This document shows positions 1 through 64,000 of a DNA stretch of 64,000 nt, one piece after another. The first letter of the stretch is position 1; every line of letters starts with the position of its first letter. Made by a program: the position numbers and the translations under genes. The stretch is from Rhypophila decipiens (lineage: Eukaryota; Ascomycota; Sordariomycetes; Sordariales; Naviculisporaceae). Location of the stretch: NCBI GenBank assembly GCA_033297075.1, contig MU858205.1, positions 1 to 64,000 of the forward strand. Reading direction: 5' to 3'. Below the pieces are notes generated by a model that had not been told where the DNA came from, did no database searches, and was given only the letters and a program-made list of their open reading frames with translations.

Positions 1-1096
1 ACTAGATTGAAGAATACACATGCACTACTAACGATCAGATTCACCAGAGCCCAAGAGGACTCTGTTGATATTGATCACCAGTGCAACCAACAAGTACCTT
101 ATTTAAAGGTGATTCTTATAATCTATTTATATAGTTAAATAGAGTAAAAGAATACTATTTTATTAGTATACTTTAATTATTAATATGATATTTCGTTGAT
201 TTATTATTAAAGTATGAAAAATCGCCTTTTTGGTGGAAAAGGGGCTAAAAGGGGTGCCGAGATCCCGGGGGTGCCGATAACCCCGTACTCCAACTTAGTC
301 TTTGGCCATGGTGTTAAAATGACGTGATGGTGTTGGGGAAGTTGCTCCAGGCAAAGAAAGCGTGGAATAATGCGGGAAGAGCGTGTATTGGGTGAAAAGG
401 ACTCTTGGATCTTGGAGGAAGGAGCCCTATGAAGCAAACAAACATGGCAATTCCTTCAAAATCTTTGTGGTGCACGCAAAGGAGATTCTGGATATTTTAT
501 ATAATCATGAACAAACACTTAAATAACTGGTGGACAAGCGAGGAAAATACCTAGATGAATTGAGTCGTCCGTATGGTCCGCAGACGAAGCATCAAGGCGC
601 TCCTCGGTAAAGCACCTCTTTAACCACCAATGCCGGCAAGGAATCCAATTCGTCTCCGGACCGGGCACAGCCCCCAACTAAGGTATTCAAGTAATCTCTT
701 GGGAACCCAACATCCATCCTTATCTAAATGGTAAGGCAGCTTGAGGTGGGGCATAATCGCATCTATTTAGAGGAGAGTAGCACAACCGTCGTTTTCAGGG
801 CTGTAAATTTGTCCCCATACAATATGTCACAGTCATCATTAGTAATATGAATCATAGCACCTGCCACACTCCACGACGTTGGGCTCAGTGGGTATTTGGA
901 AACTGTCGGAACCTCGTCACACGCCTGTTGTGTTACCGCAGCGATGAACGACGCACTACTTGGAAGACCCTCGATGAAAGCTTATATTATGGATAACGCT
1001 GTCCTGAACGTGAGCAGGAAGGAACCACCACCCTCCCCCCACCAGCCGTTCCTTATCCTCTCTCTCCTCCTTTCCACCCTTGTCCCCACCAAACCC
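1..1096. other. Gene-free left edge, AT-rich at its start
   Basis: No coding region is supported here. The first 230 bases are conspicuously AT-rich, with runs of TA/AT dinucleotides compared with the more balanced DNA that follows. This is the look of decayed, possibly RIP-mutated repeat DNA, but no element ends are visible. Confidence 0.5.
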
Positions 1097-2947
1097 TCAC
1101 CAACGGTTCAACACGCTCAAAAGACCCTTGCAATAATCGTCATCCCCAAAAGCCCTCTGGAACTCGGCCAGCTCTTTGCTCCAGTCCATCGGATCTGCGA
1201 CATCGTTGGACTTCCCGTCCTGCTGCTTCGGTTTCTCCTGCACCGGCGGATAGCCATTCATATCCAGCAGGTTGAATTTCCATCCCTCAGGATTGGTCAA
1301 TACAATCTCCGGAATCCCGCCTTCTTTGCTCTTGTGGGGGTATGCCCTGAGAGCCGGCACCCAATTGCAACGATGTCTCAGCCTCGCGCCCGCGTCGATA
1401 CGTGCTTGGTTCTTGGCCGTTTGTAGTGAGAACAGATGGCCGTTGTCGTCGACCCCGCTGTGGGAGGGCCATTTCGGATGGTGGCGGCCGGTTCGCGGGA
1501 GTGGGTGGAGTTTGATGTCAAGATGATTTACCGGGACCGAAGGTTTATCTTTGATGATGGTTTCTCGGAGTTTGGATATCGCGTCGTATCCAACGCCTAG
1601 CGTGAGGAGCAAGTTTATTTCTTTGCTGGTGGTTTCTAAACCGGGTGGTGGGCTGGTCTTGGTCTTGCGCTTGGTTTTGGGTTTTGCCGAGGAAGGAGCG
1701 AGTGAGAGTCCGACAGTGTTTGTGGTGCTTCTTGGGGAAGAAAGAATGCCCATGCTTGAGGACGAAGAAGGTCGTGAAGACATGGCTGTAGCGAAGTACG
1801 AAGGTGGTGGTTGAGAAGTGCCCAGTACCGATAGCATGTTCTTGTCTTGGTTGTGATGTTCTTCAGGGTTGTGGATGGGTTCGCGGTGGTGCCTGGCTTT
1901 CTCCTGTTCGCACTCGTCGCACGTGCAGTAAACAGCATGGCTAACTCTCCCAGAGATTGAACTTCCAGTTGGGAGGATGCTTGTGGCTTGGGCTTCGGTC
2001 AGCTCTAGCTGTTCGGCAACGGTCGCAGCTTCCTCGTTCATCCAGACGGCATGTACCGTACCGTTACACGATTCCGGGCCTGCGGTAGTGGGGTGGAGAT
2101 CAGGTCTCAAACAACCTTCCACGTGGGCGAAAAACTCGGGGTCCAGATAAATAGGTGTGGGGTTCGTTCTATTGAACCACTTTTTAAAATTCACCAGAGA
2201 CACGCCCTCCAAAGGTGACATCATGTTGTTGAGAATGTGGTAATACTCCTTCGTGCTGCTGATGCCGAACGTTCCGGCGTATCCCTCGCGCTGGAACCGG
2301 ATTACAATATCCTTTACTGGAGTCCAGCCCAACGTCGAAAACTGTTTCACCAGAACCGCGGAGAAGGCTTCAAGTGGTTTTGTGCCGGCTGTGGTTAAAT
2401 GGCTGTATGGAACTCGCAGAGGGGTGTGTGGCATCATCAGAGGTCCATGGGCGGAAGGGCTACCACGTGGGGCTGGAGGAATGGCTGCTGAGAGTGAAGT
2501 TGTCGACAGCCCGTTGGTAGGACGTCCTTGATCCCTAGGAAGCGGTAGGTAGAGTATTTGTACCTTGGATTCATCTGTCCGACTTGAGCTTCTCCTAGGC
2601 TTCTTGCATGGTGGCTGATCTTGGGGATCTGTGTTGGCAGTCGACTGTACTAGTGTCGGCGAGAGACCTATGAGTGGCTTTGGCTGTGGATCTGGGGAGA
2701 GATATCGCTTTTCGACTCGCTTGAGTTTTTGAAAGCGAGATTCGGGCGAGTTTGGCCAGGCAGGTGTCTGAATGGGGTCGTACTGTTGTGCCAATTGTCC
2801 CGGAAATTTTGTAGTCAAGCCCCCATTGTGGCCTGGTGGGGATGGAGGTATGTTCTCCTTGCTTCGGGCCTGATGCCGGATGTTCTGCCACTCTCTTGGG
2901 TTGACCTTGGTGCAGTCGATTGAATCATGACTCCTTTTTCGAGCCAT
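1097..2947 (-). CDS. X/Y-module protein with basic low-complexity N-terminus (616 aa)
   Basis: Single-exon gene of unrecognised function. The start is the ATG at 2947 (MARKRSHDS). Residues 1-190 are Pro/Ser-rich and basic, with possible nuclear localisation stretches (KKPRRSSSR near 115, KPKTKRKTK near 422). Residues about 207-275 match module X of the loci at 29959-31692 and 35551-38293: W-x-x-V-x-x-I-V, F-x-R-E-G, G-I-S-x-T, P-I-Y-L-D-P. Residues about 480-568 match module Y: HPLPRTG, a later HSGVD, W, then PEIVLTNPEG. Between them lies a CTCDECEQEK stretch (about 341-350) with three cysteines. It has no membrane leader and no internal stop, so it is the most divergent intact member of the family. 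The modules are defined only by comparison inside this window. A nuclear role is inferred from basic stretches alone. Confidence 0.75.
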   Translation of the reverse strand: MARKRSHDSIDCTKVNPREWQNIRHQARSKENIPPSPPGHNGGLTTKFPGQLAQQYDPIQTPAWPNSPESRFQKLKRVEKRYLSPDPQPKPLIGLSPTLVQSTANTDPQDQPPCKKPRRSSSRTDESKVQILYLPLPRDQGRPTNGLSTTSLSAAIPPAPRGSPSAHGPLMMPHTPLRVPYSHLTTAGTKPLEAFSAVLVKQFSTLGWTPVKDIVIRFQREGYAGTFGISSTKEYYHILNNMMSPLEGVSLVNFKKWFNRTNPTPIYLDPEFFAHVEGCLRPDLHPTTAGPESCNGTVHAVWMNEEAATVAEQLELTEAQATSILPTGSSISGRVSHAVYCTCDECEQEKARHHREPIHNPEEHHNQDKNMLSVLGTSQPPPSYFATAMSSRPSSSSSMGILSSPRSTTNTVGLSLAPSSAKPKTKRKTKTSPPPGLETTSKEINLLLTLGVGYDAISKLRETIIKDKPSVPVNHLDIKLHPLPRTGRHHPKWPSHSGVDDNGHLFSLQTAKNQARIDAGARLRHRCNWVPALRAYPHKSKEGGIPEIVLTNPEGWKFNLLDMNGYPPVQEKPKQQDGKSNDVADPMDWSKELAEFQRAFGDDDYCKGLLSVLNRW

Positions 2948-4217
2948 GATGTATCCTGTGCGACAGTCGGCAGTGCTTGCTTGTGTGCGGGCCTTCGGTC
3001 AATTTACTGTTTGTCAGATCGGTTTCGACCCAGGCAATCAGGATGCCGTGTCGTCTCTTTTACGGTTGAGAGCGTTGAGCGGATTGACTGGTTGCTGCGT
3101 TGCTGCGTTGCTGAAGCGTGGTGAGTTCGGCAATGAAAATTGTCAAAGCGATTCTCCCGAGCTGAGGGACTGATCGCAACAGCTTGAAAGAAAAAGGTTG
3201 GAGAACGCCAGCTTTAGGCGAAAGAACACCAATGACTTGGTTAGGGCTTAAAGCGCGGGGGAATGGGGTTTCATCGACGCCCTATGTGATTAAATTTGCC
3301 ACTGCCATTGCAAGATCGAAGGCACCTGACCATTGACCTATTCATCCCATAGCTCGACTCGACAAAGGGATGAAGTAACAATTCAAAAAGTGAAAAAGAC
3401 GCCTTTTTACCTGGATTTGCCCACGATTCTGTTCCAGCTTATGTGATAAAACCAGGACTTTCAATGCAAGCGACTCTGCTAAGGTAGGGTTATGCTTTGC
3501 CTGGTTAGCAGTGTTTTGAGCGAGCACGTTACAGGCCTTATCAGGATATACCCGAATGACAAAATTGGTGAATGATACATGGTACATGTTCAATCACAGC
3601 CTATCGAATGGATACTTATCAAGCATTCCCTGCTCTACAACAGCCCCTGACCGGGGTGGATATTGACATTTATTAATGCCCAAAGTCTAAGCAACCCTTT
3701 CAACATTCCTTTTTGTTGGCCATCCTTATAAAATGTCTGATTTTGCACTAGGATGCTACTAGTGCTTGTCTCCTTGTCCCTAACCCACATACGCTTTCAG
3801 GCGCTCGTTGTCTAAAGTATTACCTACCAACACCACGCAACCACAATACCGATTCATCTACTTCCTCATAATCAATTATATCTGAGATGTATGCCAAGGT
3901 AGAGTTACGAGGTGAAAATAGAGTTCATGGTTGCCCATACTCTGCGGTAACCCAAACCTTGTATGAAATTGAGAGCCTTTAAGCTCTAAGGTCTAAGTTA
4001 GAATATCTCCGGCTATATAACTCTTCCCTTCGCCCTGCAATTTTAGTTTCTCTTCTTTCTCTCGTCCATCCTGCAAAACGTTGTCCAAGGCGAAAGACCA
4101 GAACGGCTCCGATCCAGTTCAAATCAAGCCCAACCATCGCGTTCAACTTTACTGTATTCTGCAGTCCCTCTTCAAATCCAATACCGGCACTCTTCGGAAC
4201 TCATCAACTCCAGTACA
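2948..4217. other. Intergenic region between two X/Y loci
   Basis: No convincing coding sequence. The right end (about 4014-4217) looks like a promoter and 5' untranslated region for the broken gene at 4218: a TATATAA at 4014-4020, then CT-rich DNA. Confidence 0.5.
4014..4020 (+). promoter_or_regulatory. Putative TATA box of the 4218 locus
   Basis: TATATAA followed by a CT-rich leader typical of ascomycete 5' untranslated regions, about 200 nt upstream of the ATG at 4218. Seen in sequence; function inferred. Confidence 0.4.
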
Positions 4218-4628
4218 ATGGCATCCCAATCTGAGGCTCTGACTGATTCTGTGGAACAACACACGAACATAGAGACTCTTCATTTCCAAACAAACAGCCA
4301 GCAACAACCTGAAACAAATCGAAGCTCCGTGGACGGCCAAAGCACTATACCAAATAAATACGCAATGTATGAGACAGACTCGGATGTGTCAGAATACTCT
4401 GACACGCGAAGCCACATCAGCTTAGCAAGTCACGACGAGGAGCACTTCCACGGCAATGACGATTGCGATATTTCCTCGGTTAGTCAATCATATTACATGT
4501 CAGCAGAGGAAGAAGACGGGCCACAAGAGAATCTGTATCCAAGTCTCGAAGAGATCTACCCCGAAAACTTCGATCTCACCAGATACGAAGAGTTGCACAT
4601 CGGCGATGAGGATCTCGACACTGTATAC

Positions 4629-4631
4629 TAG
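4629..4631 (+). other. In-frame UAG within X/Y-family locus
   Basis: UAG codon following Asp-Thr-Val-Tyr at codon 138. The same frame remains open for the next 77 codons and enters module Y. It is in a different place from the UAGs of the leader-bearing paralogues, but again it is UAG and not UAA or UGA. Confidence 0.7.
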
Positions 4632-4855
4632 TCTTTAGAGTCTGAGATTGAATACGAGGAAATAGCCTTTGAGCTGAACGCCTACGGAGTGCCAGTAATC
4701 CCCAAGGATAGCCCTTATCGGACAAGGCCAATCAGCGAGGATAACATGACGCCCAACCATCCGCTCCCATTGACAGGACACATCAATCCTGGATGGGGAA
4801 AAGTTTGCGGCGTGGACCAAACCGGGCATTTTTTCGTCTGGCAGAACGACTCCGA

Positions 4856-4863
4856 TAATTATT
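4856..4863 (+). repeat. Target-site duplication, left copy
   Basis: TAATTATT directly abutting the left terminal inverted repeat; the identical octamer abuts the right repeat at 5241-5248. Confidence 0.85.
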
Positions 4864-5240
4864 GAGGGGGTCTAACGGGACTGTCATGAACGTCACTTTC
4901 AACTGTAAGCCCGTGCACACAAGGTGCACACCCATAACCAGAGTCAATTTTGTATGGCGATACCACAGAATATATGGACTCCAGCCTCTTCCAAATCTCA
5001 ATTAAAACGACTATACTTAATTGAAGCGACTGTACTCAATTAAAACAATTCCACTTAATTGGAGACTGCGATGAATTGAAGACTACGATGAACTGAACCG
5101 ACTGCAATTAAAAGGTGTAAGCCCATTTTTGCGGTGGTATGGCCATACAGAAAACGCATTTTGCGTGGGTTGTGACCTCGGCTGAGAGTTGGGGGTTACA
5201 GTTGAAAGTGACGTTTATGACAGTCCCGTTAGACCTCCTC
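4864..5240. mobile_element. 377-bp MITE with 45-bp terminal inverted repeats, hAT-like
   Basis: Terminal inverted repeats 4864-4908 and 5196-5240 (begin GAGGRGGTCTAACGGGACTG) match at 43 of 45 positions. Further in, imperfect inverted similarity continues, with GTATGGCNATACCAC in both arms. The flanking 8-bp sequence TAATTATT occurs at 4856-4863 and 5241-5248, the target-site duplication length usual for hAT-superfamily elements. The interior has short AATTRAAGCGACT-like repeats and no coding capacity, so it is non-autonomous. It sits inside module Y of the broken gene. Confidence 0.85.
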
Positions 5241-5248
5241 TAATTATT
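5241..5248 (+). repeat. Target-site duplication, right copy
   Basis: TAATTATT directly abutting the right terminal inverted repeat. The coding frame of module Y resumes right after it. Confidence 0.85.
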
Positions 5249-5541
5249 ACCTGAGAAAGGCTATCGAAGGGGGTGAGGACTGGCGTCCCGGTGCCAAATG
5301 AAAATGGCAAAAGGTCCCGCGCAGTAGGAAGGAGGTGAGAATGCCGGCGAATATTCCCCGAACAAAGATCAATGATCCAGAGACAGGAAAGGAGCAGGAA
5401 TCCCCGCTTGTTCCAGAGCTCATGTTGACGACACCTGAGGGGGAGGAGCGTTCGCTGGTTGATATTACCTATTATGGTACCCAGGCTGGATGCCGGTGGG
5501 CAGACGAGGATGATGAGGACGACGATGATATTTACGATTAG

Positions 5542-6514
5542 AAGTGTGCGGATCGAGCTGGAATAAGCGGTGTACAATACTACGAAGCACTGTTTTGAAT
5601 AAAGTGGATTTGGAGAGCCACATGGGTATATCTAGAAGTGGCTGCGGGTTAGACACGGACCAGATTTGCAAGGGGCTATTCATTCAATTCAGTTCAATTT
5701 CATCTACGGTGAAGTTGATCATCTGTAAAGACTTCTGAGACTGTGTGTGACTGTGACTTCGCACTTGAGACTAACAATGCTGCAGGCTGGAATCTGGAGC
5801 AAGGAAGAATTGATTTGTTGAGAAAGGAATGCGTCTCGCAATCAAGTAAAAGAGAATCGTGAGCAACCATTCTGCCTGTGCGGGAAGGGCAATACCGTTA
5901 ACTTGACATGCCTTTAATTGACTTCTAAAGGACATGGAACCTGGCCGAAGCAGCGAAGCTCGTCGCCGGGGCAATAAGCTTGCGGCCGCACTTGTTTACC
6001 AGTCTTTGTTTACCAAAAACAACTGCTCCGTAAGTCACCTGCACAGATAGGTCATCACCGAAGCAAACAGAACCTGTTCGTTGCCGTCGTCATGGGAGAC
6101 CAGGAGGTTTGGCGGGTGAATGACGACGACGAGGGGCTTTTGTAGCCCGTGCGAGCTGAAAAACAGGGCGAGTGTGGCTTGCGGCTCTAAAAAAGCCAGA
6201 TCTGATTGGCCAACCCCGCTGCCGCTAAACTTTATTTCAGCGTCGCTGCCCTTGGCAACCCCAATTCGGAAGTGTGGAGCCAGCAAAAACCGCGCTAGCC
6301 GGTGTCGGGAACGGGTATAAAAGAATCGCTTCCCTCCATTCCCAATCCAATTCCTTTTGCTCTTTTTTTTTCAAGACACTTCGATCTTACCAATTACGCT
6401 CTAAATTGCACGCTTTACACTTATTCTCACGCGCTTGTTGCTTTCAGTGACATTCTATCTACTTTACTTCTATCTTTCCGTCTACTTCGACCACTTTTCT
6501 CCCGATCCTTCGAG
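5542..6514. other. Intergenic region with promoter of the 6515 gene
   Basis: No coding region supported. The last 200 bases hold a TATA box and a pyrimidine-rich leader for the gene at 6515. Confidence 0.5.
6316..6322 (+). promoter_or_regulatory. TATA box of the 6515 leader gene
   Basis: TATAAAA in a GC-richer background, followed by a long pyrimidine-rich stretch (6340-6510) and an ATG at 6515. The arrangement resembles a well-expressed ascomycete gene, which argues that this locus is not dead. Confidence 0.5.
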
Positions 6515-7078
6515 ATGCCTTCCGACGCTCAGCAGCGCAAGGTCCTCATCCTTGAGGGCCGGAACAACGTCTACAGGGGTGACGTTGCTTGGTATTCTTT
6601 CTTCATTTCTTCGCTACTGGGTTCTACCTGGCAGTTCACTCAGTACATGGGCCAGTCGCTCCTTCCCTTTCTCATCTGCGTCCTTCTTGACGTCGGTGCT
6701 CTGATCGGTTTTGCAGGAGCCGTTGATTAGAATTCGACCTCTGAATTTACTAGAGAAGACAACGATGTTGAGGACCGCAAGGTCGCAGCTTCCAAGGAGA
6801 TCACGCCCAAGGTGGCGCCCCCGCCCAAGGTGGCTTCCGTCATTCAGGTAAGAAGTCCTCCTCCACAGCCCAAGGCAGCTCCACTGCCCAGGGGGGCCAT
6901 CACACCAAGGAAGTACTTGAAGCCCAGCCCAGCGCTGACGCCGACGGTGAACTACGTGCTGCATGCGCCTCTCTCCCGTGGCCGGAAGTTCATCAAGCGA
7001 TTCTTCGACAGCCACGGGCGCAAGCCGAGGACACGTCTCGCGGTGGCGCCTCGACTTGCAAACATCCCGGAGGAGTGA
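6515..7078 (+). CDS. Membrane-leader protein with in-frame UAG (71 + 115 codons)
   Basis: Function unknown. ATG 6515 opens a 71-residue ORF with two hydrophobic segments (about 26-40 and 46-68) that ends at UAG 6728-6730. The same frame continues open for 115 codons to UGA 7078. The downstream part is basic and proline-rich (VAPPPKVASV, RSPPPQPK, RGRKFIKRFF) and contains no methionine codon, so it can only be made by passing the UAG. The leader resembles those of the genes at 31692 and 38293 in length, hydrophobic layout and UAG ending (GFAGAVD-stop against ICEVAD-stop and LCEIAA-stop). The downstream part lacks modules X and Y. A pseudogene is possible, but the intact promoter layout and the recurring architecture argue against it. 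A TTTTGCAG just before the UAG was considered as a splice acceptor, but I found no good donor. Confidence 0.55.
6728..6730 (+). other. In-frame UAG after membrane leader (codon 72)
   Basis: UAG followed by AAU. The frame is open on both sides and no in-frame ATG lies in the next 115 codons. Confidence 0.8.
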
Positions 7079-9800
7079 AGTTGTCGCTCTTGACTCGCCC
7101 CTACTTGTTCTACCCCAGTGCGTCTCATTCCACTTGCCCCGGTGTGTTCCGTTTCTCCAGAAAAAAGAAAAAGAAAGAAATCTTGAAAAAAGATAATTTA
7201 TAAAAAATAACAGTTTCAATTTCCTTTGTCTTTCTTATTTGTTACCAGCACCAGCTCCTCTCTGATCTCCATGCGCCACTCCATATGTTCTGCTCCTTGT
7301 CTTTTCTCTTGGTTGCCTCGCTCATCAGTAGCTTGGTCTGCCTCCTATCACCCAGATTAAAATCATCAAGACTTCTCCACTTTGTGAGGGCTACTCTCCC
7401 TCTTTGAGCGGGTTGTCACTACGATGAGACATGTCCTTGTTCTATATGGCTGCAATGATTAGATTATATCAGTGAGCAGCTTTATACCTTGGACAAAAGT
7501 GATCGAAATGGGTCGATTTTTCTTTTACATAGATAGATTGGAGGGTTAAATACGATGGTTGGGTGTTCTACTTAATACACTATGAGATTAATTCCTGTAT
7601 CATTCATTTGTCTCTTCTTTGATGTTTATGCGCTAATACCCGTTCGTGCTACTTTGGCTGGCGTGACTGATTTGCGCATCGCAGGTTGATACATTCATTG
7701 GATTCTTGGAGACCATGCCTGTCTCCTTGGCTTGATTTTGTGGCGAGTTTCATCCCCCTTTGTGGTTGTGTACATGTTCCTAACTCAAGATTTGATTCAA
7801 GCATTTTATTTCGTGGCGGCAACCACGGGGCTGTCGCCCAACGGTACATGTCCATAGGACCACAGCGAAACTCAGACCTCAACACACGGTATGAATTCAA
7901 GACAACAACCTCTCACATCGGTTGAGCTTCTACAGAGAGATAAGGAAGGATGTGGCAATTTAGCATTTAAGGTCTCCTGGAACGGAAGTCACTGAACAGA
8001 TGAGAGACAGGATGTGGATGTTGGATGGGAATGGTTGGCGTTTGCTGACGCAGATCGTCAACAAGCGTCCTTGAAGAACTGGTGCTCGTTAGGTAGATAA
8101 CAAATCAACAAAATGCTCTGACGAGATAAGATTTCTTTGTCTTGTTCCTGGAGCTCAGGCTGTAGCTGTTGAACACCACGTAGTAATTGATGACTTTAAA
8201 TAGATTTATTGATCCTTATGTTGTTCAGAGAATAGAAGCCCTCATCTGACTGGCGCAGAGTTTTCCTTGTGGCCAGTCAGCTAGTCTAAATACAGTAAAG
8301 GGGCATTTCCAGATGCGGTATAGCGTTCAACATTGGCTACAATGCTTCTCATAATATCCAGTAATCTCGCGACCGACCGAACAACATTTGGCCAGAGAAG
8401 GAATCGGTGTGGGTGCTTACAGAGCAGGCAACAAAACTTGCTGCTTCCTAAATCTCAAGCGGGTAGGAATGATCTCCTCCTAACCAGGGCTCTTTACCAA
8501 CATCCACGACGGCAGGCATGCAATCTGGGCAAGTGGACCTCGGGCACATGCCGACCCAAATTCCAATGACAGCCATTACCTACATCTTCTGAGCCCATCA
8601 AGCATTGACGTGATGTTCCGGGACAGAAAATGTGTGCTGACATTCTCTCCCTGCCTCTCTTGCTTTCCTACTCTCTTGAACAGATATTTCTACCCGCTAA
8701 TGACTCCCAGGCAACCCAGGTAATCGAGACCCGTATCCATAATCATGGTTCATCACGGTTGTCTTGTCACTAGAATCCCAAGTTCCCAACGCTGCCCATA
8801 TCACCGTTCAGTCAATTGCATGGTGATGGGTCGCACAGCATGCGCCAACTTTATTTGGCACATGCTCATTGAACCTCGCACATCCGAGGTGCCGTCATCC
8901 GTAGGCTCGCCCAATCCAGACGCAGCCAAGAGTATCCACTCGGAATCTTCGACCAAATAGAAGCGCCATGTGTACAACCTGCTTTAAGTTCGGTTTCTAG
9001 ACGCAGATGCTGTACTACCTCTGGTGCATCGGTATGGACATCTACTCCGAACTAGCCAAGCCGAATCCCATTCCCGCTGTCCCTGGCAAATGTTGTGCTT
9101 CACAACACTCAAAGTTGTGCCAATGGTTCTAGCCTTGCCATTGCCTGGCTGGGAACAACACATACGCCGTTTTCGACACCGACATGCAAGCTGCATAACA
9201 CCAAATCAATATCCTGCTGAGTTTTCCAATCTTTGAACTATTCTACAATAAGGCGTCAAGGCAAAGCTCCCCATTTCTGCCTGATGCAGGATTACGTGTT
9301 TGTTCAGATCTCGGTAATTTTCAAGGTTTTCCCCCGAGTGGACAGATCCCATCACCGTCTTGTAGGACAATACCTACCGATATGCGAACCAAATAAGATA
9401 TCCCGCGATACGATCCGATGTGGCGTGATTCCCGTAGGCCGGAAGAGGGCTTCCGGTGCCGAGCGAGCGACAGGTGTCAGGAACGATGGACAACAGACGT
9501 CCACGAATGAGATTGAGAGACCAACACCAAGTCATATCGACACCTGGATCTTGGTCAATTAATTCGGTGTCTCTATTGGGAGTTTTCGGGGCCCTCGGTT
9601 CCCTGCACCAACTCTTGGTTAGCAGATGCCATCATGCCAGAAAGCGACAGTTTCAGTTCTGTCTACTTACCCTTCCTTCCTTTTTATTCTATTCTTTCTC
9701 TTTGCAAATGGTTGAAAACTGCAACAATCGACTAAGCCATCCATAAGTTGCGGCTCTGATACCTCTTTGACCACGACCGATTAAGGATACGTTTGTCCCG
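7079..9800. other. 2.7-kb gene-free interval
   Basis: Only short, unsupported open frames occur. No splice-linked coding segments or repeats were noticed. The last 150 bases are CT-rich, consistent with a 5' leader for the gene at 9801. Confidence 0.5.
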
Positions 9801-10751
9801 ATGCATCTAGACCTCGATATCGACAGCATCATGACATACACTTGGCCTACTCTACCTCTCAACCCTCCGACCCAATCTTCCTCACAATTTCCTCGGCTAC
9901 CCAATATCTCTCCCAACATTGCTGCGCCTATGCCCGAGAGCTCAAGTTCAAGCTCGATCCAAGCAGCGCTGGTCATATTTGGAGTTCTGTTCGGCCTCGT
10001 AACAGTTGGCATCATTGTCTGGTGTCTCTGTTGCAGACGGCGCAGTAGGACAGCTGATACAGAATCGAGAGCGCGAGAAGTCCGGGTAATACGTGGACCC
10101 CCAGGGCCTCCAGGACCTCCGGGCCCTCGAGGAATACCAGGCGTACCAGGACCTCCTGGGCCGCCTGGCATCGGGATACCTGGGCCGCCGGGAATATCAG
10201 GGCCCATGGGACTTACTGGTCCCCCTGGGCCACAAGGTCGGCAGGGTGAGAGGGGTCCACAAGGAGAGAAGGGGCCGAAGGGTGAGAGAGGCGAACAGGG
10301 TCCCTGTGGTCCTCGTAGCCTCCATGTTCAGACACAATATCCTGCCGGGAGTACGTCAAAACAAAGACCACAAGAGACACCTGGAGTAACTCCCGTACGT
10401 GGCAAGACCGCAAGGATGACCTTACCAAGAGAACTGATGTTTCCTGGTGTATCCCAGTCTCGAGCTTTGCGATCAAAGAGAAGAGGTGTCAGAAATGAGA
10501 GTTCAAAAATGGGAAAATTGCCTTCTGGCTACCGGTCACCCTACGTGGAGACGTCATTGGAGGAGGAGCTCTCGTCGCCTTCCTCTGCGAGTTCTGACCC
10601 AGAGTCAGAACCCATACAGAGAGCTTCGGGAGATTCGGCTCCAATACCCAGGTCACCAATCCGAGCACACAATGCCGACGTCGCAGCTGGCAGGGTGCGC
10701 TTTGACCTGCCCAAGTCCGTCGTCACGGGTAGGAGCACTATAGCGGCCTAG
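9801..10751 (+). CDS. Single-pass membrane protein with collagen-like Gly-X-Y domain (316 aa)
   Basis: Residues 1-50 are Ser/Pro-rich, with no classical signal peptide. Residues about 54-77 form one hydrophobic membrane segment ([19 protein letters not shown]), followed at once by CLCCRRRSR. Residues 99-172 are a collagen-like Gly-X-Y run of about 24 triplets with one interruption (GIGIP near 123-127). The first part is rich in GPP; the second is charged ([19 protein letters not shown]). The C-terminal 140 residues are basic, then Ser/Glu-rich. Collagen-like proteins are known in fungi, including a Metarhizium surface protein, but usually with secretion signals. By the positive-inside rule the collagen region would face the cytosol here, unless the protein inserts the other way. 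Intron-free. A second ATG at 9831 is an alternative start. Confidence 0.8.
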
Positions 10752-11598
10752 TTGGGTTTGATTAGCATTGGAGCACTGAAAGCGGTTGGTTTTGGGGTGT
10801 GGAATTTTGGTCGAGGATTATTAATTTTTTTTAGTTTCTGCTAAAGTAGGCGCCAGCAAGATAGAATCAAATAACAAGAAGCACGGTGAACCATGAAATT
10901 ACTCAGCTACCTATGCTATGGTCGAGAGACCCCTATTGGGCCCATAACCGCCGCTGTGCATGTTATCGCCCCGCTGCACCACAGCCTCACAGTCACAGGT
11001 CTGACTCAAAAACCAGAAAACATCCGATGGCCGTATACGAATAGATACAAGTCAATGAAATCTGAAATCGCAAAACAGTCATGTCACCGCCCAATCCCAG
11101 ATAAGAGCTTGGATGAAAGAGCAACGAGTGCTGAGGGGCGCAAGGGCAGGTGCAGGCACATGGCAGGCTGAGATGGAAGTGGGTCTCAGCGTGGGGCAGC
11201 CCGCCTCACCAACTACAAAAACGAATTTCGCCTTGTAAGTTGTGCCTCTCCTCCTTTCTTCCACAACCTCCAACCACCTTCCGTCACCGTCACAGGAGCA
11301 CCATTCAAACTGCGACGCTTTCTATTCAACGTCACCGACACTTCTGCAAACCCATCTCTTGAACTACGCGCCTCTAAGTCCCAACGAGTCTGTCCTTGCA
11401 ACTTGCGGTGGTGCAAACGCCGAATCAATTGAAAAATAGACCACCGACTTGGGCTTTTGTCGCAAACTACAACTTTTCGCCCCCACCAAAAAAAACCCGA
11501 CGCTCGATTTCTCACTTTCACTTCCACGCCTTTGCCACATTTCGATTCTCAAATACCCTCCGTCACCTCACGCCGTGCCATAGGTCTCGGTCGGCAAG
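10752..11598. other. Intergenic region and 5' leader of the DUF4246 gene
   Basis: No gene supported. From about 11230 onward the strand is pyrimidine-rich with CACC/CTTCC runs, as expected for a 5' untranslated region of the gene starting at 11599. Confidence 0.45.
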
Positions 11599-13740
11599 AT
11601 GGAGGTGGATTTCTCAGCCTTTGACAACTCCGGCTCCGGCCCTATTAAGGTACCTGGCTTTAACGGGCTTGATCAGTATGTCGAGGGCGTGGGAAGTGAC
11701 GGCACACGTCGCTTCATTCACGCCTTGGACAATCCCAGGCACTGGCCGATGCGTGCCACGGCACGTGAGATTGCCATGCTGAGGTGTATGGAGAGAATCA
11801 CCGACAAGCCGAGATGGCACCGCGACATCTTCGTGCAGGATATCCTGTCCGAGTGGAGGGTGGAGGCGATCAATGCCGACTGGAAGATCAGTGACAAGGC
11901 CTGGACGTGGTGCGTTCAGGAATTGCAGGACAAAGCGCGAGATTTCGTCGACACAGGCCGCGTTGTGGTATTGGACTACGGTGCAGCGAGAGTATGCAAA
12001 TTCGACTTGACCGACGAACTGACTACTCTGTTGCAGTCGACTGTTACCGAGGTGGGAGAGAGGGAACCCAGAAAATTACTCCCCGGCTCAGACGGCGTTG
12101 CTCACATTGTCGATCCACACCTTGCTCCTCTTATGTATGGCTGGACGAAGGTTTTGTCCAAGGGCGGCGTTGTCGGAATGGATGACGTTGATGCATATAA
12201 CCGCGGCGATCGAGCTCCAGAGGCATGGGGTAGCTTGGACCCGATAGAGCTCGAGGGGGAGGGGGACCCCTGGGCCAATGCTCACACCATCGCTCGTCGG
12301 CAACAGGTTCTGGGGTATATGTTTGAGGATAAGCATTGGCTTCCGTGCGAAGTGTCCTTCAGCACCGGGACAGCAACACGGCCGAAGGTGAACATCACAT
12401 CGTACATCAACGATCTACACCCACACGGACAAGCTCATGCTTATGCAGCCATGGAGCAGGCTGTTTCCGTCGCCGTTGAGTCCTGGAACGACGTTCTCAT
12501 TCGTGCCCCAGATGCTTGCAAGTATCCATACTCAAACTCCATGGCAGTGGGCAGAACACCAGCGCGAATCAAGACATACGGTGCACAATATCACCCCGAG
12601 CCCGGTGTGTCATTTACTTTTCAGGAATGGAAGGCGGGAGAGAACGTGGATCGCGCCATTGTCCCAAAGCATGCTATCGAGCCAGATGAAGAGTTTGAGC
12701 CCTACTCCGTTTCCATACAGAACCAATTCCGAGAACGTGGGCTGCAGGTTGTCGTCCAAATAGACAGCATCGAACTGGACCCCTCGCTCCCGCCTCCCGT
12801 CGCGAATTCCGAACCTTACACCTGGCATTCAGCGGACAGTCAGGCAACGGACTACATCTCAGCTACCTCCATCGTTTTCTTTGACCTCGACAACATCGAA
12901 CCTTTCCGCATTTGCTTCCAACAGCCGTCGCACCTTGAGAAATCCCACTTTTCCGACGCTGAACAAGGAGACTTCAGAGGCATGAGGGAAGTCTTTGACC
13001 TCGGCTACTTGAATTACAGGGCCGGAGACCGTCGTCGCAAAGACCGCCATATTTGGTTTCAGGACTTGGGCTCGGTCGAAGCATGCAAAGGACGGATGGT
13101 CTCATTTCCCGGGCCAGTGAGCTATAGGTTCGATCGCTCCAAACTCGTCGATCCCTCGAAGCCAGGACGGGCCCGATACTTGACCCTCCACCTGGTCGAT
13201 CCAAACTATCGTGTCTGCTCAACAAGGAACGTCCCACCTCAACGACTAGACTGGTGGGCTCATGACGTTGCGAGACGCACGCACTTTGAGCTGCCGCAGG
13301 AACTGTATGACATGGTAATCGCGAAGGTAGCGGCCGACCTCAACTCCGCTAGTCGGGTTGCTGGGCAGAAATGGCCGATGTTCACCAGTGAACTGCTCCA
13401 GGGACTGGGGCGGCAGATGCTAGCAAGTCGTCTTCTCAATGAGAGGTCGGTACGCAGCTATATTTTGCACTGTCCTCCTCTCAACCAGCTGAGACACGGA
13501 CCAGGATTCCTCGAGCATGATGACGAAGCCGCCTCTAACGAAGAAGACGACTCAGAGGAAGCCGACTCTGATAACGAAGAAGACGACTCAGAGGAAGCCG
13601 ACTCTGAGGAAGAAGTTTCCGCAGAAGATAGGGCATTCTGGAGAGGAGCCCTATCCGAGATTGATGAACTATCCGAGGAAGATATGGAATTGTACTTCCA
13701 AGGCGGCGAATTGATGGTACTGGATGATATACCAGAGTGA
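11599..13740 (+). CDS. DUF4246 family protein (713 aa)
   Basis: A fungal family (Pfam DUF4246) of unknown biochemistry, recognised from its layout. An N-terminal segment has AREIAMLRCMERITDKPRWH; a mid-region has SYINDLHPHGQAHAYAAMEQ; then WNDVL; then a core that ends ATSIVFFDLDNIEP. In other members, as I recall them, the core carries a conserved W-H-x-E-G-x-x-x-E stretch. Here the corresponding place (about residues 408-418) reads TWHSADSQATD, so the motif seems altered. The C-terminus is a strongly acidic tail (about 635-690) built partly from a duplicated 34-bp DNA unit. Intron-free. The ATG at 11599 is the first in frame after a pyrimidine-rich leader. Catalytic activity should not be assumed. 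Confidence 0.8.
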   Translation: MEVDFSAFDNSGSGPIKVPGFNGLDQYVEGVGSDGTRRFIHALDNPRHWPMRATAREIAMLRCMERITDKPRWHRDIFVQDILSEWRVEAINADWKISDKAWTWCVQELQDKARDFVDTGRVVVLDYGAARVCKFDLTDELTTLLQSTVTEVGEREPRKLLPGSDGVAHIVDPHLAPLMYGWTKVLSKGGVVGMDDVDAYNRGDRAPEAWGSLDPIELEGEGDPWANAHTIARRQQVLGYMFEDKHWLPCEVSFSTGTATRPKVNITSYINDLHPHGQAHAYAAMEQAVSVAVESWNDVLIRAPDACKYPYSNSMAVGRTPARIKTYGAQYHPEPGVSFTFQEWKAGENVDRAIVPKHAIEPDEEFEPYSVSIQNQFRERGLQVVVQIDSIELDPSLPPPVANSEPYTWHSADSQATDYISATSIVFFDLDNIEPFRICFQQPSHLEKSHFSDAEQGDFRGMREVFDLGYLNYRAGDRRRKDRHIWFQDLGSVEACKGRMVSFPGPVSYRFDRSKLVDPSKPGRARYLTLHLVDPNYRVCSTRNVPPQRLDWWAHDVARRTHFELPQELYDMVIAKVAADLNSASRVAGQKWPMFTSELLQGLGRQMLASRLLNERSVRSYILHCPPLNQLRHGPGFLEHDDEAASNEEDDSEEADSDNEEDDSEEADSEEEVSAEDRAFWRGALSEIDELSEEDMELYFQGGELMVLDDIPE
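13537..13606 (+). repeat. 34-bp perfect direct duplication in acidic tail
   Basis: The 34 bases at 13537-13570 recur exactly at 13573-13606, a 36-nt period that is a multiple of three. The unit encodes NEEDDSEEADS and lengthens the acidic tail without changing frame. Confidence 0.85.
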
Positions 13741-14141
13741 CTTGTCGGGGTGATCTCAGGCATAATTGTCTTGACTTCCAGTCCAGTCAGGGCATCTATT
13801 CTAGCCAGCTATGCCATTGATTCTAATCTGGTCCAAGCATTTATTCCAGCATAAAAAGGCACCTGATGATCAAGAGGAGGGGAAGAAAAGTAACACGAGA
13901 TAGCAAGTACTATAATCCAGCAGCGAATAGCGATAGATAGTCAATGGCATGTTTTAAGTTGTACAAAACCCGCGCTCACTGTTTGCTCTGAGCGTACCTA
14001 CTACTAATGAAGCTGAATGCTTACAAGAACGTGAAAAGCAAGATGGCATATGATCTGCCACTGGTAACATCACCCCCGATTATCATTGTATTCCAGAGCT
14101 CCCTTTCGTATCCAAAATCCCAGGTCTTTCTCCAAAGCCTC
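13741..14141. other. Short convergent intergenic region
   Basis: Lies between the 3' ends of the DUF4246 gene (plus) and the BTB gene (minus). Nothing else seen. Confidence 0.5.
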
Positions 14142-15371
14142 TCAGTAAAGCTGATAGCCAAGACTACTCTCCAAATTCAACCCCTTAACGCCATCCTCCA
14201 GGTCCTCGATCCCATCCAACCGAGCAAAGACCCTTCTGGCCGCACAGTCATGCCCGTTATCGATCCTCGGCAAACCGCTAGTTCCATTGAGACCCGTCCT
14301 AGAAACCGGCTCAGGCGAAGAATCAGGCGTGATAGGTTTTCCAACCCCCGCATTCGGGCTCTTTCGTTTCCTATTCGCTATGACGCCATTCGTTTTCCGG
14401 GCGGCGCTATTATCCCAGAGACTTGCTCCCAGGCGGAAACGATCGAGCTGGATACTTGTTCCGCCAATGGCCTTCACGATCCCGGCGTAGCTTGCTCCGG
14501 TGAAGGGCTTGGCTGGTTCGGGCCAGATGGAGGTGTGTCCTGATCGATGGAGGGTTTTGATGAGGTCGCCTAGGAGGAAGTTGTCGCAGAGGTGGGTGTC
14601 GCATTTTGAGGCTGTTTCGTTGAGGAGGTCTTGGACTGCTGAGTGGATTATGTGGAGGGATTTGCCTACTATTTCTTGGCGTTGGGCGTCGATGTGCTCT
14701 TTGGTTAGATTGTTAGTATGGGAATCTGGGGGTAAAGGTGGCTGGCAGGGAAACTTACTGATGATCTTGTCACGGATGGGCAAGCCATGGGTGTTGATTG
14801 GGCCGGAAGCTACTAGGGCGATTTGGCGTGTGGTTTGCTTGAAGATCTCGGCTTGTTTGAACACGTGGCTTATGTAGATCCATTGTGTGAGAGCTTTCTC
14901 GCTTAGCTCGTCGACTGAGGCGCTGGTGCTTTTCCAGAGAGTACTGATCCACCTGTCTGCGTAGATTTCCAGGCTCTCGTAGAATTGGAACTTGTCCACA
15001 AAGAAAGCAATCTTGGCGAGGGTGTCCAGGTCCGCATTCTTTGGGACTTTGGATCCCCGGCCGTGGACGGCGTTGAGGACGACCGTCACTGCCTTGGGGT
15101 CGAATCCGGGGGTGAGTGAGATGTGGACTCGTCCGTCGGATTGGATCTGGCTTGACTTTTTGAACTGGAGCTTGTTTTTAAAAGGTTTCGAGGAAAGCGT
15201 GAGATGCTTGGATGAGACTTTGAGTCGGAGACCGGGGGTGGTTGAATTTGGTGAGGATTGAGCAAAAGGGGGGACTATGAGAAGGACATCGGCATCATGG
15301 TCGACTTCGTAGAGGGAGGTCATGTTGGCGAAGGGGGATTCCACCACGAGTATTTGGAGAGAGTCCATCAT
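14142..15371 (-). CDS. BTB/POZ domain protein (about 389 aa after splicing)
   Basis: Residues about 22-140 have the BTB/POZ pattern of fungal single-domain proteins: D-A-D-V-L-L-I-V, L-K-V-S-S-K-H-L-T-L-S-S-K-P-F, then FDPKAVTVVLNAVHGR and a LAKIAFFVDKFQ helix. BTB domains mediate dimerisation and recruit partners; no second domain is recognised, so the partner is unknown. One intron is likely at 14699-14758 (60 nt, donor GTAAGT, branch TACTAAC, acceptor AAAG). It is a multiple of three and has no stop, so the unspliced reading of 409 aa is also open. Splicing changes a Ser to Lys at the junction and removes a proline-rich insertion. The C-terminal third is Ser/Pro-rich and weakly conserved in appearance. 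Start ATG 15371, or 15368 immediately after it. Confidence 0.75.
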   Translation of the reverse strand: MMDSLQILVVESPFANMTSLYEVDHDADVLLIVPPFAQSSPNSTTPGLRLKVSSKHLTLSSKPFKNKLQFKKSSQIQSDGRVHISLTPGFDPKAVTVVLNAVHGRGSKVPKNADLDTLAKIAFFVDKFQFYESLEIYADRWISTLWKSTSASVDELSEKALTQWIYISHVFKQAEIFKQTTRQIALVASGPINTHGLPIRDKIISKFPCQPPLPPDSHTNNLTKEHIDAQRQEIVGKSLHIIHSAVQDLLNETASKCDTHLCDNFLLGDLIKTLHRSGHTSIWPEPAKPFTGASYAGIVKAIGGTSIQLDRFRLGASLWDNSAARKTNGVIANRKRKSPNAGVGKPITPDSSPEPVSRTGLNGTSGLPRIDNGHDCAARRVFARLDGIEDLEDGVKGLNLESSLGYQLY

Positions 15372-16988
15372 GAATTATGTCTGTCCAGTACCAGTTTATG
15401 ATGAAATGTGTGGACAGGAGCTCCTCTGAAGGTAATCAGCTCTTCACGTCACACTCGCCAATGAGGTTGCAGTTGGTAGTCGACAGCAGAATATTTGGGT
15501 GTCACCTTGTCATTTGGTGTTGAATAAATGACTGGAAGTGAAAATTCAGGGTCCAACGATACGATGGATAAATATCTCACGATCTTCACTCAGGGGGATT
15601 TGCAGAAACTTTAATTTAACATGGTGTTCAATTTGGAGGCGGGAAGAGTTCATTGCGTGAGGGGTTTAACCGATCACGCAATTGGCGCTCAACTCAATTG
15701 GTCATGCTGGCGGCTGGGACTTGGCGATGTTGGCGTTTTACTCTTTTGGGAACAATGCTCAATGTTGAATGTGACCTGTGTGATGAAAACTCTTTAAATG
15801 TAGGAGATTCACAGCTTCGACTCAATTAGATCTGATGATTTAACCTGCGATTTGATGGAACAAGTTGGACGTTGCGGTTCATATATCATACCGTCTCTCA
15901 CCTAGGGCTTAGGCTTAAAGAGTGTAGCGACAGTGAGTGATTGCTATATGGCCTTTCAGAAATTTCACATAGATCACTCATTTTCATTGCCTCATATCAT
16001 TCTTATTTCATTTTCATCCATTTGCTCTCATGGTTCAGCAGTCATCCTCTCATCATGGTTCATCTTGAGAGTGAAACGGATATTCTCATACAGATGCCGG
16101 CCAAACCGTCTTGAATTCACAAAACCCTTGCGACATCTCATGAGGTTTCAAAGTATTGCATCAAACCACTGTTACCGATCAGTCTACGAAACTGTGTTCG
16201 CGTTGGTGGAGATGTGAGATGTGAGATGATGGCAGTGTTGGGGCTGAAGTGAGCCAAAATCATGGTCACATGACACTTCCATGTGTATCTGTTAGGAAAT
16301 ACTAACAGTGACAGTTGCGTCACTAACAGATGCTACGTAACTGTACTCCGTCCACCGGTCCTCCAGTCCTATCCCACTTTCCTTTTACTCGGCCATCCTC
16401 ATCTCATAGCCACCGCGACCTGAACACCGAGTCCTTTTCGAGAAATCTTTTAGTTACACCATTGAAACGGATTTGTCATTTCCTCGAATCTCGTTAACCA
16501 GCAGAGACAGGTTACACAGCCGCTGCGACTGCTGCGGGGTCAGAACAACGAAATGGCATTCTGGAAGGCTTCTTTCCCATGCTGGTGCCCACAGATCTGC
16601 CTTGGCCCGATCATTCCAGCTCCTCGGTATCCAAACGATCACCGAGCTGCACAAGCTCCAAAGTTGGCATACAACATCTTAATTCATGCTCGGTGTAGAC
16701 AATTATTCCTCGTCAATTTATCGTGCTTCATGTCATCATCTCGCAACGTGAACGGCCGAATTCACAGCCGCGAAGTCCGCTCAGCCACAAACCGATGCTA
16801 GGCGAAATCCGAGCACTCCAAACTTAAAGTCGGGTTGTGAGCCACATCTCCGCTATAAACGAGTTCATTTCCCCGCTCACCGCACCCCAAGCTTTTTCGG
16901 CACGGCCCCACCCGGCGACAACTGCATCAGCCAAGAACCCGGACGGACCGGGACATCGTTTACCAGCGCGAAAAGCATCATCTTGGCC
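15372..16988. other. 1.6-kb divergent intergenic region
   Basis: Lies between the 5' ends of the BTB gene (minus) and the GRDP gene (plus), so both promoters should be here. No coding sequence or clear TATA box was identified. Confidence 0.5.
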
Positions 16989-19684
16989 ATGTCAAAACGC
17001 CTTTCCGGGTTATCCCGTTTGACCGGCCGCTCCGGCTCATCAAATGCCAGCAGCTCGACCAACGAACCAGCACCTCCTCCAGCGTACGCGGCCGTCAATC
17101 AGAACCAACCAACCACTGATTTCCCGACTGCAGAAGAAACAGAAAATGTCAATCTGACGGCCGCTTTCGATCATCTCAGCCTAACCAGTGGCCCTGCCCA
17201 CCCAACTCCGGAAACATGCCTCGCTCATTTGAAGCTGCTGTTCGCCTTTCAGTCCATGAAGGAGGAGATCGGTTACACAGATGGCCTCTTTGGTCTCTGG
17301 AACAGTCTTGCCGGCCCACCTGAGAATCTCAAGGGTTTGGAAGAAAAGACTCCTCAGGAAAGAGCCCAAAACACGCAGTTGGCTGCTTTGAGCAGGATTC
17401 GCGAGAAGCGGTGGGCTTTGTTTGTCGCCAGGGCAGTTGAGAGATACGAAGTGTGGTGGAAATCGATGCCCGCCTCCCCGTTGACAGAGCAGCTCATGTC
17501 GGAGAATCCATCGAATTACTACACAAGGTTTCCCGTTGGTCCGGCCCATGCTATGAAGTGGGAGACAAACATGCTGCCTCCTTTAGGTGGGTTCTGATAC
17601 TCGATTTGCTTGCATCATGGCAGCTCAAGCTAACTTGATTCTTCCAGACATCCTCATGGTTTGGCACACGCACATGCTAAACCCTCGAGCCTTTCTCGAA
17701 GACTGTCTGCTCACAGGTCTCAGGGCCCTCTGGGGGGCCGGAATGCCCTGGGATGTGGTCAATCAGGTGATCGATACTGACTTCAACTACAACCCTCCAG
17801 ACGTTGTCAAAGCCCACTGGATCGCTCGAACTGGCCTGTCTTGGGACAACGCAGATGACCCAGCGTACAAGTCCGTAAAATGTCCTCGATGTGCCACTCA
17901 TCTCAAGATCCCCTGGACGACGTGTGGGCAGCCAGAGGAATACTCACCCAGTCCCAATGCGCAGCCAGAACTCATCGGGACTGGCTACGGGGACGGTGGG
18001 CTGAATTTCAGATGCAGCAGCTGCAAGATCATCATCCGAAAGGAGCTCCTCGCCGTGTCCAAGTTCGTCAAGGATGCACAAGCTCTGCTCGGATCCGAGA
18101 ACCGGCCCATGCCGGGGACCGTACTTGACCCTAAAACCGGCACACCCACTTTTCCCTCTACCGCCCTTGAAAGAAGTCGCTTCCCCCAAACCTTTCCTAA
18201 TCGCCTCCTCAAAAGCGGAGCCAACATGATCCGGTCGACCATCACAAACCTGATCTTTTCCTCGACCGGCACAACTGGTCCAACAATGGAAGACGTCCGT
18301 AAGCAGATCGAGATAGTTCTCACAGACAGCCGACTACTGAAGGAGGTCGAAGGACTATCCGCAACCTCCCTTCGCTCATGGCGCATACAACCGGAAGCAA
18401 GACTCGCCACCCGCAAGATGATGGCTCACTACTGGGAGAACTTCTCGCCCTTTGCGCTGGACCTCTGCAGCGCGGTCATGCGCCAGGGCGTCTTCATCGA
18501 CAAGATGTACCACATTGACTGGCTACACTCGCCTTCTGCCTCGGATACAATGAAACGCTTGTTGCTCAAATACGAACGTTTCTTTGAAATCATGTCAGCC
18601 AATCCCAACAGAGTCTGTGTACCCACGCTGGACGTCGATCTAGCCTGGCATACCCACCAGCTCAGCCCAGTTGCGTATTACGCCTACACGGTGAATCGAT
18701 GTCAGAAGTTCATCGATCATGATGACAAAATTGATGAAGATACACTTTCCTCACAGTTCGAGTGGACGAGCAAAGAATACCAAGACAAGTTCGGAGAAGT
18801 CTACAGCGAGTGTACCTGCTGGTACTGCGAGGCTATCCGAACGAGCCACATATCTTCTGTGGGGAGCGTGTTGGGACTTTCCAAACAAGAGAAGGTGGCA
18901 GAGAAGTTCCACGAGACGACTGCAACTGCGGAATTCTGCAAACCCGACAAGGCAGCGCATATCTCGGCGCACAATGCTGTCAAGACCAATTACGACCCTC
19001 GGTTGGAGAGTCTTGCGCGCATGTCTCTTGGCCCAGAGGCATTGAAGACTGCACGTGTGGCGGATACAAGACGAAGGGTGCACGCGCAGATGGCAGCCTG
19101 GCATAAGAAGCGCATTGAGGAGGGGTATGCCAAGGCTCAGAGGAGGGCCGAGAAGAAGGGGAGGAAGATTCCCCCGCGGGACGGCAAGGGCGGGGATGGA
19201 AATCAGTACTACGATCATTGGGGCTATCCGTATTATTACTATGGTCCGTGGATGTACGCCGTTTGGCTGACGCCTGGGATGTATTATGGATGGGCTCCGG
19301 GGTATGTAGCTGGCTGTGGAGGGGGTGCTTGGGCTGCTTGTGCTGCGGGGAGTTGTGGTGGCGGTGTTGCTGCTGGTGCTTGTGGTGGTGCTGGGGTAAG
19401 TTTTCCTTCTTTTTTCCTCTGGTTGCCTTGGTTGTGTCTTGATGCTAACGAGTGAGTTTTACAGGGCTGCGGTGGTGGTGCTGGAGGAGGAGCTTGTTCA
19501 AGCGGGGGCTGTGGAGGAAGCAGCGGTGGTGGTTGCGGAGGAGGAGGAGGGGGCGGCGGATGCGGAGGTGGTGGAGGTGGTGGAGGTTAGTTGGCCACAC
19601 CTTTCCGCATTGCTATTCTCTCCCTTTCATACCGGTTACTAACTCTGTGTGGGACTAGGTTGTGGTGGTGGTGGTGGCAGTTGA
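16989..19684 (+). CDS. Glycine-rich domain-containing (GRDP/DUF1399) protein, 830 aa
   Basis: Four exons: 16989-17586, 17648-19395, 19465-19585, 19659-19684. Introns are 61, 69 and 73 nt, with GTGGGT, GTAAGT and GTTAGT donors; introns 2 and 3 have GCTAACG and TACTAAC branch sites. Joined frames agree at every junction. The start is the ATG at 16989. The family (DUF1399) is marked by two histidine motifs, here MVWHTHMLNP (about 203-212) and DVDLAWHTHQLSP (about 529-541). A zinc-ribbon-like pair of Cys-x-x-Cys motifs (CPRC, CSSC) lies between them. The C-terminus is a Gly/Cys-rich tail (CGGG repeats) preceded by a Tyr-rich stretch. Plant GRDPs act in growth and stress responses; a fungal role is not established. 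The last two introns split the low-complexity tail, so isoforms with shorter tails are likely. Confidence 0.85.
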
Positions 19685-20020
19685 GTACCATGCGTGGAGT
19701 GGAAGGAACGGATAAGGCGGGTATTACGTATGACTTGAGCGGTGTATTTCCGAGTTCCTTATTTTGGAATGGGCGTGAATAGTGACCGCACTATCAATAT
19801 CTCAGAATGAGTGATGCAGAGTTACGTCTGTCCTTGGCGAGCATTGGTTTGATGCTCGTGCTCATAGGAGGAGAATCAGGAGATTTGTCGTATCCCCGCA
19901 TCGTCATGACACTATTGAATGCACGCAAGAAGATTGTATGATCAATGTAACCACACCTCCGGGCTCGTTTTCGACAACGACGTTTGAATAAGACAAACAA
20001 CCAACAGACCGAGTTGAGAC

Positions 20021-20033
20021 GGACCCGACAGTC
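20021..20033 (+). repeat. GGACCCGACAG motif, copy 1
   Basis: GGACCCGACAGTC. One of four occurrences of the 11-mer within 1.9 kb. Confidence 0.6.
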
Positions 20034-20089
20034 CGGTACAGGCTAATCAAGCCGGTCACGGCATTGGAGATGTTAGCTGATACCAAAAG

Positions 20090-20749
20090 GGACCCGACAG
20101 TCTGGGTGGGTGGCTTGCCCTGCCGAGATATGCGGTTCTTGACAGGTGAAATGTGTGACGAGAAAACGGCACTTGCATTGAACCATATCGCCGGGACTGA
20201 TTCTTCAGTTTTCTTTGGAGTGGAATGCGAAAAGCTCGGGATATGACATGCATGTGTGATAAGTGCGAGGTCAGAAGAGGAAGATTGCATTTAGGCGTCC
20301 AGTTGCCTTGCCGTGTGAGTGGGGTTCACTCACCGGTCTTGGGAATCAGTTTCAAGATGAGCAGGTTTCTCATTACAAATGTTCTTTTTGATGTTCAAAC
20401 ATTTATCTGCCTGTCCCCATGGTGGCTGTGATTGGGCGGATTTAGGCATATCATGCTGCAGATTATAGATATCGTTATCTTCTCCGCATCTCGGTCTCGA
20501 GCATGGCATTAACCTCACTACAGTTGGACCCGAGGGAGTGGAACGCCGACCTCCTTCCAAATCCAACAACATCAAGAAACGTCGGAAAGCTCGATCCTCC
20601 TGCAAAATGATGTCTGTACACGTAGTTTCCATCACATCACACCGCTTGCATGCATGGGATGTCGGCATGATAGATGATATTAGCTTGCCATCGCTTGTGA
20701 CCAGGAGTCTAGGCCGGCAAGGAATTAACCGACCCAGTCTGTCGGGTCC
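20090..20749. repeat. Inverted-repeat pair bounding about 660 bp
   Basis: GGACCCGACAGTCTGGGT at 20090-20107 recurs inverted at 20732-20749 with one mismatch. A further inverted copy of the core lies at 21885-21895. No target-site duplication was seen, so the pair may be remnant ends of a DNA element or spaced protein-binding sites. Confidence 0.45.
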
Positions 20750-23550
20750 GCCTCGTGCGAACCAACGGATAATTGTTTCCCTGATGCGGAAAGGTTCGCT
20801 TGCTTGCTCTCCTGCCGCTGGTAGCATCCATGATGGCACGTCGACAGCGGAGGGCGACAGTGGCATACACAATGTGAGAAACTTGTCGAGGAATTGCCTG
20901 ATGATCGGAACTTCCTCGGTGAGATGAACGGAAGGTGTGAGGTGCTCTGGGCTTGATTCATCTCCGAAATGGGATAACAGCGTTTCCGCGGCGGTTGAAC
21001 CTCGATGGCATATTCTAGGTCAATCTGTATCCTGGTGCTATGCAAGATATCCGGAGAAAACAATCCGGAACCTTCTGAGGACCGAGGCTGTTTTAGGAGT
21101 GGCTTCAAATGATCTTATCGTACCTGGTAAAAATGATTACTCATCGGCCACAACTTCCATTTCCCCTAATATCTGTGGCTGTAAGAAGAAAAGTGAAGGC
21201 ATATTGTGTGTTAGACATTCAGTGCGCAAATATACCGGACTCGATGCCAATGTGAGGCGGAGCAAGGGAGAGTGGGAAACAAACATGTTTTGCCGCACCC
21301 TGGCCGCACCGAGTTCTCGGACGATTCTTCCTGTCGCAATGGTACGGCGTCGAATCCGCGGGGAATTTTTGCGCATCTCATTGTACCTCTGAGGGTTAAC
21401 AGATTCATGGGATGGACTCCGAGTATGGGTTTTGTCGAGTTGAAACTTGAAACCAGACGGTGAGGACAGTTTCCTTGACCGCTCCTTCCGACTCAAGGGA
21501 TGTTCGCAACATCGCCTTCCGTAATGCGATATAAAAACGGAACTGAAGTGGATCCACTCCGTCGGAAATGCGACCACGTCAGCATGTAACTCTTCACGAA
21601 CATGTGTGAAGAATGCAGAGAACTGGTGAATGGGAATTTGGCAAGAACCTAGCTCTACACATCTGCCGGGATTCCAAACGATGATGTGGTCCCAACCAGG
21701 TGGTTTCGTGGCTGCCCATTGCCTTCGTGTTTCTCTCTTCCTCCCCCTTGTCATGTTTCTTCTTGCGCTGACCAACCAATCGAGGAATCGGGAAATTTGA
21801 CCGAAAAGTGGGACAGTGAGATCTGAGCATAAGCCTGGCAGGGGTAGGGCCTAAGCAGCTATCCGGCCCCACAGGTGAACCGCTCTGTCGGGTCCCGCTG
21901 GTCTCATCGCTCAGATCCTTCAGCTTTTTTTCTCATTTCTCAAAACGGCCACTCTCCGTGCAGATCTGCTGGGCCTTGTTCAGCTTTTTCCAGCCGTATT
22001 CGTACCTCACGCCAAGGTCAAAAGCAAGCGAGACCGAAACAGGAGCCCCTGCAAATTAAAATGGCATTTTTCACTCGAGCCCGACAAGCCACTTGTGACT
22101 TTATTTACACGTAACAATGCCATTTTCCTCGATCAGTCATCTGCCTGCCGCGAGTCAACATCGAGTCGTCGAGCCACGCAAGAATTCACAAAACCCAAGA
22201 GTGGTGCGCATCAATTCCCAGCTGAACGGTTTCCTGTCCGGTACAGATGTGATTATGCGTGATTGGCATTTTTGGCGCTTTCCGATCAGTGCGGCTTTTT
22301 CTCACTGTTTCTTCAACAAGGCATTTTGTCGTCGGCGCATTTTCTAACCTCATCATGAAGGATCGTGGGAGCCTTGTTGAGCCCTTGACTTGCAGCTTCA
22401 AAGTCAAACAGATCCAGCCCTTGCACGACAAAATGCCCCACTGCCAACTTGCTCCTTGTGGGCCCCTCGACCCTCATCCAACCCTCGCCCGCCTGCGCTG
22501 GGTTTCCTTCCGGATTTGGACTGGGAGAAACGGTCTGACAGTGGATGGGTTTGCACGGTTCCACCAGCCCTCCACTGCACCGTAGCGGGTGCAGGTCATT
22601 GGGCGGGGGGCAGATCCGCGCCGTGCCGCCTTCGCGGAGTACGGAATGGGCTGCCTTGGCTGCGATGAGACGGCGCTATTGGACGGGGGAGAGATCCGAA
22701 GAGCGCCATGTCCAGAGGGTGTGTGCTCATTTGCTCCCCCACGCATGGGCATTCGACGGGCCACGAACACCCCCCAAATGCGCCAAATCGACTTTGCAGC
22801 TCTGCAATTCGCCAATGGGCCCTGCTAAAGACCCTCTTTTATCCTCTTTTCCCTGTCAGGTTTAGAGCGTCGCAGTCAAAGTTGCAGTGTGATTGATGAA
22901 GTGACGCGACGGATTTCTGTGCCGGCCGGTAATGTTCCCTTTTCCCTTGTCCGATCCCCTGCACCTCCAGTGCCTGGCTGAACGGCGCGCAACATTTCGG
23001 TCGTTATCGTGGGAATTGCCATTGGCACTTGTTCCTCGTTTTTCCCGTCAATTATTTTCCCTCATTTTTTTCCCTTTCCTTTTTTCTTTCTTTCCCCGCC
23101 ATAGCGACATATCAAATCCTACGACACACTTCACTCCTCTGACCGGTTTCTGGGCGCGAACTGCAGGTGCCGGCGCTGGTTGCCTTGCACCCAGGGTGAT
23201 CCAGTCGTCTGGTAAACTTGTTGGTCCTGCGCTGTTCCATTGTGCTTCTCTCGTCCAATGCTTTCCCGCCATCCGTCAACTTCCCGTCGTTCGTTTCTTC
23301 CCGCCAGTTCCAGCTGGCCGGGTCGCCTGGATCTTTGACGACTGTTGACCGATCCATGATCCTGGAATCGGTTGGTGCTGTATAAGATCTCGGTCCCAAC
23401 CGAAAAAGTAGAAAGCGATAATACCCACCACCAACTTTCGGTACATATATCTCCGCCATCGTCCGGTTGCACACAACCTTCATATCCATCGTCATCAACT
23501 ATCCACCTCGCATTATCACCTGCGCTTGGATGCTCTGAGCGTTAGTGGTG

Positions 23551-24667
23551 ATGATGGCAACATCCTACTCCATCGAACTCCTCGGCATCGGATCAGATCG
23601 CGACGTCGATGCTATCCACAGAACGCTGGACGCATCTCCAAACTCGAACTGTTCGCGGGCTTCCTCGACCATTAGCTTGCCAGTGCCAGACGCCGCCAAA
23701 GACATACCTCACCCTCCATTGTACCCATCTTCATCGCCAACCAGATCTTTTGTGGAGCTCATACCTGAGCCAGTCTTTGTCGCCCCTGTGTTCCAGGCCC
23801 ATCACGTTCACTATGAACTGTCAGCTCTTGTAGACCCGTTCCAGTATATCGAGCGTGTGCCGCAGCATCTGACGCCCGTCAACCAATACGTTGACCGCCT
23901 GGAGCGCCATGAGAGGATAGCGCACGCCCTAGCAGCTGAGATCAAGTTTGAGAAGCCATGGCAAGATTATTTGCCATGTCCGGGGTCAGGTCCACTATCG
24001 GCAGCTGGCAGCACAACAAGCGACTGTGCAAGGAAACCGGGAACGCCAAAGGTGGTCTTTCCCGCGCCTGTCTACGCCCCATCGCCGGAACCTCATCGGC
24101 CGGTCACGCCCGAGCCGATGCACCCACATCCACCGATCGACGAGCCTCCGATCATGATCCGCCGTTATCTGGAGGATCCATATGAGCCCGATGGGGTTTC
24201 AAGCGCCTTGGATCAGCCAGGGAGCTTTCATAACCCACCGGATCTGGGGCAAGCTGGTCACTGGGACCAAAGTCTCCGGACCGAAGCTGACATGTCAGCA
24301 CAACAACATAGTCTTCCCGACGCCCCACGGAATGTAGGCTTTTGTCTAGGGAAGCGTGCGAGGCCAGAATGGGATAGCGACCATCCATTGTATGGACTCC
24401 CAAATATTCTGATTCCTGATGACGCTGATAACATATCCGATGCCGTGTGAGTTTTCCCCACCCGACTACCATGTTTCTGAGCACTTGCCAATACTGATTG
24501 AAAGCCTCTCAATCAGCAAGTCTGTCTTCAGGGAGCACAGAGATGCCTTGCAAGCTGGTCGTCCTAGAGCACACAAACTTCACCGGGTGCACAAGAGGAG
24601 GATCAAGTCTTCGCAGGGAAGTTGTAGCCCGATTAGCTCGAACAGGGAGCCACCATTTCTTCGGTAA
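23551..24667 (+). CDS. Unrecognised Pro-rich protein (348 aa spliced)
   Basis: Exon 23551-24446 plus a probable second exon 24517-24667. The intron is 70 nt (donor GTGAGT, branch ACTGAT, acceptor CAG) and the frame is preserved. Without splicing the protein stops four nucleotides after the donor, at 24450 (300 aa). The N-terminus (ATSYSIELLGIGSDRDVDAI) is followed by Ser/Pro-rich sequence. A possibly folded central segment covers about 75-140 (VHYELSALVDPFQYIERVPQ, NQYVDRLERHERIAHALAAE), then a proline-rich linker and GKRARPEWDSDHPLYGLPNI. The second exon adds a very basic tail (HKLHRVHKRRIKSSQG). No family is recognised and there is no signal peptide or membrane segment. ATG 23551 and ATG 23554 are adjacent alternative starts. 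Confidence 0.6.
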
Positions 24668-26123
24668 CAAAGAGCTCCGACATGATCCAGAACGCGGCGC
24701 CTCAGAGCTTGCACGTCTGCTTACCAAATTTCTTTTTTTGTTTTTCGGTCCACCATGGACCTTTTTTGTTGATGTATTTGGATCCTCTGTGGAGGTAATC
24801 TGCGTCTCACTTTTCTTTTGACGACCACGAATCTTACTTGCAGGGAGCTGGCGTAAACATGTCATGCATTTCGGTCTTGGGCTTTCGGTTGGGTCTCCAT
24901 TCGGCTATTTCTCTTGCATTGATCACATGCGCACTCACCCCGTTTCGGCGTTTTCATTGTGAAGGAAGATACCCGTTGTTTCAAAGTCAATCCATCATTG
25001 ACATTAATATTGGTTCATTTTCTCAATGCACAAAAGTCAGCCGGAGGTCGCCGGTCGAGTTGAGATGGGAATATTATCATACTGGCTAGCTAAAACTTTG
25101 GATATAACAGGGTACAAAGCGGGATTAGGACATTAGGTTCGGTTTGCAAAGTACAAATCAAGGATCGAGATATGTTTCCTGGCTCATCGTCAAATCTATG
25201 ATGCGTTGGTGAATTGCCAGTGATTTGAGGCTTTTTTGACGGACCTGACCCGAACTGTTTTGTTCCGAACTGCCGGAGGTCAATGGGAAAGTCAATCCAT
25301 TCCGGTGGATGCCGAAGAAACAACGTCGTGTCGTCCATGAGCGAAACGTACCTCAGGACCCGGCAAATGGATCTCCTGTAAGCAATGGCTGCAGATCAGT
25401 CGATCATCATGTATGAAATCAGTTTCCCTGTGATGACGATGCTTTGGACACAAGCAGCCTTTCTTTGGGTCGGCTTTGGGTCGGCTGGGTCTTTCGGAGT
25501 CGACAGATTCAACAGAACTGCAGGTTTCCACTCTGCCGAACTTTATTTATTCAACATCATGATGCTTCTTGGACGCCACCTCAGCACTTGGAAGGAACAC
25601 GCCGATAAAATACGATCGTAATCCCTGTCGATTCTGTCTTACTCTTCACCTTCTTGACGTGATCTAATCGTAGATGTACCGCCCATGCCACTTTTCGCCA
25701 TGGTGAACATACCATTCTCTGTGTAGATACACCTCGGACACACCTCGGGAGGGTGGAGCACTCGACAATGAAAGCTTCTCTATTCTTCCACAAGTGATTA
25801 CCCACCGCGCTAATGTCCCAACACGATCGTGCTGACAAGACGAATGGGGCCGATCATCGATGAGAGTGGCACCTCCCCCACCGAAGACAGTTGAGGTGTG
25901 TCCGGGGATGGAAAGTCTTTAGGGCATACGTAGTTTAAGTAGATGATCTTCCCCTCGAACATCTCGTCCCATTCTCAACCTCTCAAGCCTCAAGCCTTGA
26001 GCACCCAGCCCTTTCCATCAGCCAAATCCATCACCGTACCTCTCACGCAAGTCGCCTCTTATTGTAGCGAGTTCTGTCTCTGCACTGAAAGTATCTTCCA
26101 TTACATCAAGTTTGTCCGAGAAG
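24668..26123. other. 1.5-kb gene-free interval
   Basis: No coding region, repeat or RNA gene could be supported. Confidence 0.45.
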
Positions 26124-27151
26124 ATGGCATCACGAACCTCAGCTCTCATAGAGACATTGGATTACTTGGGATCTCCTTGCTACCGCTCTCCTTACTCCGG
26201 ATCTCCTTACTCCGGATCTTTTTGCTTCGAATCATGCTTCGGATCTCTTTCCTTCGGATCTCTCTCGACACCAGTCACGGTGAACCCGGAAGATGAGACT
26301 GATAGTGAGGCTGATGATGAGATCGACACCCCTTACGTCATCGTAAACTTCGAGACAGAAATGTTTCTTGAGGACGTGTACGACATGTGTGATGGTATTT
26401 TCGGCTGTGGTCCTTGCCATCCAATACCCTGCTGATTATTGTCCCTATCCTAGTCCCCGCTACCGCTGCTCCGAGTCCAGATGCCTCATCAGCAGGGCCA
26501 ACAAGTCCTAGATTGGGTGCGGGAGCCCTGGATGGTACGAGTATCAGCCAGTCTGGCCCGCAGAATGCTCCTCTACCCGGCCCAGCAACCGTGATTCAGG
26601 CGCAGAATCCTCCTCTACCCGCCCCAGCAACAGTGACCCAGGGGCAGCAACCAAGCTTGCCCCCATATCTTGTCGGCAACTGGAGGCAGCCTCGTCCCTC
26701 GCAAGCCCGCAACCCTATGCCGTACTCTATGCCGCACCACTACAACGCCGTGGTCCCTCCGCATCCGGTCCCACCTGCACCCCATCACGTCGCCCACCAA
26801 AACGTCCCAATAAGGGGGCGGCCTCTGTACCCGCCACCAGTCTTCTCCGATATGAGCTATAGAGAGAGCTGGAACGCTCCAGCCAGACCGACCACTCACC
26901 CAACACACGCCCACGGGCCAAAATATACTCCACAACAGATTGAGGCATTCATTGCACACCAGAGGGATGTACACCAGAGGGACGCACAGGCCCAAGTAGA
27001 GGCATTTCACGCCCGCATTCAACAGAGTCAGGGCGTGACCCAAATGCCCGGCGGACAAGGAGGCAGACCACCCCAGCAGCCCATGCAGCAGAATCCCTGT
27101 TCCGCCGTCCCATTCGGGTTTGTGATGCCCCACGCAGCCCCGGCAGCCTGA
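26124..27151 (+). CDS. Unrecognised two-exon Pro/Gln-rich protein (322 aa)
   Basis: Exons 26124-26394 and 26454-27151. The 59-nt intron has donor GTATTT, branch GCTGAT and acceptor CCTAG, and the frame matches exactly. Exon 1 encodes a Ser/Phe/Gly repeat (SPYSGSPYSGS, then FGSLSFGSLS) followed by an acidic segment (EDETDSEADDEID). Exon 2 is disordered in character: alternating NAPLPGPATV and NPPLPAPATV repeats, then Pro/His-rich sequence and a short Gln/Arg helix (EAFIAHQRDVHQRDAQAQVE, about 270-289). No known domain is recognised. A disordered scaffold or regulator is possible, but that is a guess from composition. Confidence 0.55.
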
Positions 27152-27819
27152 GTCGAGGACCGAACGGAGCTGTGGTGTTCATGACCCTGAACCTGTCCAT
27201 CTTCAGAGGGAGCTGACTACCCTCCACTACCAACGTTTTCCCCGGACTCGAGATTACTGCTAGCTGGAGATGAGGATGTTCTGGTCTAGGTCCACAGCCC
27301 TTGATGAGCTTCCGGTGTTGATGAGATTGGATTTTTTTACTGAATTCTGCACATTCGCATTATCGCATTTCGCTGCGGTACCTTCCCCGGGCCTTTCTCC
27401 CCCCGCGAGGACCGATTCTGGCCTGGGCCCGGCAGAGTGAACCGGCGAAGAACACCGGACTGATCAGCCGGGCGCAAGTCTGGTCACAAGCGCTTCCCTT
27501 TCAACAATTTCACGTGCTGTTTAACCCTCTTTTCAAAGAGCCTGTCTGTCGGGGCTGTTCTCCCCGGCGGGCTCGCTTTCTGTTTCACTTTGGGCTTTTG
27601 TGGGTTTCTGTTTTCTTTTTGCTGTTTCTGACATTGACGCCTGGTACACTGCAAGCTGAGGATGGGTTGGGTACCAGGCTGTTAATTTTCTCTCTGCGGG
27701 CATTTTGTTTCGGGGAATGGAATTTGGAGCTTTTGGATTTTGTGGCAATCTCACACTGAAAAAGGACGAGGAAAGAAAAATATGAACATATGAAAAACAA
27801 ATTACAGAAAAGAATTACA

Positions 27820-27990
27820 GAAAAAAAGACCAGAAAAAAGACCAGAAAAAAGACCAGAAAAGGAGAAAAAGGAAAAGAAAAAGAAAAAAAAACCCCCCAG
27901 AAAAAGAGAAAAAGAAAAGAAGAAAAGAAAACAGAAAAAGAATAAAAAGAAAAGAGGAAAAAAAGAGGAAAAAAAGGGGGGAGTGGCTTG
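27820..27990 (+). repeat. Purine-rich tract with 12-nt tandem units
   Basis: Begins with three tandem AGAAAAAAGACC-like units, then continues as almost pure A/G to 27990. Likely to adopt unusual helical structure; simple-sequence expansion is the simplest explanation. Confidence 0.7.
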
Positions 27991-28759
27991 TTTGTTTTTG
28001 CGTGCGGTGGATTTCGGCAAACTGTTTCCGGCGTCTGTCGTTCGGAGTTCGGGACTTGAGCGTCTGGCGTTTGGCATCTGGCGTCAACAGCATGGAGTTT
28101 GGAGTTTGGAGCTTTGAGTTGACTGTTGGTGAATTCCGGCGTATGGAGTCTTGTCTTGGGAGTCCGGTTGGACGCGTGGGTGTTGAGGCGTTGAGCCTCT
28201 GGCTTGGTTCTGGATTTCAAGGCGTGGGATTTTGTGGCTCGCGGGCGTTTGTGGATAGGGATTTCGGGGTGTTGGCGTTGGGCGCTTGTTCCCGGTTCGA
28301 TTTCGTTCTTCCATTCTCACTGCCAACCATGCTCCTGTCATCGACGGAGTGACTGCTTCTAGGCGGCCGGCTGTTCGAAAGGGCGGAAGACGAGCAACAT
28401 TCCCAACCTCCCCAAGTGGGATTGATGGTAATGGGGTTGCTCGCATGGTCGACGTGACGAAATGGAAGAGACGGGATGTGATGTTTTGCTCCTCCTTCCG
28501 TTACACCCGCACACCATTGATGCTGAGAGCTGCGCAGGCCATCTCGACGCCGGACTCCCAATCCCTCCGCACGACCTCATGGAGCTGAGGCAGGATGTTG
28601 GCCGAGATTGCTTGTTGGGCTCTGGTGCCGATGGACGCTGTTGAAGTGGAAATACACGAGGAGGATTGCATCACATTCAAGAAACGACTGGCTTTGGGTG
28701 TGGTACTTGGGTACGCGTGTTTCTGGACTTGTTGCGCGGCTGGCTTTATCTGGATTCTC

Positions 28760-29000
28760 TCTTCCTCTCCTATTTCTTTGTTTGTTTTCGTTGCTCTTTC
28801 CCTTTCCCCTTCCCCTTTCCCTCTTTCGACAAGCTCTTCTGCTATTACATCTGCACTCTTCTGTTTCTCCTCCTCAATGCTTCTGTTCTTGCCTTACTTG
28901 CCTTACTTGCCCTCCGTGTTACTTTGGTTCTATTCACACATCTATGCAATTCATCGACACCCCCCCCCCCCCCCTCTCCCCCCTTTTTTTCCCTTATATT
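28760..29000 (+). repeat. Pyrimidine-rich tract ending in a C/T homopolymer block
   Basis: A stretch of almost pure C/T with CTTTCCCCTTCCCC motifs, then an uninterrupted C run followed by CTCTCCCCCC and T runs near 28960-28990. It mirrors in strand bias the purine tract about 0.9 kb upstream. Confidence 0.7.
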
Positions 29001-29589
29001 CTTCCCCGTCCTAGATTGAACACAACAACAACAACAACATCCTCAATCCTTACCCGTTTTTCATTATCCCTTGTTCTGTCTATTTATCCAGTCTGTTCTG
29101 TTTGTTATGTCACGGTATGTTGAGCCTGTGGATAAGATTGAATACTCCAGGCTCCATCCACTCATTCAGCACATTTTCTATGTCGATGGCCTCTCCTACC
29201 AGTTATCCAGAGACTTTGCTCAAGTATACGCAGGGCTGGAATCTCGAAAACATACCGATATGACTTTTGATAACGATATAGGTCGTTACATTGGATCTGA
29301 GAATTCGGGGTACTAGTCAGCTGTCATTAATATTTAATATATAATGTTTTTTTTTATACCTCTGGCACTCCACATACGCATATAAGAAGTCACCTTGTTA
29401 CTAATTACCGATCGATGAAAAGAACAAATCACATTTAACCAAGCAGCATCACAGGGACTGATCAAATAGTAGACAAGAGAAGTAAATATGAAATCTAGCA
29501 CCCAAACTGAAAAAGCCAAAATAACGCCGCCCCAATGATAATACAACACTTCCACCTATGTTCATACAATCCATGTCCTCATTAAAAAA

Positions 29590-29640
29590 CCCTCTCCAGC
29601 TTTAGCTGTAGAGTAGGGGAAAAGAGTGACCTCCTGAGCC
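29590..29640 (-). promoter_or_regulatory. Conserved 3' element shared with the paralogue at 35551
   Basis: CCAGCTTTAGCTGTAG at about 29596-29611, in a roughly 50-nt block that closely matches 35395-35450 downstream of the paralogous gene. The core contains the near-palindrome CAGCTTTAGCTG. It lies about 330 nt past the stop codon of its gene, so a 3' untranslated or termination role is plausible. Confidence 0.5.
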
Positions 29641-29689
29641 GACATTCATACAACCAATCCACATCCAACCCAGCCGGGCATCCAAGATG

Positions 29690-29880
29690 GCGAATGCAAA
29701 AGAAAACCCAAGATAAAACCTAACAAAATGAAACCCAAAATAGAACCGGAAATAAAACCCAAACAAGAACCAAAAGAAAGCCCAAACGAGAACCCAAAGA
29801 AATACCAAACGAGATGCCAAATAAAATCCAAAGAAAACCCAAAGTGAGAACCCAAAGTAGAACCACAATTCGCAACCCTG
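29690..29880 (+). repeat. A-rich degenerate repeats of AACCCAAA type
   Basis: Roughly a dozen imperfect AACCCAAA/AACCAAAA units at 10-18 nt spacing between the stop codon of the 29959 gene and its shared 3' element. Similar but shorter A-rich DNA lies at 35160-35260 near the paralogue. Confidence 0.6.
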
Positions 29881-29958
29881 AGCCGGAATCAAGAAGAAAT
29901 AACAGGGTGCTCGAAGGACTCGTGGACTGCGGCACTTCGCTGCGGAGCGCTGACTCGT

Positions 29959-31692
29959 TCACAGATCATAGAAAGAACTCTTGGAACGAGTGAGGCTGTG
30001 TCGGCGCCTGGGAACCGGAGATGCAATGACGGCTGGAACGGAGATGACAGTCTTCTCCGGCTCCTCATCCGAGTCCATCTCTGCAATCTCATCCAGAGAA
30101 GCCAGACCATCGCAGGATACTAGCCAGGGGTGCTCCTTGTAGTGGGTGTTGTCTACAAGGTAGCCAGTGACACCCTCGGGTGAGGTCATCGTGAGCTCAG
30201 GAATGGGGAGGCCGCCCCTTCTGATTGCACGGCCGCTGTCGATAACGTTGCAGACGCTGGGGGTTTCTTGAACAGCCCAGGTGCATTTTGCCACCCGGTA
30301 GAAACCTCGGGCCTTCCAGTATTCTTGGTTTGCCATTTGGGTGAGATAGATGTGCTCATGGTAATCCACACCGCTGTGTAACTCCCAGCCTGGATACCAG
30401 TGTCCGGTCAAGGGGAGGGGATGAGGCTTCTTGGCTGGTCCTTCCTCCTCACTATCGTACTCGTCACTGTCCTCCGCGTACAGGGCTTCATCCTCAGAGT
30501 CCATGTCTTCGAGGTCGCTGTCGTCTTCCTCGGACTCTTCGGCAATTGTGTCCAGCTGGGTGGGCATTACCAGCTGGGTAGAGGTTTTCAATTGCGTGAC
30601 TGGGGCCTCTTCTTGCGGAACCTCCTCTTGGGCGACCTCCTTTTGGGCGACCTCCACGTCTTCCTCTTCATCCGAGGACACAGTGACGTACTCGGCGTCG
30701 TAGTCTGGATGGAGCCAGACTGGCTCCGGCTGGGTGACTTGCCACCATTGATCCAGCCCGCTAACCTCCCCAGGAGAGACCGCTCGAATCTTGCGGTCCT
30801 TTCTCCAATACTGGCGACCATTGTTGGCAATTGCCAGGACGACATCGCCCCAGACTTCCCGCTCGAACTCGGCAATAATCTCCCATTGTGGAGAATACTC
30901 AACGATGGTGTCGGGCTGGTCGCAATCGTTGTCGAATATAGTGGTGAAGCCAGGCACGTAGTTGGCGGACCGGTCTTCAGTCGAGTTGGTGGATTGGTCT
31001 TCAGTCGTGGTGGGGTATTGGTCTTCAGATTTAACTGGGACAAGTGACGATTCACTTCCTTCATGCTCAGGGACTTCAGCGCTGAGAACTGACGATTCAG
31101 AAGCTGGATACAGAGTCAGTAGAGGAACAAGTACATTCTCGTCAGAAAGTGTCTTGCCCTCTGGGATCAACTCCTCAACATGCTCAGCGGAAGGGGAGTC
31201 AAGGCCGGTTTTATAGTAGCAGTCATCGCCAAGGTGTGTGGAGTCAACGTCGAAAGTAGAGGGGCAAGGTGTAGTGCTGCCTGAATCATCAGATTCACTA
31301 CAAGAAAAAGAGTCTGTTAGTCTTTTGGATGTCGGAAAGTTAGACAGGGAATCAAAGAGAGCTTACCTCTGGGAAGAGAGATCTGGGTTTGCAACATGGT
31401 TGGGTTGAGCATCATCCGGCGTTACTTTCGTGGTTCCATTCTGGGGCTCATCATCCGAGAAGACAACCTGCTGGCCGCGCGACAGCTAGTCGGCGACCTC
31501 ACAGATCATCTCCAAGGATGAGAGGAGGGGGGAGCGGAACAGGAGACCACAGGTGAGGAAGTAACCGGAGAGCATAGTGAATGTCGAGAAATGGCCGAGA
31601 AGCCACAGAATAGCGACAAGAAGGAAGAGATTATAGCCGCACGAAGCGACGTGGGGATGCTGAGTAGCAGCGGGAAAGCTCTGGGAAGCCAT
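29959..31692 (-). CDS. X/Y-family membrane-leader protein with in-frame UAG (553 aa + UAG)
   Basis: Exons 31692-31367 and 31297-29959. The 69-nt intron has donor GTAAGC, branch GACTAAC and acceptor TTGTAG. ATG 31692 opens a 68-residue leader with two hydrophobic segments, ending ICEVAD-UAG (31488-31486). The frame then continues through the intron to UGA at 29959: 485 more codons. Codons about 244-308 are module X (WEIIAEFERE, AIANNGRQYWRK). A long acidic stretch with QEEVPQEEAP repeats follows. Codons about 401-500 are one module Y (PLPLTGHWYPGW, HSGVDYH, LPIPELTMTSPEG), and a basic tail closes the protein. The first in-frame ATG after the UAG lies beyond module X (codon 353), so internal initiation could not yield the whole downstream product. 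Function unknown. It is closest to the gene at 35551-38293. Confidence 0.7.
31486..31488 (-). other. In-frame UAG after membrane leader (codon 69)
   Basis: UAG followed by CUG. The leader's last residues match the paralogue's up to the stop (SLEMICEVAD against SLQVLCEIAA), so the stop position itself is conserved. Confidence 0.8.
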
Positions 31693-31942
31693 CGTGTCGT
31701 GGTGGTGATTGCTCGTTGGAGAGATGAGCAGTGCGCAGACAAGTGTGCAGAGAAGTGTGCAGACAAGTGCGTAAATAAGTATGTAAATAGATTGCAATGA
31801 TGTAAAAGAGCAAGGAAGATAGTCAAGCAATGAAGTGCTGATGAAAATCGATGGATGCGGTGTCGATTTGCTAAAAAGCGTGTCGAAAGGAAGAGGAGAG
31901 GAAGGAAGGGAATCGTGGACAGTTTGGGAACGGAGGGAACCC

Positions 31943-31948
31943 TTTATA
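31943..31948 (-). promoter_or_regulatory. TATA box of the 29959-31692 gene
   Basis: TATAAA on the minus strand about 250 nt upstream of the ATG at 31692, downstream of the shared CAGGTCCGTGCAC element. Confidence 0.45.
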
Positions 31949-31967
31949 TGTGTCCGAAAAACCGGAG

Positions 31968-31980
31968 CAGGTCCGTGCAC
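31968..31980. promoter_or_regulatory. CAGGTCCGTGCAC element shared with the paralogue's promoter
   Basis: The 13-mer recurs exactly at 38686-38698. The two copies lie about 280 and 390 nt upstream of the two paralogous start codons in the same orientation. It could be a transcription factor site or retained duplication. Confidence 0.5.
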
Positions 31981-32357
31981 ACGGCCTGGCAACCGGACAG
32001 CGGGGCGGGCAGGGTCGGATGGAACTGGTCACCCGAGTCGACGGCGTTGGAACAGCAACCTTCGGGGAGCTCCGGGCTCGTGGTGCACTGCAAACTAGCG
32101 GTCAACAAGTCCCTGACTCAGTGTGTGTCAACAATAGTGGGGTGGTCCTGTCTTTCTTGGAAAGGTCACCTGTCGAATGGTGATGGTGGGGGAACCAGGA
32201 GGGGTTTATCAGTTGGACGCAGAAACCTCGATGTATCCTTACCCACTATGACCATACCAGTAAGGTAAATTACTAGCTACATTTCAGGTTTTCAGTTCTA
32301 GACATCATAATCTCTCCGCTTCTTAACCATCACCAGAAGAGGTCTACAGTCGCTAAT

Positions 32358-32912
32358 ATGCATCTCATGAAGGTTACACCTAGCCTCGCTAGAAGGATGA
32401 CGTTGATTATCGAGTCCCCACGTACGTATACTTGAGCAATCATTATTCGCGCAGATGACTCAAACTTCAACTTCAACGTCATCGCTGCCGCCTAACATCT
32501 AACTTTACCTTGGCCATAATCTCGAATACCGAAACGGTTCATGGCTTGGCGGTCTCCCAGCCTCCCGCACCCTCTGTGACGACCTCCTGAAAACACACCA
32601 TCTTCAACCACCCTGGCACACGGACATCATCCAAACCGACGATCTCGACACAAAAACGAACCTGAGATTTTCAAAGGCAGACTTGATTGATAACCGCCGC
32701 TCAATCGACGTCCTCATTGAGAGAGGGCTCTTGGCGGCATGCCCCACCTTGTGGAACCATTCAGCCTTGTAAGAGAAGTCCTATTCCTACTAACCGAATC
32801 ACATGCGCGAAACTAGCCACTACCACGTCGTCCACGTCAACGAGAGAGTTCAGTTATCATGTTCCTGGATGCGACGTGGTCAGTTGTATGGGACGCCTGC
32901 TCTTTCCATGTG
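32358..32912 (+). pseudogene. Decayed multi-exon gene remnant
   Basis: A frame open at 32503-32772 without an ATG reads like a structured protein (LEYRNGSWLGGLPASRTLCD, NLRFSKADLIDNRRSIDVLI). It runs into a good intron at 32769-32816 (donor GTAAGA, branch TACTAAC, acceptor CTAG), after which HYHVVHVNERVQL continues for about 32 codons to a stop. Upstream, MHLMKVTPSLARRM (from 32358) and DDSNFNFNVIAA look like further pieces, but they cannot be joined without stops. No family recognised. Probably a degraded gene, though an undetected exon structure is possible. Confidence 0.35.
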
Positions 32913-33825
32913 AACTTGATCCATGGTATAGCTATGAGGACATCCAGAAAACTTCTTACCGGCTTGCAGGCGCACGAGAGACAGAGGGGGAAAAGCCTGC
33001 GAGAGTGGCTCACAGGACGCTCATCGAGTTACCTTGGAAGCTGGAGGATGGAACGACACGCCTGTGAATTGAATTCAAAACAATACGAGGGGCATCAGAG
33101 AGTAAGGAATGAGGTGTCGTCTTTCCGAGCCTTCATTTCTAGATGCAGTGTGCTATCCTAATACAAACTCCCAATCTTTTCCACCAGACCTCTTCCCAAA
33201 GTTCACCAGAGACCCCCAGACCATCAGTGATACTCAAGACAATCACCAGCCTTTTCACTCAGATTCATCTTCTTCGGCCCGTCAACACCGCACTTCTTCA
33301 AACAGAAGCTCTTCAACTGCGGCTGAAAAGCCTCATATACCTTCTTAATATCCTTGACGTCCTTCTTAAAGTGATTCTAATCTCCCACAGAAAACAAAGC
33401 GCCCATATTCATCCCACTCGAGCCGGCACAAGTCAAGAGGCTATTGATCCATCTGTTATTTGCCTTCTTCTGCGGCCTGTGCCTTTTATAAATGGCAACG
33501 CATGACTTGCGCGTGGGGTGAAAAGCACAGAAGGCTAGATCCATACAATTATCTCTGGGACAGGCTGCCCCGTAAGGGAGGATCAAGTTCGGGTCGACGG
33601 CGTGGCCGATTTGGTAGTCTGAGATGTCCTTTGCTGGCGTGAGGCCTACTGACTTGCCACGGCGAGCGGTGGATTGGATGTTGAGGGCTGTTCTCTTCTC
33701 GCTGAGTAAGCCTATGGGAACCGCGGTGGAAGAGATACATGAGATGAGGTGTTTAACGTCCGGGAGGGAAGAGGGAGAAACGACGACCCGACTCCCCTTT
33801 AGGTAGGTTGCATTAGAGTTAGTCA

Positions 33826-34330
33826 TCAGACCGGAGGCGGCATCCTTGGGAGGTGAGGGGCCTTCTTGACTGATTTTGGGATAGTAATTTTGGACAAAAT
33901 GACATGCGTCTCGTCCAGTTCTGTGTATCCGACACAGGAAGCCATGGGATCGCAGTTCGGGCGGGCGTTATGGTCGTATGCGAATGGTTTGTAGCCCATC
34001 GGACAGGCGCAGGATCTGTAGTCGTACTGCTTGTTGTGAAAGTAAGGGGTTTGACTGTTGGAGTAACACTGTCTGCCGATTTGATGATGGTTATCCCGCT
34101 GGATAGGCCAAACAGCTCGTTCTTGTTACATCCGATGGCCAGATAGCCCAGATTCGCGCACATCTCAACCTCGAGGACGAACAGGGATTGCACATGGGCA
34201 GGCAGAGCTTCTTGTTGCCCAGCTCGTTGACGTAAGGGCATTGGACTTTCGTCCCGCCACGGTGTTCTGTCTTACTCATAGCGAGCCTAGCAAAGGCTGG
34301 CAGGAGGAGAACTTTTGGCGACGGCTTCAT
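33826..34330 (-). pseudogene. Frame-disrupted Cys-rich, possibly secreted protein
   Basis: ATG 34330 starts a signal-like sequence (MKPSPKVLLLPAFARLAMS) followed by a Cys-rich stretch (VQCPYVNELGNKKLCLPMCN), which hits a stop near 34091. In another frame, 33826-34125 is open for 99 codons with ordinary, Cys-rich coding character (GRQCYSNSQTPYF, YRSCACPMGYKPFAY, NCDPMASCVGYTELDETH). The two halves overlap and no plausible intron reconciles them, so a frameshift is the likeliest explanation. The cysteine pattern recalls small secreted or EGF-like fungal proteins, but no family is identified. Confidence 0.4.
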
Positions 34331-35394
34331 CTTGGTGGGTTTTGTGTGTGGAAAGACAGGCTCTGATTTCAAGTGGGGCTTGGAGGAAATGGTAGCGTTA
34401 TTATAATATCCATGAGGAGTACTCGGAGCGGGATGCTGACGAGAGAAGGCGATTGTGTAACTTCCTTCCTGAGAATCCATCAAGGATTCAAGTCAGGGTA
34501 AGGCTTGACGCGGATATTAGTTAAAGCTGAAAATGACGCCTCTCACTGGTCCTGATGTTCCCAAAACAGTCACTAAATCTCGACCTCGGACGTTTCACCC
34601 CGTGAATTGAAGCAATCTACTGAGGGTATAAAATACCTTAACCTGCAGGTCGTGGCTCTGGTACACGATGCAAGAGCCCAACTCATGCACCCGAGCAATC
34701 TCGCGTGAGCATACCGAAAGACTCGAATACAAATGGAGGCGTGTATGCTTGCGAAAGGGGTAATCATCACGACAGAAAGTGATTAACAGCGAGTAAGATC
34801 TCGGTGGCCGCTTGCACGCAAAAGTCAAGAATCGCAGGTTCGCGTCTAGACAAGAAGTCAAGAACCTGAAGGGCTGGACCTGGCATATGGTTTGCAACGA
34901 GAAATGGGTAGATAGAGTCAGATTAGCAGAATCGAGTCCATCAAAGCACGTCAAAACTACGATCGAGTCGCAACAAGCAAAGTTAAATGTCAAGGCAATC
35001 CAAGTCGAAGAGTTCACAAGCACAATGCAGGTCATCAGAGTCAGATCAGTTGGCGGCAAACAACTCAATTAAAGAAATCTGCCAAAGGTTTATATGTAGG
35101 CAAGGCGCATCTCAGACTGTACAAGCAAACCTCTAATCTCCATTTACTCGGAGATGATCTAATACCGTTTCCCAAAAGCCAAACCAAAACGCCATAAATG
35201 AAATCAAAATGCAAATACCCAGAAACTCCCAAAATGTCAAAACTCCAGAAGAAAATTCCCAATGCCCAACATGGCGTACCCAAACATGATGAATGATATA
35301 CAATGTGTCAACAACCCGATCCTTTCCCTTGCTCCTCCAGGCTCGACCATAATACAATCTCTATATAGCCCGCTCATCCCCGGCACTCGAGAAA
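34331..35394. other. Intergenic DNA between remnants and the 35551 gene
   Basis: No supported gene. A-rich degenerate repeats occur at 35160-35260, near the shared 3' element. Confidence 0.45.
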
Positions 35395-35450
35395 AAACCC
35401 CGCCAGCTTTAGCTGTAGCGTGGGAAAAAGAGGCCTCTTGAGCTTTCTCC
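35395..35450 (-). promoter_or_regulatory. Conserved 3' element shared with the paralogue at 29959
   Basis: CCAGCTTTAGCTGTAG at 35403-35418 inside a block closely matching 29590-29640, about 130 nt past the stop codon at 35551. Conservation outside the coding region suggests recent duplication or a selected RNA or termination signal. Confidence 0.5.
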
Positions 35451-35550
35451 TCCAAACCCATTCAGGAAATCCCATCTTCATCCTCCACTCTTCCCCGTCT
35501 TTATCGTCCCCAAGATGTGTGTTGAGAATGATGACTGATCTGACTTGCAC

Positions 35551-38293
35551 TCACTCGTCATCATCGTCCATGTCCGCCCAGTTGGTCTGGCCTGGGTAAT
35601 AAGCTGTATCATCCAGCCAGCAAGTCTCACCCTCTGGAGTTGTAAAGGTAAGTTCAGGCACTGGCAGCCCATTGGACAGCTTCACAGAACCAAAGACCCG
35701 TGAGAGCACCAAGTCTCGGCTCGGCAGAGACACCCATGTATTTGGGCGGTTTTGGCATTGAACCTCGCCGCCAGAGGCAAAATAGTCCTCCCACTGCCGC
35801 TTTCCGGTCAAGAAAATCTTTCCGTCTTCATCAACACAGCTGTGAAGAGCCCAGCCGGGGTTGAGGTGCCCAGTGAGGGGGAGAGGAGGGCAGTCTTCGG
35901 AGAAATTCTCCCCATCTCCAAAGAGGCCGTCATCGTCATTGTCATTCTCATCGGACTCATACACCTGGACTTGTCCAAGGCCAGTCTCAGATGCAGCGAG
36001 GACCTCGGAGGAAACGAGGTCGGTGCAGGAAGTGAGGTCCTGTTGCGACTCCTGGACTGGCTCCTCATCGCCATCATCATCCGCCCGGTTGGTCTGGTCA
36101 GGGTAGTAAGCCAGATCCTCGAGCCAGCCAATTTCACCTTCCGGTGTAGTGATGGTGAGCTCTGGCACGGTTTGGCCAGAGGGAAGGATTTGTTGCTTGC
36201 CGAAATTTAGCAAATCCGAGGGACTCTCCATTACGACCCATGAGGTCTTTGTGCTGAGTCGGAGTCCGTTGGTTGAGTGGTACCAGTTTTGGTAGTCCCG
36301 AATGACATAGACCTGTCCGTGCACATCTATGCTGCTGTGGCCTTTCCAGGAAGGATTCTCGGCCCCTGTGAGCGGGAGAGGATTGAAAGTCTCGCCCTCG
36401 TCATCCTCGCTATTTTCAAAGAGGGTCTCATCATCGGATCCATAGGCCGGCTTCCCAAGGCTCATGTGTGGGATGTCCTCGTCAGGGCTCTCCTGGATGG
36501 CGGTAACGTTGGAAGAGACGTCGTGATCGGTGTTCTCGGCTGCTTCTTCCTCCTCAGACTCCTCCTCAATTGTGTAGAGGTCCCTGGGGGCGCCGGGGAT
36601 GGTGGCTGGACTTGGGAATACAGAGACTCCAGCAAGATCCCCCGTGGTAGCAAGGTCCTCTTGGGCCTCCTCGGCCAGCTCATCATCATCATCGTCCAAG
36701 TCGGCCCAGCTAACCTGGCCTGGATAATATGCCAAGTCTTCAGGCCAGCTAACCTCTCCCTCTGGAGAAGTCACGATGGGTTCTGGCACTAGTTGGCCAG
36801 AGGGCAAGATTTGACGTTTGCCCCTGTTAAGCAAGCTGGATGGAGAGTCCATGGTAGCCCAGGACGAAGCCTTCCTTTGGCACTTATATCCCTGGGCAAT
36901 GAACCGCTCATCATCGTAATCTCGGAGCAAGAGAATGTGGCCGTTCTCGTCGATCCAGCTGTGCTGGGCCCAGTCAGGATGATGAGCACCCGTGTGGATT
37001 AAAGGGTGCTGGCGAGCCTCGCCGGTATCGGGATCAAGACCGACGTTCCAGTATTCCTCAAAGGTGAAGAGGCCTGGTTTCATGTAGACAGGGGTCGCAC
37101 CCGTCTGTGTCACCCATTCAAGAAGATCCTCGATCTCGGCGTCTGTAAGGAGCTTGTACCGATTCTCTTTGCGCCAGTAGCGGCGCCCGGTGTTTGAGAT
37201 AGCATAAGCTGCCTCAAATCCGTCGCGCTCGAACTCGACGACTATCTCCCAATCCTCGGAGAACTCCGCAATCTCTGTGTCTTGCTCGGGGCAGAGCTCA
37301 TCGGTCTCACTGGTGGAATCTTCGGCTGGCTGATCTTCCTGTTGGTCCTCATCCTCTGGATCCGAGAGCAAGGCAGAGCTCTCATAATTGTCGCGGACAT
37401 TATTGGCAATGGAGTTATATTCGTTATCAGGGAGTGGAATTTCCGCCAAAACGGTGGCCGTCAATTGTCGGACAACGTCGAAAGGCAGAGGACAGAAGTC
37501 TTCGTCGTCTGACTCAGAGTCAGAGTCCGGAGGAGTGGGCGTATTGGAACGAGAATAAACAGAGGACCCATGACTGAAGATGGAACCTGGATCAGTGCAG
37601 TAATTGCTAATACAAAATTCGTTAGCCTGTTATTCATCAAGAAAGAAAGGAGTTGAGAGAAAGATTGAAATACCTTGATCCTGAAGAACGCCGAGTTGAG
37701 AGCTCTGGTTCTGTTGAAGGTTCGACCTCGGGGTGTCCATCCTCATCAAAGGCAGAAAAGCTGTGAGAATAAGCTGTTAGTCTTGTGTTGTCATTGGAAT
37801 CAAGTGAGGAAACATACCAGAAAGACCAGTCGATGCTGTTGTCAAAGAAGGATTCTTCTTCTTCTTCAAGTTCTTCTTCCTCGACGATTTTTGCAAGCTG
37901 GAGGTCGGGAAGGGCGAAACGTTGGAATGGATCAGGCCTTTCGACGGTGATGTTGGGCATGGCCTCGAGGAAGAGCAAATATGAATCGGCATCGAAAGAG
38001 GCTTCTTCAGTGGCGTCGGTTATGGTGGTGTTGTATTCATCTGCTCCTTCGTCGATGGAGGTTCCAACCGGAGATGCAGCCAACTAGGCCGCAATCTCGC
38101 AGAGGACCTGCAAAGAAGCAAGGAGGAGAATCAGGAAGAGAAGACCGAAGACCAGGCAAGGACCAGTGAGGCGAAGGATGTTGACCGTGAGGGCAAGGAA
38201 CCAGAAGAGGAAGGCGAAGAAGTCGAGAGAATTGCTGAGGGTAGGAGCACGTGGCTCAGTGGCGAGAACACGAACACTCTGTGTCGAAGACAT
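35551..38293 (-). CDS. X/Y-family membrane-leader protein with in-frame UAG and three Y modules (871 aa + UAG)
   Basis: Exons 38293-37818, 37760-37674 and 37606-35551. Introns of 57 and 67 nt have donors GTATGT and GTATTT, branches GACTAAC and GGCTAAC, and acceptors ACAG and TTAG; frames agree throughout. ATG 38293 opens a 69-residue leader with two hydrophobic segments (FFAFLFWFLALTV; LVFGLLFLILLLASL) ending LCEIAA-UAG (38086-38084). The frame continues for 802 codons. Module X occupies codons about 306-371 (WEIVVEFERDG, AISNTGRRYWRK). Three Y modules lie at about 388-489, 596-697 and 761-866, separated by acidic linkers. The protein ends WADMDDDDE. The second intron matches the intron of the 29959 gene in phase and flanking residues (ESDDEDFCPLPFDV). 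The first downstream ATG is at codon 112. Function unknown. A membrane-anchored acidic scaffold is an inference. Confidence 0.7.
35572..35889 (-). repeat. Module Y, third copy
   Basis: PLPLTGHLNPGW, HSCVDEDGKIF, NTWVSLPS, LPVPELTFTTPEGE, AYYPGQTNWAD. The most complete copy; followed by the acidic C-terminus. Confidence 0.8.
36079..36384 (-). repeat. Module Y, second copy
   Basis: PLPLTGAENPSW, HSSIDVHGQVY, TSWVVMESPSDLLN, TVPELTITTPEGE, LAYYPDQTNRAD. Shares FGKQQILPSGQ-type sequence with the first copy, so these two are closest. Confidence 0.8.
36703..37008 (-). repeat. Module Y, first copy
   Basis: HPLIHTGAHHPDW, HSWIDENGHIL, SSWATMDSPSSLLN, LVPEPIVTSPEGE, LAYYPGQVSWAD. Lies just after module X. 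Confidence 0.8.
38084..38086 (-). other. In-frame UAG after membrane leader (codon 70)
   Basis: UAG followed by UUG. No canonical donor (GTATGT, GTAAGT or GTGAGT) occurs in the leader that would let an intron remove it. Confidence 0.8.
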
Positions 38294-38685
38294 GGTGAAG
38301 GTGTTGGATTGTTAAGACGAGAGTCGAATAGTGTGTCGAGACTCGAAAGGTATGTCGGAAGACAAGGGTGGATAGGCGACTGTTAAGATGTCGAGATAGT
38401 TGAATAGAGGTGAAGATCTAAGAAGATCGAGATGGTGGGGGATCAATAAGATCGTAAAGTTAAAGAGCTGCAGAGCTGCGAGGTAAGATGCAGATGCAGA
38501 GGAAGATGGTAATTGGTAAAGATGGATGAAGGTAATTGCTTTGATGGCTTAAGATGATGAGGATCACTAAGGATCAAGCAAAAAGTTCGGATGCGTCTTG
38601 ACGAGAATTCGTGAGAGCGATGCGGAATCAGGAAGGAAGGAGAGTTGGACTGGCGGGGGACCAATTCTTTTTTAGACGGTCGGGA

Positions 38686-38698
38686 CAGGTCCGTGCAC
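38686..38698. promoter_or_regulatory. CAGGTCCGTGCAC element, second copy
   Basis: Exact match to 31968-31980, in the upstream region of the second leader/UAG paralogue. Confidence 0.5.
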
Positions 38699-38806
38699 CC
38701 CGAAAGTGGCTGCCTGTTGTCGGAGGGATGCGTCACCCGCACCGGCCGATGACACTAACGACGGAAAAGAGTCACGGGTGGTCGGTGTGGGTCAGCTAGG
38801 GGCGGC

Positions 38807-38995
38807 TTCCGGTGGTGTCAGCCACGGGTGTGGCCCGTGTCTGCTCGGCTAGTGGTGGTCATCTGGATTTCCGGTGGCGTCCGCGGGGTGATTAGTCACA
38901 GGTCGGCCGGTTGTCGTTGGCATTCCGGTGGTGTCGGCCGGCTGTCGGTGGACATTCCCGTGCTGTCGGCGGGGTAATGAGTCACAGTCTCGGTC
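38807..38995 (+). repeat. Degenerate GC-rich direct repeats
   Basis: TTCCGGTGGTGTC-like units at 38807, 38869, 38923 and 38954. GGGGTRATKAGTCACAG occurs at 38885 and 38971. Spacing is irregular, so this is a decaying minisatellite and not a precise array. Confidence 0.55.
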
Positions 38996-41591
38996 AGTTA
39001 GTAGTGGCCTGAGGATCACGACCGGCTTGGCACGGTGTTGACAATGGAGGGGCGGCCGAAGATCGTCTCGTTTCACGTCTCGGTATTTGTAAGCATACAC
39101 GAGGACCTGCCAACAGGCATACTGGAATTTCCAGTGTTCCTTGTAGCGTATTTGCTACGTTCACCATCTACATACTGTTCCCCCGTGGCTCAGATGTTCC
39201 CCCTCTTTCAGTAGACAAGATGCCCTTCCTCGACTGGCGTTTGGGAAAAGGTACTGTCTGTAATCCTCGAGACGGTTCTTAGACCGTCGTCATTGTAACC
39301 CACCTTTCGTATCCTCGTCTTGACGGCCCCTGCTGTCCTCGGGCATCTATTTTTTGTTTGCCGCCACTCACGAGTACTGAGTCTCAAGGTCGCTGAGATT
39401 CTGTCACCCGTTACTAAGGAGAGGATGGCTGAAGATAACTAATGCATGTGTCTCACCTTCGAAACGGTGGTTCTCACATTGCGATCTCCAACACTTCACG
39501 CTACAATGTTCCGTTTTCCATTGAGCAGCAGACCTTATTGAGTCGTTCGGGACTTCGGAGAAGACCCGGACTCCATCACCAACCAGACTCGACAAGCCAA
39601 CCACCATGCCCGAAACTCCCTCACCGTTGAAAATAAAGTGCGGCACCTCCTCTGATAGCTGTGCCGCTGCTCAACGAATTTTGAATTCTCGTTAAAGCAA
39701 GCACAGAACCAGGCTGACAGCGGAGTTGCGGTTATCTGTCACTATAGTCTCAACCAGCACACAACTAGAACGTTGGAAGACGGAATCTCGAGGTAGTTAT
39801 CCGACGGATAAAGTGGAAAGATACAATATTTGGTTTCTCGAGGGGTATAATCAATAGGTGTATGCTGCTCGTCAATGCTGTAAGTGCCAAGGCTGCGCAA
39901 GGCTACGTTTGTACTACTCCACTCTGAAATCTGTAGGATAGGAATCAAGGCCGACGGAGAAACGATTTCGCGCGACTCTGATTGTGAGAGAAGGACGCGA
40001 AAGGGGGTAATTGCTCATTAGCAATTTGATGTTGGGTTTTCGGGGTTAAGAGATCCGGTTTTCAGCCATTATGCCAAGGACAATAATTTTCTGATCATGT
40101 TGAGCCGCAAGCCGCTCCTCGCCAGTTGTTTCCCGGTTTCCCTAAATGAGTTAATGTGTTACGTATTGTAGGGACAGTGCACACGGCTTGGAAGAATTGA
40201 TGGGCGATCAGCATTACACGATGTCCTGCATTTTAGCCGGCTACCGAGGAGGAAAATCTGGGGTTGGTGGTGGTGCTGGAAGGTCTTGAATTTGATTCAA
40301 TCTCGGGGCGAAGGAAATCAAAAAACGCTCATTAGCATATGGTGCTGTGGATTCGGTTCGTAGGGCATAATGAAGCTGTCCTCTGGTTGGCACAATCTTA
40401 TGACTGGTTTAGCTTATATCGCCGCATCCTCGGGTTCGAAGCTTTCAACCGGTCACGTATTGCATCCACACTTGGCACGCGGATTTGACTCTTCTATGAA
40501 GCCGCAGAATGGAGATCATCTGAATTTCTCAAATAATCACCAAGCCGGTTGTTGCCATCCCCAGAGGGGGAGCTCCGGCTATTCTGTCCACGCCTCCTGC
40601 GGCTGGCACAGCCTTTCTAGGATCCATCCATCCGAGATAAGTAACAGGGGGTAGCAACTAGGTATTAATTCTTTGCCCGCCGGGAAAATCCATGGATACT
40701 ACCGACAGGCCATGCAACGTTTTCTTCGAACGAGACTCACTATGCGAATTCAGACTTTGCTGCTCCGACGCCAACTGAAAGGTCTGCATCTTAACAGCTG
40801 GTAATCGTGCACGGTGTAATTGGTTTGATGCCGGGTTCAGAACCGAAACCGAAACGAGGCATTGAATGGGTCCGGCAATTACGGTTGGATTGGTGCGGCA
40901 GTAGAAGCGTGGAGAAAGCAAAATACCACGTACCCCAGAACTTGGTCAGTCTTGGCAGCATTCCCGGTAGCTGGGCCCCGTTAATCAAGTCGTCCTATAC
41001 AACCCTCAAGCTTTCCCGGTTGTGACCCGGTCGAGGTAGGATTGATTCCTGTCCCACTACAAACTTCCACCAGTTATGCATTTCAATCAACAAGAAACAG
41101 ACGGCTAGTTCGGCACCCCACACATGTGACGACTTTATCCTGCAGAGAGCATTCGAAGAAGGAGTATATTGCCCAAGATGGCCTTGATCGGGGGACCAAG
41201 CCCGGGGATATGATCTTGATATTGGTGGAAATTGATGACAAATGCTGTACCTTGCGACGTCTTTCAAGGTCTTCCTCATCGAGAGAGTTGTTGTGGCTTT
41301 TACCCTTCGGTCTTCTGACCCGGATTGCGGGGACCCCAGAACATTTTGAATTAGCCTGAATCGTCCATCGCCTTTGATGATATATCGCATCTCAACTCAC
41401 GCCCGTGATCCACCATCATGATACTACTACGACATGATGGTGTGACTAGGGGAGTGGGCCAAATGTTGCAACCGACATGATTCTAGTACAAGACAAGCAA
41501 GATCTCTACTGCGTCGAGGACGCCAAGGCCATGGTGCCATGCCATGCCCAGATTTTGGCCTCGTCATCGTCGCCAACAAGCTCCGAGATGA

Positions 41592-42527
<936 letters not shown>

Positions 42528-43183
42528 GGAGATGTAGAAGATCGGGTCTTTCTGTGAGTAGAGGAACGCAGATAGGGCAGTCGTTATGGGATTGGGAACA
42601 GGGGCTGGGATGGGGAGGTTTCCACCAGGGATATGTCACCATTCGTTCTTTGTCGCTTTCTTCTTCTTCTGTACATACAATATTCTTGGCTTAAAAAACA
42701 AAATTTCCCGTCTTTTGTATTTCAATGACATTCCTTCAAGGCAAACCCATAACACCATTAAACGTACGAAGTGATGCGCCGAAGCAAGCGAACTGATGCA
42801 CTGAAATATGATGAAATAGGTGGTGAATATTTACTTGTCACGGCTTTATTCTGAGAGTACAAGGCATATTTGCAAGCCATTACACAGGTATTCACACACA
42901 ATTACAGGCATTTATTCATCAATCTCTAGGCCTAGTGTAAGATAACGCGCCTGTCTCTTCGGGCCTTCATTCAGACCCTTCGCCGAAAACCATCACACGC
43001 CTATGAGCAAACAACTAGACGTCCCCAAGCATATCTAACCACGCCTCTCTCTCGTCATATGTAGGCCTTGCCCAAGAACATTCCACGCCTATAATCCACA
43101 ACTCGAACACTCCCAGCAACATTTACCACGCCTCTCTTCCATCACATGAACGACGCCTTGCAAAACCAGACAACATGTCCTGC
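42528..43183. other. Convergent intergenic region
   Basis: Between the 3' ends of the xylanase (plus) and the acidic protein gene (minus). The C/A-rich stretch 42900-43180 has loosely repeated ACGCCTNT and CTAGGCCT-like words but no gene. Confidence 0.45.
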
Positions 43184-44704
43184 TTACTGAGCATCAACAA
43201 ACACAGAAACTTCCTCCTCCTCCATAACACGCTCAGCAGTCCCCAACGAAGCCTCCACACTGCAACTTCTCTTAGCCCGACGACGAATGAAATCATCACC
43301 ACGACGGCGCTTCAAATCAGGGGCGTCGTCCATGCGGGCCAGGTTCCGAGCAAACCGAGCATCAAAGCTATCGTTAGAATCGTAGTCAACGGGGATTGCA
43401 TCAGGCGCAGTGCCATGGATAGTGTCATCGTTTCCTTCTTTGCCATGGTTTGAGTCGTCATCGAGGCGATAGTCTTTGTCACCGTCGGTGGCATACTCTG
43501 AGAGGGATCGTTTCCGGCGACGACGATCCTCGCGATTCTCTTGGCGCTCAAGGATGAGCTGGGGCAGCTCGAGCAAGCCGCTCTCGTGGGACTCGTGCAG
43601 GATCCGGGTTATTCTTTGCGTCTCCATGCAGTCGGCTCTGGTGGTCTGGTTGCTGCCGGGGAGAGAGGCGCGGAGAAGAGACATGTCTCCCTTGTGTTGG
43701 GCGTAGAGGCGGATGATCTCGTCACGCTCGGCCTCGGTGCTGGTATAGTCGGTGACACCGCCGGTGGCTGGGTCAAGTACGAGTTCCCAGTTGCGGGTGT
43801 CGTTGGTTGGCTCTTTCAGGTACTCTGGCCTAGCATTCTTGGCTGGGCTGTCGGGCATGTAGTAAAGGTCTTGGGCAATCTTGCTGGGCGAGACAATGGC
43901 GGGTCCGGCTTGGTTCCCAACGGTCTTCTTGAAGGGGCTGTCGGGCATGGCCAGCATGCTCTGGGTGATAGCTTGATTGGCCTCTGCGGCAGGTGATGAG
44001 GTGACAGGGCCGGCGGGATCACTCTTTTCATCGGTATTCTCTGACGAGTCATCCACAAGATCGATCTCCTCGTCTTCGACTTCCTCATCTTCGAACTTGA
44101 AGTGCTCGTCGTCAAGATGCTCATCCTCATCAAGCTCCTCGTCGAACTGCTGGCTCTCAACTTGAAAGTGTTGGTCGTCAAAGAGCTCATGGTCGACAGG
44201 CACATAGTACTCATCACCGGGCTCATAGTAGTCGTCATGATCGTCGAATTGCGCTTCCTCGTCATCCTCTTCGTCACCAGACTCGATCGTGATCACCTCC
44301 ACGTTGGGCGGGACCTTGCTTCCACCACCAGGCGCTCGGGTGGTAATCCGAACTGAGCTGCCCGGCTCGTTGCGGACAGTCTCGGCCTTGGCAACCGCTG
44401 GGTAGCACGCTTCGGCAGCGGCAAGTTTGGCGTTCTCGTTGCTGTTAGGAACCGATGGCGACGAGTTGTTGTAAGAGGCACCGCCTCTGTGCAGACCTGG
44501 CTTGGCCTTGTAAAATTGCTCGGCTTCAATCTCGACGAGGCAGTCTTCATCATCCGAGTCCTGCTCGGAGAGAGGAGAAGCGCAGTCCTGGATGAATGGA
44601 CTAGGGTGGCGGGCGGGCGACGCAGGCGTGTACGAATCACGCACAACGCCGGGGAACAACACCTCCTGGGCCATGGCGGCGACGGTGGACTCGGGAGCCG
44701 ACAT
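43184..44704 (-). CDS. Unrecognised acidic protein (506 aa)
   Basis: Single exon, start ATG 44704 (MSAPESTVAAMAQ). Residues 1-150 are Ser/Pro-rich. Residues about 150-235 are extremely Asp/Glu-rich (DEEDDEEAQFDDHDDYYEPG). A pair of MPDSPFKK and MPDSPAKN motifs (about 264 and 292) are plausible proline-directed kinase sites. The segment about 305-400 (NWELVLDPATGGVTDYTSTE, ERDEIIRLYAQHKGDMSLLR) looks folded. The C-terminus is basic with RRRRKRS and FIRRRAKRS, possible nuclear signals. This layout suits a nuclear chromatin- or RNA-associated protein, but nothing identifies a family and the location is inferred from composition. Confidence 0.65.
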   Translation of the reverse strand: MSAPESTVAAMAQEVLFPGVVRDSYTPASPARHPSPFIQDCASPLSEQDSDDEDCLVEIEAEQFYKAKPGLHRGGASYNNSSPSVPNSNENAKLAAAEACYPAVAKAETVRNEPGSSVRITTRAPGGGSKVPPNVEVITIESGDEEDDEEAQFDDHDDYYEPGDEYYVPVDHELFDDQHFQVESQQFDEELDEDEHLDDEHFKFEDEEVEDEEIDLVDDSSENTDEKSDPAGPVTSSPAAEANQAITQSMLAMPDSPFKKTVGNQAGPAIVSPSKIAQDLYYMPDSPAKNARPEYLKEPTNDTRNWELVLDPATGGVTDYTSTEAERDEIIRLYAQHKGDMSLLRASLPGSNQTTRADCMETQRITRILHESHESGLLELPQLILERQENREDRRRRKRSLSEYATDGDKDYRLDDDSNHGKEGNDDTIHGTAPDAIPVDYDSNDSFDARFARNLARMDDAPDLKRRRGDDFIRRRAKRSCSVEASLGTAERVMEEEEVSVFVDAQ

Positions 44705-46459
44705 TCTCAACGTGAGATAATGAGATTCGGTAATCTGCGATTGTCAGTTCTCGATGCTTCGCTGGAAAGATGTTTGTGATGTCCGTTCGCAATTGAGAAT
44801 GAACTTGAAGTAAAGACAGAAAGCAAAAGAGCAAACTTACAAGATCTGGTCTTTGTGTAGGTCGATGAATGAGCGGGTGAAGGGCAAGGTGTCAAAGCAG
44901 ATGTAGAGCGGTGGTGAGAAATTTGGTCAAGTTGTGTGTTGCAGGTTGCAAGTTGCGAAAGTGGAAGCTTTTAAGTAATGAATCGGAGAAGGGAAGGGAA
45001 GAAAATCGACGGGTCACTGGCTGGTGGCCAATGCTAAATAATGGGATGATCCTGACGACGAGCCCGGCCAGCTGCCCTACTATTGTTGGCTGAAAATGCC
45101 TCTCTTGACAATTGGATCGGCAGTTTGGGTCACAATAGTAAATATCAGATGAAAAGATGCTGGCTTGGAAAGTGGTTGGGATTGTTAAACGCTGTGATAA
45201 TTTGTCTATAGTAAGGCTTGGACGAAAAGACAGCTGCCTATGTAATACTTGTCAAAAGAGTTGATGTTGTCCTTACTGAACCGTCGGATCTGCTCTGAGA
45301 ATACGTAAAGGGGAACTCAAGTGGGTCAGGATTGTTCGTTTCTCCTCATCTTTGACTCGCTGCTGTCAACATGGGACGAAACCTGTTGTGATAAAACGAG
45401 AAAGTCTTCGGCCCTCGGTTCCTCTGGCAAACATGTTTGGTACGCTTCAACCACATGCATCCAAAGTTGGATCTTGGCGACGAATTCCTTGATCTTGATC
45501 GTGTTGCTTACCTCCTTGTGTTATTCACCGTCATGTTTTTACTTTTTCATCATCACCGCCTAGAGGTCCTCTCATAAAGCTAGTAGGCTACCTCCCTCTG
45601 ACAAGCATAGGATCTATTTCATGATATCCGTACGGCGGGTGATTCTCAGCCCTTTATCAGCCCGATTTATGATTTGACTACGCGTGGACATACTTTACGG
45701 GAAGGCACAACCTCACCTCCACCTGCCCTTTATGAGCTTCAGGTGGGTCTGCACAATTGCTGCTCTTCTCCCCTGACCTTGGTCATGATTTCACTCTCCT
45801 GCCCATCGACCTGCCTTCCCTGTATACTTAATACGACCATTCCAGCAGTGGTAATTTCCATTCCCAAAAGTCGTTCTCTCCATTCTTAATAATTAAATAT
45901 TTGTGTCTTCTCTTCACTGTTTCGATTACTCTCATTTTGGATGTGGAAATGACCTTGTCTTGCCTGTTCATTGGGGCCCCATAGGGCCACGGGTACCCGT
46001 GTCTCTAAGATTTCACGGGTACCCGTGCGCATTATGTAAGCCCGCTACCCACCTCACCTCGAAATGCCGCTAAAAATGTCAAAACCTCCATTCTCAATCT
46101 GTGCAATGTGCATTCCGGCCCTGTACAGACAAATACTCGGTGCACCTCGGAAGCATTGATCGGACCAATAAGAACTACTATCATTCAACACCAAAGCTAT
46201 TCATGCAGCTTCATGGCAGACCCAACACCCAGACTTGGTGGGCTGGGCCATTCTCAATGGTTGATCGTGCATATTGAGGCTTGCTCGGCCACAGGCCTCC
46301 GCGACCACCTGCATCAGGAACTCGAACCACCCGGACCACACTTCCCCGCTCGAAATCGCATCCAAACACCTCCAAACATTGACTCTGACGTTTGCAGGAT
46401 TTCCCTTTCCGCTGGATGCGACCAAACGAAGTGAAGAATCTGGGGATGCCGAACCCAGC
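44705..46459. other. 1.75-kb divergent intergenic region
   Basis: Between the 5' ends of the acidic protein gene (minus) and the ankyrin gene (plus). Contains a pair of identical palindromes at 45988-46027. No coding region otherwise. Confidence 0.5.
45988..46027. promoter_or_regulatory. Two identical 14-bp palindromes, 26 bp apart
   Basis: CACGGGTACCCGTG at 45988-46001 and again at 46014-46027. Each contains CGG-N4-CCG, the inverted-triplet form bound by Zn2Cys6 transcription factors. They lie about 430-470 nt upstream of the ankyrin gene's ATG. Confidence 0.55.
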
Positions 46460-49400
46460 ATGGACCCATTATCGATTGCCGCTGCCGCCGCCGGGTTCCT
46501 TGCTACCCTCGAATCGATAACGAAGAAGCTACGCGACGTTTCCCGCAAGCTGCGCGACTCGACCACGGTCAAAGCGACACTTGAGCTAGGGCAACAACTG
46601 ATACAGTTGGAGTTTGTCACTCGATCGCTGCTTGACCGCGAGATCCCCACTCTCGGGGGATCCTCAAACGCGTCAGCAATCAACGTCGTCCAACAAATCG
46701 AGTTGAATATCCAGAGCTGTCGGGCAGATCTAGATGAGGTTTCCGAACTGTTGGACCAACTCGACAACAGCCTAAAAGAGAAAGCGAGATGGGTCTTCAA
46801 AAACCACGGAAAGGTCATGGACCTTTGTGAAAGTCTCAACCGCCACTACAACAGCTTAGATCTCTCGCTGAGCACTATTCTCATCCTCACGACCCATCAA
46901 ACACGCCTTGTTACCGATCGGACGCTTCAAGAAACGGACTGCATCAAAGATCAAGTTCATATTACTCGAGAAGTTACCCAAGATATCAAAGGCGACACTA
47001 CACGTCTCAAACGAAGTGTCGATTATGTTGGTCAGAGCGTCGAACAGATGGGTTTCGATGTCTCGGAGATGTTAACCCTCCTCCGTAAATTTGACCAGCA
47101 CAAGTCCTGGCCTTTTAGGGGACATGGTGGATTTATTACAAATGATCTGTGCTTCACTCTGGAGAGATATTTTTGCGACCAGTCGGGCATTGATACCGAG
47201 GAACTGCGCAGCCAGTTCTCGGGATTCCAAACAGAAGACGACCTTGCATCATTACATTCGGGGTGGACCTGGGGCGGGAGCAAACAAGGTGTACCCGACA
47301 ACCTGTCGACATCACGGTCGCGATATGGGAGGAGCCAACCCCATGATTCTGGACCTGGTTCCAATCCTCCCCCAAGGCAGTCTGCAGGTGAAAGCTCTTC
47401 CCGAGTGCACTCGTCACAGGCCCACATCCCCTCCCAGAACCTCCGTGGTGTCGAGACAGGCATGGCCGAATCCTCCAATGACGAATCTGCCTTCGAAAAT
47501 ATCTACGGCGCAACGGCTGATGGTAGCTTTCAGCTGGATCGGCATCGTCTGTCCATGCGTATCGACCAGGCCGACGACGACCTGCCACCGGGGATGGGGG
47601 ACCCTGATGTACCCGAGCGGGAGCCAAGTGACAGTGATGCAGACTTGAACGAGGGATCCGTCAGCACACGTTCGGTACTCGATTCCCAATCTCAGATTAC
47701 AACTCCCTCGATCCCTGAACTCCCGATGAAATTAATTCCTTACCACCCAGGTCCCACAGTTCAGGCCCAAGGAAAAGTAACAAGGAATGACACTCCAGCG
47801 TTTGTCAAACTCAGGGAATCTCTTCAGGCTCTCTGGGATGAGCTGGCAACAGATGAAACCTTTAACTTGATCCAACCCCTTCGATCTGAACTTTCTATAC
47901 AACAGGCCGAAAACGCCCGAAAGAAGCTTCCGTCCCGTCTTGCCCAGAGGAGACTTTACCAGGAATTACATCAAGCTAGTGGAACAAGCCAACCATCCCT
48001 TGAGCAAATCAAGGGATTGCTGGAGGATGGCGCCAGCCCAAATCTACCACCAGGACAAGTTGCAAGGTTCCGTCAGTTTCATAATACCCGCACGGCTTAT
48101 GCACCTCCTCTGTTTCTGGCGATCAAGAATAGAAATATCCCCGCTCTCCGATGTCTGCTTCAGCATGGTGCTGAACCAGACTGTCATCTGGTTGAAGAAA
48201 CGCCCCTAGAAAAGCTCATGGCAGAAGCGCATTCAGATCCATCAGGTTTCGAAACCATTGCAACCATGGCACTAATACTGGCAAGCAATGGTGCCAAAAT
48301 CAACCCTTTTATTCTTTCCCGGGCCATAAGTCTGGATGGCGTCGTAGAAAACTCTACCTTCCTCGTCATCAAGCTACTCCTAGAATCGGGCCCAAATGCA
48401 CTTCGGCAACTCGACCTCCAAGCAGATCTGCTTGCCAAACCCGAGGCATCGCGGGTTGACGAGCTCTTGGTTGAGGCTGTACTACAGCCGGGTTTACAGC
48501 CGAGTTGCGCCAATATCTGCTCAGCAGTCAAACTTGGCAGTCCAAAAATCCTTAGTCTTCTCTTGGACAATCTTTCGCACCCTGTCTCGCTACCACCCAT
48601 GTGCATGGAGATGGCCGTGGCTTGCCAGGATGAAATGGCCATAGGCCTACTCATTACGCGGGGATTTCAGCCGAACTGCTCCAACATCTGCTTGGCAATT
48701 TCACTCAGCAACCCAAAGATTGTTCGTATCCTCATGGATAGTATTCCGCCGCCTAACTCACTCCCAGTCTGTATGGAAAAGGCCTTGAGTTGTTGGAATG
48801 AAATGGCCATTGAATTGCTGATGGAACGAGGAACCCCGCCACCACTGGAGGCAATCTATCGGGCCATTGAGCTCCGAAAACCTGAGCTATTCGCTAAATT
48901 CGTGGATCTCTATTGCAATGAAGGTTCACGGCCACTTAACCTGCAGCGGTGTCTTTCCAAAGCGATTTCATACTGGAATGACCACGACCGTACCATTGTC
49001 CAGCGTATCATCTCAAGGGGCGCAAAGCCAACGGAGGAACAGATGACGACAATTATCGAGCATAACGATTTCGAAACGATTGATATACTCCTAGCACTTG
49101 GCACAGATATATCAGACTTCCGCTTCTCTTGTGCAAGCGCCGATCTGGCATGCAAAATATTGCGATCTGCCGCGAAGAGCAAGATCAGGGTCGAAACAAA
49201 GCATGAGAAACTACTCGTTGCGTTAAGTGCGATTCTCTGCCCCTCGGAGATTACCAAGCAGGATGCAAGCCAGCCGGAGTCCTTGACGAGTGAGGACAGT
49301 GACGCAGTCCACTCCATTAGCCGGCCGGAAAGCCACTGGTCGAGGCAGTCCACCCTCGTTCTTATTAGGCTTTTGATGCGGGAGAAAGTTTGCCCAGATG

Positions 49401-52183
49401 GCGAGATTTTAGTCAACGTATTTACCAGCCAGTCTCTGGATACAGAGCTTGCCTTGGTTGTTCTTTCCGAAATAGGAAAGATCAGTCACGATGCGTGTTT
49501 GGATATTGTCCAACACGGTGAAACCGACTGTGTTGAGTTTCTTCTTCTCAACACTGGAGTCGCGGTCGTGGACGTTTCTTTTCTCCTGGAAGCGGCGCTG
49601 GAGACATCTTCATATTGGCAGGGGAAGCACCCATCCTTTCAATACAAGCACATTCCATCCCTGGATGGTGCCTCGATGTCCTTACCTTATGAGGAAGCGA
49701 ACATTGAAATCAGGGAGAAAATGAAGGAACGGAGCGAGGCGATGAGTCTCCTAATATTCAACTACTGGCTCAGGGCCTCTCCCACGCCATTACGACAACG
49801 AGGGCTGGAGTTTCTGGTGGAGAGGATGCCAGGTGAAACCCAGCGGCAGGTCATCAGTCGATGCAAGCACCACCCGACACTCTCTACAATACAGCTTTTG
49901 CTACAGTACTCTGCTGTAGCAGACAGTCCTCTGCTTTTATGCCAGGCACTCACTGCATGCATGGGTGTTCTAGATAACGAAGCCTTGAGAGAAGGAGGAT
50001 TGGCTTCCTGGTCGAAACTGTTGGTTATTTGCCTTGGTCTCAAGTTCTCTGCTGCGTCATCTGAAGCCATTGAACTCAAGTACCAGTGCCTCGAACTCAT
50101 CTTGTGCCATATGGAAGAGAAGGAGTTTGATATAAACGACTTCTTTGCTGTGGACCTGCGGTCACCTTTCAATATCATTTTCACACATTGTCCCCCCGAA
50201 GAACTTCCAAGAGCCATAGAGCTTTTCTGCAAATCTGGTGCCGACGCAAATCGGCCGCCAGTGGACGAGCGCTCCGATCTTCCCTTGATAGTTGCTGCTG
50301 AAAAATCACATGGCAAGGCAATCCCGATCATGGTTGAGTTTGGAGGTGACTTGTTAAAAGCGCTCCACTTTGCAATGGCGGATAAAAATATTCGTGCAAT
50401 GAGAGGCGGCCTCATAGAGGAGTCCATCAACATGGGAATCCTCTCCAAAAACGCCGAATCTTTCCGCACCACATCGAGCAGGCTTGAGGCTGATGTCAAC
50501 GTTATGGACTTGTTCGGGATGGCCATTGATGCCAACAACGTGGAGATCCTGGATACTCTTTTTGATTCAGGTCTCCAGTACAGCATCGACCGCGATCTTG
50601 ACTTTCTTGGTTCCGTTGCAAAGTTCTACTCCCGGAATAACTCTACCATTCCGGAATGGGCCCAACCATCGTATGACCTCGACAACTTTTGTACGTGGTG
50701 GGCAGGTCCAGCACCCGCGGGTCATCTTAGTCCTAATCGCCAACTGCCACCATCAGTGTACTTGAATAGATCGCTGATTTTGAAAATGATCAATCAAAAT
50801 TTGATCAGAGAAAGCGGAGCGATTCTTTTATGTCTGTTGAAGAGAGGGTCTCATGGAATGGCCAAACCGCACCCCAGCACAGAGTATCTGTTGTTCCGAG
50901 CGCACGAACATCGGAATATTTTTCTGCGACTCATTGAGCTCAAGATACCTTTGAGGACCCGGAGCTGGAATACCCTAAAGCCTGCCTACAAGAGGGCAAT
51001 GTGGGAGGATGATCGATGGGCATTGATGGACTCGGCTCTTGCGGATGAGCGCCTCCATGACTATATAAGCACCAGTGGAGACCGCGAACCTGAAAGCTCG
51101 GACATTTTGGCCTTGTTCCTTGAAAATACGACTCGTGCCGAACACGGTCTCATTTATTTGTCCTTCCTGGACAAGGTTTTCGATGACTATCCAGCTGCTG
51201 AGGACCGAATCAAAATCCTTGCCTCTCTCTTTGACGCAATATGGAAACTACACCCAAAGGCACTGTATGGATATGTGTTTTGCGCACTCGCCTACTCGAA
51301 TGAATACGCCTTTCCACACCTGGCCCTTCATCCGGGACCACAGGTTGTTGAAGCCACTTCCTACTTGAACGCTAGGACCGAGACGTATTACCCTACCCTG
51401 CTCTATGCAGCTGAATCGCAGGACTGGAACCTGGTTAGACATACACTGACAAAGACAAAGGATGAACTCCTATTCCATACTTCTTTCAGAGATGTCAGTC
51501 CGCCTGCCCGTAAAGGCTTTTGTGGGGATTTTAGAAGACGTAACTATTTCTGTCAGTGCACCCAGATGGTAAAATGCAATGGAGACATGGAGGCTATCGA
51601 ATCAGGGTATCGCGGTCAGCCTGTGCTCTTTCATGCCATCCAGGATGGCGTTGTGGATATTGTGCAGATGGCTATTCGGGAAGGAGTTGATTTCAGCTTG
51701 AACTCCTATTACTATGGCGACAATTCGCTAACCCCGGCTCATATCGATTTGATACAGGACCTTCCTTCATCTGCTAGTGGCCCGGGACATGCTTATCTGG
51801 TCGAAGATGATCAGTTACCCCGCGGCAGCACCGTCACCCTCCTCCACCTTGCTGTATTCTGCTGCGTGGACGGACCCGTCAGGGAGGACCGCTTGGAGAT
51901 TCTGAGACTTTTGATGCACAACGGAGCGGACTCACAACTCAATGTCAAGGCCCTAGTGCCTAGTCGGTTTCTACGGAGATCTTCTAGATCAGTAGTGCCC
52001 TTTGTCATTGCTGAGTCTGCCGAGCGGAAAGACAGTGACACTGCCTGCCTAAATGTTGAGGAGTTTGCTAAGGCAATGTATATCCCTGGCGAGCGTCAGG
52101 ATAAGGGGCTAGTGGCATGGCGGAGGAAGAGCAAAGGATTAAGAGAGACGATCCTCGAGATACTAAAAGGAGGACAGACTTGA
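46460..52183 (+). CDS. HeLo-like N-terminal domain plus degenerate ankyrin repeats (1,907 aa)
   Basis: Intron-free, 5.7 kb. The start is ATG 46460 because it gives MDPLSIAAAAAGFLATLESI, the hallmark opening of the fungal N-terminal domain of STAND/NLR-type proteins (HeLo-like); an upstream in-frame ATG would add an unrelated prefix. Residues 1-220 are predicted helical, with hydrophobic and charged alternation. Residues about 260-480 are disordered. From about 540 onward come widely spaced ankyrin-like units, for example PPLFLAIKNRNIPALRCLLQ near 550 and PVLFHAIQDGVVDIVQMAIR and TLLHLAVFCC near 1720-1800. No NACHT or NB-ARC nucleotide-binding motif (no GxxGxGKT/S) was found in between, so this is not a canonical NLR. 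Such N-terminal domains can trigger incompatibility or immune-like cell death; that role is inferred from family membership only. Confidence 0.75.
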   Translation: MDPLSIAAAAAGFLATLESITKKLRDVSRKLRDSTTVKATLELGQQLIQLEFVTRSLLDREIPTLGGSSNASAINVVQQIELNIQSCRADLDEVSELLDQLDNSLKEKARWVFKNHGKVMDLCESLNRHYNSLDLSLSTILILTTHQTRLVTDRTLQETDCIKDQVHITREVTQDIKGDTTRLKRSVDYVGQSVEQMGFDVSEMLTLLRKFDQHKSWPFRGHGGFITNDLCFTLERYFCDQSGIDTEELRSQFSGFQTEDDLASLHSGWTWGGSKQGVPDNLSTSRSRYGRSQPHDSGPGSNPPPRQSAGESSSRVHSSQAHIPSQNLRGVETGMAESSNDESAFENIYGATADGSFQLDRHRLSMRIDQADDDLPPGMGDPDVPEREPSDSDADLNEGSVSTRSVLDSQSQITTPSIPELPMKLIPYHPGPTVQAQGKVTRNDTPAFVKLRESLQALWDELATDETFNLIQPLRSELSIQQAENARKKLPSRLAQRRLYQELHQASGTSQPSLEQIKGLLEDGASPNLPPGQVARFRQFHNTRTAYAPPLFLAIKNRNIPALRCLLQHGAEPDCHLVEETPLEKLMAEAHSDPSGFETIATMALILASNGAKINPFILSRAISLDGVVENSTFLVIKLLLESGPNALRQLDLQADLLAKPEASRVDELLVEAVLQPGLQPSCANICSAVKLGSPKILSLLLDNLSHPVSLPPMCMEMAVACQDEMAIGLLITRGFQPNCSNICLAISLSNPKIVRILMDSIPPPNSLPVCMEKALSCWNEMAIELLMERGTPPPLEAIYRAIELRKPELFAKFVDLYCNEGSRPLNLQRCLSKAISYWNDHDRTIVQRIISRGAKPTEEQMTTIIEHNDFETIDILLALGTDISDFRFSCASADLACKILRSAAKSKIRVETKHEKLLVALSAILCPSEITKQDASQPESLTSEDSDAVHSISRPESHWSRQSTLVLIRLLMREKVCPDGEILVNVFTSQSLDTELALVVLSEIGKISHDACLDIVQHGETDCVEFLLLNTGVAVVDVSFLLEAALETSSYWQGKHPSFQYKHIPSLDGASMSLPYEEANIEIREKMKERSEAMSLLIFNYWLRASPTPLRQRGLEFLVERMPGETQRQVISRCKHHPTLSTIQLLLQYSAVADSPLLLCQALTACMGVLDNEALREGGLASWSKLLVICLGLKFSAASSEAIELKYQCLELILCHMEEKEFDINDFFAVDLRSPFNIIFTHCPPEELPRAIELFCKSGADANRPPVDERSDLPLIVAAEKSHGKAIPIMVEFGGDLLKALHFAMADKNIRAMRGGLIEESINMGILSKNAESFRTTSSRLEADVNVMDLFGMAIDANNVEILDTLFDSGLQYSIDRDLDFLGSVAKFYSRNNSTIPEWAQPSYDLDNFCTWWAGPAPAGHLSPNRQLPPSVYLNRSLILKMINQNLIRESGAILLCLLKRGSHGMAKPHPSTEYLLFRAHEHRNIFLRLIELKIPLRTRSWNTLKPAYKRAMWEDDRWALMDSALADERLHDYISTSGDREPESSDILALFLENTTRAEHGLIYLSFLDKVFDDYPAAEDRIKILASLFDAIWKLHPKALYGYVFCALAYSNEYAFPHLALHPGPQVVEATSYLNARTETYYPTLLYAAESQDWNLVRHTLTKTKDELLFHTSFRDVSPPARKGFCGDFRRRNYFCQCTQMVKCNGDMEAIESGYRGQPVLFHAIQDGVVDIVQMAIREGVDFSLNSYYYGDNSLTPAHIDLIQDLPSSASGPGHAYLVEDDQLPRGSTVTLLHLAVFCCVDGPVREDRLEILRLLMHNGADSQLNVKALVPSRFLRRSSRSVVPFVIAESAERKDSDTACLNVEEFAKAMYIPGERQDKGLVAWRRKSKGLRETILEILKGGQT

Positions 52184-52529
52184 AGGTGTCGCCGTGTCAC
52201 AGATCTACCTGAGGTGAGTAATTTGTTTTGCGGCTCTCGGTTGCTACCTACTTCAGGTTGGGGGCCGAAATGCCATCCTTGCCCTCCACTCGACGCTTCC
52301 TCCTATCGACCTAGTTAACTAACTCACCCTTCTCATTACAGCAAAGAGCTATGGCCGACGGGACCCAATCCAACTATCATCCTTCAGCTTCTGGTTATCC
52401 ATGGCAGGGCTGTCCTGTCCTCCTCACTCATGTGTTTTCTCCCCTTTCTTAGCCTGGAGTCTCTCCTTTTAAGGGTTCGACTCGAACGGAAAAGAGGATG
52501 AACGTGGTAATCTCCTTAACTATGTCGCC
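52184..52529. other. Short intergenic region
   Basis: No gene seen between the ankyrin gene and the truncated Myb-like fragment. Confidence 0.45.
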
Positions 52530-52754
52530 TCATGTGCACTTCTTATGATCTCGGAGGTATATGAGCGCCAGATCGTGGGTCTCGTTCCAGTGGGCGTTCT
52601 CGATGTATCTGAGGTTTTTGAAGAATATGCCCGCGACTCTGTTGCGCTCATTGCTCCGTCGGGATTCCTCTGGGAAAGCCTCATCTTGTTCCTCTTCTAT
52701 CTTTGAGTCTGGGGCTGTGGTTTTGTTGCTTTGGGTGTTGTCCTCGGCCGCCAT
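52530..52754 (-). pseudogene. Truncated Myb/SANT-like fragment (74 aa)
   Basis: From ATG 52754 the frame reads an acidic segment, then FFKNLRYIENAHWNETHDLA and LIYLRDHKK before a stop. This parallels the first helix of the Myb-like domains at 54068-55083 (ILKTIKYAHE, PWTEEADLSILYLRRKG) and 56466-57425. The rest of the domain is missing, so this is probably a gene fragment left by duplication, though a short peptide gene cannot be excluded. Confidence 0.45.
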
Positions 52755-54067
52755 GTTGGTGTGGTATGAGTGAGTTCACTGAAGTAGGTGTACGTGAGGC
52801 TATTAGAGCTGGAGCCAGAAAGGCAGTTTAGAGCTCTCGGGTGCAAAGGTTTCATTGCGGGGCTAAGACGGCAAGATGTGTACATGTATACCGTGGAAAA
52901 CATGCGTGGGAAAATTTTATGTTTGTTTGGGATATGGAAGGACACATTCGAGAGGATACGAACTGTTTTATACCCATACTTTTACATCGCCAGTGTGGGC
53001 TGGTCTCAAGAAGTAGATTCATGGTTAAGTCGTCCCTCGAGGGTGAATCAGTATGCAGTTGATGCGAACCAGCAAGGTCCCAAGGCTGCATGTGTGTGTC
53101 AATAACCGGTGCTTGCCCATGACCTTCTGGATCAATATGCCTTAGTAGCGCTTGAGCCCGTCCTATTCGGTGAGTAAATGGGAATTATCAACACCTAAAA
53201 GCACTGCTGGATCATTGTACTCAAGAACGTTGTTTTGACGGTGGCCTCTGGTGTGTGTGTACAAGTACGTGCAGCATGATTACCAACCTAGTTTTACAGA
53301 ATATAGTACACGTATGAGGTTAATTATGAACATAGCTATTATCGCATTGATCTCGGTGTTCGTCAGGTATCACGCGAATAGAGCTCAGTAAGAAAAAATG
53401 ATCATAGATTGAGTGCTGAAGAAGTAAAAGAACACAAGAGAATGTGGTGAGCGAAGTGCTCGGTATTTATCTACATGATGGCAACCAAATCCAGGGAAGC
53501 TTATGCCAAGAGCTTGGCACTAAGCGTTACATCAGGCGTGACACAGGAGGAGAACAGGCCCGGAAACGACCAAGGAAGAAGATAAGTAAATACCAGACTT
53601 TAAAAGTTGACCAATAGCAAAATCCCGGCATCTCAAATCCTAGACGATCAGAGTCAAACTTAACCATACAGACTACATTTTCCATCTAGGTTCTTGGTTG
53701 GTCTTTGCTAAGGAAAAGAACAGTGGGAATCCCGTATCGTAAACACCAGCTAGACTCAGACTCCGCTGAGAATATGCATAAAGGTATCATTTTCATTATG
53801 CAACACGTAATCTATAGACAGCTTCCAGAAACTAGCGGTATATAATGCCCAGTTAATTATCGCCTAGCTTGAACCAGTGCCCCTTCATTTTATCCACCGT
53901 CTTTAACCTGCCTGCTATGCGATAAAGCCCTTTGGTGCGCGGACCTACAAGCTTGATCTTCCCGTTGACGCGCTCGGTGAATCGGGTGTTGAGCAGAGAG
54001 GAAGAGCTCTTTTCGTCTTTGTATTCCTCACTTTACAACCTTGGATGCCGTTCCCCGATGTCAGCCC
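52755..54067. other. 1.3-kb gene-free interval
   Basis: No supported gene; AT-richer than its neighbours between 53.2 and 53.9 kb. Confidence 0.45.
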
Positions 54068-55083
54068 CTAATCCTGTGAGCTGGAGGGTCCGTCAAAAGG
54101 GTCAGGAGGGCTCGAGGAGCCGGGTTCAGTCAGGGTCGAATCGGAGTCATCGTCTTGGGTAAGGTCGACTGGGGCAAATGTAGTCGCGGCAGAGCCAGAG
54201 TCCCCAGCATTCTGATCTTGCGATGCCCCCGAAGTTCCGTCTTGAGCTGGTGGTGGCGCTGGCGGCTCTGCCGGTGCAGCCGGGATGCCATTTGGGAATT
54301 GCTCTCTCTCGACCCTACTCATTTCTTCCTCAAACTTGACCTTTTCCTCCCGGCTCAAATCGGCATTGAGCGTCTTGAGCCTTTGCCATCGCTGCTGGCA
54401 TGCAGTTCGCGTGTGGCCCGTCACGTGGACGATGAATTGGTTGGCAATGCGCCGGAAAGTGACCCCTTTTCTGCGGAGGTAGAGAATCGAAAGATCGGCC
54501 TCCTCTGTCCATGGGGTTCCGCGCATGAGCTTTCTCGTCTCGTGAGCATACTTGATTGTTTTGAGGATACGCCCGGGGAAGAGGTCGCGGTTTCCGTTGA
54601 GACTAGCGTTTGTTGCCGACTGGGAGGAATCTGGGGAGGAGGTGGCGTTGGTGTTTTGCGTCGATGTAGAGGGAGCGGCGCCAGTGGCAGTGTCACGGTC
54701 ACGGTGACGAAGTTGTCTCGGGAGCTCGGGCACCAACATTCGCGGCCGATCCGGTCGGGGAACCAGGTTTCTGCCTCTAATACGGTCTGCATAAGGGCCA
54801 GCGTCTGGGTTTGTGTCTTCCTCGGAGTCGTCTTCGGCGTCACTGCTGTTGGGATCAGGACTATATCCAGCCGTTAGTTACCCCCGACCACTGTACTCTG
54901 GGGGCTTAGGTTGCTGGGAATGGGCGGATCTTACTTCTTAGAGTCCTCTGGCTCCGACTCGTCGTCTTCCACCTTCACTCCGTGACGTGCGGGGGTGAGT
55001 TTACCGAGAGACTTGGCCAGTTTGCGAGCCCCGAGCAAAGGGCCGTCCGCGGGGTAGGTGTCCACAAACTTGATGCGTGCCAT
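54068..55083 (-). CDS. Myb/SANT-like DNA-binding protein (313 aa)
   Basis: Exons 55083-54935 and 54860-54068. The 74-nt intron has donor GTAAGA, branch GTAACTAAC and acceptor TATAG, and the frame is preserved. The N-terminus MARIKFVDTYPADGPLLGAR matches the start of the paralogue at 57425. Residues about 161-214 form one Myb/SANT-like helix-turn-helix: RGTPWTEEADLSILYLRRKG, then FRRIANQF and TACQQRWQRL, with Trp167 and Trp208 in the expected places. The C-terminus is Pro-, then Asp/Ser-rich (LTQDDDSDSTLTEPG). Single-repeat proteins of this kind usually bind DNA or chromatin; targets are unknown. The intron lies in the linker before an acidic stretch. Confidence 0.75.
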
Positions 55084-56465
55084 TGTGCCGAGAGTTTGTC
55101 GTAGATGTATATAAGGGCGGGTAAGTTGCTTGACAAAGCGAGACTGTTTCGGTTTGGAAGTCGAGGGGAAGGTCTGGGCTGTGTAATTGGTCGCAAAGAT
55201 TTGAAGGGGCAGGGGATTCAGCTCTCCAGTTCTATAAATAGTAGAGTATAAAAGGGGGTAGAGATTGCACAGGAAGAAAGTGAATGCAATGAAGAATTGG
55301 TGCGCCCTGATTGTTCCTCAAATGTTCAAGTTGATGAGCTTTAGGAGTTGAAAGAAGTGGAAGAACCCGAAATCGACAATATTTATATTCATCCCTGACC
55401 GGTGGTCAAGTGGTCCAAGCGGTGGATCACTTCTGGTCCTCGTCTGAACTACCGCCTTCATCTGGCCTCTTCATCTGAGATATCTACACCTGTTTTAAGC
55501 TTCATGGGCTATCATTATCAACCCTGTGATCCATCGTAGCATGGCTCCTCGCAAACCCTCATCGTTAGATTGCTATTCTAGCCGCAAATAGCTCCAGAAA
55601 AAGCTGAGATGACAGGGAAAAAGGTCTCCTCTGCAAACATTGTGGTCATATTCGGTGCAGCTATCATGTTTGATGCGTCACGGAGTCACGATGTTCTACC
55701 CACAGATAGAAGAGAGGAGAATCATTGATAAGGCCAAAGACATTTCTTCGGTGCTAAAAACCTGGTATGATATCTTTGCAGCTTATAGGAAAAGGACGGA
55801 ATGTGACTTTGACATTTAAACGCATCATTCTCGTCTTGGCATGGCCCGCTGACCGCTGCTCAACCAACAATTAGCACAAACCCCCATGATTCATCTGGAG
55901 ATTTTTTACTTGTTATCTTTCTTGCTTCTGTTTCAAATCAGTCTCGTTCCAGGCCGACCTCTTGCTTTGATATCTGCCCGAGACTTGACGTGGGGCGGTT
56001 TCCATCGCTCTTCGTGAGATTCCTTCCCTCCATTTGGCCCAGCACTGCAAAGCTGACCATGTATCCTGATACTATTGGCAACCGGATATCTTTAGTAAAT
56101 AGTTCTAGGCTTCTAGCACAGGCCACGATGAAGGGGTAGTCTTCAAAGTTAATTCCAAGTGCTCGGCGATAGTTCCTAGGCTCGCGAAATGATGAACTCA
56201 TGTCCGCAATGAGATTTACTATTAGTTGAGGAACGAGGCAAAGTCAATCATGGACTTCACAGCTAACAGGGAAGTATATGATCAAAATCTCTCTGGTTGC
56301 TGTTTTGCTATTTATATAATGCACACAATCCGTTGCTACGGCTTCTCGGGCCACAGCGCCCGAACTCTATTTTTTGTCTGACCGCGCTCCAAAATTGCCT
56401 TATCATTCCTGCTGTTCTGCCATGTGTTTCCCAGCCAACGCTATCTAAGCAGCCCCGTCATTTCC
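55084..56465. other. 1.4-kb intergenic region
   Basis: Contains the promoter of the 54068-55083 gene. An 87-codon frame at 55938-56201 (minus; RRALGINFEDYPFIVACARS) has protein-like composition, but I do not recognise it and see no supporting splice sites. Confidence 0.4.
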
Positions 56466-57425
56466 TCACTCCTCCTCTTCCCCATCCTCTTCGTCTTCGT
56501 CCTCCTCATTCTGCTTTCCCTGGACCTTCCCCTTCCCCTTTGCATCAGCAGCTCCCTTCCCGCTAGCACCCTTCGCCCGCATGGAGGTGGCGTTACCAGC
56601 GGCAACCCGTCTAGCCTCGGCTTCCTCAAAAAGCGGAATACGATAATCGAAATCTCCCTCCTCGAACTTGGCGCCAATCCGCTCTTTCTCGCGATGAGCA
56701 GCTACCTTCTCCTCGCCCTCCAGCGCATCAAACTGGGCCCGCATCTTTTGGAAGCGATTCTGACAAGCACCCTGGCTGTGTGGATGCAGATAGCGAGTCA
56801 GCATCGTAAAGGTCATCTGGGCCTTGGTCTTGAGGTAGTAGAGGAGAAAGTCGTCCTCTTCTGTCCAGACTTGACCTCTCATGAGCGAGGCGTTGGGCTC
56901 GGCGTAAAAGGTTGCCTTGAGGAAGGTGCCCGCGTGTCCTCGCTGGTTACCATTGCCCCTTGTGACATTTGTGCGGTCGGCAGATCTGGGCAGTGAACCC
57001 CCGCGGCCTTTGCTGGTACCCTGGCGACCCGAGGATTGAGGACGAAGGATGGGCAGGGCAGAAGCTGCCTGCTGCTTTGATGTCGAGGGTTTGGTACCGG
57101 AACTTGTCTTGTCAGGGGTGCTCGACTCTTTGTGCTTTTTGGCCTTTGCTGCGGCCTTCTCTGGCGACACGACGACTTCCGCGCTGGCTACACGTTTATG
57201 AGCGACGGGCGGCACACCGGCCTGGCCGCTCCGAGTCGGACGGGAGGGTCTCATCGCGACTTCGGCGCCCCCAGAAAATACCGGTGCGTTGGGGACGGGG
57301 TCTGGTGTCCCGTTCCCAGTTGCTTCCTCCTTCTCCTTTTTGGCTCTCAGTCGTCTTGCCAATGCTCTTCCCCCCTGGAGGGGTCCATCTTCGGGGTAAT
57401 CCTCCACGAACTTGATTCGGACCAT
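56466..57425 (-). CDS. Myb/SANT-like DNA-binding protein, paralogue (319 aa)
   Basis: Single exon from ATG 57425. It starts MVRIKFVEDYPEDGPLQGGR, clearly related to the neighbour's start. A basic, Ala/Lys/Ser-rich linker (SPEKAAAKAKKHKESS) follows, then a Myb/SANT-like domain at about 182-231: RGQVWTEEDDFLLYYLKTK, MTFTMLTRYL, GACQNRFQKM. In the last helix the usual Trp is replaced by Phe. The C-terminus is Ala/Gly/Lys-rich and ends in a Glu/Asp block (EDEDEEDGEEEE). It lacks the neighbour's intron. The tandem arrangement with the gene at 54068 and the fragment at 52530 indicates local duplication. Confidence 0.75.
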   Translation of the reverse strand: MVRIKFVEDYPEDGPLQGGRALARRLRAKKEKEEATGNGTPDPVPNAPVFSGGAEVAMRPSRPTRSGQAGVPPVAHKRVASAEVVVSPEKAAAKAKKHKESSTPDKTSSGTKPSTSKQQAASALPILRPQSSGRQGTSKGRGGSLPRSADRTNVTRGNGNQRGHAGTFLKATFYAEPNASLMRGQVWTEEDDFLLYYLKTKAQMTFTMLTRYLHPHSQGACQNRFQKMRAQFDALEGEEKVAAHREKERIGAKFEEGDFDYRIPLFEEAEARRVAAGNATSMRAKGASGKGAADAKGKGKVQGKQNEEDEDEEDGEEEE

Positions 57426-58984
57426 TCTACTAGAATGAAGGCGTGAGATTTATATACAGATGATGACTGCACACACATAATCTCAATATCTTGACCAGTC
57501 ATGATGATATTTGGCGTAAAAGCGTGGTGGATAATGTGAGATTTGAAGTGCAGAGTGAGGAACGAGATGTTCGGCTCACTACCCAACGGTCACGAACTGA
57601 AGAGTCGCAAGCTTACGGTGTGAAGGACAAACAATTGATCTTGTTTGTTTTGATAGGAGTCGATGATGGATCCTGGGTGTCTGGTGAACAACAGGAATAG
57701 CTCCGGATGAGCTGAACGGTTTTTAAGTGACGAGAATGGCGAATGATTGTCGAGTTGTTCGTTAAAAGCTTCAAATAGAAAGGGGTATGGACGGTTCAAA
57801 TATGAACAAGAGTGAATTCCTAGCAGTCAAGGCGTAGCTGGTCGAAAAGGGTGAAGACGCTATGCGATTGGTAAGGACTTGCTTGTCGTAAGTTGAATCA
57901 TGATGAGGAACAAGAGAAGAAAACGCGAAAGGGAGGAGTATTTATAGTCGGCTCTAGCAGCAGTCAGCGACCCTAATGCTGGAGGACTGGTCTCGCAGCT
58001 TTCTTTCGTCCCATCTCCTGGTATTGTGGGCAGGGGCTGATGTGTGATCAGACGGTGAATTGTGCGGCGCCCAATTGTCTCGTATTCCAGTGTTTTATCT
58101 GATCAAGCACTGAAATTGTCATTCAAACGGCCGAAACAGGAGTTCCGAGTCACTGCCATTGTGGCTACTCGTCAGGTAGTGTAGTAAAGTCAGGATGACA
58201 TTGAAAAAAGAGGCCGAAGCATATGAGAGATGAACAAGGGATAGTGGGGGGATATAATTCCATACCCCTCATAATGGCATCCTATTGACAAGATCGTCAG
58301 GCTACCTGGTGGCGCAGTGACCATTCATAGACCGGCTCCGAGCCGCCAATACCGTAAAATGTGTCATTGACTGCTCGCAGTTTTAGTCCCAAGGGCAACA
58401 TGATGTGAATACGGATACCTTGCATTATGCGCCACATTACTTCGTGACAGGCACTTTGCTTCTACTTTGAACGTTAAAAATGATAGACAACGCCGATCAT
58501 CAAGACATAACAATGCCGCCTTACCCGTTCATAATCTCTACCGGCGCTTTTCTTTAAACCCAGCCTCGCATCTTGAGGGAGGTTAAACTTGGCTGCTATT
58601 GGCTGCAACTCTTTAAGCAATGTGAGACTTGATCCCAGAACGCACTCGCCCTGCGCCAAGGCTTGGCTGAAAGAGTTGGCCAATCATCATGTCGTCAATG
58701 AAAAAGAGCTGAGCGATTGTGAAGGTCAACAGGCCAATCATATCAGAGATGTTGTGTCTCCGGGAGTCCGTGCTCCACCTTGGTCCACACCCCGCAAAAT
58801 TGTGCAACCCTTCGCTGCCATCGGACCATCGGGGATTGAATGTGGAGCCCGCTCCAGAATTCGCGGTCCGGGGGCAAATGAGGGGCATCATCGTCTTGAA
58901 TTTGCCAAATTCAACTTCATGTCAAGACGAAATCTCGACAGTGACACCCTTATCGGATAACGGCACCTGCTTCACCAAACTCCA
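57426..58984. other. 1.6-kb divergent intergenic region
   Basis: Between the 5' ends of the Myb-like gene (minus) and the zinc-finger regulator (plus). No coding region supported. Confidence 0.5.
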
Positions 58985-61473
58985 ATGTCGTCATCAGCCA
59001 GCAACCCCGTCCTCCACCGCTGCTCAGTTTGTTTCAAGACTTACAAGCGCCGGGAGCACTTGCAGCGTCATCGGACATCTCACACTTCGGAGCGACCTCA
59101 TCGCTGCGTTCTCTGCAACGCGTCCTTCCAACGAACCGATGTGCTCAAACGGCATCTCCAGACTTGCGACGGAACACCTGCCTCGACTGCAGGACGCCGT
59201 CGTGCCTGTGATCGCTGCGTGCGATCCAAAAAAGCATGCAGTTCGTCTCATCCATGTGAAAACTGTGCGAGACGTGGTCTCGAATGCCAGTATTCAAACA
59301 TCACGCCACCAACTTCGAACACGCAGATCGAAGCCAATCCCAGTATACCAACGACTGAACAACATCAGATGGTCCAAGCATTTCATGCTCCTCCAGCAAT
59401 TATCGAGCACCATGAGGACTTTAACGACCCAATCAGAGCTCATTTCGGGGCAGATTTCGATGCCTTGATTCAAGAGGCCGTGTCAGAATTCCCGCTGTTT
59501 GCCGAGCACGACGCTGAGATGCATGGCCTCTCCCATGACTGGCTGGGCACGCATTTCTCGGACAGCACAGCTTTGGATGAGACATCCAGGCCAGATCCTA
59601 GCTGCTCGTCCTTGTCCGATTATCACGGTTACTCGTTCAATTTCCTTTACGATTTCACCAGCCGCACGGGTCTTGTCTCCTCGTTTGACTGCGGCACTCT
59701 CTCACAAAGGCTACAGGTCCTTCAATCCTTTCATTATCCATACCAGACTGCCCACAATGACGGGCTGTCCGACCCCAGCTTTAATCCTTTCGAAAATGTT
59801 CATGGAATCAGCATTCTGGACGATAACTTGCACATTCATCATGACATCACTGCCTCATTAGGGTGGGACCCCGATCCAGCTGCGGCCCAAATGGACGAAA
59901 TTATCATGTTGGTCAAAGAAGTGGTGACAGTCAAGCCAAGCAATAGTACAGTAACGCATACGTGGTCCCCGGCTCTGGAAGACCAATGTCGTCGGTTCTT
60001 CTCGCCGCCCCGTTTTGCTCGGTTTATCGAGTTCTACTGGGCAATTTGGCATCCCAATGTCAACATCATACACCGACCCAGTTTCGATGTTTTGCAGGCC
60101 AAGCCCATCTTGCTGGCTGGCATGGCACTAATAGGTAGGATGTCTTTCATCTTGAAATGTGAAAATGTCTGACATCATGGATAGGGGCTTGCGTATCGCC
60201 GGACCCGATTGACAACGAGGATGCAAAAATGTGGTTCAACTGTGTTGAGGAGATGGTGTTCACCGACATCGATTTCTGTAGCGATTCAGAGCCCAACTCA
60301 CCGATCGATGACAGATCTCCAGCCCCAGATGTGCTCGCTAGTAAGGCTAAGATACAGGCACTCCAGGCATCCTATCTTGTCTGTCTCTTTCAGAATTGGG
60401 AGGGCAACGACAGAAGCAAACGAAGGATTCGCCGAAACCGTTTCAGCACAGTTGTATCTGTGAGTCTACAGGAAGAGCTTGAGTGGTCGCCTAGACTATC
60501 ACTAACTGTTCACAGGTTGCAAGAGACATGGGAATCGCCATCGCGCGACATCCAGACTACACTCATCAAGGGATGAATGAATTCGTATGGGCAGAGTTTG
60601 TAGCCAGAGAGGAGGCGATTCGGTAGGTCAACCCAAATTTCCTCGCTCGCAGTAGCTTCTAACCAAACACATTCGCACAGCACATTCCTATGGATCTTCC
60701 TCCTCGACGCAGCCTTTGTCATTTTCAACAACACACCACATCGCATCGTCATCAAAGAGATGGGAACACACCTGGCAAGCCCCGAGGCCTGTTTCCAGGC
60801 ATTGTCTGCACAAGAATGTCTTGACGAGATTCACCGGTGGATGCCACAATCGAGTCCGTTCGCCGACTTGCTGCTCCGTGAGGTTATCGAAACCGTTTGC
60901 TGCGACCATCTGGAGCCTGCAATGCAGCAGAACTTTGCACAGCTGGGTCCGCTCAATTTGTTTGTCGTTGTGTCTGGTGAGCTTTCCATTACTATCTCTT
61001 TCGCTTCTCCATGTGCTGACTCTCCTGATTCAGTCCTTCACTACATCATCTTCCAACACCAAAACCTCTTTGGCGTAGAAGGCCAGCTGGTTCCGATTCG
61101 CAACGGGCTTCGCAACTGGATTGCCATGTGGGAGCTGTACTTTGATACGTGGTCGTTCTTGCCACCTCATGGCATGGTGCAGGAAGATGCGCTCACGCCA
61201 GATACGATGTGGAAGAGAGTTGGATTCGTCCGCCACACACCGGAGTATTGGCTGTTGGGGAGCCTTCTGACCGACCGGATTGCCTCCAACACATCAGGGG
61301 CTCAGGAAGAAAGGGGCTCGCAGAACGATCTGGATCATGGCTCCAGCAGCGCATCAAGTGGGAAAGTAGCCAAGACCATCACACGAACCCCCATCCTGGA
61401 CAAATATGATCAGACGAGCATGCGTCAGGTCAACGAGCTCATAACAGACTTTCAGAGAGTTCAAATGGAATGA
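58985..61473 (+). CDS. C2H2 + Zn2Cys6 fungal transcription factor (755 aa)
   Basis: Five exons: 58985-60134, 60185-60459, 60516-60622, 60681-60976, 61034-61473. Introns are 50-58 nt and all junction frames agree. Zinc finger 1 is C2H2 (Cys13, Cys16, His29, His33). Finger 2 is C2HC-like (Cys41, Cys44, His57, Cys61). A Zn2Cys6 cluster follows (Cys75, 78, 85, 91, 94, 101). The C-terminal half carries the fungal transcription factor region typical of this double-finger class: FARFIEFYWAIWHPNVNIIH, MALIGACVSP, and RTFLWIFLLDAAFVIFNN across the third junction. Such regulators often control metabolic gene sets. The P450 lies 743 nt downstream on the same strand, so it is a candidate target. The final residues are Ser/Thr-rich. 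Confidence 0.85.
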
Positions 61474-62216
61474 AGGGACCAAGTCGTCCCCATCGAGGGC
61501 CGCCCCGCCTCGTCGGCTGCCAGCCAGTGCCGACACCAGTGATATTGTGCGAGCATCATGAAGTTTCGGTAAATGCGAGATGATTGGAGGTGGGAATAAC
61601 CGAGAGGTCCAGGGTCCGTCCGAACACGGACAGGAGGTGGCAGGGTGTTGCTTTGAAACCAGCTGGATTTGTATCGCTCGTGTGAGGGAAAACTGGATCA
61701 GCTGCCATGTGCCCTCCAGACGCCACTTCATATTCCCACATCCACTCCGCGAGCAAATGTCCACAGCATATGAAATTGGCCAAGCTTGGCCCTACCCCGC
61801 AAAATAATTGGATTCGATTCAGTTCCTCGGGCACTTCTCCAGATGTTAGCCCCATCCCACCTCCGCGTCCGTTGGGCAAGTAGTGGACCGCCCGCAAGCC
61901 CCGACTGGACCATCCCTGCAGCGCCCGGCCGGTCCCCTGTCGACATCCCACAACGCCTCCGATCGCCAAGTCGGTCCTTGGGGAAGCCGGCTTCTGCATC
62001 GTGTGCCCAGCCAAAAGACAAGGACAAATGCCGGCAAGCCCATGGCAGATGAGACGGCCGGATTGCCTACTTGAAGGGCAGGTTCGTCCCATCGTTCTGC
62101 ATCTTTTTTCCGCAAGACTCTCATCTTCAGCAACATCATACGACAAGTCATTCGACAATCCTGCTTCTCATCATCGCTTGGTCACCGGCCTCTGAATCGA
62201 GCAGGAATAACCAATC
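61474..62216. other. Intergenic region upstream of the P450
   Basis: Should contain the P450 promoter. GC-rich DNA with CCGATCGCCAAGTCGG near 61958 (a CCG-N10-CGG triplet pair). Long open frames on the minus strand here are composition artefacts. Confidence 0.45.
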
Positions 62217-63975
62217 ATGGCCGTCCTTGTCACTACCGTGCTGCCCATTGTGGCGGCCGTTGCCATCATCATCCGGCTGCTCATGACGGGCCGTCGGCCA
62301 AAGGGTTATCCCCCAGGGCCGCCAACACTTCCCATCATTGGAAATCTCCACCAGGTATGTGGCTGATGGACTCGTCTCCTCCCAGCCACGACATGGACTA
62401 ACATGCAAGCTTCTAGATGCCTACCAAAGATGCTCATCTTCAGTTCGAGAAGTGGGCGCGTGAATATGGCCCGGTCTACAGCTTGATCCTCGGCACCAAG
62501 GTCATGGTTGTCCTCTCCAGCGACAAGGCCGTCAAGGACCTCCTCGACAAGAAGTCTGGCCTGTACTCTCACAGACAGGAGATGTACATTGGACAGGAGC
62601 TCTGCTCTGGTGATCTCCGCATTCTGATGATGGTAAGGGCCCCTTTCATGCAGACAGCTGCCAGCCAAGACAAGCTTAATGCTAACAAACCTCGTAGGGA
62701 TACACTCCCAGGTGGCGCATGTGCCGCAAGATGGTCCACACGCTCCTGAACGTCTCCGCCGCCAAGTCCTACGTCCCCTACCAGATCCTTGAGAACCAGC
62801 AGATGCTCCGCGACCTGGTCGTCGACTCGGACAACTTCCTCCACCACATTCGCCGCTACTCCAATGCGCTCACCACAACCATGATCTTTGGCTGGCGATC
62901 CCCCACTCACGATGACCCCAAGATGAAGCAGCTCTTTGACGGTTTCTCTGAGTTCGCCGAGCTTAACCAGACCGGTCTCGCCGCCATTGTCGACTTCTTC
63001 CCCATTCTCCGCTACCTGCCCGACTTCCTCCTGCCCGTCCGCCGCAAGGCTCAGGCTCTCCACAAGGCCGAGAAGGAACTGTACCTATCCCACTGGCTCA
63101 AGGCTAAGGAATCCACCCTCAATGGAACCATCAAGCGCTGCTTCTCCGAGGAGCTTGTCACGGCCCAAAAGGCCGAGGGCTTCTCCGATGACCAGGCCGC
63201 CTACATCTCGGGCACCCTCCTCGAGGCCGGCTCCGACACCACCTCGTCCACACTCTATGCCTTTGTCCAAGCCATGCTCCTCTACCCTGACATCCAGCGC
63301 AAGGCCCAAGCTGAGATCGACCGCGTCGTCGGTGAGGACCGCCTGCCCAACATGGAGGACGAGCACGACCTCCAGTATGTGCGCGCCATTGTCAAGGAGA
63401 CGCTCCGCTGGATGCCCACCACCATCATGGGCGCTGTCCCCCACGCCGTGACCCAGGATGACTACTATGAGGGCTATCTCATCCCCAAGAACGCCGGTGT
63501 TGTCAACAACGTCTGGTCGATCCACATGGACCCCGCCCGCCACCCTGAGCCCCGCCGTTTCAACCCTGACCGCTACAAGGATGACCGCCAGTCCCTGGCT
63601 GATGCCGCTGCCAACCCTGACTACTCCAAGCGCGATCAATTCACCTTTGGTGCTGGCCGCCGTATCTGCCCTGGTATCCACGTCGCCGAGCGCAGCTTAT
63701 TCCTTGGTGTCTCCCGTATCCTGTGGGGATTCAACATTGAGCCCAAGATCGACGCCAAGACTGGCAAGCCCATCCTTCCTGACCAGGAGAAGCTCACTCA
63801 GGGATTCGTCTGCATGCCTGAGGAGTACGAGGCCAAGATCACTCCCCGCAACGATGCCCGCCGCCAGAGGATCATGGACGAGTGGAAGATTGCCGAGGAG
63901 ACCTGCCTCGACCCCGAGACCAAGCAGTGGAGACAGGTTCCTCTCACCATCGCCCCCAGGTCCACCAAGGCTTAA
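62217..63975 (+). CDS. Cytochrome P450 monooxygenase (543 aa)
   Basis: Exons 62217-62354, 62417-62632, 62698-63975. Introns are 62 and 65 nt (donors GTATGT and GTAAGG; branches GACTAACATG and GCTAACA), both phase 0. An N-terminal membrane anchor (about 3-23) is followed by a Pro-rich hinge (GYPPGPPTLPIIGN). The I-helix oxygen-binding motif AGSDTT lies at 295-300, the K-helix ETLR at 352-355, a PERF-like FNPDRY near 406, and the haem loop FGAGRRICPG has Cys442 as the iron ligand. Length and layout suit microsomal fungal P450s of secondary metabolism, superficially like the CYP64 (O-methylsterigmatocystin oxidoreductase) group; the substrate cannot be inferred. Codon use is strongly C-ending, more biased than any neighbour, which suggests high expression. 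The gene ends 25 nt before the window does, so any cluster continues outside. Confidence 0.95.
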
Positions 63976-64000
63976 AGGGGAAGTGGCCACTATTCTGATG

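Follow-up and report, generated by a model that had tools for sequence, protein, structure and literature searches.

On the evidence of their sequence, two genes of Rhypophila decipiens, a Sordariomycete of the order Sordariales, are probably a paralogous pair in which an in-frame UAG, presented in the loop of an mRNA hairpin, is a site of fungal A-to-I mRNA editing, with Tad2-Tad3/Ame1 as the likely machinery. The window, by which we mean the whole stretch of DNA that was analysed, is the first 64 kb of a 90-kb contig in a 45.7-Mb assembly, and the pair in question is g2 (29959-31692, minus strand) and g3 (35551-38293, minus strand); a third gene, g1, lies at 6515-7078 (plus strand). The original prediction held that all three genes begin with a hydrophobic leader closed by an in-frame UAG and that the same frame then stays open. 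This arrangement is present in the sequence with the lengths that were claimed, the leaders of g1, g2 and g3 having 71, 68 and 69 codons, the UAG being codon 72, 69 and 70, respectively, and 115, 485 and 802 codons being open beyond it after splicing. The three introns that had been described as good, one in g2 and two in g3, were confirmed, and each has a CTAAC. The further proposal that passage of the UAG is regulated is well supported for g2 and g3, where a hairpin and a downstream coding signal were both found, and does not carry over to g1, where neither is convincing. As to the mode of passage, the sequence speaks for A-to-I editing of the mRNA, by which UAG becomes UIG and is read as Trp, and not for ribosomal recoding. 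The features of g2 and g3 are as follows.

31489-31692, minus strand: g2 leader, 68 codons, two hydrophobic segments, start context GACACGATGG
31486-31488, minus strand: g2 in-frame UAG, codon 69
31456-31518, minus strand: predicted g2 hairpin, UAG in the 5-nt apical loop UAGCU with the A at loop position 2, -34.6 kcal/mol over the stretch
31367-31485, minus strand: g2 coding stretch from the UAG to the first intron, in the frame of the leader
31298-31366, minus strand: g2 intron, 69 nt, GTAAGC...CTAAC...TAG, spliced out in models P0004-P0006
31104-31157, minus strand: probable additional g2 intron, 54 nt, GC-AG, frame-neutral, deduced from the deposited models
29959-31297, minus strand: g2 second exon, which holds module W (30697-30915), module X (30121-30432) and acidic linkers
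38087-38293, minus strand: g3 leader, 69 codons, two hydrophobic segments
38084-38086, minus strand: g3 in-frame UAG, codon 70
38064-38106, minus strand: predicted g3 hairpin, UAG in the 5-nt loop UAGUU with the A at loop position 2, -21.3 kcal/mol over the stretch
37818-38083, minus strand: g3 coding stretch beyond the UAG, 41 codons and then the first Met
37761-37817, minus strand: g3 intron 1, 57 nt, also in deposited model P0001
37674-37760, minus strand: g3 exon between introns 1 and 2
37607-37673, minus strand: g3 intron 2, 67 nt, also in deposited model P0001
35551-37606, minus strand: g3 last exon with W and X1 (36697-37287), X2 (36076-36387) and X3 (35563-35895)

The homology of the g2 and g3 leaders, which had been claimed for their ends, was borne out by global alignment. 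The two are 31% identical and align with a score of 77, against a mean of -7.9 (sd 10.8) for shuffled sequences, none of which reached 77 in 1000 trials. Downstream of the UAG, g2 and g3 are likewise homologous. The number of X modules runs from one in g2 to three in g3, and a model of module W, of fair quality, has four strands and one helix. The 18 residues that fit the probable additional g2 intron at 31104-31157 are missing from P0005 and P0006 and are coding in P0004.

Judged by their codon use, which looks like that of coding sequence, and by their relatives in other genomes, the frames beyond the UAG of g2 and g3 exceed what chance would give. Codon use was scored against a training set of 7263 codons from 10 long open frames. 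The 40 codons beyond the g2 UAG score 0.146 and the 41 g3 codons between the UAG and the first Met score 0.237, each the top of its six frames, whereas wrong-frame scores for 35-codon pieces have a median of -0.07 and a 95th percentile of 0.127. The leaders themselves score 0.091 (g2) and 0.097 (g3) and are each exceeded by one minus-strand frame over the same region (0.109 and 0.162, respectively). The g2 model and P0006, from Rhypophila sp. PSN 637, align over 472 residues, of which 345 are identical; that genome retains the leader (50/63 identical in P0006) and module W (52/66), the contrast between modules and linkers in conservation being slight in this gene. The g3 protein is deposited as QBC37DRAFT_54228 (Rhypophila decipiens) and has relatives in Rhypophila sp. 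PSN 637 (V8F33_012806) and, as a partial sequence, in Naviculisporaceae sp. PSN 640. P0002 and the g3 model share 604 of 750 aligned residues, with the modules conserved best (92/100 in X2, against 70/93 and 42/60 in linkers).

Among the matches listed, the homologues of g2 (3/3) and of g3 (3/3), the window's own included, are all named 'hypothetical protein', and our literature search returned no description of the g2 and g3 genes, of the membrane-leader layout or of the paired hairpins. The original prediction knew of no described family with this layout, which stands as far as the genes are concerned; the mechanism, on the other hand, is described for Sordariomycetes in passages of PMC4817773 and PMC11156358. 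The gene family is new and the kind of mechanism known.

The hairpins at the two stops are extreme in predicted folding energy. The sites tested were the three named in the original prediction, with no selection of sites, and they were ranked among the window's TAG triplets, 1012 in all once both strands are counted and the outermost 50 nt at each end are set aside. Within 15 nt on either side of the stop, g2 folds at -17.5 kcal/mol (rank 1 of 1012) and g3 at -17.4 kcal/mol (rank 2 of 1012), and at 20 and 30 nt on either side the two hairpins have ranks 2 and 4. Two samples of TAGs from outside the window were compared with these: of 1737 in 11 stretches of 10 kb placed arbitrarily, 2 had an energy of -17.4 kcal/mol or lower, and so had 2 of 1402 in nine stretches chosen for other reasons (L016-L024). 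When synonymous codons were shuffled with the proteins kept, the native energy at 15 nt on either side was reached in 25 of 20000 shuffles for g2 and 91 of 20000 for g3, and at 20 nt in 4 and 49 of 20000, respectively; at 50 nt it was reached in 0 of 400 for g2 and 4 of 400 for g3, and g3 is less extreme over this span. In the ensemble computed over 30 nt on either side, the A of the UAG is unpaired in both genes and the pairs from -2:+4 to -5:+7 have a probability of 1.00. The stems of g2 and g3 are in the same register, and two of their four inner pairs differ on both sides, -3:+5 being A-U in one and C-G in the other and -5:+7 being C-G and G-U, which, with only two sequences to compare, suggests conservation of the structure through sequence change. 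In shuffled sequences the register by itself is frequent (all five pairs in 1213 of 5000 for g3, the first three in 1097 of 5000 for g2), and our statistics therefore rest on energy and not on register.

These features correspond to what has been described for editing in related fungi. According to passages of PMC4817773, fungal A-to-I editing favours an A in a stable hairpin loop with a U before it, the conversion of UAG to UIG gives Trp, and stop-loss editing occurs in 323 genes. PMC11087585 names Tad2-Tad3 as the enzyme and Ame1, a protein with the DUF726 domain, as its cofactor, and places the origin of the interaction between Ame1 and Tad3 in Sordariomycetes. In the features that DNA can speak to, editing fits g2 and g3 except at base +3, which is U in both genes, whereas A or G is favoured at +3 of edited sites in what PMC11156358 reports on them. 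Deaminase-domain genes are present in the genome, where orthologues of Tad2, Tad3 and Ame1 did not stand out from their relatives; DUF726, the domain of Ame1, was found at three places, one of the matches containing stops, maybe introns.

From these data we infer the editing, the enzyme, the stage and the production of both products. The mRNA of g2 and of g3 would fold so as to present the UAG adenosine in a stable hairpin loop, with a geometry that would resemble that of A34 in the anticodon arm of tRNA, a U preceding the A and pairing extending outward from -3:+5. During sexual development a deaminase, most likely Tad2-Tad3 with its cofactor Ame1, would convert the UAG to UIG, read as Trp. 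The unedited mRNA would yield a two-helix membrane peptide of 68-69 residues and the edited mRNA a membrane-anchored protein of about 550 (g2) or 870 residues (g3), carrying acidic linkers and the W and X modules.

That the UAG is instead removed by an intron, perhaps one spliced alternatively, is what the deposited g2 models state, and we consider it unlikely. All three models, P0004, P0005 and P0006, are annotated with introns that span the UAG, but they bridge it in different ways and are mutually inconsistent. P0004, from this genome, corresponds exactly to its own DNA minus a 120-nt intron over the UAG, a candidate that has a fair donor (GTGAGG) and keeps the frame. The first 104 residues of P0005 (R. 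decipiens V8F06) correspond to this DNA minus 27 nt round the UAG, a length below that usual for introns, and this excision takes out the core of the hairpin. P0006 (PSN 637) departs from the leader following EMI, as P0004 does, and picks up again at a different place. Among frame-keeping candidate introns of 40-200 nt that would span the UAG, a CTRAY branch site occurs in 0 of 13 for g2 and 0 of 6 for g3, and the looser CTNAY in 2 of 13 for g2, with poor donors, and 0 of 6 for g3, whereas CTAAC is found in all three real introns; in g1, a CTRAY site is present in 4 of 19 candidates, whose donors are poor. There is no good candidate for a UAG-spanning intron in g3. Splicing and editing can both act at one UAG, as PMC11156358 relates of FgBUD14. 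False introns placed over edited UAGs by automated annotation are also on record: apart from PUK1, Liu et al. 2016 (PMC4817773) give at least 69 such genes in Fusarium graminearum. The models of the relatives make detours round the g2 site that would be needless with a sense codon there, and we infer from this that a stop stands at that site in the V8F06 and PSN 637 genomes as well.

Ribosomal readthrough or recoding of the UAG in an unedited mRNA is much less probable. A UAG with an open frame on either side is what it requires, RNA structures can stimulate it, and readthrough at the fungal motif UGA CUA resembles the proposal for g2 and g3 in that one mRNA gives two proteins with a common N-terminus. 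However, the stop and its context are different here, since UAG CUG (g2), UAG UUG (g3) and UAG AAU (g1) are not that motif. The g2 and g3 stops moreover sit inside a hairpin loop, and a ribosome arriving at such a position would already have opened the stem.

Less probable still is the production of two proteins through reinitiation, leaky scanning or an internal promoter, the leader being a separate short gene. Both deposited g3 models, P0001 and P0002, do start at the Met 41 codons past the UAG, but the codons that precede this Met have the coding-like composition given above. In g2, the frame has no Met until residue 284 beyond the UAG, past module W, which starts at residue 178 and is nevertheless conserved. 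The claim that a downstream Met is absent in one gene and lies beyond module X in another is correct in its first part, for g1, and needs amending in its second, as the g2 Met precedes module X (from residue 332) and follows module W. The start contexts of the leaders look good and no further ATG lies within 150 nt upstream, which also counts against this reading, and the hairpins would be left unexplained by any of these routes. Least credible of all is that the genes are decaying, with a disabling stop and relic frames downstream, as a paralogue at 4218-5600 (plus strand), broken by a TAG, a TGA and an insertion, might be taken to indicate, because nothing else is broken in g2 and g3, whose relatives are identical at the 345 of 472 and 604 of 750 residues already mentioned, the best-conserved parts of g3 are its modules, and two top-ranked hairpins at stops would be unexpected in relics.

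The place of g1 in the edited-stop group formed by g2 and g3 is doubtful, and its features are listed separately.

6515-6727, plus strand: g1 leader, 71 codons
6728-6730, plus strand: g1 in-frame UAG, local hairpin weak (-6.3 kcal/mol, 7-nt loop, A at position 3)
6731-7078, plus strand: g1 frame open beyond the UAG, 115 codons, coding status uncertain

The g1 leader is weakly similar to those of g2 and g3, the alignment scores being reached by 5 and 6 of 1000 shuffles. The 115 codons beyond its UAG score 0.082, the top of six frames, yet below the wrong-frame 95th percentile of 0.091 for that length, and one minus-strand frame of the stretch is likewise open throughout. The g1 hairpin is ordinary, ranking 221 among the 1012 TAGs of the window, with its energy reached by 10932 of 20000 synonymous shuffles. 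Its stem of 5 bp with a 7-nt loop has the register of a tRNA anticodon arm, an arrangement shared by 17 of 1738 background TAGs, and in wider context this stem has a probability of 0.13. The downstream part of g1 was not matched in a module search of the genome.

The closest known counterparts of g2 and g3 are the premature-stop-correction (PSC) and stop-loss genes of A-to-I editing in Sordariomycetes, such as PUK1. As in those genes, the coding frame continues past an in-frame UAG in a fungus of the same class, the A lies in a stable hairpin loop with U at -1 and G at +1, and automated annotation invents introns over the stop, in this case in g2. What sets g2 and g3 apart is that the stop ends a short two-helix leader, so that the unedited product is predicted to be a membrane peptide, that the extension amounts to 485 or 802 codons, and that two paralogues carry the hairpin in the same register; the editing here is a prediction. 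In the antiviral OLD-ZAO editing module, which includes CHE1 of Fusarium graminearum (PMC11169179), the UAG likewise lies in the first part of the gene and UIG editing of a hairpin-loop adenosine gives the full-length protein, as proposed for g2 and g3. OLD-ZAO is said in a passage of PMC12754623 to occur in Sordariomycetes. A search for the OTT_1508-like deaminase (PF14441) found it at no fewer than five places in the genome, none of them on the contig that carries g2 and g3, and the downstream frames of g2 and g3 gave no match to a zinc finger, the feature of OLD-ZAO targets.

At two of the OTT_1508-like deaminase places, L017 and L019, the gene alongside has its frame cut by an in-frame TAG and finger-like stretches beyond it; those of L017 give a zinc-finger match below threshold and those of L019 give none. 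This arrangement looks like the OLD-ZAO module of Neurospora. The TAGs beside these OLD-type genes, which are this genome's best candidates for targets of a known kind, are without strong hairpins, and this speaks against a strong hairpin being generally required for that kind of editing. The comparison suggests that g2 and g3 may belong to an editing system other than OLD-ZAO.

Whether edited fungal stops are tolerated accidents or regulatory devices is the subject of an ongoing argument, both sides of which appear in the relevant passages of PMC12754623. We would tentatively propose, as a possibility short of an even chance, that g2 and g3 form a family built round the editing site, in which the hairpin predates the duplication and selection has kept it through paired changes. 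A single deaminated base would then decide, in development, whether each gene makes a functional two-helix micropeptide of the membrane or a long modular protein anchored in it. The two genes also illustrate how such genes hide in public annotation, either truncated or patched with incompatible introns. Since g2 and g3 are diverged paralogues, each with a membrane leader ahead of the UAG and a hairpin of matching register, they offer a clean test of the argument.

Comparison of the deposited models of g2, one of the two paralogous genes with a membrane leader and an in-frame UAG, brought out an apparent intron of the GC-AG type:
31104-31157, minus strand, 54 nt, apparent GC-AG intron of g2
This stretch is treated as coding in the model deposited for this genome and is missing from those of R. 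decipiens V8F06 and Rhypophila sp. PSN 637. The V8F06 model (P0005), judged against the DNA of this window around 31486, omits only 27 nt corresponding to the hairpin core, a gap that could reflect a reverse-transcriptase jump across the hairpin in RNA-seq instead of the predictor's choice.

The window also holds two relatives of g2 and its paralogue g3, the two genes with the downstream modules W and X:
4218-5600, plus strand, broken paralogue of g2/g3, N-terminus MASQSEALTD
1097-2947, minus strand, gene with W-like and X-like modules, starting with ATG
The first is disrupted by a TAG at 4629, a TGA at 4863 and an insertion that splits module X; it is without the membrane leader, and its TAG has no notable hairpin. 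No leader of the g2/g3 type was found immediately upstream of the second, which as a further gene with W-like and X-like modules indicates that the g2/g3 family is clustered on the contig.

Elsewhere in the window, two adjoining single-exon frames were judged by eye to have a Myb/SANT-like 'WTEE.D' stretch in common:
54068-54739, minus strand
56466-57425, minus strand

TAGs in hairpins or inverted repeats were seen at two other sites. At window position 22583 (plus strand), where the sequence looks non-coding, a TAG has a strong hairpin with a 6-nt loop and a folding energy of -21.5 kcal/mol at ±20 nt, and that at L024:3215 (C9:479714) lies inside the stem of an inverted repeat (-16.1 kcal/mol at ±15), within the stretch surrounding a weak module-X match on another contig, C9.

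Two divergent gene pairs outside the window resemble OLD-ZAO, the antiviral editing module in which an OTT_1508-like deaminase lies beside a zinc-finger target gene with an in-frame UAG:
L017:4659-6364, minus strand, OTT_1508-like deaminase gene
L017:7595-8419, plus strand, its partner, in-frame TAG at L017:7997 followed by finger-like stretches
L019:4329-6309, minus strand, OTT_1508-like deaminase gene
L019:7216-8058, plus strand, its partner, in-frame TAG at L019:7660 followed by finger-like stretches
Pfam matches confirmed both deaminases; for the partners, Pfam gave only a sub-threshold zinc finger match in L017 and none in L019. These are probably OLD-ZAO pairs of R. decipiens.
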